Shown: piece after piece, positions 1 to 64,000 of the stretch | Layout of the letters: every line of letters starts with the position of its first letter | Position numbering within the stretch: the first letter of the stretch is position 1 | Origin: Zingiber officinale | Lineage: Eukaryota > Streptophyta > Magnoliopsida > Zingiberales > Zingiberaceae | Length of the DNA stretch: 64,000 bases | Assembly (NCBI RefSeq): GCF_018446385.1 | Contig: NC_056001.1 | Location: 8,079,600 to 8,143,599 of the forward strand | Reading direction: 5' to 3' | The notes under the pieces: generated by a model | What the model was told of the DNA's origin: nothing | What the model saw: only the letters and a program-made list of their open reading frames with translations | Databases searched by the model: none | Translations under genes and position numbers: made by a program

Positions 1-1177
1 CTACAAATAAGGAAAGAGATTTTAACTCTTCTCTTAATCTTTTGTAGAATCTTATAAAAGGAATGATTTAAATTTTTAAACTCTCTTTTAAATTATATTA
101 TCCACATAAGAAAATTTTTAAAAATTAAAATTCCTTTTTATTTTAATAGGGATGGCCACATGAATTCACCCATGAACATACCCATGGCCGGCCCTAGCTT
201 GGTCTCCAAGCTAGCTTGGCCGGCCCCTATAGGATGGGTAAGAAGGTGGGTATAGGTGGGTATAGTACTCTATAATTAAGAGGCTACGATAGGGACCGAG
301 AGGAGGAATTGGTTTTGGTCTCCCGATAAAATTAAGCATCCCGTGCTCGCCCCGAACACACAACTTAATTTTATCAATAATAATTCATTCCACTAGAGAA
401 CTATTATTGAACTACCGCACCAATCCCAAATTACATTTTGGGCTCCTTCTTATCATGAGTGTGTTAGTCTCCCTGTGTTTAAGATAACAAATGTCCACTA
501 ATTAAGTAAGTTACTGACAACTCACTTAATTAATATCTAGCTCCAAGAGTAGTACCACTCAACTTCGTCGGACTAAGTCCACCTGCAGGGTTTAACATGA
601 CAATCCATATGAGCTCCTCTTGGGGACATTCTCAACCTAGATCACTAGGACACAGTTTCCTTCTATAATCAACAACACACACTATAAGTGATATCATTTC
701 CCAACTTATCGGGCTTATTGATTCATCGAACTAAATCTCACCCATTGATAAATTAAAGAAATAAATGTCAAATATATGTGCTTGTTATTATATTAGGATT
801 AAGAGCACACACTTCCATAATAACTGAGGTCTTTGTTTCTTTATAAAGTCAGTATAAAAGAAACAACCTCTAATGGTCCTACTCAATACACTATAAGTGT
901 ACTAGTGTAATTATATAGTTAAGATAAACTAATACCTAATTACACTACGACCTTCCAATGGTTTGTTCCTTTCCATTATGGTCGTGAGCTACTGTTTATA
1001 ATTTATAAGGTACTGATAACATGATCCTCTGTGTGTGACACCACACACCATGTTATCTACAATATAAATTAATTGAACAACTACATTTATCATAAATGTA
1101 AACATTTGACCAATGTGATTCTTATTTCTAGATAAATGTTTATACCAAAAGCTAGGCTTTTAGTATACACTCTAACA
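1..1177 (-). mobile_element. LTR of an LTR retrotransposon (fossil, cut by window edge)
   Basis: Read on the minus strand, this block begins with TGTTAGAGTGTATAC at its right edge, the TG start expected of a plant LTR. It has the AT-rich, non-coding character of a long LTR and no convincing coding potential. The other end lies before the window, so its terminal CA and target duplication cannot be checked. It abuts Tat-type internal sequence and was probably inserted into it. I cannot tell Ty1/copia from Ty3/gypsy from the LTR alone, nor whether it is a solo LTR or one end of a longer element. Confidence 0.55.
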
Positions 1178-1372
1178 CCTATTACTTGGAAGACGAAAAC
1201 GGAAGATGACTTGAACGGTCGTGGAGCGGGAATCATCTTCAATCCTACAAGCTCGGGTGAGAGGTGCATGAGCAAATATAAATGTACTTGTGCATATGTC
1301 TTCTGAATACAAGGCCAACATGAATAAAACTAAAATTTTCCAAACTCTTGGGCTGATCAGGCCAAGTTAAAA

Positions 1373-2165
1373 GTCAAGCAACGACTATAAACCCCTGTCT
1401 CCATCAACGATCGAGCGGTGACCTTAAACCCCTGTCGTCATCAACGGTCAAGCAACGACTTTAAACTCCTATCTCCATCAACGGTCGAGCGACGCTCTTA
1501 AACCTCTGTCTACATCAGCGGTTGAGCGGTGACCTTAAACCCCTGTCTACATCAGCGGTTGAGCGGCGACCTTAAACCCCTGTCTACGTCAGCGGTCAAG
1601 CGACGACCTTAAACCCCTGTCTCCATCAACGGTCGAGTGGTGACCTTAAAGCCCTGTCGTCATCAACGGTCGAGCGATCAATAGTCGAGCGACAACCTTA
1701 AATCTCTGTCTATGTCAGCAGTCAAGCGACGATCTTAAACTCCTATCTACTTCAGCGGTCGAACGACGACCTTAAACCTTTGTCGTTATCAACGGTCCAA
1801 CAGCGACCTTAAATCCCTATCTACACCAACGGTCGAGCGGCGACCTTAAACTCCTGTCTCCATCAGCAGTCGAGCGGCAACCTTAAACCCCTGTCTCCAT
1901 CAACGGTCGGGCGACGACCTTAAACCCCTGTCTACGTCAGCAGTCGAGTGGCGATCTTGAACCCCTGTCATCATCAATGGTCGAGCGGCAACCTTAAACC
2001 CCTGTATACGTCAATGGTCGAGCGACGACCTTAAACCCCTATCATCATCAACGGTCGAGCAGTGATCTTAAACCCTTGTCTTTGGCAGCGGTCGAGCGGC
2101 GACCTTAAACCCTTGTCTTCATCAGCGATCAAGCGGCAACCTTAAACCTATACCTATGCTAAAAC
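1373..2165. repeat. 37-bp minisatellite, about 21 copies
   Basis: A degenerate tandem array with a unit of about 37 bp. Each unit carries the core GGTCGAGCGGCGACCTTAAA followed by CCCCTGTCTCCATCAAC. Units differ by scattered substitutions (ggtcgagcgg versus ggttgagcgg, ctccatcaac versus ctacgtcagc), and one unit near 1,670 is truncated. The array sits upstream of the antisense accessory region inside the Tat-type fossil, where such elements are known to carry tandem repeats. It has no spacer structure, so it is not a CRISPR array. Confidence 0.85.
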
Positions 2166-2391
2166 AGTTAAGCGACAACTTTGAAAACAAAACGAATCGA
2201 CCGGCTAAGTAGATAGTCCGTTGTTGATCGGAAGAAACATGAGGCCACACGAATTTACGCGACGCTTGAAAATTGAGCTGAAAAGTTAAAATACTAAGAA
2301 GAAAATAAAGGGAAGAGAATAAAGGTTAGCCGGACAAACAAGCATTCATTGAAACTTCAAAATTTTATAGAGGTAAAACGCTCAAACTGAC

Positions 2392-5300
2392 TCACTCCAG
2401 ATAATCTAAGACATCATCGGGCAGCGACTCAGTCAGTTTTTCTCGACTGATGACCTTAATTGATAGAGCGGCGGGGAGGTAGCCGACTTCCCTGAATTGG
2501 CAGAGTGTCCCTTCAATCGGTAGGTCGAACAAACAAAGAGCTCGATCTGCGACTTTGTAGGCTTGCTTCATAAGATTAAACCTACTCAACTCGGCTCCCT
2601 AAGTCTCTAGGGCCGCTCGGGAGGCCTTCAGCTCTTCCTTCAACTTGGTCAGTTCTTCATCCTTTGCATCGAGTTGGGCCTTTGTCGCAGTCTGCTCGGC
2701 TTATCGTCCATCTAGCTCGGCCTTCAACGTAGTTTAATCCACTCGGCCAACACCAGAAAGCTCCGAGCCATTGAAGATCTAGAGATAAAAAATAAAGATT
2801 ATCGGGTGTTGCCTCAGAATTTGAAAGAGCAAGCTTGTTTATTAAGACGAGCTAGCTGGGTTGCCTGATCAGCGCTCTTGCTTTTCTCCGCCTCCAGCTG
2901 TTCGGTGCTCTTGGCCAGATCAGCTCTTAGTTGAGTCATCTCAGCATTCATCTGCTCCAGTTGTGTCTGAGAAGTAGTTGATTAGCCGCTCGATACCTTC
3001 AGCTGCTTGACTTTCTGTTCCAAAAATGTGAGCCTCTGGCACATAGCCAAGCTCTCCACCCAATACTGCGAAGAACCAAATAAATATAAGAGGCGATCGG
3101 AGATAAATTAAAAAACATATAAAAAACTTACCCCAATGGACATCTGGGTATGGTTGCCCGCGAGCACCCTCAGAGGCATGACTTCTGCGTGGGCTTAGTC
3201 GTCCGTCCATATCTGTGCGAGCGGCCCTTGAATGATTATTTGGTACTCGGGGCTTGGGATTCAACGTCGTTCGACTCATGTCATTCCTCAGTCGGAAGAT
3301 GGATGACAACTGTTATGTTTCGCCGGCCGCTCGGGGTTGATTGGGCTAAGGTGGCTTTACCGGACGGTCGAGACGTTGACGTTGGTCAGATTCTAGACTT
3401 TTGAATCTTCGGTGGTGGCATGAAGGCAACTAGCGGTGTGCAAATGGTTCCCTGGGGCAGACTGAAAAGGGATGGTGTCCGATCAGATGATATAGGGGGA
3501 ACGGTCGCCATAATGGGAGCTGGCATCAAAGTTTCAACTCGTTCAACGGAAGGAAGGCGCGGGCTAGTTCTGGTGGGGGTCCGCGCAACGGAGGAAGCGG
3601 AGCGGGATGTAGCCTCCGCCCGGCGCCTCTTGCGATTTATCATTGGCTCCCAAGAAGAGGCCGACTCTGACGCCCCCTCAATCGAAACCACCGGCAGCCG
3701 AGTGGGGGGAGGATTTGATGCACCAACCGCTCCACTGTTGCGTGTTCGGCTAACTATCCCTTCGCTCAATGGTGTTGGCGCTCCCTCGCACTCTTCGAGT
3801 GAGTCTTCATGCGAGCCGATAAGATGCAAACCGCGGCTCTCCAACTCAGTCACGACCGCCGCATTGATCTAAGCGTCCGCAAGCTTTTCTTTGTCGGCCA
3901 GACGTGCACGCAACATAACTTGATCTGCAAAAGAGAAAGAAAAATCAGTTAGATTCAAAAGTTAAGCCAAGAAGGAGTGTACCTAGGCTAGACGGAATCT
4001 TCGTGGGGATCGGGCTCAAGCCGAACACGTAGAGGACTCTCTCATGCAACAATTTATAAATTAGGTATGATCCTGTCTGAGCGATAAGTCGACGGGCGCT
4101 AGGGATGTGGTGCTCTCTGCTGTCTTCGGCTGATGACATGGACCTCCGGTGAGCCTGCAACAAAGCCGAGCCGGGAAGGGGTTCCCGGCGACAATCCTCC
4201 GACGCTCAAGTCAGGCAGTGGCAAGAGGAAGTAGAAGCATAGCAACGAGACCAAGAACTACAGTAGATAAAAATGCATACCTCTACCAAAGGTTGAGGGC
4301 CCTTATATAAGGCATCCTTGAGGGCGCGTGCACGCTCTCCAAGGCATGCACGCCCCTTAAGGCATACCTGGAAATGGTTGTGTCAGAAAAGTACGCTTGA
4401 TGTCATACCTCAATGGTCCGAGCATATCCCTGACATGACAGTGGAAACTTCCACAGTACGATCCTCTGTCCGATCCGACCGCCGACCATGCTGTTTGTCG
4501 ACGGCGTGTGTCTCGAGAAGGACATCTTCGGCTATCCCCTTTGTCTTCTTCTGCATCTTTTGTCTACTACCGTGTCGAGCGAGAGAGCCGCTCGGCCAGG
4601 CTGATGTCCGGGGGGGACGCATACCGGACCGAGTGGGTAGTCCGCTCGGCCCTATACTCGGACAAAATGTGGACTTCATTGTTCCACGGCTATGCCGAGC
4701 GGATCAGACGCTCGGCGTATCACCCATCATATGCGAACTCATGAGCGTCGAAAGCCCGACCCCGTGGTCGGACTATCTCCGCGCCGATCGGGCGCTACCT
4801 AAGTTTGATCCCCGATTGGCCAGGCGATCTCCCGCCCGACCACCCGCATGAGTTGATCGCCTTGACCGCCTTCCACGTGTCCTCGATAACTCCTCGTACG
4901 GGACTCCACTCTTACCACCAGATCACGGTATTTTTGCCCGGCCAATTGTGAAGCTGTGTGGAGGTAGTCCGATCGGCTCTTGTATTTCTTGAGCTCTGAA
5001 GGATTTGGCGCTTCTAATTTCCATCTGGTCGGGAAGTCCGACCTCTTGGGAAAACGAACAAAAAAATAGTAGTCCTTCCAATGTTTATTAGAGGACGACA
5101 TCTTATCAAAGAAAATAAGGCCCACTCGGGCTTGGAAAAGAAAAATCCCCAGCTCGGACAACTTGAGATAGTAGAAATAATGGAAGAGCCAAAGAGTAAG
5201 GGGAATGTCGTGCAAGCGGAATAGAACGACGACCCCGCACAACAGTCGAAAGGAGGTTAACACTAGTTAATATAAGGAGATATGAAAATATTTGCAAACG

Positions 5301-5542
5301 GCTGAGAAGAAAGAGTGGATCGGGAACCGCAGACCGACGGTAAATTGGTCCCTGAAAAATGTTACGAAACCGGGTGGCGGTTTGTCCAGACGGTCAAAAG
5401 TAGAAGGAAGACCGATTTGATAGTTTGGCAGAATTTCGTATGGAACCCTCATACTCTCCGCATCGCCTGCGTCGAACCTAGACTCAATGGAGGTGTACCA
5501 GAGTCCAGAGACGACTGTGGGAAGCTGAGATGAGCTTGCCAT
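2392..5542 (-). mobile_element. antisense accessory ORF region of the Tat element (fossil)
   Basis: Minus-strand coding remnants resemble the plant retrotransposon-associated 'putative gypsy-type transposon / Transposase_28' protein. The clearest stretch, about 4,960-5,540, has phrases typical of that domain: PPGFVTFFRDQF, FRLLCGVVVLFRLHDIPLT, FQARVGLIFF and KHWKDYYFFVR. Further along the minus strand (about 2,590-2,700) is a charged coiled-coil stretch rich in Glu, Lys and Leu, also typical. In Tat-lineage elements this reading frame lies opposite to gag-pol between pol and the 3' LTR, as here. The copy is broken at several points. Confidence 0.65.
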
Positions 5543-6264
5543 CGAAAGAACAAGATCGAAGACAAACGATCAACAGACACTAAACCGAATCGATCGAAAA
5601 CCTACAAGGAAGATCACGCAGAATCGATCAAAGAGGCGGGAGATTATCGGAGTATAGGAGGATCACCGGCGAATAAGCGAAATGCCATAGCGGCGAAGCT
5701 CGAAGACGAAGGCACGAAGTGGAGAAGACGACGACACACGTGAGGCTTATAAACCTCATGGCCAATTGCTCTCAACCGTCTGATCCAAGTTTTCAAAACC
5801 CTAGAAGAAGATCTAACCGTGGAATTCAAAGGGGTGCTAGTCACGTTAGCAGAAGATATCCGCCTATCTTGTCAGGCGTGCAGTGGCAAAAAGAGGGGCA
5901 CGTGGCATGCAGTTACCAGGTAGCATTTAATGAATTTAATTAAAAGGGATGGTTGCGTGTTCGACGATAATTGTCAAGGATTTACACGGATTTCGAGAAA
6001 TATGGGTGACGTCAGCGACGACCAAGACCGCTCGAAGAAGCACGTTTGGAGAATTCTCCAAGTATCGCCTCTCATTGCCCCGCGCTGCATAGAGAACAGG
6101 TTACCAGGCACTCTGATCGTCCATTTGCTATGGTTAGACAACGACTGAGCGACGTTGGTTGATGCGTCGATCAGATAGTAGGGATCGAGCATTCCCATCA
6201 GACGTAAAATTCACTAAGGACCAGTTATCCAGTTAGTCCGACCTGTAGTCTCCTTCGACTAGAC

Positions 6265-6278
6265 TTGAGGGGGAGACT
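6265..6278 (+). other. polypurine tract of the Tat element (fossil)
   Basis: The purine run TTGAGGGGGAGACT lies directly before the TGTGATGCGGTGATAAG that opens the LTR. A polypurine tract in this position primes plus-strand synthesis in LTR retrotransposons and fixes the element's orientation as +. The same tract is present in copy B at about 46,769-46,782. Confidence 0.75.
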
Positions 6279-6790
6279 TGTGATGCGGTGATAAGGGAGG
6301 CTCACTTGTCACGGGTCAATTGACACGGTGTCGATCAAAGTCAAGGCGGTCAACGCCGGGCTTAAGGTTATCCCGGTCGGCAAAGGAGTGGCCGATCGGA
6401 CATCACCCGGCTGGTAGGGGCATCATGGGCCGGTCGACAGGAAAACGAGCCGCTCGGACCGTCCGTTCGACGCAAAGAATGACATTACACAGGAGAAGAC
6501 AAGAAAGCAAAAGAGAACACGTCATCTATCATTAAATATGAAGAAGTCAAGACAAAAAAAAATACTACATTTATCATCAATGCATAGAAGTCAAAACAAA
6601 GAAGTATTCCTTTGGCAATTAATATAATTAAATAAGGATAGATGAACAATCACAGAAAAAAGTATAAAAGGGTACGTCAGATATGAAGAAGACAAGATTT
6701 ATCATTTTTTTAATTACTGATTCTCTTCCTAATTTTTACTTGAGCGTCGGAAAGACAACGACAAAGACCCCTTTCCTGGTTTGATTTTAT
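6279..6790 (+). mobile_element. 3' LTR of the Tat-type element (fossil, right end uncertain)
   Basis: Starts TGTGATGCGGTG immediately after the polypurine tract. Near 6,720-6,800 it has the segment ACTTGAGCGTCGGAAAG and the run ending TTTTACAGG, resembling plant gypsy LTR tails. I could not locate the terminal CA or a target duplication, so the right end is approximate and could lie a few hundred bases further on. The first 380 bp or so differ clearly from copy B (46,783 onward), including several short indels. From about 6,664 the two copies become identical while still inside the LTR. Confidence 0.6.
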
Positions 6791-8170
6791 TTTACAGGAT
6801 TGAAATTTTCATCCCGTCAACGGTCATCCCATCTCCAACTTTCCAACTTCCTTCATTCGGAGATGATTATCTACTTTCCCTCTAACAATAACTCTCTTTT
6901 CTTCTTTCTCTTTTCCATAGCAATAGCCCCCCTTTTTCCCTTCCTTTTATTGTTTTCTAGCATACCAAAGGCGATCCTAGACCCTAGTCCTCCCTATGAA
7001 ACAAGAGCAGCCCTTTTGTTTTTCGTTTTTTTTTTTTTTTGCCTTTTCTTATGATCAAAGTTATCTGAAACTTGTCAAAAAAACGAGGGTAAGACTTTCA
7101 TTTTCTTTTCCTTTCATCCTTATAGTTATTTTTTTTTTCCTCTTGACCAATTCAAGCAAATCAACCGTAGTTCAAACTGTTCAATTTGGTTTATCTTTTG
7201 ATCTTTTAGTTTACTTTATTTCCCATCTTCAGCTAAATGCCAATAGTAGGAAAAATAAATCACCATAGTTGTTTTGCAGTTCATAATAGGAAGCCACAAC
7301 TTTTATTTTATCTAGCGTTTCTATCCTTTACCCTAAATCCAACAAACAATAAGTTCAAGTCCTCCCTAATTCTAATTCTGGATCCGTCCCTGCCCGTATC
7401 AATTGTAAATACATAGAAGTTGATGTTCAATTCTTTGTTCCCCATTAAGGTCCATCCTTACTTGATGATCTGTGTCCATGGTCAGAGTTTATCACAGCAG
7501 GTTCTCTACGACATCCCTTGCTATATGGGATCACATTGAGGAAGAATATCAATGCAGCATGCATCACTCTACGAGCATGAGGATGCTACCAGACTTGTGA
7601 ATTGGTCGGTCAGGCTCGGGATTCAAAATGCTACATAAAAAAGCAAAGTAATCTGGGAAGACCACAAAGAAACAAGGAGGAAGAAAGAAAGAAAGAAGAC
7701 GCGCGTCCTCAGGGCTTGCCGGCGCAAGAGCAACAACGGCAAGCATTTCCAGAGTTTTTTTTTTAATTTCTACCTGTAAATCGACAATCCGTGTCCAGTG
7801 GTGGCTTCTCGAATTCATTGAGTATTAAAGAAAGCACATCGCATGCCATTGGGCATGGAGACAACGGCGCGGTGGTCGACCTCTTGGAGCAGGAAACTGC
7901 GACCTCAACGGGCGCGCCTCAGGGACGTCGACCCGACAAGGTGACCACTCCCTCCCTCATTAACCGCTAATTCATCCACGCCTTTCCATTTAATTTAATC
8001 CAGTTGGTATTTTCTGTAGAGGACGCTGTCAGCTTTTTCTGGTAGGACGTGGAATAATTTGAAAAGAGGGAAAAGGGGTAGCAGTATTCAGAACTTAATT
8101 GAGACGCATACTCTTATCGGGATTGTTTCAGTCCTCAGCAGACGTCGTGTTGTTCTTCGCTCCTTTCCTC
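6791..8170. other. intergenic; upstream region of MIR396
   Basis: No gene recognised. The left part is T-rich with long T runs. Around 7,670-7,700 there is a short AAAG-rich tract. From about 7,850 the GC content rises toward the MIR396 promoter. Open frames here are short and have no recognisable domain. The whole block is identical in copy B. Confidence 0.6.
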
Positions 8171-8178
8171 TATAAATA
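8171..8178 (+). promoter_or_regulatory. TATA box of MIR396 (copy A)
   Basis: TATAAATA in the context cctcTATAAATActcc, about 90 bp upstream of the hairpin base. Plant MIR genes are transcribed by RNA polymerase II and often have a TATA box about 30 bp before the transcript start, which would put the start near 8,200-8,210. No other TATA-like site of this quality lies near. Confidence 0.65.
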
Positions 8179-8277
8179 CTCCGGCCCCCTTGGCTGCCAT
8201 TTCCTCTATCCTTAAATCACTGCGGCTCTTCCTCTACAGCTCTTCGTAATGAATTCATGATGGCCTTCTTTGTAGTC

Positions 8278-8298
8278 TTCCACAGCTTTCTTGAACTG
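8278..8298 (+). ncRNA. miR396: mature miR396 (5' arm)
   Basis: The 21-nt sequence begins TTCCACAGCTTTCTTGAAC and ends TG, matching the conserved plant miR396 a/b-type sequence. The 5' U and 21-nt length fit loading into ARGONAUTE1. Expected targets are GRF transcripts at the site encoding part of the WRC domain; none of these lies in the window. Confidence 0.95.
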
Positions 8299-8365
8299 CA
8301 TGCAATATTCCTCCTTGCAAATTCTGAGGAATCTTTTGAGAAGTGATCATGCATAACGAAGTGCA

Positions 8366-8386
8366 GTTCAATAAAGCTGTGGGAAA
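8366..8386 (+). ncRNA. miR396*: miR396 star strand (3' arm)
   Basis: The 21-nt sequence begins GTTCAATAAAGCTGTGGGA and ends AA, the familiar miR396 star. It pairs with the mature strand with few mismatches and a 3' offset, as expected for DCL1 products. Its presence at the right spacing makes the hairpin call firm. Confidence 0.92.
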
Positions 8387-8405
8387 TCACAGAGAACGGT
8401 GGCCA

Positions 8406-9458
8406 AAGATTATGCCTTTCTCTCTCTTTCTTTTCATTTTCAGGTAAATATCCTTCCGCCTCCTAATACGTCCACGGGTTGATTAAAAGAGAAATTAAAG
8501 GATGCCATGGACCATGAATTGACTCCTAATACGAAGGCATTTATCAATTTCCTTTTGATCCAAAACGTAGTGATACTTCGGTATCACGGATGTTCCAGCC
8601 GAATGAATTAATTCATGCATGTGTGTTTATAATAGATTTAATTCTTTCACATGTGCATGTTCTATGGGAGTATTAATGTCGGATCGGAGAACAAATTTGG
8701 ATAAAGTAGGCTTAAGTGAACGAAATGATCAATTCATCTTCGAACAAGTCCACTACTGCCTCATTTAAAAGAAGAGGTCATCGAAGACCAACAAATATGT
8801 GATAGTAATTCATCTTGTGCATGACCTAATTCATCTTATGGAGTTAGATTATAATCAACCGCCAAATTAATTAGGGGTCGGAGAGATTTTTTTTCGAAAG
8901 ACATAGTCGACAGGAATTAATCTATGACTCATTATAATAAATTTATCATCTTCTAACCATGCCCTGTAAAATTCTAATGTGATGGTAAAAGATAATTTAC
9001 TCACACTCAATATCTTCATCAATACATCCTCAAATTAATACTGAATAGATAAATCATCATGAATAACTACCGACCTTACATCTGTAAAATTTTAACACGA
9101 AAGGTTGAAGAAGTTCTTGTTAGACCCTTAAGGGGTTGATTGTGTAATAAAATTCATTTTTTAAAAAAAAAATAATAATAACAACTGTGGTGGGTTCGTC
9201 ACTTCGTTGGACCATGTTAGATCGAATCTTATCTACTTTCCTGTCTTCGGTTCGTCAGCCTTCGTCACGAGACTTCACGGTCTTTGTTTATTTCCCGAAT
9301 TCCCAAATTACCCTTTTCCGTCTCACTGCGTTTCCCTTCCATCATTCATTCGATTTTGTCCTTATCCGTCCAATCACCCCCGCTAAATACGAGTAACTCT
9401 ACTCCCCTCTCCCCAATTCCCAGTTCCGATCTCCTCTCCATCGCCCTCTTCCTCTGCA
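8406..9458. other. intergenic between MIR396 and the small gene
   Basis: No gene seen. It contains MIR396 3' sequence and then AT-rich DNA. About 8,870-8,955 resembles a dispersed repeat also present near 38,545-38,625: a T run followed by tcgaa, then attataataaat-tatcatctt. The last 250 bp become pyrimidine-rich and lead into the 5' region of the next gene. Confidence 0.55.
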
Positions 9459-9899
9459 ATGGGATTCTCCGCCGATCCCTCGCCTCCCTCTTCCCCTCCC
9501 TCGATCAAGCAGCGCCTCCGCTCCTCGATCTCCTTCTCCTGCTGCTTCCGCGGCGCCATCGTCAGCGCCAGTGCCGCCGCCGACGAGGATCAGCCGGCAT
9601 CGCTGGTCCGATCCTCCGCGGCGTGGATCCGGTCCAAGGCGCAGGATCTGATGGAGATCGTGGGGCAGTGTCCCGGCCTTGTTCCGGCAATCGGGAGGCG
9701 CCACCAGGCCCACCGCCGCCGCCGCTCCTGCGACTTCCGCTACGACCCGCTCAGCTACTCCCTCAACTTCGACGAGGGCCCCGACGAAGAAGACGCTGTC
9801 CTCGCCGGATCTGGCGAGCGGCCATTCGGACACCCGAGCTTCTCCTCCCGCCTACCTCCATCCTCGCCGCCGCGCCCGGCCATAGAGATGGCGTGTTAG
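9459..9899 (+). CDS. uncharacterised small plant protein, 146 aa (copy A)
   Basis: A single-exon gene with strongly GC-rich codon use (many C or G third positions), typical of monocot 5'-rich genes and unlike its AT-rich surroundings. The protein starts MGFSADPSPPSSPPS, has a Ser/Pro-rich N-terminus, a CCFRG motif near residue 28, a basic stretch HRRRRSCDF near residue 90, the conserved-looking core FRYDPLSYSLNFDEG (about 92-106), and a Pro-rich C-terminus. I recall that F-x-Y-D-P-x-S-Y-x-L-N-F signature from short plant proteins of unknown function. No signal peptide or membrane segment is evident. The ATG at 9,459 follows a pyrimidine-rich leader. A longer overlapping open frame of 262 codons (9,284-10,072) is a GC-rich shadow. 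I assign no function. Confidence 0.75.
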   Translation: MGFSADPSPPSSPPSIKQRLRSSISFSCCFRGAIVSASAAADEDQPASLVRSSAAWIRSKAQDLMEIVGQCPGLVPAIGRRHQAHRRRRSCDFRYDPLSYSLNFDEGPDEEDAVLAGSGERPFGHPSFSSRLPPSSPPRPAIEMAC

Positions 9900-10407
9900 C
9901 GATCTCAACCGTATCCGTAGCTGCCGCTTTAATTTCTGACTTAGGTTCTATCTGTCTGTACATGTCTGAGAGTGACCTTGATGCTCTTCTGCCTCGCTGT
10001 TTTATTTTCTCTGGCATTTTTGCAGACAAGAATAAGTTTTTTCTCCCTCGGAATCCCCTAGTCGGAAGGTAAAACGACTCTTGCTCTTTTAAAAATAGGG
10101 TCAGAAAGAAAGACAATGCGGTTCAGTTCAGTATTTAATTGCACCGTGACAAAAGAGAAGAGCAGGAAGGAAAAAGCACACTCAATTATCTCTAGTTATT
10201 TTTTTTCTTGGTGGCTGAGGAACAAGTAAAAGAAAGAATTCACCATCACATTGTGTCAAACTCTCAAGAGTCAATATCGGTGTGCGATGCGTGTTAACGC
10301 TTAATAGCTTCGCCTGTGCCTTTGCATGACCAACGGTAGTTCCTGACATGATGAGTACTCCCGACACTACCAGTGCGATGCTTGCTTTCATCGATGCCCA
10401 TGCCGCA

Positions 10408-10556
10408 TGTGACTGCTATGGACGCCCGCATCTCGTCCCCTTAATTAATCTTTTTTCTGCCCTTTACTGCCATGAAAACAGCGACCAATCCATCTAGTCT
10501 TGTTTTAGGTGGACATGGTTTTGACACAAAATGCGGGCGTCCATGGCAATCACACA
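10408..10556. repeat. inverted repeat, stem about 25 bp, loop about 100 nt
   Basis: The left arm TGTGACTGCTATGGACGC...GCAT (10,408-10,431) pairs with the right arm ATGCGGGCGTCCATGGC... (10,531-10,556). Twelve consecutive bases ATGGACGCCCGC and their flanks match with only a few mismatches. The arms could fold in RNA from either strand. It could be the remains of a foldback element or a young small-RNA hairpin; nothing here decides. Confidence 0.6.
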
Positions 10557-11078
10557 GTTTTGGGGGTGGACTGGAAGAACTCAGAGATTTTGGCGCTTTC
10601 CTATTTTTAATCCTCTCTCTTTTATACGCATCGTAAAAATAAAAACGGTGAAGGAAGTAAAGAGGACAAGGATGGGGCACCTTGCCAACTCAATAGTTTG
10701 GACTGTTCTGCCTCTCGCCCTGTGATTGATTGCGAGTGCTGGCCTGTAACGGCGTATAGATGATAACTCCTCCGTATAATGCAAAACAACTTCAAATTTC
10801 TTGTTAGACACATAACCTTATTGTCATATAGATTACAAATAATTGGGATTACATCTTTAACCATGTCAACTTAAATTATTTAAAACCACTTTGTAGGCGT
10901 TTTTGTGATTATTCTTTTGGAAGTAGTTGTCATCAGAAAGTTAGTCTTAGAATGAATTGTGGGTATGCTGCGGATTTAATTAGTCGGAGACAAAATGAGC
11001 ACGGACAAAGGTACAATTTGCGGTAACCCATGTTGGTGCATACTAAATTGGAAGTACTGACGCACATGGCCCACTGTG

Positions 11079-11103
11079 CATGTGGCTTGTGCAAAGCCAC
11101 ATG
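11079..11103. repeat. perfect short hairpin before the Raf-like gene
   Basis: CATGTGGCTT, a five-base loop GTGCA, then AAGCCACATG: a perfect 10-bp stem about 285 bp before the start codon, immediately followed by CATGCAAGC. The position is within the likely promoter or leader. The function is unknown. Confidence 0.5.
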
Positions 11104-11360
11104 CATGCAAGCCCATGCAACGCATGAAACAGGGGCCCACAAAAAAAATTGTAAACACCATTTGCATATAAAATTTAAAAATAATAAATAAACCCTGAAA
11201 ATCTCTGCCAGTTCGTATCTCAAAGCGGCATTAAGTAATAAACAAGTTTCTAGAATACATTAATGTGTGTTTATTCTCTTGTTACGTTGTATTTATTATT
11301 AAGTATTATTCATCGTATCGATTCTGTTATTTCTGGTTTCCGTTCTTTTGATCGGCCTTC

Positions 11361-11368
11361 AAACCCTA
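11361..11368 (+). promoter_or_regulatory. telo-box-like motif in the 5' leader
   Basis: AAACCCTA lies 19 bp before the start codon at 11,387. Telo boxes near the transcript start are common in plant genes expressed in growing tissue. Its closeness to the ATG suggests it is in the transcribed leader. Copy B has the same motif at 51,848. Confidence 0.5.
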
Positions 11369-11386
11369 GCCTTGGGATCGCCAGAA

Positions 11387-14300
11387 ATGGTCTCCGATCC
11401 CATTGCCGACCAGTTGGCATCATCAACCTTCGCCGCCGCGTACGACCGGAAGGTCAAGCTCCTCTGCAGCTACGGCGGCAAGATCATTCCGCGGGCCATC
11501 GACGGCTCGCTTCGCTACGCCGGCGGGGAGACGCGCATCATTACCCTCCGCCGTGATTCTTCCATCGCCGAGGTGCTCCGGAAGGTGACCGAGACCTATG
11601 GCCGGCCGGTGTTGCTGCGGTACCAACTCCCTGACGAGGATCTTGATTCCCTCGTCACAGTTTCCACATCCGAAGACCTCGAAAGCATGATGGAGGAGTA
11701 CGACAAGCTCACCGCCGATAGACTTAACGCCAAGCTTCGGCTCTTCCTCTTTTCGCCGTGTGAAGTTGGCGCCATTGGGGCAGATTCCTTTAATCCTTCT
11801 TTTGATCCTGACCAAATTGGCACGAGGTACATCGAGGCAGTTAATGGATTAAATTCGAGCATGAAGAGAAAGAAGTCGACGAACTTCTCTTCGTCACGGA
11901 AGTCGGATGCAATGGCCGCCACCGTGGTAGTGACCACTGAAGGTATGGGCGTAAAGACTGTGGTGCATGACGGCGTGGTGCCTTCTCATGCATGCCCCAC
12001 CTCTACTTCGTCACATGATTCATTCAACTGGGTTTCGAACGAGCAGCATAACAAAAATATGCAGCCAGCAATTGATTCTGCTAGCGAAATAGAGTTGTTG
12101 ACTTCAAATCAACCAGAACGGCCTCGTACAATTTCAAATGAGAAGAACAAATTGAGTTCAGGCCAATTTGGATTCCCTTCTTTAGAAGGTTGTGTACCAG
12201 AAACATATGTCAATGCACAACATGCCTTAATGAGGAGTTCTCTGGCAATGGGCTTCCCTCCTCCGGTCAACCATTTTAGTCTTCCAGCACAAACATATGC
12301 GCCAGTGACCCCCAATGATGCCCTGCATTTGGAAAATCCTAATCTTGTCACGGCTGTGAAGTTTTCTGGTGATATAAAGCATCAACCCGTGTTCCTACTT
12401 CCTCCATTGCCTTCTGCAAGCTTGCTTTCCCTGAATGATTCAACAATGAGATTGGATGATTGTACTTTGTGTCAGAGATCTTTACATCATGCTCATTCAG
12501 AGATTCTGGTAAAGAAGCAAGGCAATAAGCTTAATGACATTGCTCCCGAAGCTAATGCAATCTTGAAAAGTCAGCATTCAGAGGATTTGACAAGCATGCA
12601 AGCTCCTCAGCTAACAGATATTGGAACACTAGAAACTGAAACAGGGACACAAACTGATAATTTAGTAGCTGCAGCTCCATCAAACACCTCTGAAATTAGT
12701 AAGACTGCAACTGAGACATCACTAGAGAGCGAGAAGACAATTATAAGTGTATCCAATGTGGATCTTGATAGGGATTTGATACCACCAGTTTCTGTGGGCA
12801 TGGAAAACAACCCACAATCATCATACATAATTGAAATTAATTTGCACAAATCTTGCGAATCAAACTCTCTGCAAACAAAGGCTGATGGGCCACTATCCTT
12901 GGACATCAACCCAGAGAAACTCATCCAACCAACTATGCTTGAACCTTGTGGAGCATCCCTGGTTCTACCAAATTCTACAGTAGGGGATTCTTTGCAACAG
13001 CGAATGCTATTGCCAGAGCTTAATGTGTTTCTTAAGTATCCTGTTAGTCAAAACTTCAGTAATCAATCACTCATTTTTGATAATGCTTTTGTGGATAATA
13101 ATAATCTAGTTGGAAATTCAGATTATGAAACAAATAGACAACCAAGTCATAGAACTGCACGCACATTCTCACATGGCAATTGTAAACCTGGAATTTCAGA
13201 TTCTAGTAACCTGCTGAGACCAAATGGAATCCCCGATGTCGACACATCCAAGTACTTAAAGCCTGAACAACAACCACTGATTATTGTGAACACTCTTAAC
13301 ACTGGAATGCAGGATCAGGGGGATAAACTGTCTGTTATTAATCCTGTTAGTAATCCTGCAGTTGCTCCAGAAGCAAATGATGATGTGTTGATTAATCAAC
13401 AGACATCTGCACCTATGGATGCTGCTTACCTTCAGAATTTCGAACCTGCTTACACTAGTCAGATTCCAATTATGTCAAGGATCCATGGACAGTATCTATA
13501 CTATCCTGCAGCCAAAGATGGACCAAGAGGGATGTGCATGAATGTGGATCATAGTTTCAGTGGCAATGACATCAACAAGAATCCCATTGTCAATTTGAGT
13601 GACGAGATTCCTAGTTTAGTCTCCAAGAACATATTTAGTGTCCCAGCTATCCTTCAAAGGGACGGTGATCAACATTACACTTATTGCCATCCAAGTAACA
13701 CCGACCAATTGCAGCAAGTTGTTGACTTTGACTCACTTGTCAGCAACAAAGAAGTGCAGAAAGATATAGGAATTACATCAGTTCTGCCTCCAGTATCTGG
13801 TGATATTCCCAGCGAAGACTCAATAGCTATGGACATGCACAATAAAGTTTGTCCTTTGAGCTCTACGGTTGCTGTTCCTGCTGAAGATATCTTGTGCAAC
13901 TTACCTATCCCTCCTAACATTGATTCAACCACAGATCTTGCTTCATTTAAAGGTTGATCCCTCTCTCTTTGGCTGTAGAAAACATCCAATTATTATATCT
14001 TAACTTAATGCATTGTAAACATCTTTCTCTCTTGTCAAAAATTTAACAGTTGTTCATAACAAGCAAGAAATTCAAACTTCTGAAGAGAGTGCATCAGCAG
14101 TGCTGGAACTGCAGCCATGTGACATGCAAGTACCTGCTTTAATCTCTCTTGAAGCAAAACAGAGAACTCCTTGTTTTGATAAAGAATGTGGGACAACTGA
14201 GAATAACAAAGACAAACATGACCAAATTGAGGTGATTTACATATTCACAACATTAACACTGCCATTCTTATTAGGAACCAACAATCATTGTAATGCAGAT

Positions 14301-17300
14301 GGTCAAGGCCAAACAATCAGAGAAGATAAAGTGCACTTTCCACAATAGAAATGGTCTTGGACATCTTCAGGTTTGATGATGGAAATCAGCATTTTTTGGT
14401 TTCTCTATTTCTTTTTGAAATTTGTGTTTTCAAATGGATAGTGTTGGTTTTACTTTGGTGAGTATTTAAACCTGTAGTGTTTGATTCAGATAATCAAGAA
14501 CAGTGAATTGGAAGAGTTGAAAGAGCTTGAGTCTGGAACTTTTGGGACTGTGTATCATGGCAAGTGGAGAGGTTCAGATGTTGTGATTCAAAGGATCAGT
14601 GATAGGGTTTTTGCTGGGAAGCCATCAGAGCAGGAGCATGCAGTATGTGCAGTCATTCACAAATTGCTTGCTATATTTTGTTTCTTTAATTTCCATGTTT
14701 ATATGTGTTTATTCATACCCTCAGAAAACTAACTTTTGGAACGAAGCTTGTAAACTTGTTAACTTGCATCACCCAAATGTTGTGGCATTCTATGGAATTG
14801 TGTTGGATGGCCCTGGTGGATCCATTGCAACAGTATCAGAGTTCGTGGTTAATGGTTCGCTTCGGTGTGCTTTGCTGAAAAATGAGAAGTACCTTTGTTT
14901 CTCCTATTACCTTGTGCAAGAAACAATTGCATAATTTAAGGTTTTCATATTATTAGGATAGAATTTGACTTTACTATCTTTGAGCAGGTTGTTTGATAGG
15001 CGCAGGTGTCTGCTTATTGCTATGGATGTGGCATTTGGCATGGAATACCTTCACAGTAAAAATGTCATACATTTCGACTTGAAAAGTGAAAATTTGCTTG
15101 TTAATTTGGGGGATATTGAACGTCCAATATGCAAGGTAAGATTGTATGGTTTGTGTTAAAAGAATGCATTTATTTTTGCAAGTGTTTTTACAACTCCAAA
15201 GAGGTTTTTGTTGGGGGAAAACTGTAACTGAAACCCTTAAAGAACAACTAGAAACTTTCCCCTTTGGGAGTGGGTCTAGAAGAGCCTACTAGTTATAGTC
15301 CTCACCATGTCCATCAAGGTGCAATTTCACATTTTTGGTGACACTATTTTGCCATGGCTCTCAAGGCATCTAACGTTGATGCATACTACCCTGTTCCTGA
15401 AGTTACCTCCCATAATACTCTCTGCCACACTTTGACCTTACAATTTTAACCTTTCTACCTATTGACTTGAAATAAAATCAACCATATGAGATAGGTGTCT
15501 TCTAACTAATGCCTTTGAAATGGAATTAGCCAACATAAAACCAATATGAGAGTGTTCTAGGATCACCTATTGATTTTGAATCCACTCATTGATGGCACAA
15601 ATGAAAGGTTAGCTGTTAAGATTCAGACATTCAGACTATCTTTGAATGGTTGAACATTCAGATGCAGATTATGTTGCACTACGAGATACATTTTTCTATT
15701 AGCAGGTGGTGCTGCCATCTTGTGAAAGAGTAAAAAAGCAAAAGCTAATAGCTATGTCCGCATCTGAAGCTGAATACATAACATGTTATAAGGCTACTTC
15801 ACAGGCTTTGTAGATTAAGGCTCACTGCTTTTTACATATCTTGAGTTGTCCAATTGTTTTATTTATCTTAATAATTTGTTTACCCTTAATGTAGTTCACA
15901 CATAACCTTTCATGCCCTGTAGGTAATGTAAATGTTTTTTTTTTCCAGTTTTTGAATGAGTAATGCCTTGATCACCTTGATATCTCTCTAGCATCCATAA
16001 TGAATATTATATTTGATCTTATATAAGTCTGGGCATATATTAGACTTCTTACCAAGGAAGAATATGGAATACTTTTACTTATTCCCTCTCAATTTTATTT
16101 ATTCCCTGTACAACAGGTGAAGGGACGCTAGAGCAATTTCTCATCCTAAAACAATGTCAATATAAGCCCTTCAAGACAAACTAAGTAATCTCTTAGAAAT
16201 GCAATATTGCTACGTCTCTTGTTTTCAGATTTGTTTAAATTAAATATTAAGTTTGATATAAACTTGTTATTTGATAATTTGGTCAAAGTGGGACATTGTT
16301 GAGAAAAATCTATAGATATCTCAAATTGCCTTTTTGACCTGTCAAATATCTGTCTAATGAGACAATTAAGTATTTTATCAATTGGATAATTATTTTTTAT
16401 CATCACAAGAACTTTTGTTTGAAAGTGTCAATTAACCTATTTTTTATAATAATAAAATAAAAAAGGATTTAGCTAGTATAAGTATGGGGGTGCCTAACAC
16501 TAGAGCAATTAAGCATTTGAGAGTTCTTATCCTATGATCAATTGATAGTGCACATTAAGGCTCTCGGGGGTTAGAAGGCACTTACTGCATATGGTTGGTT
16601 TTCTTTCGAGTCAAATTCTTAATGTAGCGATATCGGTATACTTATAATTCATGCAGAATTTTGATTCGCTCATATTTGTTGTGTTTTTCATTAGTCATGG
16701 CAAAGTATTTATTATATCTTGTATCTGATTTTTTTATGTCAGTTTCTAGATGGGGAGTAACTACCTTAACCATATTAGTTTTGCACACTTAAAGCATTGT
16801 AGTTCTGGAGTAAACATGGGAGGGCTGTTACTTCTCTTTGCTTTCTCTCTCCTCCCTTTGGTTTAAATAGACCATGCATCGTTTATCTGAAGTGCTTTGT
16901 AATTTGCCATTTTTCTTCCGTGTCACAAAGTTAGCATTTTGCTGGAAATGAAATCAAGTGTTGAAGTTCCAGCAAAACTAGGGGTGCATGCAAGCTCCCA
17001 TAATTTCTAGATGCTTGTGTTTGGCATTGAGTTCACTTGCGGCTTGCTGGAGGGGAACCTATGTGGGAGTCTTCCAATGATCAAGAGGATTGTTTAGTCC
17101 CAACCCCTAATGTGCTTCCTTCGGCATTTTTGTGTTGTTATTATTAACATTAGAAACACAGATGACATAGCATTGACCCTTGTTCTTGTGACAGCTTTAT
17201 TTTCTGCTTTGCATTTTTTAGTAAGTTTCTTGAGATTGGATGCACTGGCATCTATGAGCTTTTTCTGTCCTGGTCACCTATTGCAGATTGGCTATCTTCT

Positions 17301-17999
17301 CTCAAAAATAAAATTCAAGGCATTGGTGTCCAGTGGAATGCAAGGAATTGTACCCTGGATGGCTCCAGAGCTTCTTCGAGGCAAAGATGCCCATTACACT
17401 GAGAAAGTAAAGTTTGTCTATTCTATTATTCCTAGAAAATCCTTGCATTTTTATCTTATGGTCCATATGTACTTGTCATTTTATCAGAAGTTTGGAAATG
17501 AGTTAATCACATATGAAGTATAATGAATATAACCTTTTTCCTTTCTTTGTTTTCATCAGGTAGATGTATTCTCCTTTGGGATTGTGATGTGGGAGCTCAT
17601 CACTGGAGATGAACCGTTTAAAGACATGCATTATGGAGCCATTATAGGTGGTTTGATTCACTAATACTCCATTATCGACAATGTCAAGGCAAACTTGAGT
17701 TCAGTTAGCAGTTAGCAACTGATATGTTTGGATCTTTTTTAAGAAAAAAGATTATATGAAGCACTGATATAGTCTAAAATAACTAGGATGTTTTCAGACA
17801 ATTGCTCATTTGTTTTCAACTTTGAGCAGGTGGGATTCTGGAGGGCACGCTGCGACCTCCTGTGCCTGAATCTTGTGATGCTGAGTGGAGATCACTTATG
17901 GAGCAATGCTGGGCCACTGACCCGGAGCTGAGGCCAGGCTTCGCCGAAATCGCTGGCAGGTTAAGAATAATGTTACTTTCATTTCCTCAGGAAGGATAA
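11387..17999 (+). CDS. PB1-domain Raf-like protein, predicted pseudokinase, 1,196 aa (copy A)
   Basis: Eight coding exons: 11,387-13,952; 14,050-14,231; 14,490-14,642; 14,725-14,888; 14,988-15,135; 17,287-17,406; 17,560-17,647; 17,830-17,999. All introns are GT-AG and the phases close to 1,197 codons. Residues about 20-120 form a PB1 domain ([15 protein letters not shown] and the acidic loop around [13 protein letters not shown]). A long, Ser/Asn-rich middle follows. The C-terminal 280 residues align with group-B (B4-type) plant Raf-like kinases, including [21 protein letters not shown] and [16 protein letters not shown]. Key catalytic parts are altered: the first Gly of the Gly-rich loop is Glu ([12 protein letters not shown]), the VAIK lysine is Gln (VVIQRI), and the DFG motif is replaced by YL in KIGYLLSKI. 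The HFD aspartate and Asn are kept. B4 Raf-like kinases act on SnRK2s in osmotic stress; this one is more likely a scaffold. The start is the ATG at 11,387, as the upstream in-frame TTG is not a plant start. Confidence 0.88.
15655..15813 (+). mobile_element. Ty1/copia RNase H fragment (fossil) in intron 5
   Basis: A short piece resembling the end of a copia pol gene, with the SDADY-like start (tcagatgcagattat) and the KSKKQK...SEAEY-like segment (aaaaagcaaaagctaat ... tctgaagctgaatac) that marks the RNase H domain. It lies in the 2.15-kb intron 5 of the Raf-like gene in the gene's orientation. It is old and broken; no LTRs were found around it. Confidence 0.6.
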
Positions 18000-18830
18000 T
18001 TTCTAGCAGCAAGGCCAACTTGTGGAGTCATTCACCAACTAAAAGAGGGCTAAATTTGCAGAAGCTTGTGTCCATAATCCATGAGATTTGTGATGGCTCT
18101 TCAACCTTTTTTTTTTTTAGCATCCATCATTCTTCTATAATTTTCTTGATTTTTTTTTCTTGCAACCAGCTGAGAAACATCGGCCAACAATTATCAGTTT
18201 ACTAGTGAATAACGTACTACGGTTCTGGACTTTCCACTACTATGTTAGTATCTGGAAGTGTCAGTTAGCTGAATTATCTGCTAATGACAATATAATAATA
18301 TAAAACATAATGATGATCAGAGAATAGTGTCAAATATTGCTATGGCTCAATTGGGCGAGGAAAGGCACACTTCTCCAATTAATCCACATATGGTTTTTTT
18401 TTTTTCTTTGAAAAAGTAAATATAAAAAAATTCAGTAGCAATACTACCTACATAACATGGATCTATTGAGGGAGCCTAGTTAATGGATGTGTTGATTTGG
18501 TATCAAAAAGAGCACTATTACCTTAGTCAGATTCATTTTTTACATATCAAAAAGATCACAGGCATTGATTTGGAATCAACCCACTGAAAGGCTTTAAATC
18601 AAAATTTGGCCCTAATCAAAACTGTAAAATGTTGAAATAGAGGACCAAATTGCTCTTGATTATAGCCCGACGCCTCTATACTGACCTGGGCTCCCATCTG
18701 CTGTAGTGCTACTCTATTTCTAATTTCGTCGCCTCCTCTACCTTTAGGAGACAATTGGCCAGCAAGAAGCTTGGAGAGGAATTATTGTCGCGGCGGTCAC
18801 TTTCTTAAATCTGGCTTCGGCGAGGGCCTC
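18000..18830. other. 3' flank of the Raf-like gene
   Basis: The 3' UTR and downstream sequence of the Raf-like gene, AT-rich with several T runs. I see no further coding sequence. A GC-richer stretch from about 18,660 leads up to the hAT target site and is identical in copy B. Confidence 0.6.
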
Positions 18831-18838
18831 AGCGGTAG
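18831..18838. repeat. hAT target-site duplication, left (copy A)
   Basis: AGCGGTAG directly precedes the element's TAGACCTGACC end. The same eight bases follow the other end at 21,707-21,714. An 8-bp duplication is the hallmark of hAT transposons. Confidence 0.9.
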
Positions 18839-21706
18839 TAGACCTGACCACGGTTCGGAACCGACGGTTCGACGGTTCGGAACCGCCGGTTCGACGGTTC
18901 CAGGCAGGTCGACCCTTAACCTTAACCGCCCAAGACGGTTACGGTTCACGGTTCAGAACCGCCGGTTCACGGTTCGGTTCACGGTTCGTCACGGTTCGTC
19001 ACGGTTCAAGATTAATATGTTAATAAAAATTAAAAATTAAAAATTAAACATTAAACATTAAAAATTAGAAATTAAAATTTATTAAAAAAAGGGCTTGCAC
19101 TTATTTAAGTTGCCTACGTATCCCTTTAGGGGAATCAAAGCCCACGTAGTTCTTTTATATTTTTATTCTTTTATATTTTCACTCACTTCCATTTCTCGTT
19201 CCTGTCGTATTCGTTCCTTTAGTATCAAAATCTTCAACTTCGTCATTTGAAAGTTACATTCCTTAGATTCTTTTCTTCGCTCTGGTCCAATTGTCTAGTA
19301 ATGCTTGAGCTTCCAATGAGTCGGGAGATAAAGTTGATCGTCGTTCATCTAATATGTTGCAGCGCTGAACGTCTGTTACAACAACGATTGATTTGGACAA
19401 GCTAAAATTTCTTTTGCGCGATCGAGAGGACGGAAAAGCTTTGAGCCTTCTATGACCACCACTTTAAGATATCGAAGTCTAATTCGCTATTTGCTTCATT
19501 AAAATCAAAAGAAATTATAAAATAATTCTCAAGTTACTGTGTGAAATTTTTGTCTATTCTTTTAATAAAAGTTGTGCTTTTGTAAGTTTTAAATTACTAC
19601 TACTAGTTTGTTGAATTTTAGAAATATTAATTTGTGTTCCATATTTTGCATAATATTGATTATAAATATCATATAAATAAATTCTAACATTATATATAAT
19701 ATTATTTGGATCGGGGGAAGAAGAATCTTTAATTGGAATTAAAGCATCATAATATAAAGTTAACATTTCTTGTAAAACTTCTAATTTAAATCTAGGATCT
19801 AAAGCAAATGCAATTAAATAAATTTCAGGAATTAAAATAAAATATTTTTCCCATTTAGTTTTCATAGCTAAGATGCAAGGAGATAAAGATTCATTATTAA
19901 TATGTTCATTTAAAACTAATACTATATTAGAAAAATTTTCTAAAACTAATTGAGCGGGATAATAAACACAGGAAAGTTGTTCGGTTGCATTATTAAATAC
20001 TTTTAAAATTTCACAAATACTACTACAAATATTCCATTGTTGTGAAAATAAATATATATTAGCATTAGTGTTTTGTGCAAAAATGAACATAATAATTCTT
20101 TATATTGAAATGAATCTTGTAATAATTGGTATGTTGAATTCCAGCGTGTTGGTACATCACGTGGAAATTTTTAGGTCTCATTCCATTAATTTTACAAAAC
20201 CTACCCCATTGTTTCATTATAGATGGATGAGACCATAAATAAGAAATTGCAATTCTAATTGGTTTAATATAACTTTCTAAAATTTTTAAACCATCTTGAA
20301 CACATAAATTTAAAACATGGCATACACAACGAATATGAAAAATAAACCTCAATAATAGGTTGACAAACAAATTTTAGATCATCTATACAAGCGGTATTAG
20401 AACTAGCATTATCTAATGATATTGAAAATATTTTATGAGTTAAACCATATTCTTCTAAAATTAAACATAATAATTGTGCGATATTATGAGCATTATGTGA
20501 TTCATCAAAAACTCTATAAGCTAATAATCTTTTTTGGAGGTTTTAAGAGTTATCGATCCAATGGCAAGTCACACCCATATACGAATGTGTTTGCCAATGA
20601 TCACTCCAAATATCGGAACATAAAGAAACTTTATTATCTAATTTACTAAATTCATCAATTAAATTCTTTTTTCCTTGTTTTACTAATTTTTTAATTATAC
20701 GAGTAAGTGTAGTCCTAGGAACACGTTTAGCACATGGATTAAGAGATTCTTTACAAAAATCTTCAAATGTGCATTTAGATCCAAAACTAAAAGAAAGATG
20801 TTCTACGGAAACAAATTTAGCTAATGATTCTCTTAATTTATTATCCGAATATAAAAATAAATCGGAATCGGTACTACCGCTAGTTGAAGAAAATCTTGAT
20901 AATTGTGTTTGAGAACGGTCGAGTCCATATTCCGTCGGGTGCTTCGTTTCTACATGTCGTTTCAACGACCCATAGCCGCCGCCGGCTTGGAATTTGTAGG
21001 AAGCATTGCAGTGCTTACATTTTGCACGCATTTCTCCCGACGGAAGAGTGACCTTCTCAAAATGTTTAGTAAAAATAGAAGACTTTAGAGGAGGAAGTTC
21101 CCGAACCTTAGAAGTAATTGCATCGGTACTTCCTTGTGTTTCGGGTGTCGGATTCGGAAGATGCTCGATCTCATCATCGGTGGATTGAATGTTGGGGTCC
21201 TCCTCCATGATTCATTATGTTGCTTTTCCGAGCTCGAGATGATGACCTCCGCGGCCTCCTTCCATTGTAATTGAAAAGAAAGCGTGTAGAGATTAGAGAA
21301 TACGAAAATGAGATTAAGAGTAGAAGATGTGTGTGAAAAATGATGAAATAAGCTCTCTATTTATAGAGTTTTGATAATGTGGACACTAAATCATAGCCAT
21401 TGATCAAAAAGCGGTCAAATGATCCTAACCGTTGAAAAAAATACCTAAAAACCCTCCCATGACTACGAACCGCGGTTAACGGCGGTTCCAACTATGAACA
21501 GCGGTTAACCGTGTTCAAGCCGTTAAAAAAAAAACGGTGAACCGCGGTTCAACCAGCGGTTAACCGCGGTTCGCGATTTACATCAATGAACGGGCCCGGC
21601 AACTTGCGGGCGGTTCCGGCGAACCGGGTCAACGGGCAACCGGCCCGTTGACCCGGTTACGGGCCCGGGCCGGGTCCGGGCCAGACCCGGCCCGGGGTCG
21701 GGTCTA
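18839..21706 (-). mobile_element. hAT DNA transposon, 2,868 bp (copy A)
   Basis: Bounded by short terminal inverted repeats, TAGACCTGACC at the left and TAGACCCGACC read inward from the right, and flanked by the 8-bp duplication AGCGGTAG. Both ends are packed with subterminal repeats of the CGGTTC / GAACCG type; at the right these grade into GGGCCCGG runs. The transposase gene lies on the minus strand. A TATA box for it, TATAAATA on the minus strand, is at 21,358-21,365. The element holds the same site in copy B, so it was present before the duplication. Confidence 0.9.
19250..21265 (-). pseudogene. hAT transposase, broken (copy A)
   Basis: The minus-strand coding region starts MEGG-like at 21,265. 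In order it has a BED zinc finger (CKHCNASYKF ... LKRHVETKH), the catalytic-Asp region LCSDIWSDHWQTHSY, the CVCHVLNLC motif, then KFSNIVLVLNE- and ALDPRFKLEV-like parts, and finally an hATC dimerisation region recognisable as ELDFDILKWW (about 19,480-19,430) and LDERRSTLS (about 19,350). The frame is interrupted at least three times, including a stop where copy B has the Trp of DNSWNLQK (near 20,543) and frameshifts near 20,370, 20,090 and in the hATC part. No complete transposase can be made from this copy. Confidence 0.85.
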
Positions 21707-21714
21707 AGCGGTAG
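21707..21714. repeat. hAT target-site duplication, right (copy A)
   Basis: AGCGGTAG immediately after GGTCTA, matching the left flank exactly. Confidence 0.9.
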
Positions 21715-22345
21715 GGGCGAGGGTCTGGTCCCTTTCATACGTCGTAAGTATAGTTGAAATCTAATTAAAATTAGTTAGATTTTTTTTGGATTCATTTTTT
21801 CATCTAGATTATAATTTTATGTCGAATTAGACAGTTTGATGGGTGGACCGTCCTCTACTCGATACTATATAATTTGTCACTGCAGGTGGCCTTTGACCGT
21901 CTGACTTAATCCAAAATTATAATTTAGATGGAAAAGTGACTTAGGAGAGATTGTAGTTAATTTTAATCGGATTCTGATTACGATCCAACATGCAAATTTA
22001 TTAAAAAGATCAGAAAAAAAATTAGAGATTACAAATTAGAAGATCTGGATTCAACTAACAATAAGTGGTGGTGATGTTAGAAGAGAAATTATTTAAAATA
22101 AAGAGAAATTATCTAAAAATTAAAAAGTTATTAAGAGTGGAGGATTATTAGGTGTTTATATAGATTATATTCTTTAACATCACAATAAATTTAAAAATTC
22201 TAATATATAAATTATCATTCTTATCTATTTCAAGAAAGAATTATTAACATTTACTATCCTAAAAATTCAAAATCGACTCAAAATATAAAAAAGATAGAAC
22301 ATATAAAAAACTACCTTAAACACTTAAAGAATAAAAATTATCAAA

Positions 22346-22379
<34 letters not shown>

Positions 22380-22820
22380 TACAGTCATAAGAATTCATCT
22401 TAGAATTTAGAATAGTTTCAGATGATAACCCAAGAAAAAATTTATCTATTTGTAAAATCTACTAGTAGTCGTTGGACTTTTGGAATCCTTGTTAATCCGC
22501 GGACGAGCTTGACATCATGGATGTTATTCTTGTTCATCTTCACGTTTCTCAATCACTTCTTGTATTTTCTCACATGTGCAACATAATCCTTGACGACCAT
22601 GAGATTTTTGGATTTCTTCAGAATTACCTTGTTGCACTTACTGTGAATCTAGAACAAATAAAGGATCATCATCGAACACTTCGTCGTTGTTGAATTCATC
22701 TACCTCATCATCATTCTAAACTTAATCATTAATCGCCTCAACCTCGTCTCCAATTTGAAATTGTGATTTCTCTTCAATTATAGTATCTTCCATGACTTGT
22801 AGCGTATCAGATTCATCAAT
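21715..22820. other. AT-rich intergenic, identical in both copies
   Basis: No gene recognised. It contains the (AAT)n microsatellite at 22,346-22,378 and short degenerate frames. The block appears base-for-base the same in copy B at offset 40,352. Confidence 0.6.
22346..22378. repeat. (AAT)11 microsatellite (copy A)
   Basis: Eleven AAT units. Copy B has the same number at 62,698-62,730. Such loci change length quickly, so equal length argues for a very recent duplication or for a copied consensus. Confidence 0.9.
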
Positions 22821-23308
22821 TTATTTTGGATCAAATTTATGCTCCAAATCATCTTCGAATCCGTCAAGATCCTCTTGTGCGTCGAAGCTATATCCTCCAT
22901 GGTGAATCTTAATCGTCCCTAGAATAAAGTTTGAGAGTAACCAAAAAGAAAAAATTAACTCTTCATCTTCTTTCTCATCTTTTTCGAATCCGTGATCTTG
23001 ATCTTGCCTTGTCTGTCGCATGAGCGTTGCAAGTACTCCCATCCTGACGATGCTAGACTTTGGAGTTTCAAGGCAACCAATTTCACCTTCATCCTATACG
23101 GAACTTGCTTATAGTAAAAAAAACTACTAACTTTATTAATACAATCAACAAAATTATATGTATATGACATACTAGAAAATTCAGATATATCAACTCGAAA
23201 TCTGAGATTCTCTCGACCATGTACCTCACGATCTTCAAAATTTCGTGTCGTTGCGCCTATGGCCTGTGTACCTGCATGAACCTCCCTCCATATCCGTGGG
23301 GCCGGCAC
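22821..23308 (-). mobile_element. Ty3/gypsy gag fragment (fossil, copy A)
   Basis: On the minus strand, a reading frame resembles the central gag domain of plant Ty3/gypsy elements: FVDCINKVSSFFYY, then VKLVALKLQSLASSGWEYLQ and RQGK. The usual family pattern is a hydrophobic helix, VKLVA-KL, then a Trp and a basic RQGK segment. No LTRs or pol are next to it. It is an old, broken remnant. Confidence 0.65.
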
Positions 23309-23648
23309 TAGGGGGGCCGCTAAGGTAGCGGATCTACCTTTTTTTCAAAATTTCGTGTCGCCGTTGCTATACTCCGAGTTAAATCTATAACTTACCTTTG
23401 TAAATTCTCAACTGTGGTGCTCGGTTTTCTCAATCGGAATCTACTTATTGTTGCGACGGTGACCACAACCATGACGATCTTCTATTGGATTTGACGTTTG
23501 ACTTTCTCAATCTAAATCTGTCAACTCTAATAACAACTAACACATGACAGAATAACAATTATCTTCCGTTCTGACAAAAAAAGATGAAATTGGGAAAATA
23601 CCAGGAGAAAAATTATCAAAAATATTTTAAAAATATCTTAAATTATTA

Positions 23649-23989
23649 AAAATATCTTAAATATAAAAAAATAAAAATTATTAAAATAATATTAATAATA
23701 ATCAATCCTACCAAGGCTGTGTGCGGAGGTGGCTTCGGAAGCGATCTATCTTGGCAAGGGTGCAACATATGTTTATGCATGAACTACAATTTCTTTATAA
23801 TTTTTTCGAGTGAAAAAAAAAACAAAGGACGGTAACAACCGTCCCTCATTCAATAATAAATAAACTCGGCGACTGCCAAATTCTTTAACTCTCTACTCCT
23901 GTTCTGCCCAGTTTTTTTTATAAAAGAAAATTTGCAAAACTACATACAAAATTCTAGCATTTATATATAATTTTTTTATTTTTTATCTC
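23649..23989. other. intergenic at the edge of the unduplicated block
   Basis: Nothing recognised. AT-rich sequence whose copy B equivalent would lie beyond the window. Confidence 0.5.
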
Positions 23990-25165
23990 TCATTTGTACT
24001 AGGAATCAGAATCAGAATAGGAATGAGTATGAGCTTAGGTATCATTCTTAAAAATAATATTTGGTTAGTTTAATATTTTTAATCGAAATTAACCTAAATT
24101 TTCTTTTTTACCCTTAGAGTAAAATAAAAGAAAAAATTATATGGAAGAGAAAGTTGAATGTGAGAAAAACATATGATGAGAGAGAAAGTGTGATGAGAGA
24201 AAAAGTGTGATGGGAAAAAAATGAAAAGAGGGAAAGTGTGATGAAAGAAAATAAGGAGAGAGAGCGTGATAGGAGAGATTGAGAAAAGAAAAAGTATGAT
24301 GAGAAAGAAAGTGTGTTGAGAGAGAAAGAGTAATGGGAAAAAATGAAGAGAGAGAAAGTCTGATAAAAGAAAATGAGAGATTGAGGAGAAAAAGTATAAT
24401 GGGAAAAAATGAAGAGGAAAAGTGTGATAAGATAAAATGAAGAGAGAGAGTGTGATGGAAGAGAATGAATAGAGAGAAAGTGTGATGAGAGAAAATATAT
24501 AGAGAGAGAGTATGGTAAGAAAGATTGAGGAGAGAAAAAGTATGCTGAAAGAGAAAGTATGATGAAAAATAAGGAGAGAATGAAGAGAGAGTGTATGATG
24601 AGAAATAATATATATAGAGAAAAATGATTTAGAATGTGTAATGAGAGAGAATGAGGAGAGCGAGTGTGATGAAAGAGAATGAAAAGAGAGAAAATATGAT
24701 GAGATAAAATATGGAGAGAGAGTATGGTAAGAGAAATTGAGAAGAGAGAAAGTATGATGAAAAAATGAGGAGAAAATGAATAGAGAAAAAATAATGAGAG
24801 AGTGTATGTGTGATGAGAGAGAATACAGAGAGAAAATGATAAAGAATGTGTGATGAGAGAGAATGAGGAGAGAGAAAGTATGTTGAGAGAGGAAATGTGA
24901 TGATAAAATGAGGAGAGAGGAAGTATGATGAGAGAGAACAGGGAGAGAGTGAAATGAAAGAAAAATTGAACAAATATACTAAGAGTATTTTCGTCCAAAA
25001 CTTAATTCTTATTCTCATTCCATCAAAACCCAATAGAGGGGTGGGTTTCATCTATACCCAAATTTTTGGGTTTCATTCCAAAATCTTGATTTCATTTCCA
25101 TCAACCAAATACAAGGTTTGAGAATGAATCCATTCCCTCATTCTCAAACCTCTAAACCAAACGTC
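23990..25165. repeat. non-autonomous element-like block with internal purine-rich minisatellite
   Basis: The flanks look like imperfect inverted arms: the left side has ggaatgagtatgag and atttggtta, and the right side has cctcattctcaaacc and aaccaaacg. Between them, 24,115-24,965 is a long purine-rich array of variants of gtgtgatgagagagaatgag, with units about 30-60 bp. The minus strand is open for 294 codons, a Ser/Leu/His/Phe-rich frame that is a product of the composition. I could not confirm a target duplication. Confidence 0.5.
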
Positions 25166-25312
25166 ACCTAATTAAACTGACACTGTTCTATCACAAAGTT
25201 GATGTGTGTGAACAGCTGGGTCAACCTTGATACTAGAACCAGTATTTTTTCTTTGTACTATAACCACTCTTATTCTTCGCTCATTTCCTTGGGATAACTT
25301 GCCCCGAGCTAG

Positions 25313-28300
25313 GATGTAAATCCGACCATAGGCTGTGTCTGAATCGGATCTGGTCTAGACTTGTAACTGGGTCAACGAATCAAGTATCTATTGACCTGGT
25401 TTTGGATCAGAAATTGTAACCATTCCAGCCTAGAAAAATTGTCGAAACAATGGTTAATAGCCAATTTAGCCCGTCGGTTCAAGTTTTATTTTATTTTTTG
25501 TTTCTTTCTTTTAATGTTGGAACCGACGGGTTCCAACTATTAGAACCAATGGTGTTCTGGCCGTTGGAGTTTTTTGTTTTTTTGTTTTTGACAGTTGACA
25601 TTATTTGATCGTTATTGATAGCTATGATTTAATATTTATTCCTCTCCAACCTCTATAAATAGGAAGCTTATTTCATTGTTTCCACACATATATATCTTCT
25701 TTATTCTCATTTTCAACTCTGCAATCTCCATACACTTTGAACTCCAATTCCATGTTTTGATTATAATGGAAAGAGGCCGAGTGTGAGGAGGTTCATCATC
25801 TTAATCTCGGAAGGGGGAAGTACATAGTGAATCCAATCCGAATGAGCTCAACGTTCAATCCACTGATGAAAAGATCGAGCAACTTCCAACACTTGAAACA
25901 CCAGTACTACCAATACAATTACTTCTAGGGTTTAGAAAGTTTCTTTTTTAAAATTTTCTATTTTTTTAAACATTTTGAAAATATCACTCTTTCATTGAAA
26001 GAATTACATGCAAAATGTAATGACTGCAGTGCTTCCTATGAATTTTAAATCAGCGACGATTATGAGTTATTGAAACTACATGTAGAAATGAAGTACTTGA
26101 TGGAATATGAAATTAACTGTTCTCAATCACAATTATTTAGATTTCCTACTAGTGAAAGTATTGATTTTGTTTTTTTTTATATTTTGATAATAAATTTTAA
26201 AATTATTTGCTAGATTTATTTCAGTAGAACATCTTTAATTTGTTTCCGTATAATATCTTTTATTCACTTATGAAAATTTTTATAAAGAAACTCTTAATCT
26301 ATTAAAAGTATTACTAAAATTACGCTTACTTGTATAATTAAAACATTAAAAAAATAAGGAAAAAATTTATTGAAGAATTTAGTAAATTAATGAATAAAGT
26401 TTTTTTATGTTATGATATTTGGAGTGGTACAAATATATTCATATGTGAGTACTTATTATTTGATCGATAACTTTTGGAATATTCGAAAAAAATTATTAGA
26501 GTTTTTGATGAATCATATGATGCTCACAACATCTTACAATTATTATGTTAAATTTTAAAAAAATATGAGTTAATTTATAAAATATTTTCAATATAATTTT
26601 AAAATGCTAGTTCTATTATCGCTAGTATTTTATTATTTGTGGTTTATTTTTCCATATTCATTTTGTTTTAGAAAGTAATATTAAATCAATTAGATTATTT
26701 CTTATTTAGGGTTGCATTCCTCCATAATAAAATAATAGAGAAAATTTTGTAAAAATAATAGAATGAAACTTAAAAAAAAATTCTAATTTAACATATTATT
26801 TGTTGCCAGATTCATTCAATGTCAAAAATTATTATATTTATTTTTTCATAAAATATTAATAATACTAATATATATATTAATCTTCACTAAATTATTATAT
26901 TTTAAAAATATTTAATTATACAACCGAAATTTTTATTATCTTATTTTTCATTTGGTTTTAGATTTTTTTTTTATAATATTAGTTTTAAATGAAAATAGTA
27001 ATAAGGAAGTTTTATTTCCTTGTATATTAGTAATAAAAAATAAAATAGGAAAAATATTTTTTCCATATTCTTAACATTTATTTAGTTACATGTACTTTAA
27101 ACCCTAAATAATAATATTATATATAATATTAGAAATTATTTATACTATATTTATAAAAAAAAATATAGTATAAAATATAAATACAAACTAATATTTTTAA
27201 AACTTAAAAAAAACTTTATTAAAAGAATGATACGAGAATTATTTTATGGTTTTTTTAATTTTAATGAAGCTCAAAGCAAAGTTTGATAAGTGATGGTCAT
27301 CAAAAACTCAAAGTATTCTCATTGACAAAAAAAAAAATTAACTTATCCAATATTACTAATTATCGTGAAATAAACGTTCAAGCTCAAATATTAATCGACG
27401 ATTGAACCAGAGCCGAATAAAAAAAAACAAAGAATACAACCTTCAGATGACGAAGTTGAAAAATTTAATACCAAATGAATAAATACTACAGGAATAGAAA
27501 ATGAAAAAATAACGTCAATTTATAAGATAAAGGGGTAAAAGATAAAAGAATTATGTGAATTTTAATTCCTCTATATTTCCGAGATACGTATACTGTTAGG
27601 ATCCTTCGTACGGCTAGAGAGGGGGGTGTGAATAGCCGACCCCAATCTTTCGCGTTTCTTCCTACGATTAGGTTAGTGCAGCGGAAATACAACGTAGAAA
27701 GAAAACAGGAGAAGAAAGACAAACCATATAACGAGGTTCGGAGATGAACTCCTACTCCTCGGCGTGTCCGTAAGGTGGACGAAGCCTACCAATCCGTCGG
27801 TGGATGAGTCCCCGGAAACCCGGCTAATAGATACTCCTTGTGGGTGGAGAAACCTCACCACAATTTTTACAACAGCAATAGGAGTACAAATAGGAACAAG
27901 AAAACAAGAACAGAAATGTAAACAACACTTGCTTGCCTTCTTGAAGTCACAGTGAAGCGGCAACTTCTCGGATCAAGCCTAGCTAGAAAACCCGCAACAG
28001 AAGCTCGCACGAAGCTTTAGCACCAACGAGCTCAACAAAGCTCGGCGGAAGAAGAAGCGAAGCTTGAGAGAGAGAACTTCGGAAGGAAGAAGAAGTAGGC
28101 GAAGGAGAGATTTTCACCAAGTCCAGCCCTCTTTTATACTGCGAAGAAGAAGCGGAGAACTGGCGTTGCTCTGCGGCTAGAACTGAACCGATCGAGCCTG
28201 ATCGGTGCTGGCTTTCTGTCGGTCCCAGGCCGTCGGAAAACTTCACGAGAGTTGCCCAACTCTCTGTGCAGAATCGATCGGTCCTGGCCGATCAACGTAT

Positions 28301-29545
28301 CTTGATCATCCCGCCGTCGGTAAGCCTGACCTTACATTTGTTATCCGATCGGTCACGGACCTATCGGATACACAACGTATCAGATCGGTCTGCGAGGCCG
28401 ATCCGAGCAATTTTGCCCAAGCCAAGTCCCAAACCTTCGAACCAATATCCGGTCAACCTTGACCTATTGGTACTTCATCCCTAGCATCTGGTCACTCCCT
28501 TGACTGCTAGAATTCCTCGCCATGTCCGGTCAATCCTTTGACCTACTTGGACTTTCCTCGACACGGATGTCCGTCGTCCTTGATCTATCTGGATTTTCCT
28601 TCCCTGACACTCACCGGGACTTTCCACACTGCCTAACATCCCGTTAGGACTTTCTCTGCTTCACTCACTGGGACTTTCCAACTACCTAACATCCAGGTTA
28701 GGACTTTCCCCGCTGGCTTCACTCACGGGACTTTTCCATCTCTTAACATCCAGTTAGGACTTTCTCACGCTTCACTCAGGACTTTCCAACTAACATCCAG
28801 TTAGGACTTTCCCTTTCACCTTCATCAGGACTTTTCCACACTGCCTAACATCCCAGTTAGGACTTTCCCACTGCCTGACTTCACTCACCAGGACTTTTCC
28901 ACACTGCCTAACATCCCAGTTAGGACTTTCCCACTGCCTGGTTTCACTCACCAGGACTTTCTACCTGCCTAACATCCCAGTTAGGTCTTTCCCTTGTGCC
29001 AAGCTCCCTGCTTGGACTTCTCCGTGCCAAGTCTCCACACTTGGACTTCTCGCGAATCAAGTCAACCAGGTCAACCTTGACCTAAGGTTGCACCTACAAT
29101 CTCCCAAACACCTATTCTTGTCAAACATCAAGAATAGAACTCTCTCACGAGTGTCAAACATCAACATGCAACTCAACTAGGTCAACCTTGACCTAAGGTT
29201 CCACCGACAATCTTCCCAAGTCAAACATCAAAATACAACTCGAGTCAAGTCACCTCGAGTCGGGTCAACCAGGTCAACCTTGACCTAAGATTGCACCAAC
29301 ATATACAACATAAACGAGTGAAAATCTTTTTTATGAATTTATACTTTTATTTTTTTAATATAATAATTTTAAACTATGATAAACCGTCTAGAAATCTTGA
29401 ACTATAATAGCCCTGAACAGTTAAGGGTTGATCTCAAGAACTGTTGAATCAACGATTTTGAACCGTCAAGTCAGTAATTTTGAATCATCTATTCCTAACT
29501 GAACCGATGATTCTAAACGAAACAATTCTAAGCACCCTACAATCT
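25313..29545 (+). mobile_element. decayed hAT element, split by a solo LTR
   Basis: A plus-strand relic related to the hAT element of the duplication. The left edge has TAGGATGTAAATCCGACC. Transposase traces include EFSKLMNKVFLCYDIWS (near 26,380-26,430), RVFDESYDAHNILQLLC (near 26,495-26,550) and a QAQ-LIDD-TRAE segment near 27,380-27,415 that matches the C-terminal end of the family. These align with EFSKLDNKVSLCSDIWS and RVFDESHNAHNIAQLLC of the better-preserved element. Stops and frameshifts are dense throughout. The right part continues after the solo LTR (29,302 to about 29,545) with gaaccg-type subterminal repeats. I could not find a convincing target duplication. Confidence 0.65.
27594..29301. 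mobile_element. solo LTR with 5-bp target duplication (fossil)
   Basis: A 1,708-bp block starting TGTTAGGATCC and ending CACCAACA, flanked on both sides by TATAC (27,589-27,593 and 29,302-29,306). TG...CA ends with a 5-bp duplication define an LTR, and the absence of internal coding sequence makes it a solo LTR left by recombination between two LTRs. Inside, about 28,590-29,000, is a tandem array of about 60-bp units built on AACATCCCAGTTAGGAC and TCACCAGGACTTTTCC. It is inserted in the older hAT relic. Superfamily is not determined. Confidence 0.8.
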
Positions 29546-29863
29546 CCCAAATATTCACAGTTCAATATTCAACTACCACGCACTGCAAGACATTTTTCTC
29601 CTCCATTGAAATGACAAAATCACAAAATTGAGATGTTGGTTGAACCACTAGACCGCCCGTTGCAATTTCAAATTAATAACATGACAAATAGAGATCGTAA
29701 CTATCGAAACATTCACCAAAGAAGCTCCAAAGATCATTCCAATAGATGAAGTCCTCCACAAATTGTCCATATTGATCAATGCCGAACAACAACAGCCCAT
29801 CAACCATAACGGAAATATAGTCTAGATCAAATAAGTACGGCATCGAAGAAAGTCAACCATCTT
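29546..29863. other. 3' flank of the eL39 gene
   Basis: Mostly AT-rich, probably the 3' UTR and terminator region of the minus-strand eL39 gene. No other feature recognised. Confidence 0.5.
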
Positions 29864-30184
29864 CTAAAACCCTAGCTTTGTGCGACGCCAGTGCCTGCGC
29901 TTGGCGTTATACCTATTAATGATGTAAAAAAACAGGAAGATTATGAAGAACTGGAAGTTAAGACAATCAAAATAACGAGAAGTGACGGAAAACGAGGAAC
30001 CTGATGGTGTTGTCAGTCCTCAAGCGGATCCAGTGGGGGATCGGGCGGTTCTGGCGCATCTTCTTAGCTAGCTTCTGCTTAATCTTGAACGTCTTATGTG
30101 ACGGCTGAAATATCAAAAAGGTAAACGATACAAACCAAGCATGTACATCCATGAAATTAAAAGGAGGGGGGAATTGCATACCAT
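29864..30184 (-). CDS. RPL39: ribosomal protein eL39 (60S), 51 aa
   Basis: Three exons on the minus strand: 30,182-30,184 (the ATG alone), 30,001-30,104 and 29,864-29,912, joined by GT-AG introns of 77 and 88 nt, closing to 52 codons including TAG. The protein starts [16 protein letters not shown], continues [16 protein letters not shown], and ends [15 protein letters not shown], the invariant C-terminus of eL39; 51 residues is the usual family length. eL39 lies in the nascent-peptide exit tunnel of the cytosolic large subunit. The intron directly after the start codon is the usual plant arrangement and hides the gene from ORF callers. Upstream are a telo box and a GGCCCATTA element typical of ribosomal protein genes. 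It looks intact and lies outside the duplication as seen in this window. Confidence 0.95.
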
Positions 30185-30229
30185 CTTCGCGGAATCCTCC
30201 CAACTCTCTGTCCTCCAAGCCCGCGGCGC

Positions 30230-30334
30230 AAACCCTAAACCGAAGAAATGACCCGATGCGATTATATGGAAGAATTTGGGAACGTCTGGTCCTTTAAAGA
30301 CTGCCCTGATTATTTTTGCTACTTCGGCCCATTA
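30230..30334 (-). promoter_or_regulatory. eL39 promoter elements: telo box and site II-like motif
   Basis: AAACCCTAA at 30,230-30,238 and GGCCCATTA at 30,326-30,334, both written on the + strand. Telo box plus site II / UP1-type GGCCCA motifs are the recognised pair that co-ordinates plant ribosomal protein gene expression in dividing cells. They lie 46 and 142 bp upstream of the eL39 start codon. Confidence 0.7.
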
Positions 30335-30928
30335 ATTAAGTCCACGGGTGATATTTGATTAATCATTGCGTCATATTTCCTCAAGTGTGTGTGATAAATT
30401 ATAAGAACTATTTATATAATCATCTTTCTGAATGAATGTTTATGAAAAAAATGGATCAATTTTCACAAATATTGATTATCTTTCCAGTTTACATGCATGA
30501 ATTATAAAAAATAATAGCGAGGTTTTGTTGCGAAGGTAAGAGATGGAACGAGCTCCCTAATCTTATCTTGAATATATTATATCGGGAGAATTTAAAAATT
30601 TTATGATATTAGTTCATCTATGCTTTATTGATTTATTCGAGTAGCGAGTAGCGAGTAGCGAGTAAGATAAAATATTTTCATGAACAAGATTAATTAGCGA
30701 TTAATCCGATAATAAAAGTGAGATATTTGAATTACCAAATAAAAAATAAATATTTTCTAAATTTAATCTCATCAGCAAAGTTCTCATAGCAATTTATAAA
30801 TACGATTTGCAGGAATATTAAAGGCATAACTGTTTTTTCAAAAAATACATTATTAAAAAATAGTTTTTAAAATTTGGTAATGCTGCCAACGCTTCTTGTG
30901 CGACATTGAGTAAAATCCGACGTGAATA
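30335..30928. other. intergenic, AT-rich
   Basis: Upstream flank of eL39. It contains a short triplication of gagtagc near 30,640-30,662. No gene recognised. Confidence 0.5.
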
Positions 30929-31206
30929 ATCTGACATAATCAAAATTTAATTTTTTTAATCATTCTTTTATTTACATGCAATAATTTTTCTCTCTTTTCT
31001 TTTAAATTAAAACCAACACCAACTGAGATCATCACTAACACTATTAGTGGTGGTTTTTAAAGACCAGCGCTGGTGCTGGTTTATACAACCATCACCATTT
31101 TACATGCAAAAAAGAGAAAATAAGTGCATGCATGAACGAGAGAGAAAAGTGTTACATAGAGCTAAGAGATAAAAATAATAATAATAAGTTTGGACTATGT
31201 CAAATT
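30929..31206. mobile_element. foldback / MITE-like element
   Basis: Long imperfect inverted arms. The left arm starts ATCTGACATAATCAAAATTT and the right arm, read on the other strand, ATTTGACATAGTCCAAACTT. Further in, catgcaataatttttctctc pairs with catgcacttattttctc, and AAACCAACACCAAC pairs with AAACCAGCACCAGC around the centre. The arms cover nearly the whole length, as in foldback MITEs. Family and target duplication are not resolved. Confidence 0.5.
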
Positions 31207-31499
31207 AACCATGTATGCTGGTGCTTATATAAGGGTATGTAGAGTATCAAATTATATACAGAGAAAGAGTTTTGATATGCTCACATGACGCCGCACATCT
31301 AGTGTGCACCTAAATTTTTTTTCAATTTGATTTTTTTTACTTAATACTATAACCCAAATCCTAAACAAAATTTGAGTGGGATAACCAAAAACTAAAAAAA
31401 ATAAATAATAAATAAATAAATAATCAATTACACTATGTACTCCGAATATATATATATATATATAAAATTTATTTTGAAAGAACAACTTACATTATTTTG
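31207..31499. other. AT-rich intergenic
   Basis: Simple repeats only: (AAT/AAAT)-type runs near 31,400 and an (AT)n run near 31,450. No gene. Confidence 0.5.
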
Positions 31500-32560
31500 A
31501 TCATTCTATGTCATTAACTTTATCTCTTAATATATCATCATCTATATTTAAATAAATTATATCTTGTTTTATCGTTGTTAGTCAAGTTTTTTTCCTCTTA
31601 CTCACTTGATGTACATATTTTTCATAGCTTCACATGGCCTAACCGGAATATTTATTGGTCATCTAAGTACATGTTCGTACCATCTTAAATATGTCTCTCG
31701 GAGATTTTCCTTAATAGATGAACTTCGACTTTCTCTTTAATGTTTATTTCTTATTCTAGTTATTCTCGTTATGTTCACACATTTACCTTAACATTCTCAT
31801 CTCTACAATTCTTAATTTATACTTATGTGTTCGAGTCATAACTTAACATTTAACATCTAAAATATAGTTAGGCTTAGCCGTTGTTTTATAGAACTTTATG
31901 TTAAAATTTAGAGGTATTTTATGATCACATTAAACATTTGACGTCATCCTTCATTTCAACTATTATACTTTGTATTCTATGTAAAACAACTATCTCAATT
32001 CCTCCGTCTTTTTACAAAAATGATCTTAAATACATAAACATATCAGTTCCAGACAATTTGTCATCTACTATCTTAACAATTATCTCATTACGTCTAATAT
32101 TGTTAAAGTTAAATTTCATATATTCTATTTTTATTTATTAAACCTAAATCTTTCACTTCTAGTATTTTCTGTCAAAATTTTAGTTTAGCATTTACTTCTT
32201 CATATGTTTTATTTATCAAAATAATATCATTCAAAAATAACATATATCACGTACTATATTTTGAATGTGTCCAATAAATTTGTTCATGATTAATATAAAA
32301 AAATGGAGACTTACAATTAATCATTGATGTAATCATCTTTATTAGAAATACTTTAATTAATCCACCTAAAATCTTCATTCTTGCTGTTATATTCTCATAA
32401 ATATCCTTAATTAATTCAATATATACTATGCTAACACATCTATTTTTTAAAATTATCTACCTCATAAATTTTTCCATATTTTATAAAAGAAAATCTACCT
32501 TCATTGATAAACTATTTTTTTATTATTTTTAATAACATAATAAATAATTTTACAAGTTAT
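31500..32560 (-). mobile_element. RTE-type LINE relic
   Basis: On the minus strand, decayed reverse-transcriptase sequence of an RTE-clade LINE. Near 31,770-31,800 it reads VEMRMLR-MCEH, matching the conserved AEMRMLRWMCGHTR of this family, followed by a KSPRDIFKMVRTCT-like stretch (31,670-31,715). The segment CGAACACATAAGTATAA (near 31,815-31,830) lies just upstream. Stops and frameshifts are frequent, so the copy is old. The 5' end is missing and no target duplication was identified. Confidence 0.6.
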
Positions 32561-33095
32561 TCAACATTTTATTTCCCTAATCTCTATCAAAATATTATTT
32601 GGTCAAACAATTATTCCTATCTTACATTCTATTTGAAATTTATTCTATTAATAAAAATATAAATCATTTAAAAAATTAATAAAAACACCTTAACCATCGC
32701 TCTCAGTTCCATGCCTTTTCAAGTAAAGTGCGTACAAAGAATATTATATTCGATATTGATTAGCAATAATTTGTAAAAATATATTTTTTTTGGAATAGCA
32801 GATGTTTTTAAAACAAATAATTTTTTCAAAAAAAATATTCATGAAAACTAAAAAAATAAAAATTTATTTGGGTCAGTGATCACAGCATACAGATGTCATG
32901 TATCAGCAAAGTTGGCAACAGAATCAGTAAATAAAATGTTGATTAAATCACCCCTCTGTGACTCTACTCAACATTGATTTCCATTTACATGCTTTGAAGT
33001 CTTAATGAGCACAAAAACAAAAAACAAAAAAAACAAAAAAAGATAGAGTCACATTTACCATGTACCTGTTGGATGTTCTGACCATTTCGCATTAT
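32561..33095. other. AT-rich intergenic and 3' flank of the PRAT gene
   Basis: No gene recognised. The last 100-150 bp probably hold the 3' UTR of the minus-strand PRAT gene. Confidence 0.5.
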
Positions 33096-36000
33096 TCACC
33101 ATGTACCGTGACTGCCCGGCTTGGGCAAGGACTTACAGAAGGTAGAAAAACCCACCATGACATTGGGCGGGAGAGGAAGAGTGAAGGGAGGAAGAACATT
33201 CATCGGATTCTTCACGGTGTTTTCACCCTCGTTACCAGAAGAGAGAGATTGTGCCATTGCAGTATGCTGCTTGTTAAGCCCTTCCATAATGAATGAGAAT
33301 GCTCCAAAGGTGAGACAGCTCTGCACCAAAGCCTGTGGTGCGCCTGCAATAAAAGCATCAAATCAATTGGAATCTTCTTGTTCAGGAACAAAAGAAAGAA
33401 AGAAAGAAAGAAAGAAAACGTGGGTGTGTAAGAACTGTTGCTGTGTAAAAGAAAGACGCGGGTGTGTAAGAACTGTTGCTGTGTAACCAAAATCCATCCG
33501 AGAAGTTTGGTTGTTTATGAAAGAGTTCTGGAGGTGAAGAGTACAGCACATTAACTCAACAAACTTGGTCTAACTAACAATGTCGGCAGAGTTAGAGCTA
33601 CCACCAGAGCCTATGACGTCTAGTAATGGAGATGTATTTTTACATGAAATATGCTGAGTTGCAATTTGAGATCAAAAGTTCTGCAAAGCAAGAGATCGAA
33701 TGTAGAACCAAATCTTCCAGCTCTACAAACAAATCTATTTATCTGGCAGTCAATGATCGAATTACCAATTAAAATGTGTTTTATCTCCAACAGCAAGAAG
33801 GTCATCCAACCTTTTTTCCAAGTCAATTTGCACTTTACATCTCCCACCAGGAGCTATTTCATTTGCCCATAATGCTTTGGATATGTTTATCATGGTCCAC
33901 AATGTTCAATATCTTCGAATATGTTTATCATGGTCCACAATGTTCAATATCCTTTAATATCGACAGTGGAAATGGCATGAAATCAACTTTTTAAGACAAA
34001 CAATCTCTTTAATTGAAACAACAGTAAACATGCAAAATATAAGATATAAATCAAGGATGGTTTCCAAACCTAATTTTTAAGGTACCACTTATGCTAAATT
34101 TTAGGTGTTCCACAAGTTCTGGAAGTTATTTCAAAGACTAGACAATTTATTGGCGGTGGTTAGGGATGTAAATGAACCAAACGGTTCGCGAGCTATTCGG
34201 AGCTCGATTCGGTAAAAAGCTCATTCGAGTTCGTTCGTTTATCTTATCGAGCCGAGCTCGAGCTCGATTTTGAACTCGACAGTTTTATCGAGCCGAGCTC
34301 GAGCTTAAAGATATTCGGCTCGTGAGCTAACGAACATGTTCGATTATAGGCTCGCGAGCTCTAAAACGAGCCTTAAAATGAGCTTTAAAATGAGCCAAAA
34401 AACGAGCCAAAAACGAGCTCTATACGAGTCCGAAAACGAGCTTGAGCTCGCTTAATGAATTAAGCTCGTTAACTTTGATAATCGAACTAATAACGAGCCG
34501 AGCTCGAACTATTCGCGAGCTTGATAATTCTAAAACGAGCCGAGCTCGAGCCTTATGATAAAAGCTCGATTCGAGCTCGAGCCCGAATATAACTTAAACG
34601 AGCCGAGCTCGAGCCTAATACTGTTCGGCTCGTTTACATCCCTAGCGGTGATATATCCAATACAGTATGCACCTAACAAGCAACAATGAAATGATGGTGA
34701 TGTACTCAAATAGATTAACCGTTCATTCAGTTAAAATAGCATTTGAACGACCAATATATGCAGGATTCAATAGAATTGATGAAAAACTCACAAAGCTTTA
34801 ACACCCATATCAATTCATGGAAACAAGTTAAAGAAGTAAATTGGTTTCAGTATCTATTATAAAGTCCATAAAAGACATAATATGAAAATTGAGAAATACT
34901 TCGCACAAATACCTGGAAAGCTTAAGGCAAGGCCAGTGCAACACCCAGCTACACCTGCATTGATGACTGCAAAAAGCAATTGTGGATATACTATTGAGCT
35001 ACTGGACAAAGTATATTTATGAACACAAATGTCTGAATAGGCAAAAGATAGGATACCATCATCTTTTCCCCGCAATCTCTTCAATAAGCAACTAACCAAA
35101 CTATGTACGCCAGACAAAATTGCAAAAGTCTAATAAAAAGAAAACAAGAAAGACAATAAAAGGTCAGAAATGACAAGATGCTCCAAAGCTAACTTCGTTT
35201 TGGCAAACTAAAACTAGTAAACAAGAGGGTAACCCGTATGATATGAACATCATGGATACTACAAACATTTTCCAACTATTAAAATAAAGAACTGCAGACA
35301 AAATCAATTACAAGAAATGACAGTAATTCATAGATAACCTTGGCAGAAGCACCAGCATCAGCAAAAGAACCAACTAAACCCTTTTTACTCACCAGACCTT
35401 TGCCTGCAAAAGTATCCAAAAACATTTTCTTATGAAACTGCAAAAAATAGATGTTTAGCAGAAATCAAAATATTTGGAACAGGTGCTATTACTGTGATTC
35501 TTTTAAAGGATGTATTACAAGAAAAAGGACTTCAACAAAAGTAGTTATTCCTCTTTTTTTCAATCAAACTCCCGATCTTCCTATCACAACACATTTGATC
35601 ATTGCCTATAACACTCCAGCCTAAAATGGCAAAGCCAATCTTCACCTCAAAGATCTTCAAGGCTTTGCCAATATTCTGCTTGAGAACAAGCATGATTTCT
35701 GAGAGGCTCCACATCTTTGACGTCATAGACAATCCACATTAACAAAAAAATGATAGGCATTTATAATTTTAATTTGATTTTTAAATTTTGTTGTAAGAGA
35801 GTTGTCTCGTCATGGACCAAGTTGTTAGAAATCATTTATTTTACAATTATTTTATTTTTATTATAATAAGTCTAGATAAATAAACTGTAAACAGAGTTCA
35901 AGAGTTATTTTTAAAAATATTAAGAATTTTTTATTTGAACTTTACAATTCATGATTTATAGAGTATCCACATCAGCATTCCTGCACACAGATCAGCTACC

Positions 36001-37974
36001 CTATCCGTTCTCTAAATTTAGATTTTATGAATAGTACTTCTCTAAATTTAGGGAATGAAATACATTACTTAAACATCAAAATATCATTTAATTTGGGAGA
36101 GAGAAAAAATAAAGAGAATAGATTGAGCAAAGAAAAGTAGATATTAAGGGCAGCACGGTGCACGAAGCTCCCGCCATGCGGGGTCCCGGGGAAGGATTCA
36201 TTGTACGCAGTCTTACCCTGCTTTTTTCAAGAGGCTGTTTCCAGGATTCGAACCCGTGACCTTTTGGTCACATGGCAACAACTTTACCATTGCGCCAAGG
36301 CTCCCCTTCAAAAGTAGATATTACATAAGAAGAAAAAAAAACAATAAAAAATGGAAAAGAGAGAAAATAATAATAATAAAAAAAAGATGATATAAATTTT
36401 AGGGCAGCTGATGTAGTGTGTATCTAAATTTAATAAAGTGAATGATTTACCCTAAATTTTAGAGATATTATGGAGAAATTGATATGAATTCTCTTACAAT
36501 TCACAATTTAAAGATTCGCTAAAAAATTGATGATACAAACCTCAATTTGACAACCTCAGTATCTCTGTGTAACTTTCCATCGATGAAGGAAAGAAAACAA
36601 ATTAATCAGAGATCTTTCTCTTTCCATCTTTACTCATATTTCTATTGTTCTTCTCTCTCTCTCTCTCTTCTAATTCTCCTCCCTATTCTTCTTTTTTCTT
36701 TACTGCCGTCTGTTATTTTTGTTCCTTAATGATCAGAACAAACACCTCCTCAAACAAATAAAACTACCTAGTTTGTTTATCTGCTCCTAGCTCTTATAAT
36801 TGAAAAGTAAAAGCAAGGCTCATTATCAATTTATGCAGATTAAATTCCACAAGGTGCAGCCTAGTCCAACCTAGGAAAAACAAGGCCCACGTTCATGGAA
36901 TGATCAAGTATTCACATACACAATTGTCAAAATAAAACTTTACTCCTGCCCATAACTTCCCAGGGAAAAAAAAAAGAATCTTTGGGAAGGCAAAAGGAGT
37001 CCTTTAATATATGTCTATTAGGGAATAACTATCCGTCCAGGCAGTGTAGAAAAGAAAGGAGGAGAGAAATGTGAACTGTTTGCTTGTATTTCCACTCTCA
37101 GTCACTCCTACCAGGTAGATTTCAAAGGATAAAAGGCTATGGAAGGAATTAGTTAGAATAAAAGATCCGGAGATGGGAAGTGGAAATATTCCAATTTATT
37201 AAGGTAATATAACTTGGAATAGGCAACAGTATATACGCATTAGATAAAGTATGCTAACATATAACAGTGATGGTTAAATTTTTCAGTCTGAAAAAAGGTA
37301 GCCTGCCAGTGAAAACGCACTGAGGGATTTCGAATGGAATCATTAGTCAGTCTTTACATAATTAGGAGATTATGTAACGTGAAGTTTTAATGCACTACTA
37401 CTGAAAACGTCTAACAGAATTGGAGGGCGGGAAGGCACCAGATAGCCAAACCAACTATTCCAACAAATACACCCGGTGCATTTCAAGCGGCACACACTCT
37501 CTTCTACTGCAAGCAAACAATATCCACAAACAATGCTCACTACTTGTTGAACCTTTCAGAAATTATATGCGAACAACAAGCATCCTTTATCGAGCCACTT
37601 TGGGAAATGCGCGTGAATAATTTCTTCTTCTTTTTTTTAAGAAATATCATTAAAACAAATCTTCCGTTTCAAAACAACAAGGCAGAAGGAACAAGGAACC
37701 AAACACAACAGTCAACGATCCATCAAGATTTCAAGCTCATCGTAAAGATCATTAGAAAATAAAAAACCATAGACGGAATAAGAGGTAACAGGGAAACCCT
37801 ACCATAACCGAAGATGGATCCCATGAAACCTCCAGCGAGCGAGTCTCCAGCGAACCTCACGACGCAAACGACGGGGCCGGACGTAGCACCGAAAGGTTCA
37901 GTGTTCTTGATCGGCTCCTCGGCGTCCGGTTCGCCCTCGGGATTCGGAGAAGAGGCCACCGTCGTGCTCGCCAT
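33096..37974 (-). CDS. Tim17/Tim22/Tim23 (PRAT) family protein, TIM22-2/-3-like, 203 aa
   Basis: Five coding exons on the minus strand: 37,803-37,974; 35,339-35,403; 35,057-35,129; 34,913-34,966; 33,096-33,343. All are bounded by GT-AG and close to 204 codons. The protein begins [17 protein letters not shown] (acidic N-terminus), then [85 protein letters not shown] and [17 protein letters not shown]. This is the hydrophobic, Gly-rich four-helix PRAT fold. It closely follows the Arabidopsis At4g26670/At5g55510 type, which take part in organelle protein import; mitochondrial or plastid location cannot be told from sequence. Intron 1 (2.4 kb) holds an Au SINE and intron 4 a hAT MITE. No defect was seen. 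Confidence 0.92.
33389..33486. repeat. (AAAG)n microsatellite with adjoining short tandem duplication
   Basis: In intron 4 of the PRAT gene, an AAAG run is followed by two copies of GGGTGTGTAAGAACTGTTGC (33,422 and 33,460) separated by another AAAG stretch. Probably replication slippage. No function suggested. Confidence 0.75.
33881..33951. repeat. 33-bp tandem duplication in PRAT intron 4
   Basis: ATATGTTTATCATGGTCCAC followed by aatgttcaatatc occurs twice in a row (from 33,881 and from 33,919), split by five bases. The copies match over their whole length. A simple local duplication. Confidence 0.8.
34161..34644. mobile_element. hAT-type MITE, 484 bp, in PRAT intron 4
   Basis: Terminal inverted repeats TAGGGATGTAAATGA (left) and TAGGGATGTAAACGA (right, reversed), flanked by near-identical 8-bp target duplications GCGGTGGT and GCGGTGAT. 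The interior has no coding capacity and is dense in GAGCTCG / CGAGCC subterminal repeats that can fold back extensively. The ends resemble the TAGGATGTAAA edge of the decayed hAT relic at 25,313. It lies 53 bp downstream (gene sense) of the short 54-nt exon 4, about 270 bp away in sequence. Confidence 0.85.
36146..36309 (-). mobile_element. Au-type SINE in PRAT intron 1
   Basis: On the minus strand it begins GAAGGGGAGCCTTGGCGCAA, has the tRNA-like A box region TGGCGCAATGGTA and B box GGTTCGAATCC (reverse of ggattcgaacc near 36,245), and ends with a GGGAGCTTCGTGCACCG-type tail before CTGCCCTT. This is the Au SINE pattern known from many flowering plants. Perfect 13-bp target duplications AAAAGTAGATATT flank it (36,133-36,145 and 36,310-36,322), so the insertion is fairly young. 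At about 164 bp it is slightly shorter than typical members. Confidence 0.93.
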
Positions 37975-38066
37975 TCTGTCGCTCTCTCTCGCTCACTGCT
38001 CCTCCCGCCGGTCCCTGCGAGGCTGCGACTACGTGCGGAAAGGGGCGCTTATTGGCCTTTCGCTTC

Positions 38067-38074
38067 TTAGGGTT
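38067..38074 (-). promoter_or_regulatory. telo box upstream of the PRAT gene
   Basis: TTAGGGTT on the + strand, which is AACCCTAA on the gene strand, 93 bp upstream of the PRAT start codon. A GGGCTTT (gene strand AAAGCCC) lies near 38,127. This combination is common in plant housekeeping and translation-related promoters. Confidence 0.5.
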
Positions 38075-38107
38075 CGGACGAATGGGCTGGGTAAATTGCA
38101 AGCCTGA

Positions 38108-39142
38108 CGAACCGGCACCAATATTGGGCTTTGGTTTGATTTAATTCTGTCCGAAGAAACGAATTAATGAATAACAGAATGGGTTCATATTCGTTTTTTA
38201 AAAAACAATTTAAACTTTATTCTATCTTTAACAAAATATTTTTGAATTTCAATTTAGAAAATAATTTTATTGATTTTTCCCAAAATTCAAGCTTCAATTT
38301 TCTTTTAATCTAAGTATCCATTAGATAAATCTATAAAATACAGATGGATTCTAACATAATACTTCAATGTCACCAATGATTCAAACTTCAAAGAAAATAT
38401 TCAATCTGAGATTTGAACTTTCGTTGCATATGAATCATCCGAATCATCCTTATTTCTTATCACCGTACAATGCCTTGTGGGATAAGCTTGATCCTTAAAT
38501 TATATGAAAGAAGATAAATCATAACCGATCGTCAAGCGATTAGGAGTGGGAGGAGTTTTTTTTTCGAACGCACATGTCCATCAAAAATTTATCTCTACCC
38601 TATTATAATAAATCTGTCATCTTTTAACAAAGTGAACATCCATGTGGGACAAGCTTGAAAGGCTTCAAGAACCTACTAGGGAAGGCAACATCTCGAACTT
38701 GCCACTGACCAAAGAGTAACAATTCGAAGCTACAACAGAAGTGGACAAGGAGTTGAGAGTGCCTAACCGGTATCGGTCTCCACATCGAGAGAAGGAACAT
38801 CAAAGATGGACTACTCCCCCACCTTTGCACATAAAGAAAAAACACTTCGAAGGGAAAGAAAAAATGCCTCATCGAAAAAGATACACTTGAACTAATCAAC
38901 TCTTCTCCTATCACAACTTTTTCTTGAGCAATAACTTATTCAATCACTTGAATTACTTCTAGGAATCAATGGAATGTTTATTCACAGAAACTGTACACAT
39001 GAATCATATAAAACTAGGAACAAAATACAGTTCTGAAGTGGAAAAGGGTTCAACGAATCAAACAAATTGCCAATGCGCAAAAGTTAAAGATTTTTCTTGC
39101 AGCATTTCTTGTGATTGTATAGTTGTATCCTCTTAGATCTCC
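38108..39142. other. intergenic between PRAT and LCB2
   Basis: No gene supported. About 38,545-38,625 is the second occurrence of a dispersed repeat also near 8,870-8,955. About 38,640-38,895 has an open stretch on both strands with no family I recognise. The last 150 bp are probably the LCB2 3' UTR. Confidence 0.5.
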
Positions 39143-43123
<3,981 letters not shown>

Positions 43124-45559
43124 TCGCCCGCTACCTGTTCGACGAAATGTCTGCGAGAAAAAAACGAGGGGAGGAAAGGGGATACGAACTGGAGGATCCT
43201 GCTGTTTTTTTAATGCCCCTCTTAGCGGCACCGCTGCTTAATGCTGCTTCATTTCCTGGTTGGCATTGTGGTGAGAGAGACTGCACGCCACTGAATTGAG
43301 TGCGGGGCCAGGAGGAATTAAGTGAGGCAGGTGGTATCTTGATTCCTGATCCCTAAACAACAGTTCTTTTTTATTGTCTTTTATGCCCTAAATTCATTAT
43401 GTTATGGTAGCATCCTTCAATCTTGCTGATTAAGATGTTTGTAATTTGGTCCCTGGTTGTGGCTGGTTGCATTAAAGATGTTTAAATTAGTGTTTCAGGA
43501 TATCTTGCAAAAGTTGGGTTCAGTTCTTGTGGGGATAGATAAGTGCAAACACGAGTTTCTTGTGGAAAGAGGAGAGGTTTGGCTACCATTAGTTCGAGCT
43601 TACTTAGCAAAAGATGGTTTAGTTTATGGAATGTGATGACATTTGCCTTCCAACAAAATCTAAGATAGTTGTTTGATGGTTTAATTAATACCAACAGACA
43701 ATAACTTGAGAGAAAATTTCATTTCATCCCAGAATGACTATCCATTTGGGAGTAAGATGCACTTTTCGATGAGTCCTAAAAGGATCTCAACACTTTTCCT
43801 CTTATAACTACAAGAAGGAACACATGGCACATACACTGTATGTTACTCAGGTAGCATGAGTCTCCGACATAGGTGCATTCGATCAAGTCCATCTATTTCT
43901 TAACTTTTTGATGCACACTAGGAGTGTTGCTATCCAACACGGTATGGACGATAGATAGAGTCTAAGTAATCATAGCATACACTCAGCAAAACTCTTGACT
44001 GTGAAGCACACTGTACTTCAACATGCTCTCTCGTCCATCCAAACATTCAGATCTTCTATCAAAATGATTAGTAATTAGAAAAAAATGTTCTATTTGCATG
44101 GATCCTCAGCACTCATGCTTCAACATCACCTAAAAACACAATACCTGTGATTGGGCACAAACTATTGAAACTCTAATAATAGACTAACCACTATCACAAT
44201 ATTTAAACTGTATGTTTATTTTGTAATTTTTATGTTATAGTAATTTAATTTCTAAATTCTTTCTTTGAGGCAAAAAAAGTACTAATTGATGGGTAAACCT
44301 TCCTTAAAATTAAAAGGAAAACAACAAAAAGCATGGCTACTAAGTAGGTCAGACATGAAGTAAGATGCATGAACAAGGAACTTGATTTATGGATTTCCAC
44401 ACTATAAATAGCTTGAAAACCTTAAATCCTTCTTTACTTTATGAGCTGTATTCTTTCAGAATCTTAATGAGTAACGTTAATGACGATTAAATATGGTTTC
44501 AGGAATTACTTAGCAGAAGTTGACTTGACGTCAGACCATGTATAAATAGGTGGTACCTTGGAATCACGGGCTTTGACTTCTGTAAAGTGGGTAATTTTGT
44601 TGCCTTTCTTATAGAAAGACGAGACATTTAGCTTCCATCAGTTGGGAGTAGTATAATTAGTAAAAGATGCTTTAGTTGGTGGTAACAAAAATTAGAAAAT
44701 TATTAGGCTTCTAAGCTTCCAAAACGAATCCTGACTTGTCTATATATTATATAGCTCTTTTAAATGACTGTCAATAACTAGTACGCAAGCTAATGAAACT
44801 CAAATCTATAGTTTCAACTTTATAATGATTTCTACTGTTAATGGTTTCTTACTCGATAAAAATTGAACTGGATCCCTAAACTTCTTCATCGAGTTGTGAA
44901 ATGAGTAGAAAACTAAATATGTCAAATATACTGTTAAAAGGACTAAAACGATGATATGAAAGAGGGAGTTCTTGTTATGCGGATCTATGAGGTCTCTTTC
45001 CCATTAGAAATCTATTTTCGCTGTTTGCTTGTCTACTGTTGTAATTGCTGTTCAATCTAACAATAACATCCATAAGACAATCAGCTCTCAATTCTCTCGT
45101 CTTCTATAAGAATCAAGGTAAAACTTGCCTAGAAAGTGTTCTGCCTCTGCTCTGTCACTTGTCCTACCCTGGCAAATGTAGTTGCTCACTTGCTACCGAA
45201 TTATCTTTGAGTCTCTGTGCATTGAATAGGGCAGTAATGAATGCTAGGCAGCTAACAGGATCATGTAGCAATAAGTGCAAACTTGGATATCTTGGATTCA
45301 GCATAGTTGGCACACTCACATCTATTAAGATTAGTTGGTTTCTTGATTACAAGCACTTAAATCAGTGATCACTTTGGTTCGTAAAGATAAAGGGGTTTGG
45401 TAAGCTTTGATGCTCTTTCATAATTGTGCATTCAATGGCGAGTACTAAATTGGAAGTTCTTTATTCTCTGTCTTCACACATTCATTCACCTTTTTCACTC
45501 GATTTTTTCTGCTTGCATAGTCAAATTCTGAATTAATTATTAGATGGGAGCTAGGTTAA
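43124..45559. other. intergenic upstream of LCB2, up to the copy B junction
   Basis: The first 150 bp are GC-rich and likely the LCB2 leader and promoter. The rest is AT-rich without recognisable genes. A 107-codon open frame at 45,045-45,368 has no domain and ordinary intergenic composition. Short similarities between about 43,490-43,640 and 44,500-44,690 (for example tttcagga-t-cttagca-aagttg) hint at a very old local duplication but are weak. Confidence 0.5.
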
Positions 45560-45564
45560 CTAAC

Positions 45565-47290
45565 AAAAAATAAAGAGTCCTTCCAATGTTTATTAGAGGA
45601 CGACATCTTATCAAAGAAAATAAGGCCCACTCGGGCTTGGAAAAGAAAAATCCACAGCTCGGACAACTTGGGATAGTAGAAATATGGAAGAGCCAAAGAG
45701 TAAGGGGAATGTCGTGCAAGCGGAATAGAACGACGACCCCGCACAGCAGTCGAAAGGAGGTTGACACTAGTTAATATAAGGAGATATGAAAATATTTGCA
45801 AACGGCTGAGAAGAAAGGGTGGATCGGGAACCGCAGACCGGCGGCAAATTGGTCCCTGAAAAATGTTACGAAACCGGGTGGCGGTTTGTCCGGACGGTCA
45901 AAAGCAGAAGGAAGACCGATTTGATAGTTAGGCGGAATTTCGTATGGAACCCTCATACTCTCCGCATCGCCTGTGTCAAACCTAGACTCAATGGAGGTGT
46001 ACCAGAGTCCAAAGACGACGGTGGGAAGCTGAGATGAGCTTGCCATCGAAAGAATAAGATCGAAGACAAACGATCAACGGACACTAGACCGAATCGATCG
46101 AAAACCTACAAGGAAGATCATGCAGAATCGATCAAAGAAGCGGGGGATTATCGGAGTATAGGAGGATCACCGACGAATAAGCGAAATGCCATAGCGGCGA
46201 AACTCGAAGACGAAGGCACGAAGTGGAGAAGACGACGACACACGCGAGGCTTATAAACCTCATGGCCAATTGCTCTCAACCGTCTGATCCAAGTTTTCAA
46301 AACCCTAGAAGAAGATCTAACCGTGGAATTCAAAGGGGTGCTAGTCACGTTAGCAGAGGATATCCGCCTATCTTGTCAGGCGTGCAGTGGCAGAAAGAGG
46401 GGCACATGGCATGCGGTTACCAGGTAGCATTTAATGAATTTAATTAAAAGGGATGGTTGTGTGTTCGACAATAATTGTGAAGGATTTACACGGACTTCGA
46501 GAAATATGGGTGACGTCAGCGACAACCAAGACCGCTCGAAGAAGCACGTTTGGAGAATTCTCCAAGTATCGCCTCTCATTGCCCCGCGCTGCATAGAGAA
46601 CAGGTTACCAGGCACTCTGATCGTCCATTTGCTATGGTTAGACAACGACTGAGCGGTGTTGGTTGATGCGTCGATCAGACAGTAGGGATCGAACATTCCC
46701 ATCAGACGTAAAAATCACCAAGGACCAGTTATCCAGTTAGTCCGACCTGTAGTCTCTTTCGACTAGACTTGAGGGGGAGACTTGTGATGCGGTGATAAGG
46801 GAGACCCACCTGTCACGGGTCAATTGACACGGTGTCGATCAAAGTCAAGGCGGTCAGGTTATCAGTTATCCCGGCAGGAGTGGCTGATCGTGGACATCAC
46901 CCTAGGTAGGGGGCATCATACGGCCGACAGAAAACGAAGCCACGGACCGGACCGCTCGACGCAAGGAATGACATTACACAGGAGGAGACAAGAAAGCAAA
47001 AGAGAACACGTCGTCTATCATTAAATATGAAGAAGTCAAGACAAAAAAATACTACATTTATCATCAATGCATAGAAGTCAAAACAAAGAAGTCTTCCTCT
47101 GGCAATTAATATAATTAAATAAGGGCAGATGAACAATCACAGAAAAAAGTACAAAAGGGTACGTCAGATATGAAGAAGACAAGATTTATCATTTTTTTAA
47201 TTACTGATTCTCTTCCTAATTTTTACTTGAGCGTCGGAAAGACAACGACAAAGACCCCTTTCCTGGTTTGATTTTATTTTACAGGATTGA
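45565..47290 (+). mobile_element. Tat-lineage Ty3/gypsy 3' end with LTR (fossil, copy B)
   Basis: Contains the last part of the antisense accessory region (to about 46,350), the polypurine tract at about 46,769-46,782 and the LTR from 46,783 (TGTGATGCGG). Compared with copy A it differs by roughly 3 percent, mostly transitions, with a more heavily altered stretch at about 46,855-46,970. It is truncated on the left at the duplication junction. It is broken, and its right end is approximate. Confidence 0.7.
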
Positions 47291-48657
47291 AATTTTCATC
47301 CCGTCAACGGTCATCCCATCTCCAACTTTCCAACTTCCTTCATTCGGAGATGATTATCTACTTTCCCTCTAACAATAACTCTCTTTTCTTCTTTCTCTTT
47401 TCCATAGCAATAGCCCCCCTTTTTCCCTTCCTTTTATTGTTTTCTAGCATACCAAAGGCGATCCTAGACCCTAGTCCTCCCTATGAAACAAGAGCAGCCC
47501 TTTTGTTTTTCGTTTTTTTTTTTTTTTGCCTTTTCTTATGATCAAAGTTATCTGAAACTTGTCAAAAAAACGAGGGTAAGACTTTCATTTTCTTTTCCTT
47601 TCATCCTTATAGTTATTTTTTTTTTCCTCTTGACCAATTCAAGCAAATCAACCGTAGTTCAAACTGTTCAATTTGGTTTATCTTTTGATCTTTTAGTTTA
47701 CTTTATTTCCCATCTTCAGCTAAATGCCAATAGTAGGAAAAATAAATCACCATAGTTGTTTTGCAGTTCATAATAGGAAGCCACAACTTTTATTTTATCT
47801 AGCGTTTCTATCCTTTACCCTAAATCCAACAAACAATAAGTTCAAGTCCTCCCTAATTCTAATTCTGGATCCGTCCCTGCCCGTATCAATTGTAAATACA
47901 TAGAAGTTGATGTTCAATTCTTTGTTCCCCATTAAGGTCCATCCTTACTTGATGATCTGTGTCCATGGTCAGAGTTTATCACAGCAGGTTCTCTACGACA
48001 TCCCTTGCTATATGGGATCACATTGAGGAAGAATATCAATGCAGCATGCATCACTCTACGAGCATGAGGATGCTACCAGACTTGTGAATTGGTCGGTCAG
48101 GCTCGGGATTCAAAATGCTACATAAAAAAGCAAAGTAATCTGGGAAGACCACAAAGAAACAAGGAGGAAGAAAGAAAGAAAGAAGACGCGCGTCCTCAGG
48201 GCTTGCCGGCGCAAGAGCAACAACGGCAAGCATTTCCAGAGTTTTTTTTTTAATTTCTACCTGTAAATCGACAATCCGTGTCCAGTGGTGGCTTCTCGAA
48301 TTCATTGAGTATTAAAGAAAGCACATCGCATGCCATTGGGCATGGAGACAACGGCGCGGTGGTCGACCTCTTGGAGCAGGAAACTGCGACCTCAACGGGC
48401 GCGCCTCAGGGACGTCGACCCGACAAGGTGACCACTCCCTCCCTCATTAACCGCTAATTCATCCACGCCTTTCCATTTAATTTAATCCAGTTGGTATTTT
48501 CTGTAGAGGACGCTGTCAGCTTTTTCTGGTAGGACGTGGAATAATTTGAAAAGAGGGAAAAGGGGTAGCAGTATTCAGAACTTAATTGAGACGCATACTC
48601 TTATCGGGATTGTTTCAGTCCTCAGCAGACGTCGTGTTGTTCTTCGCTCCTTTCCTC
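47291..48657. other. intergenic, identical to copy A 6,804-8,170
   Basis: The same T-rich region upstream of MIR396, with no gene recognised. Confidence 0.55.
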
Positions 48658-48665
48658 TATAAATA
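48658..48665 (+). promoter_or_regulatory. TATA box of MIR396 (copy B)
   Basis: TATAAATA at the same distance from the hairpin as in copy A. The surrounding promoter sequence is also the same, so both loci should be transcribed alike if both are real. Confidence 0.65.
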
Positions 48666-48747
48666 CTCCGGCCCCCTTGGCTGCCATTTCCTCTATCCTT
48701 AAATCACTGCGGCTCTTCCTCTACAGCTCTTCGTAATGAATTCATGA

Positions 48748-48892
48748 TGGCCTTCTTTGTAGTCTTCCACAGCTTTCTTGAACTGCATGCAATATTCCTC
48801 CTTGCAAATTCTGAGGAATCTTTTGAGAAGTGATCATGCATAACGAAGTGCAGTTCAATAAAGCTGTGGGAAATCACAGAGAACGGTGGCCA
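48748..48892 (+). ncRNA. MIR396: MIR396 precursor hairpin (copy B)
   Basis: Same hairpin as at 8,261-8,405, with mature miR396 at 48,765-48,785 and the star strand at 48,853-48,873. I see no base change in the stem, loop or flanks, so the two loci would give indistinguishable small RNAs. If the duplication is real, dosage of miR396 from this region is doubled. Confidence 0.95.
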
Positions 48893-49945
48893 AAGATTAT
48901 GCCTTTCTCTCTCTTTCTTTTCATTTTCAGGTAAATATCCTTCCGCCTCCTAATACGTCCACGGGTTGATTAAAAGAGAAATTAAAGGATGCCATGGACC
49001 ATGAATTGACTCCTAATACGAAGGCATTTATCAATTTCCTTTTGATCCAAAACGTAGTGATACTTCGGTATCACGGATGTTCCAGCCGAATGAATTAATT
49101 CATGCATGTGTGTTTATAATAGATTTAATTCTTTCACATGTGCATGTTCTATGGGAGTATTAATGTCGGATCGGAGAACAAATTTGGATAAAGTAGGCTT
49201 AAGTGAACGAAATGATCAATTCATCTTCGAACAAGTCCACTACTGCCTCATTTAAAAGAAGAGGTCATCGAAGACCAACAAATATGTGATAGTAATTCAT
49301 CTTGTGCATGACCTAATTCATCTTATGGAGTTAGATTATAATCAACCGCCAAATTAATTAGGGGTCGGAGAGATTTTTTTTCGAAAGACATAGTCGACAG
49401 GAATTAATCTATGACTCATTATAATAAATTTATCATCTTCTAACCATGCCCTGTAAAATTCTAATGTGATGGTAAAAGATAATTTACTCACACTCAATAT
49501 CTTCATCAATACATCCTCAAATTAATACTGAATAGATAAATCATCATGAATAACTACCGACCTTACATCTGTAAAATTTTAACACGAAAGGTTGAAGAAG
49601 TTCTTGTTAGACCCTTAAGGGGTTGATTGTGTAATAAAATTCATTTTTTAAAAAAAAAATAATAATAACAACTGTGGTGGGTTCGTCACTTCGTTGGACC
49701 ATGTTAGATCGAATCTTATCTACTTTCCTGTCTTCGGTTCGTCAGCCTTCGTCACGAGACTTCACGGTCTTTGTTTATTTCCCGAATTCCCAAATTACCC
49801 TTTTCCGTCTCACTGCGTTTCCCTTCCATCATTCATTCGATTTTGTCCTTATCCGTCCAATCACCCCCGCTAAATACGAGTAACTCTACTCCCCTCTCCC
49901 CAATTCCCAGTTCCGATCTCCTCTCCATCGCCCTCTTCCTCTGCA
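48893..49945. other. intergenic between MIR396 and the small gene (copy B)
   Basis: Same content as 8,406-9,458, including the dispersed repeat at about 49,357-49,442. No gene. Confidence 0.55.
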
Positions 49946-50386
49946 ATGGGATTCTCCGCCGATCCCTCGCCTCCCTCTTCCCCTCCCTCGATCAAGCAGC
50001 GCCTCCGCTCCTCGATCTCCTTCTCCTGCTGCTTCCGCGGCGCCATCGTCAGCGCCAGTGCCGCCGCCGACGAGGATCAGCCGGCATCGCTGGTCCGATC
50101 CTCCGCGGCGTGGATCCGGTCCAAGGCGCAGGATCTGATGGAGATCGTGGGGCAGTGTCCCGGCCTTGTTCCGGCAATCGGGAGGCGCCACCAGGCCCAC
50201 CGCCGCCGCCGCTCCTGCGACTTCCGCTACGACCCGCTCAGCTACTCCCTCAACTTCGACGAGGGCCCCGACGAAGAAGACGCTGTCCTCGCCGGATCTG
50301 GCGAGCGGCCATTCGGACACCCGAGCTTCTCCTCCCGCCTACCTCCATCCTCGCCGCCGCGCCCGGCCATAGAGATGGCGTGTTAG
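49946..50386 (+). CDS. uncharacterised small plant protein, 146 aa (copy B)
   Basis: Identical in sequence to the 146-residue protein at 9,459, with the same FRYDPLSYSLNFDEG core and CCFRG motif. The leader and the 3' flank are also unchanged. No sign of divergence, decay or relaxed selection can be read because there are no differences to count. Confidence 0.75.
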   Translation: MGFSADPSPPSSPPSIKQRLRSSISFSCCFRGAIVSASAAADEDQPASLVRSSAAWIRSKAQDLMEIVGQCPGLVPAIGRRHQAHRRRRSCDFRYDPLSYSLNFDEGPDEEDAVLAGSGERPFGHPSFSSRLPPSSPPRPAIEMAC

Positions 50387-51873
50387 CGATCTCAACCGTA
50401 TCCGTAGCTGCCGCTTTAATTTCTGACTTAGGTTCTATCTGTCTGTACATGTCTGAGAGTGACCTTGATGCTCTTCTGCCTCGCTGTTTTATTTTCTCTG
50501 GCATTTTTGCAGACAAGAATAAGTTTTTTCTCCCTCGGAATCCCCTAGTCGGAAGGTAAAACGACTCTTGCTCTTTTAAAAATAGGGTCAGAAAGAAAGA
50601 CAATGCGGTTCAGTTCAGTATTTAATTGCACCGTGACAAAAGAGAAGAGCAGGAAGGAAAAAGCACACTCAATTATCTCTAGTTATTTTTTTTCTTGGTG
50701 GCTGAGGAACAAGTAAAAGAAAGAATTCACCATCACATTGTGTCAAACTCTCAAGAGTCAATATCGGTGTGCGATGCGTGTTAACGCTTAATAGCTTCGC
50801 CTGTGCCTTTGCATGACCAACGGTAGTTCCTGACATGATGAGTACTCCCGACACTACCAGTGCGATGCTTGCTTTCATCGATGCCCATGCCGCATGTGAC
50901 TGCTATGGACGCCCGCATCTCGTCCCCTTAATTAATCTTTTTTCTGCCCTTTACTGCCATGAAAACAGCGACCAATCCATCTAGTCTTGTTTTAGGTGGA
51001 CATGGTTTTGACACAAAATGCGGGCGTCCATGGCAATCACACAGTTTTGGGGGTGGACTGGAAGAACTCAGAGATTTTGGCGCTTTCCTATTTTTAATCC
51101 TCTCTCTTTTATACGCATCGTAAAAATAAAAACGGTGAAGGAAGTAAAGAGGACAAGGATGGGGCACCTTGCCAACTCAATAGTTTGGACTGTTCTGCCT
51201 CTCGCCCTGTGATTGATTGCGAGTGCTGGCCTGTAACGGCGTATAGATGATAACTCCTCCGTATAATGCAAAACAACTTCAAATTTCTTGTTAGACACAT
51301 AACCTTATTGTCATATAGATTACAAATAATTGGGATTACATCTTTAACCATGTCAACTTAAATTATTTAAAACCACTTTGTAGGCGTTTTTGTGATTATT
51401 CTTTTGGAAGTAGTTGTCATCAGAAAGTTAGTCTTAGAATGAATTGTGGGTATGCTGCGGATTTAATTAGTCGGAGACAAAATGAGCACGGACAAAGGTA
51501 CAATTTGCGGTAACCCATGTTGGTGCATACTAAATTGGAAGTACTGACGCACATGGCCCACTGTGCATGTGGCTTGTGCAAAGCCACATGCATGCAAGCC
51601 CATGCAACGCATGAAACAGGGGCCCACAAAAAAAATTGTAAACACCATTTGCATATAAAATTTAAAAATAATAAATAAACCCTGAAAATCTCTGCCAGTT
51701 CGTATCTCAAAGCGGCATTAAGTAATAAACAAGTTTCTAGAATACATTAATGTGTGTTTATTCTCTTGTTACGTTGTATTTATTATTAAGTATTATTCAT
51801 CGTATCGATTCTGTTATTTCTGGTTTCCGTTCTTTTGATCGGCCTTCAAACCCTAGCCTTGGGATCGCCAGAA
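50387..51873. other. intergenic; 5' region of the Raf-like gene (copy B)
   Basis: Repeats 9,900-11,386, including the inverted repeat (50,895-51,043), the short hairpin (51,566-51,590) and the telo-box-like AAACCCTA (51,848-51,855). No gene. Confidence 0.55.
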
Positions 51874-54800
51874 ATGGTCTCCGATCCCATTGCCGACCAG
51901 TTGGCATCATCAACCTTCGCCGCCGCGTACGACCGGAAGGTCAAGCTCCTCTGCAGCTACGGCGGCAAGATCATTCCGCGGGCCATCGACGGCTCGCTTC
52001 GCTACGCCGGCGGGGAGACGCGCATCATTACCCTCCGCCGTGATTCTTCCATCGCCGAGGTGCTCCGGAAGGTGACCGAGACCTATGGCCGGCCGGTGTT
52101 GCTGCGGTACCAACTCCCTGACGAGGATCTTGATTCCCTCGTCACAGTTTCCACATCCGAAGACCTCGAAAGCATGATGGAGGAGTACGACAAGCTCACC
52201 GCCGATAGACTTAACGCCAAGCTTCGGCTCTTCCTCTTTTCGCCGTGTGAAGTTGGCGCCATTGGGGCAGATTCCTTTAATCCTTCTTTTGATCCTGACC
52301 AAATTGGCACGAGGTACATCGAGGCAGTTAATGGATTAAATTCGAGCATGAAGAGAAAGAAGTCGACGAACTTCTCTTCGTCACGGAAGTCGGATGCAAT
52401 GGCCGCCACCGTGGTAGTGACCACTGAAGGTATGGGCGTAAAGACTGTGGTGCATGACGGCGTGGTGCCTTCTCATGCATGCCCCACCTCTACTTCGTCA
52501 CATGATTCATTCAACTGGGTTTCGAACGAGCAGCATAACAAAAATATGCAGCCAGCAATTGATTCTGCTAGCGAAATAGAGTTGTTGACTTCAAATCAAC
52601 CAGAACGGCCTCGTACAATTTCAAATGAGAAGAACAAATTGAGTTCAGGCCAATTTGGATTCCCTTCTTTAGAAGGTTGTGTACCAGAAACATATGTCAA
52701 TGCACAACATGCCTTAATGAGGAGTTCTCTGGCAATGGGCTTCCCTCCTCCGGTCAACCATTTTAGTCTTCCAGCACAAACATATGCGCCAGTGACCCCC
52801 AATGATGCCCTGCATTTGGAAAATCCTAATCTTGTCACGGCTGTGAAGTTTTCTGGTGATATAAAGCATCAACCCGTGTTCCTACTTCCTCCATTGCCTT
52901 CTGCAAGCTTGCTTTCCCTGAATGATTCAACAATGAGATTGGATGATTGTACTTTGTGTCAGAGATCTTTACATCATGCTCATTCAGAGATTCTGGTAAA
53001 GAAGCAAGGCAATAAGCTTAATGACATTGCTCCCGAAGCTAATGCAATCTTGAAAAGTCAGCATTCAGAGGATTTGACAAGCATGCAAGCTCCTCAGCTA
53101 ACAGATATTGGAACACTAGAAACTGAAACAGGGACACAAACTGATAATTTAGTAGCTGCAGCTCCATCAAACACCTCTGAAATTAGTAAGACTGCAACTG
53201 AGACATCACTAGAGAGCGAGAAGACAATTATAAGTGTATCCAATGTGGATCTTGATAGGGATTTGATACCACCAGTTTCTGTGGGCATGGAAAACAACCC
53301 ACAATCATCATACATAATTGAAATTAATTTGCACAAATCTTGCGAATCAAACTCTCTGCAAACAAAGGCTGATGGGCCACTATCCTTGGACATCAACCCA
53401 GAGAAACTCATCCAACCAACTATGCTTGAACCTTGTGGAGCATCCCTGGTTCTACCAAATTCTACAGTAGGGGATTCTTTGCAACAGCGAATGCTATTGC
53501 CAGAGCTTAATGTGTTTCTTAAGTATCCTGTTAGTCAAAACTTCAGTAATCAATCACTCATTTTTGATAATGCTTTTGTGGATAATAATAATCTAGTTGG
53601 AAATTCAGATTATGAAACAAATAGACAACCAAGTCATAGAACTGCACGCACATTCTCACATGGCAATTGTAAACCTGGAATTTCAGATTCTAGTAACCTG
53701 CTGAGACCAAATGGAATCCCCGATGTCGACACATCCAAGTACTTAAAGCCTGAACAACAACCACTGATTATTGTGAACACTCTTAACACTGGAATGCAGG
53801 ATCAGGGGGATAAACTGTCTGTTATTAATCCTGTTAGTAATCCTGCAGTTGCTCCAGAAGCAAATGATGATGTGTTGATTAATCAACAGACATCTGCACC
53901 TATGGATGCTGCTTACCTTCAGAATTTCGAACCTGCTTACACTAGTCAGATTCCAATTATGTCAAGGATCCATGGACAGTATCTATACTATCCTGCAGCC
54001 AAAGATGGACCAAGAGGGATGTGCATGAATGTGGATCATAGTTTCAGTGGCAATGACATCAACAAGAATCCCATTGTCAATTTGAGTGACGAGATTCCTA
54101 GTTTAGTCTCCAAGAACATATTTAGTGTCCCAGCTATCCTTCAAAGGGACGGTGATCAACATTACACTTATTGCCATCCAAGTAACACCGACCAATTGCA
54201 GCAAGTTGTTGACTTTGACTCACTTGTCAGCAACAAAGAAGTGCAGAAAGATATAGGAATTACATCAGTTCTGCCTCCAGTATCTGGTGATATTCCCAGC
54301 GAAGACTCAATAGCTATGGACATGCACAATAAAGTTTGTCCTTTGAGCTCTACGGTTGCTGTTCCTGCTGAAGATATCTTGTGCAACTTACCTATCCCTC
54401 CTAACATTGATTCAACCACAGATCTTGCTTCATTTAAAGGTTGATCCCTCTCTCTTTGGCTGTAGAAAACATCCAATTATTATATCTTAACTTAATGCAT
54501 TGTAAACATCTTTCTCTCTTGTCAAAAATTTAACAGTTGTTCATAACAAGCAAGAAATTCAAACTTCTGAAGAGAGTGCATCAGCAGTGCTGGAACTGCA
54601 GCCATGTGACATGCAAGTACCTGCTTTAATCTCTCTTGAAGCAAAACAGAGAACTCCTTGTTTTGATAAAGAATGTGGGACAACTGAGAATAACAAAGAC
54701 AAACATGACCAAATTGAGGTGATTTACATATTCACAACATTAACACTGCCATTCTTATTAGGAACCAACAATCATTGTAATGCAGATGGTCAAGGCCAAA

Positions 54801-57800
54801 CAATCAGAGAAGATAAAGTGCACTTTCCACAATAGAAATGGTCTTGGACATCTTCAGGTTTGATGATGGAAATCAGCATTTTTTGGTTTCTCTATTTCTT
54901 TTTGAAATTTGTGTTTTCAAATGGATAGTGTTGGTTTTACTTTGGTGAGTATTTAAACCTGTAGTGTTTGATTCAGATAATCAAGAACAGTGAATTGGAA
55001 GAGTTGAAAGAGCTTGAGTCTGGAACTTTTGGGACTGTGTATCATGGCAAGTGGAGAGGTTCAGATGTTGTGATTCAAAGGATCAGTGATAGGGTTTTTG
55101 CTGGGAAGCCATCAGAGCAGGAGCATGCAGTATGTGCAGTCATTCACAAATTGCTTGCTATATTTTGTTTCTTTAATTTCCATGTTTATATGTGTTTATT
55201 CATACCCTCAGAAAACTAACTTTTGGAACGAAGCTTGTAAACTTGTTAACTTGCATCACCCAAATGTTGTGGCATTCTATGGAATTGTGTTGGATGGCCC
55301 TGGTGGATCCATTGCAACAGTATCAGAGTTCGTGGTTAATGGTTCGCTTCGGTGTGCTTTGCTGAAAAATGAGAAGTACCTTTGTTTCTCCTATTACCTT
55401 GTGCAAGAAACAATTGCATAATTTAAGGTTTTCATATTATTAGGATAGAATTTGACTTTACTATCTTTGAGCAGGTTGTTTGATAGGCGCAGGTGTCTGC
55501 TTATTGCTATGGATGTGGCATTTGGCATGGAATACCTTCACAGTAAAAATGTCATACATTTCGACTTGAAAAGTGAAAATTTGCTTGTTAATTTGGGGGA
55601 TATTGAACGTCCAATATGCAAGGTAAGATTGTATGGTTTGTGTTAAAAGAATGCATTTATTTTTGCAAGTGTTTTTACAACTCCAAAGAGGTTTTTGTTG
55701 GGGGAAAACTGTAACTGAAACCCTTAAAGAACAACTAGAAACTTTCCCCTTTGGGAGTGGGTCTAGAAGAGCCTACTAGTTATAGTCCTCACCATGTCCA
55801 TCAAGGTGCAATTTCACATTTTTGGTGACACTATTTTGCCATGGCTCTCAAGGCATCTAACGTTGATGCATACTACCCTGTTCCTGAAGTTACCTCCCAT
55901 AATACTCTCTGCCACACTTTGACCTTACAATTTTAACCTTTCTACCTATTGACTTGAAATAAAATCAACCATATGAGATAGGTGTCTTCTAACTAATGCC
56001 TTTGAAATGGAATTAGCCAACATAAAACCAATATGAGAGTGTTCTAGGATCACCTATTGATTTTGAATCCACTCATTGATGGCACAAATGAAAGGTTAGC
56101 TGTTAAGATTCAGACATTCAGACTATCTTTGAATGGTTGAACATTCAGATGCAGATTATGTTGCACTACGAGATACATTTTTCTATTAGCAGGTGGTGCT
56201 GCCATCTTGTGAAAGAGTAAAAAAGCAAAAGCTAATAGCTATGTCCGCATCTGAAGCTGAATACATAACATGTTATAAGGCTACTTCACAGGCTTTGTAG
56301 ATTAAGGCTCACTGCTTTTTACATATCTTGAGTTGTCCAATTGTTTTATTTATCTTAATAATTTGTTTACCCTTAATGTAGTTCACACATAACCTTTCAT
56401 GCCCTGTAGGTAATGTAAATGTTTTTTTTTTCCAGTTTTTGAATGAGTAATGCCTTGATCACCTTGATATCTCTCTAGCATCCATAATGAATATTATATT
56501 TGATCTTATATAAGTCTGGGCATATATTAGACTTCTTACCAAGGAAGAATATGGAATACTTTTACTTATTCCCTCTCAATTTTATTTATTCCCTGTACAA
56601 CAGGTGAAGGGACGCTAGAGCAATTTCTCATCCTAAAACAATGTCAATATAAGCCCTTCAAGACAAACTAAGTAATCTCTTAGAAATGCAATATTGCTAC
56701 GTCTCTTGTTTTCAGATTTGTTTAAATTAAATATTAAGTTTGATATAAACTTGTTATTTGATAATTTGGTCAAAGTGGGACATTGTTGAGAAAAATCTAT
56801 AGATATCTCAAATTGCCTTTTTGACCTGTCAAATATCTGTCTAATGAGACAATTAAGTATTTTATCAATTGGATAATTATTTTTTATCATCACAAGAACT
56901 TTTGTTTGAAAGTGTCAATTAACCTATTTTTTATAATAATAAAATAAAAAAGGATTTAGCTAGTATAAGTATGGGGGTGCCTAACACTAGAGCAATTAAG
57001 CATTTGAGAGTTCTTATCCTATGATCAATTGATAGTGCACATTAAGGCTCTCGGGGGTTAGAAGGCACTTACTGCATATGGTTGGTTTTCTTTCGAGTCA
57101 AATTCTTAATGTAGCGATATCGGTATACTTATAATTCATGCAGAATTTTGATTCGCTCATATTTGTTGTGTTTTTCATTAGTCATGGCAAAGTATTTATT
57201 ATATCTTGTATCTGATTTTTTTATGTCAGTTTCTAGATGGGGAGTAACTACCTTAACCATATTAGTTTTGCACACTTAAAGCATTGTAGTTCTGGAGTAA
57301 ACATGGGAGGGCTGTTACTTCTCTTTGCTTTCTCTCTCCTCCCTTTGGTTTAAATAGACCATGCATCGTTTATCTGAAGTGCTTTGTAATTTGCCATTTT
57401 TCTTCCGTGTCACAAAGTTAGCATTTTGCTGGAAATGAAATCAAGTGTTGAAGTTCCAGCAAAACTAGGGGTGCATGCAAGCTCCCATAATTTCTAGATG
57501 CTTGTGTTTGGCATTGAGTTCACTTGCGGCTTGCTGGAGGGGAACCTATGTGGGAGTCTTCCAATGATCAAGAGGATTGTTTAGTCCCAACCCCTAATGT
57601 GCTTCCTTCGGCATTTTTGTGTTGTTATTATTAACATTAGAAACACAGATGACATAGCATTGACCCTTGTTCTTGTGACAGCTTTATTTTCTGCTTTGCA
57701 TTTTTTAGTAAGTTTCTTGAGATTGGATGCACTGGCATCTATGAGCTTTTTCTGTCCTGGTCACCTATTGCAGATTGGCTATCTTCTCTCAAAAATAAAA

Positions 57801-58486
57801 TTCAAGGCATTGGTGTCCAGTGGAATGCAAGGAATTGTACCCTGGATGGCTCCAGAGCTTCTTCGAGGCAAAGATGCCCATTACACTGAGAAAGTAAAGT
57901 TTGTCTATTCTATTATTCCTAGAAAATCCTTGCATTTTTATCTTATGGTCCATATGTACTTGTCATTTTATCAGAAGTTTGGAAATGAGTTAATCACATA
58001 TGAAGTATAATGAATATAACCTTTTTCCTTTCTTTGTTTTCATCAGGTAGATGTATTCTCCTTTGGGATTGTGATGTGGGAGCTCATCACTGGAGATGAA
58101 CCGTTTAAAGACATGCATTATGGAGCCATTATAGGTGGTTTGATTCACTAATACTCCATTATCGACAATGTCAAGGCAAACTTGAGTTCAGTTAGCAGTT
58201 AGCAACTGATATGTTTGGATCTTTTTTAAGAAAAAAGATTATATGAAGCACTGATATAGTCTAAAATAACTAGGATGTTTTCAGACAATTGCTCATTTGT
58301 TTTCAACTTTGAGCAGGTGGGATTCTGGAGGGCACGCTGCGACCTCCTGTGCCTGAATCTTGTGATGCTGAGTGGAGATCACTTATGGAGCAATGCTGGG
58401 CCACTGACCCGGAGCTGAGGCCAGGCTTCGCCGAAATCGCTGGCAGGTTAAGAATAATGTTACTTTCATTTCCTCAGGAAGGATAA
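51874..58486 (+). CDS. PB1-domain Raf-like protein, predicted pseudokinase, 1,196 aa (copy B)
   Basis: Exons 51,874-54,439; 54,537-54,718; 54,977-55,129; 55,212-55,375; 55,475-55,622; 57,774-57,893; 58,047-58,134; 58,317-58,486, exactly 40,487 bp from copy A. The protein is identical, including the three altered catalytic elements (LESGTFG loop, VVIQ in place of VAIK, and loss of DFG in KIGYLLSKI). So the losses predate the duplication, if both copies are real. Introns, including the 2.15-kb intron 5, show no difference either. Two identical genes give no indication of separate roles. Confidence 0.88.
56142..56300 (+). mobile_element. Ty1/copia RNase H fragment (fossil, copy B)
   Basis: The same short copia RNase H remnant in intron 5 as at 15,655. 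It was present before the duplication. Broken. Confidence 0.6.
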
Positions 58487-59317
58487 TTTCTAGCAGCAAG
58501 GCCAACTTGTGGAGTCATTCACCAACTAAAAGAGGGCTAAATTTGCAGAAGCTTGTGTCCATAATCCATGAGATTTGTGATGGCTCTTCAACCTTTTTTT
58601 TTTTTAGCATCCATCATTCTTCTATAATTTTCTTGATTTTTTTTTCTTGCAACCAGCTGAGAAACATCGGCCAACAATTATCAGTTTACTAGTGAATAAC
58701 GTACTACGGTTCTGGACTTTCCACTACTATGTTAGTATCTGGAAGTGTCAGTTAGCTGAATTATCTGCTAATGACAATATAATAATATAAAACATAATGA
58801 TGATCAGAGAATAGTGTCAAATATTGCTATGGCTCAATTGGGCGAGGAAAGGCACACTTCTCCAATTAATCCACATATGGTTTTTTTTTTTTCTTTGAAA
58901 AAGTAAATATAAAAAAATTCAGTAGCAATACTACCTACATAACATGGATCTATTGAGGGAGCCTAGTTAATGGATGTGTTGATTTGGTATCAAAAAGAGC
59001 ACTATTACCTTAGTCAGATTCATTTTTTACATATCAAAAAGATCACAGGCATTGATTTGGAATCAACCCACTGAAAGGCTTTAAATCAAAATTTGGCCCT
59101 AATCAAAACTGTAAAATGTTGAAATAGAGGACCAAATTGCTCTTGATTATAGCCCGACGCCTCTATACTGACCTGGGCTCCCATCTGCTGTAGTGCTACT
59201 CTATTTCTAATTTCGTCGCCTCCTCTACCTTTAGGAGACAATTGGCCAGCAAGAAGCTTGGAGAGGAATTATTGTCGCGGCGGTCACTTTCTTAAATCTG
59301 GCTTCGGCGAGGGCCTC
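58487..59317. other. 3' flank of the Raf-like gene (copy B)
   Basis: The same downstream sequence as 18,000-18,830. No gene. Confidence 0.6.
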
Positions 59318-59325
59318 AGCGGTAG
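59318..59325. repeat. hAT target-site duplication, left (copy B)
   Basis: AGCGGTAG, identical to copy A; its partner is at 62,059-62,066. The shared site shows one insertion event that preceded the duplication. Confidence 0.9.
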
Positions 59326-62058
59326 TAGACCTGACCACGGTTCGGAACCGACGGTTCGACGGTTCGGAACCGCCGGTTCGACGGTTCCAGGCAGGTCGAC
59401 CCTTAACCTTAACCGCCCAAGACGGTTACGGTTCACGGTTCGGTTCACGGTTCGTCACGGTTCAAGATTAATATGTTAATAAAAATTAAAAATTAAAAAT
59501 TAAACATTAAACATTAAAAATTAGAAATTAAAATTTATTAAAAAAAGGGCTTGCACTTATTTAAGTTGCCTACGTATCCCTTTAGGGGAATCAAAGCCCA
59601 CGTAGTTCTTTTACATTTTTATCCTTTTACATTTTCATTCACTTCCATTTCCTGTTCCTGTCGTATTTGTTCCTTCAGTATCAAAATCTTCAACTTCGTC
59701 ATCTGAAAGTTGCATTCCTTGGATTCTTTTCTCCGCTCTGGTCCAATCGTCCAGTAATGCTTGGGCTTCCAATGAGTCGAGACAAAGTTGATCGTCGTTC
59801 ATCTAATATGTTGACACTGAATAAGCTAAAAAATTTTTTGCGATCACGGAGAGAACGGGAAAGCTTTGAGCCTTCTGTGACCACCACTTTAAGATATCAA
59901 ATTTTCGTTATCTATTTCATTAAAATCAAAAGAAGTCGTAAAATAATTCTCAAGTTTCTATGTGGAACTTAAGAATCTCCGTGGACATTTCGTTCGTGCT
60001 TTTAATAAAAGTTGTACTTTTGTAAGTTTTAAATTACTACTACTAGTTTATTGTATTTCAGAAATATTAGTTTGTGTTCTATATTTTACATAATATTAAT
60101 TATAAATATCATATAAATAAATTCTAATATTATATATAATATTAATGGGATCATAAGAATCTTTAATCGAAATTAAAAAGTTTTCATATATAAAGTTAAC
60201 ATTTTTGTAACTTCTAATTTAAATCTAGGATCTAAAGCAAATGCAATTAAATAAATTTCAGGAATTAAATAATATTTTTCCCATTTAGTTTTCATAGCTA
60301 AGATGCAAGGAGATAAAGATTCATTATTAATATGTTCATTTAAAACTAATACTATATTAGAAAATTTTCTAAAACTAATTGAGCAGAGGGATAATAAACA
60401 CCGAAAGTTGTTCGGTTGCATTATTAAATACTTTTAAAATTTCACAAATACTACTACAAATATTCCATTGTTGTGAAAATAAATATATATTAGCATTAGT
60501 GTTTTGTGCAAAAATGAACATAATAATTCTTTATATTGAAATGAATCTTGTAATAATTGGTATGTTGAATTCCAACGTGTTGGTACATCACGTGGAAATT
60601 TTTTAGGTCTCATTCCATTAATTTTACAAAACCTACCCCATTGTTTCATTATAGATGGATGAGACCATAAATAAGAAATTGCAATTCTAATTGGTTTAAT
60701 ATAACTTTCTAAAATTTTAAACCATCTTGAACACATAAATTTAAAACATGGCATACACAACGAATATGAAAAATAAACCTCCAATAATAGGTTGACAAAC
60801 AAATTTTAGATCATCTATACAAGCGGTATTAGAACTAGCATTATCTAATGATATTGAAAATATTTTATGAGTTAAACCATATTCTTCTAAAATTAAACAT
60901 AATAATTGTGCGATATTATGAGCATTATGTGATTCATCAAAAACTCTATAAGCTAATAATCTTTTTTGGAGATTCCAAGAGTTATCGATCCAATGGCAAG
61001 TCACACCCATATACGAATGTGTTTGCCAATGATCACTCCAAATATCGGAACATAAAGAAACTTTATTATCTAATTTACTAAATTCATCAATTAAATTCTT
61101 TTTCCTTGTTTTACTAATTTTTTAATTGTACGAGTAAGTGTAGTCCTAGGAACACGTTTAGCACATGGATTAAGAGATTCTTTACAAAAATCTTCAAATG
61201 TGCATTTAGATCCAAAACTAAAAGAAAGATATTCTACGGAAACAAATTTAGCTAATGATTCTCTTAATTTATTATCCGAATATAAAAATAAACCGGAATT
61301 GGTACTACCGCTAGTTGAAGAAAATCTTGATAATTGTGTTTGAGAACGGTCGAGTCCATATTCCGTCGGGTGCTTCGTTTCTACATGTCGTTTCAACGAC
61401 CCATAGCCGCCGCCGACTTGGAATTTGTAGGAAGCATTGCAGTGCTTACATTTTGCACGCATTTCTCCCGACGGAAGAGTGACCTTCTCAAAATGTTTTG
61501 TAAAAATAGAAGATTTTAGAGGAGGAAGTTTCCGAACCTTAGAAGTAATTGCATCGGTACTTCCTTGTGTGTCGGGTGTCGGATTCGGAAGATGCTCGAT
61601 CTCATCATCGGTGGATTGAATGTTGGGGTCCTCCTCCCGCGGATTCATTATTTGCTTTCCCTTCCAAGCTCGAGATGATGCACCTCCGCGGCCTCCTTCC
61701 ATTGTAATTGAAAACGAAAGCGTGTAGAGATTAGAGAATACGAAAATGAGATTAAGAGTAGAGAAGATGTGTGTGAAAAATGATGAAATAAGCTCTCTAT
61801 TTATAGAGTTTTGATAGTAACGGACACTAAATCATAGCCATTGATCAAAAAACGGTCAAATGATCCTAACCGTTGAAAAAATACCTAAAAACCCTCGATT
61901 AACCGACGATTTCAACGGCTATGAACCACCGGTTAACCGCGGTTCAAACCAAAAAAAAAAAAATTTGAACCGGCGGTTAACCTGCGGTTCACGGGTTTTC
62001 ACCAAAGGAACCGGAATCGGCCCGGGTCCGGGCCAGACCCGGCCCGGGGTCGGGTCTA
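59326..62058 (-). mobile_element. hAT DNA transposon, 2,733 bp (copy B)
   Basis: Same ends (TAGACCTGACC and, reversed, TAGACCCGACC) and same insertion site as copy A, but 135 bp shorter. Its interior differs by many substitutions and small indels, among them a shorter run of GGTTCACGGTTC repeats at the left and a shorter, altered subterminal region at the right. The first 110 bp or so and the last 40 bp or so match copy A exactly. The minus-strand TATA box (61,798-61,805) is kept. Confidence 0.9.
59699..61702 (-). pseudogene. hAT transposase, broken (copy B)
   Basis: Starts MEGGRGGASSRAWKGK at 61,702 and has the BED finger (CKHCNASYKFQVGGG), then ISLDNASSNTACIDDLK with the second catalytic Asp, and an hATC trace (NILDERRSTLS). 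The frame is broken by a one-base loss in an A/T run near 61,100 and by several indels between 59,900 and 60,800. Some parts that are interrupted in copy A are open here (DNSWNLQKRLLAYRVFDES) and the reverse also holds, so the two copies have decayed independently. Confidence 0.85.
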
Positions 62059-62066
62059 AGCGGTAG
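62059..62066. repeat. hAT target-site duplication, right (copy B)
   Basis: AGCGGTAG after GGTCTA, matching 59,318-59,325. Confidence 0.9.
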
Positions 62067-62697
62067 GGGCGAGGGTCTGGTCCCTTTCATACGTCGTAAG
62101 TATAGTTGAAATCTAATTAAAATTAGTTAGATTTTTTTTGGATTCATTTTTTCATCTAGATTATAATTTTATGTCGAATTAGACAGTTTGATGGGTGGAC
62201 CGTCCTCTACTCGATACTATATAATTTGTCACTGCAGGTGGCCTTTGACCGTCTGACTTAATCCAAAATTATAATTTAGATGGAAAAGTGACTTAGGAGA
62301 GATTGTAGTTAATTTTAATCGGATTCTGATTACGATCCAACATGCAAATTTATTAAAAAGATCAGAAAAAAAATTAGAGATTACAAATTAGAAGATCTGG
62401 ATTCAACTAACAATAAGTGGTGGTGATGTTAGAAGAGAAATTATTTAAAATAAAGAGAAATTATCTAAAAATTAAAAAGTTATTAAGAGTGGAGGATTAT
62501 TAGGTGTTTATATAGATTATATTCTTTAACATCACAATAAATTTAAAAATTCTAATATATAAATTATCATTCTTATCTATTTCAAGAAAGAATTATTAAC
62601 ATTTACTATCCTAAAAATTCAAAATCGACTCAAAATATAAAAAAGATAGAACATATAAAAAACTACCTTAAACACTTAAAGAATAAAAATTATCAAA

Positions 62698-62731
<34 letters not shown>

Positions 62732-63172
62732 TACAGTCATAAGAATTCATCTTAGAATTTAGAATAGTTTCAGATGATAACCCAAGAAAAAATTTATCTA
62801 TTTGTAAAATCTACTAGTAGTCGTTGGACTTTTGGAATCCTTGTTAATCCGCGGACGAGCTTGACATCATGGATGTTATTCTTGTTCATCTTCACGTTTC
62901 TCAATCACTTCTTGTATTTTCTCACATGTGCAACATAATCCTTGACGACCATGAGATTTTTGGATTTCTTCAGAATTACCTTGTTGCACTTACTGTGAAT
63001 CTAGAACAAATAAAGGATCATCATCGAACACTTCGTCGTTGTTGAATTCATCTACCTCATCATCATTCTAAACTTAATCATTAATCGCCTCAACCTCGTC
63101 TCCAATTTGAAATTGTGATTTCTCTTCAATTATAGTATCTTCCATGACTTGTAGCGTATCAGATTCATCAAT
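62067..63172. other. AT-rich intergenic (copy B)
   Basis: Same as 21,715-22,820, including an (AAT)11 microsatellite at 62,698-62,730. No gene. Confidence 0.6.
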
Positions 63173-63660
63173 TTATTTTGGATCAAATTTATGCTCCAAA
63201 TCATCTTCGAATCCGTCAAGATCCTCTTGTGCGTCGAAGCTATATCCTCCATGGTGAATCTTAATCGTCCCTAGAATAAAGTTTGAGAGTAACCAAAAAG
63301 AAAAAATTAACTCTTCATCTTCTTTCTCATCTTTTTCGAATCCGTGATCTTGATCTTGCCTTGTCTGTCGCATGAGCGTTGCAAGTACTCCCATCCTGAC
63401 GATGCTAGACTTTGGAGTTTCAAGGCAACCAATTTCACCTTCATCCTATACGGAACTTGCTTATAGTAAAAAAAACTACTAACTTTATTAATACAATCAA
63501 CAAAATTATATGTATATGACATACTAGAAAATTCAGATATATCAACTCGAAATCTGAGATTCTCTCGACCATGTACCTCACGATCTTCAAAATTTCGTGT
63601 CGTTGCGCCTATGGCCTGTGTACCTGCATGAACCTCCCTCCATATCCGTGGGGCCGGCAC
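63173..63660 (-). mobile_element. Ty3/gypsy gag fragment (fossil, copy B)
   Basis: The same gag remnant as at 22,821-23,308, apparently without change. It is followed to the window end by sequence matching copy A. Confidence 0.65.
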
Positions 63661-64000
63661 TAGGGGGGCCGCTAAGGTAGCGGATCTACCTTTTTTTCAA
63701 AATTTCGTGTCGCCGTTGCTATACTCCGAGTTAAATCTATAACTTACCTTTGTAAATTCTCAACTGTGGTGCTCGGTTTTCTCAATCGGAATCTACTTAT
63801 TGTTGCGACGGTGACCACAACCATGACGATCTTCTATTGGATTTGACGTTTGACTTTCTCAATCTAAATCTGTCAACTCTAATAACAACTAACACATGAC
63901 AGAATAACAATTATCTTCCGTTCTGACAAAAAAAGATGAAATTGGGAAAATACCAGGAGAAAAATTATCAAAAATATTTTAAAAATATCTTAAATTATTA

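Follow-up and report, generated by a model that had tools for sequence, protein, structure and literature searches.

The assembled genome of Zingiber officinale contains two tandem copies, A and B, of a 40.5-kb unit whose letters agree almost perfectly except inside three repeats, and we take these repeat differences to be, for the most part, consensus sequence that was either left uncorrected or corrected wrongly (probability roughly 0.8). Judged from the sequence together with the published outline of the assembly, the process would have begun with a nanopore draft rich in errors, to which short-read polishing would have given the same letters in both copies across unique DNA. Correction would have entered each repeat only as deep as flank-anchored read pairs reach. 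Further inside, each copy would have retained its draft errors, or reads of other copies would have served to assemble or overwrite it: for copy B these foreign sources would be the other haplotype (in the first divergent block) and another hAT subfamily (over ~390 bp of the second).

Identity and divergence between the tandem copies

The window, a 64,000-nucleotide stretch of contig NC_056001.1 (positions 8,079,600 to 8,143,599), holds the whole of copy A and the first part of copy B, as defined by self comparison (Table 1). With the three repeat blocks excluded, base-by-base comparison of A with B returned just 3 differences in 35,047 bp, located at 27062, 39636 and 45515. At two of these B agrees with C15, the other haplotype, and it is A that deviates; the third is a T6/T7 run. 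The divergence from C15 itself is ~3% (mean over the tested segments). A reading of C15 as the homoeologue of a polyploid was dropped: the assembly is very probably that of a haplotype-resolved diploid.

Table 1. Positions of the principal features (window coordinates).
Feature	Position	Strand	Basis or remark
Copy A, 40.5-kb tandem unit	5058..45559	+	Self comparison; unit single on C15
Divergent block 1, copy A	5066..6665	.	High-copy repeat, earlier label Tat; resembles ordinary C16 allele
Gene part, PB1 domain and protein kinase piece	11303..14931	+	Pfam; within identical stretch
hAT transposon, copy A, with AGCGGTAG duplications	18831..21714 (element 18839-21706)	-	BED finger, hAT RNase-H-like domain, edges
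Divergent block 2, copy A	18955..21669	.	Private states mainly ~19158-19560, 21209-21590
(AAT)11	22346..22378 (A); 62698 in B	+	11 units in both copies; 8 at matching C15 place
Solo LTR, copy A, with TATAC duplications	27589..29306 (element 27594-29301)	.	Absent from C15
Divergent block 3, in LTR	27949..29078; B partner 68302-69355 (outside window)	.	A/B comparison
A/B junction, ~45558-45560	45515..45580	.	Private differences each side: 45515 in A, first 15-25 bp of B
Copy B, in-window part	45560..64000	+	Continues to ~85836, beyond window
Divergent block 1, copy B	45563..47152	.	Shares the C15 state at 51 sites, A being different there
Putative noise island in block 1 of B	46854..46959 (A side 6350-6470)	.	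Best other match ~75%
hAT transposon, copy B, with duplications	59318..62066 (element from 59326)	-	Sequence comparison
Copy B hAT tract from another subfamily	59814..60212	.	C2:121632424, 99% over 354 bp

The original prediction, made from the letters of the window, held that genes and intergenic DNA are identical between the copies from ~6,664 to ~18,950 and again from ~21,670, even at the (AAT)11 microsatellite. The alignment bears this out: 6666-18954 in A equals 47153-59441 in B at every letter (12,289 bp), there are zero differences from 21670 to 23648, and the microsatellite has the same number of units in both copies. The stretch 27063-27948 is likewise identical. The duplication proved to extend past the window, to ~85836, and a third block is now added to the two already recognized.

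Divergence in the three blocks amounts to 3-4% in the high-copy repeat, 6% in the hAT transposon and 19.5% in the solo LTR. Exact identity runs on into the elements for 116, 37, ~355, 223 and ~200 bp, all of them distances shorter than one 550-bp insert. Repeats that are identical between A and B have relatives of 81-87% (37 places) or, among the matches of a list so incomplete that even the window's own place is missing from it, of 75-78% and 85-90%. The differences thus far appear confined to repeats having closer relatives elsewhere, a pattern that is partly tested, positions 8665-18838 lying outside the search for relatives.

What the divergent blocks contain

Block 1, the Tat candidate, is known only as a high-copy repeat: a Pfam search of one 155-aa frame (4799-5266) returned 0 families. 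The difference of about 3 percent, mainly transitions, that had been predicted for it is found in the part 5071-6350, where 43 of 1,273 bases differ between A and B and 38 of the changes are transitions. It is followed by an island (6350-6470) in which 36 of 106 bases differ (34%). At 34 sites A agrees with C15 and B is different; at 25 of these the state in B occurs in none of 12 family members. B switches back from C15 to C16 sequence in the interval 6639-6723 (A coordinates). The C15 match stands at 96-97% and the other members listed do not exceed 88% (with A) or 87% (with B), figures that lend no support to replacement of the whole element by a family member. Block 1 of copy B is probably the allele of the other haplotype with noise added.

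The element of block 2 is a hAT transposon by its 8-bp target duplication AGCGGTAG on both sides, its inverted ends (TAGACC left, GGGTCTA right) and its transposase domains, of which zf-BED and hAT-like RNase-H pieces (Pfam) lie on the minus strand. As had been seen from the sequence, the same duplication flanks A and B, and the interiors differ by several percent with many indels: the counts are 153 of 2,542 bases (6%) and 27 indels. The edges of identity, put at about 110 bp from the left and 40 bp from the right, were found 116 and 37 bp inside the element. Fewer differences fall in the middle of the hAT (15/1,417 bases, 1.1%) than towards its sides, a feature that simple distance from the flanks does not predict.

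The hAT interiors were compared with other genomic copies in an alignment of ten sequences, A and B plus eight members, a selection from the top hits with a bias towards clean copies. Copy A has 82 substitutions unique among the ten and copy B 59, versus 5-24 per member (n = 8). These private states sit in different patches in A and B and are absent from 8/8 sampled members. Those of the C-to-T type account for 33/79 in A and 35/60 in B, changes that real deamination could also yield. Within the ~390-bp tract of B, 38 of 43 B-private states are common to C2:121632424, which assigns the tract to the subfamily of that copy; at its left edge is a ~37-base deletion that the C2 copy does not have. 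For the patch in A, no relative above 90% was found among 39 other places scored.

Three other accounts of the hAT were rejected or disfavoured. Replacement of the whole element lacks support, the best listed whole-element matches being 94-95% and A and B each missing from the other's 40 scored places. Pure noise in both copies is contradicted by the real relative of the B patch (C2), and the tract together with the block 1 allele of B are real sequences from elsewhere. A truly diverged element that was over-corrected towards the family is disfavoured by the first 300 bp of A, which carry no states absent from the members.

Block 3 lies in a solo LTR of 1.7 kb, running from TGTTAGG to CACCAACA between 5-bp TATAC duplications, with no internal region and with an empty site on C15. 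A and B differ here at 200 of 1,024 bases (19.5%) and by 43 indels, mostly short. For a 501-bp piece of the LTR of B the best full-length match was copy A at 77%; no other place exceeded 76%. This block is situated beyond the range covered by the earlier reader.

Polishing and the status of the duplication

This ginger assembly is very probably the 2021 assembly of PMC8342452, although it comprises 211 sequences versus 219 scaffolds in Table 1 of that paper. As outlined there, Canu-corrected ONT reads were assembled with SMARTdenovo and wtdbg2, and the result was passed through Pilon (seven rounds, with 550-bp-insert Illumina reads), LR_Gapcloser (two rounds) and NextPolish (five rounds). The first of the explanations originally offered, in which short reads tied to unique DNA corrected the consensus, is well supported by this pipeline, by edges of 37-355 bp and by interior states that the sampled family members do not share. 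The same kind of failure is described for bacterial genomes by Wick and Holt 2022 (PMC8812927): reads go to whichever copy of a repeat is cleaner and the errors of the other copy stay, while unique sequence is corrected. Going by that description, ginger is similar in that differences appear only within repeats having closer relatives and start within one insert length; it is dissimilar in that the repeats are plant elements of 1.1 to 2.7 kb containing, besides residual errors, tracts of foreign sequence. In polished long-read drafts, gene identity beside transposon divergence can arise from polishing itself.

Errors flank the A/B junction, and therefore the duplication itself may be false. 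We lean towards this view: a single locus would have survived as two overlapping contig ends, and their later joining would have created a false tandem copy. Ko et al. 2022 (PMC9516828) describe homotype false duplication, in which read errors prevent the merging of near-identical adjacent copies. On the features given there, the ginger unit is alike in its side-by-side, near-identical copies, in unique sequence free of haplotype differences (C15 being much farther from either copy) and in what would be residual errors, namely the private states and short indels of A and B. It is unlike in one respect: an N gap is given as a usual mark of false duplications, but no gap separates the ginger copies (0 N in 144 kb joined around the unit), in an assembly that was gap-closed twice.

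We consider it possible, but doubtful, that a genuine duplication arose very recently and that consensus errors are confined to the repeat interiors, a reading that has its main part in common with the polishing explanation. The junction without N would suit it, the short edited join could reflect end joining, and the ends of the unit are sharp; moreover, at the one C15 gap fetched (10338784-10338882) there were no overlapping contig ends, only minus-strand matches of at most 365 bp at 71-83%. Set against this are the private differences found to the left and right of the junction, which twelve polishing rounds should have erased had short reads crossed it, the 1.6 kb of the other haplotype with which B starts, and the gap closing reported in PMC8342452.

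Should polishing be the cause, it would be unsafe here to use these repeats for dating either the duplication or the insertions, to call conversion between transposon copies, or to count the PB1-kinase gene twice. Private repeat states, identity reaching to one insert length and differences at a junction might together flag other cases.

Possible alternatives: conversion and template switching

Gene conversion of transposable elements, ectopic or allelic, leaves tracts of another copy in otherwise unchanged sequence. The original prediction had named conversion of the elements from other family members as a source of the differences. In a wider form of this reading the differences are real and were acquired, once a recent duplication had taken place, from family members or from the other haplotype. 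Matching sources exist for the ~390-bp hAT tract of B (C2) and for its block 1 (C15, at 51 sites). No donor was found, however, for the A hAT patch or for the searched LTR piece, the hAT tract has an edge deletion missing from its C2 match, an island of noise lies within the allelic tract of block 1, and all events would have to be squeezed into a time that left no clear substitution in 35 kb. We regard conversion of the elements as unlikely.

In our view it is very improbable that copy B arose through replication-type repair in which the template switched repeatedly, both to the homologous chromosome and to dispersed repeats. Synthesis would have started on the homologous chromosome within a dispersed repeat (the 1.6-kb C15 allele), then moved to the C16 template, leaving it for unlinked copies of hAT and LTR elements at each dispersed repeat. 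That B opens with C15 at the junction, reverts to C16 and holds a tract of another hAT copy agrees with such a course; were it true, copy B would record every jump, in a clonally grown crop. Copy A, however, would be the intact original under this reading, yet it too has stretches of hAT and LTR that are anomalous and without relatives, and the noise in B has no template.

The remaining proposal, an old duplication in which the elements hold the true age while A-B conversion homogenised the genic and intergenic parts, could draw on the single shared hAT insertion with its one target duplication, but is scarcely credible and was rejected because the blocks yield no single older age (3-4%, 6% and 19.5%, with a hAT middle differing by only 1.1%) and because the C15 allele, not an older C16 copy, occupies block 1 of B; it would also need every conversion border to fall just inside an element.

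Comparison of the two copies

A 40.5-kb unit is repeated in tandem on C16 (contig NC_056001.1, from an assembly of 3.09 Gb in 211 sequences), and the window covers its first 1.45 copies. On C15, the contig with the other haplotype, a single copy at 10.298-10.335 Mb is collinear with it, flanks included. It differs from copy A by a mean of 3.1% over seven tested segments, two of which overlap by ~760 bp (1.1% for 8955-18838, with a maximum of 7.9% among the other segments), near the 3.6-3.8% heterozygosity that PMC8342499 gives for ginger. A Pfam scan of eight frames recognised, in part of a gene that lies in the unit, a PB1 domain together with a piece of a kinase; four of these frames returned no Pfam family.

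The original prediction, of identical genes and intergenic DNA but divergent mobile elements, proved correct in each detail checked by base-by-base comparison of the copies. To the high-copy, putatively Tat repeat (block 1) and the hAT transposon (block 2), the full comparison added a third divergent block, 27949-29078, within a solo LTR. Outside the blocks there are three differences in 35,047 bp. At two, 39636 and 45515, B has the C15 letter; at 27062 C15 too has seven T, a site left ambiguous by a neighbouring change. All three look like errors of A, not mutations. If no true change had occurred, a substitution rate of 7e-9 per site per year would put the duplication at less than ~6,000 years, a figure that should not be used because polishing could also equalise two real copies.

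Coordinates of the copies, of their differences outside the blocks and of features connected with the blocks (window numbering)
Feature	Position	Detail	Basis
Copy A	5058-45559		comparison of copies
Copy B	45560 to ~85836	extends past window	comparison of copies
A/B difference	27062	T6 vs T7	
A/B difference	39636	G/T change, adjoins T run	
A/B difference	45515	G/T change, adjoins TT	
Solo LTR	27594-29301 in A	TGTTAGG to CACCAACA, between TATAC duplications	
Odd hAT patches of A	~19158-19560; ~21209-21590		comparison with 8 members
Odd hAT patches of B	~59814-60212; ~61896-62017		comparison with 8 members

The divergent blocks

Block 1 (8,335 first-look candidates) occupies the same place on C15. 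In 5072-6665 B agrees with C15 against A at 51 sites, and A with B against C15 at only 5; directly to the right, in 6666-7400, there are 30 sites (13 and 17) at which A and B agree and C15 does not (P ~4e-11, Fisher's test on approximate totals). By this pattern B begins with the C15 allele and changes to C16 between 6639 and 6723. Of the 51 sites, 16 have an A state that none of the 12 other members shows and 18 have one shared by seven or more, so that A resembles an ordinary allele of C16. An island at 6350-6470 behaves differently: A and B differ at 36 of 106 bases plus four indels, A being 95% identical to C15 and 82-89% to the 12 members, B at most ~75% to any of these. It holds 33 of the 34 block 1 sites at which A agrees with C15 against B, and at 25 of the 34 the state of B occurs in none of the 12 members. 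We read the island in B as probable uncorrected draft sequence.

The hAT element is missing from C15 and, as had been noted, is flanked by the same target duplication, AGCGGTAG, in A and B. Comparison of the interiors with other genomic copies, proposed earlier as a check, used eight copies from near the top of the match lists for A and B, a sample biased to clean copies because chosen as top hits. Pairwise differences are 0.7-1.9% among these members and 5.3% between A and B; A differs from the members by 3.2-4.7%, B by 2.3-3.7%. Substitutions private to one of the ten sequences number 82 in A, 59 in B and 5-24 per member (indels: 12, 10 and 2-6). Of the 142 alignment columns that separate A from B, the members agree with B in 81 and with A in 58, and three are ties. 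A and B are thus odd in different patches, the middle of the element being cleaner (15 of 1,417 bases and nine indels between A and B).

When the patch of A was searched by itself, none of 39 other places matched it above 90%. The patch of B, in contrast, is not noise: over 354 bp it matches C2:121632424, in the hAT element L051, at 99%, two other places at 96% and 93%, and the remaining places among the matches listed at 88-89%. L051 is ~85% identical to the hAT of B over its main stretch, and of the 43 B-private states in the patch it has 38 and A two; B therefore carries a ~390-bp tract of another subfamily. At the tract's left edge lies a deletion of ~37 bases that is not in L051, at its right edge small indels: homologous borders are expected of conversion but not required of stitching. 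In A, the first 150 bp of the patch hold 15 transitions (12 of C-to-T type) and no indels; over the whole hAT, C-to-T types account for 33 of the 79 private substitutions of A and for 35 of the 60 of B. As causes we can only guess at base miscalls linked to methylation, genuine deamination, or reads derived from a copy that the assembly lacks.

The solo LTR, also lacking on C15, is identical in A and B over ~355 bp at its start and 223 bp at its end. The interiors differ at 200 of 1,024 bases plus 43 indels, in an alignment made uncertain by internal tandem repeats, and short indels are present in both. The two LTRs are each other's best full-length match (84%; 87% with some flank). Among 47 listed matches of a 501-bp piece of B, copy A reaches 77% at full length and no other place exceeds 76%, while partial matches go up to 86%.

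Probable limits of polishing, and a false or real duplication

PMC8342452, very probably the source of this assembly, reports both haplotypes of a diploid assembly: drafts built by SMARTdenovo and wtdbg2 from Canu-corrected ONT reads, Pilon run seven times on Illumina reads of 550-bp insert, 3D-DNA, two runs of LR_Gapcloser and five NextPolish rounds. The copies stay identical for 116 and 37 bp inside the two ends of the hAT and for ~200 bp inside the right-hand end of block 1 (taken at ~6867); all identical edges, those of the LTR included, are shorter than one insert. In bacterial genomes reads map to the cleaner repeat copy and errors persist in the other (Wick and Holt, PMC8812927); in this assembly reads probably went likewise to a cleaner copy, leaving the other uncorrected.

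Repeats that are the same in A and B have relatives at 81-87% (24015-25171, 37 listed), 75-78% (31500-32457) and 85-90% (34161-34645), the last two from an incomplete match list that lacks even the window's own place. That identical repeats have more distant relatives than the divergent blocks may hold for the repeats searched, none of them in 8665-18838. The first is a 1.16-kb repeat overlapping a minisatellite-like stretch (24132-24985). At 34153-34644 lies a ~490-bp GAGCTCG-rich element with a short flanking duplication, which occurs in both copies but not on C15; its identity fits a length short enough for read pairs to span. A hAT-like sequence at 25600-27109, which in reverse orientation is ~70% similar to the interior of the hAT, is found on C15 too and is the same in A and B except for the T run at 27062.

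We consider the tandem duplication probably false (about 60%), of the kind termed homotype in PMC9516828. The main alternative is that it is real. The junction is without N, end joining also yields an edited join, and overlapping contig ends were not found at one fetched C15 gap. However, A has its private difference at 45515 only 43-44 bp before the junction, and the first 15-25 bp of B hold several edits and a shortened A run: these count against a real duplication because polishing should act wherever short reads cross. Moreover, the left edge falls within a high-copy repeat, the first 1.6 kb of B is the other haplotype, as is possible for a contig tip, and PMC8342452 describes two gap-closing rounds. 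The subfamily tract and the haplotype switch in B are compatible with real exchange; that B was built by template switching is highly improbable.

Sequence near the unit

On C15 a run of 99 N (10338784-10338882) lies ~4 kb past the unit end; the matching flanks are ~26 kb apart on C16. Within the window, 1372-2151 is a tandem repeat array with ~75-80% similarity between copies. Upstream of the window, at -14412 to -4857, 2.3-kb direct repeats (97.4% alike) bound a stretch missing on C15, where the empty site shows an overlap of ~5 bp; the stretch resembles an LTR retrotransposon insertion confined to one haplotype.
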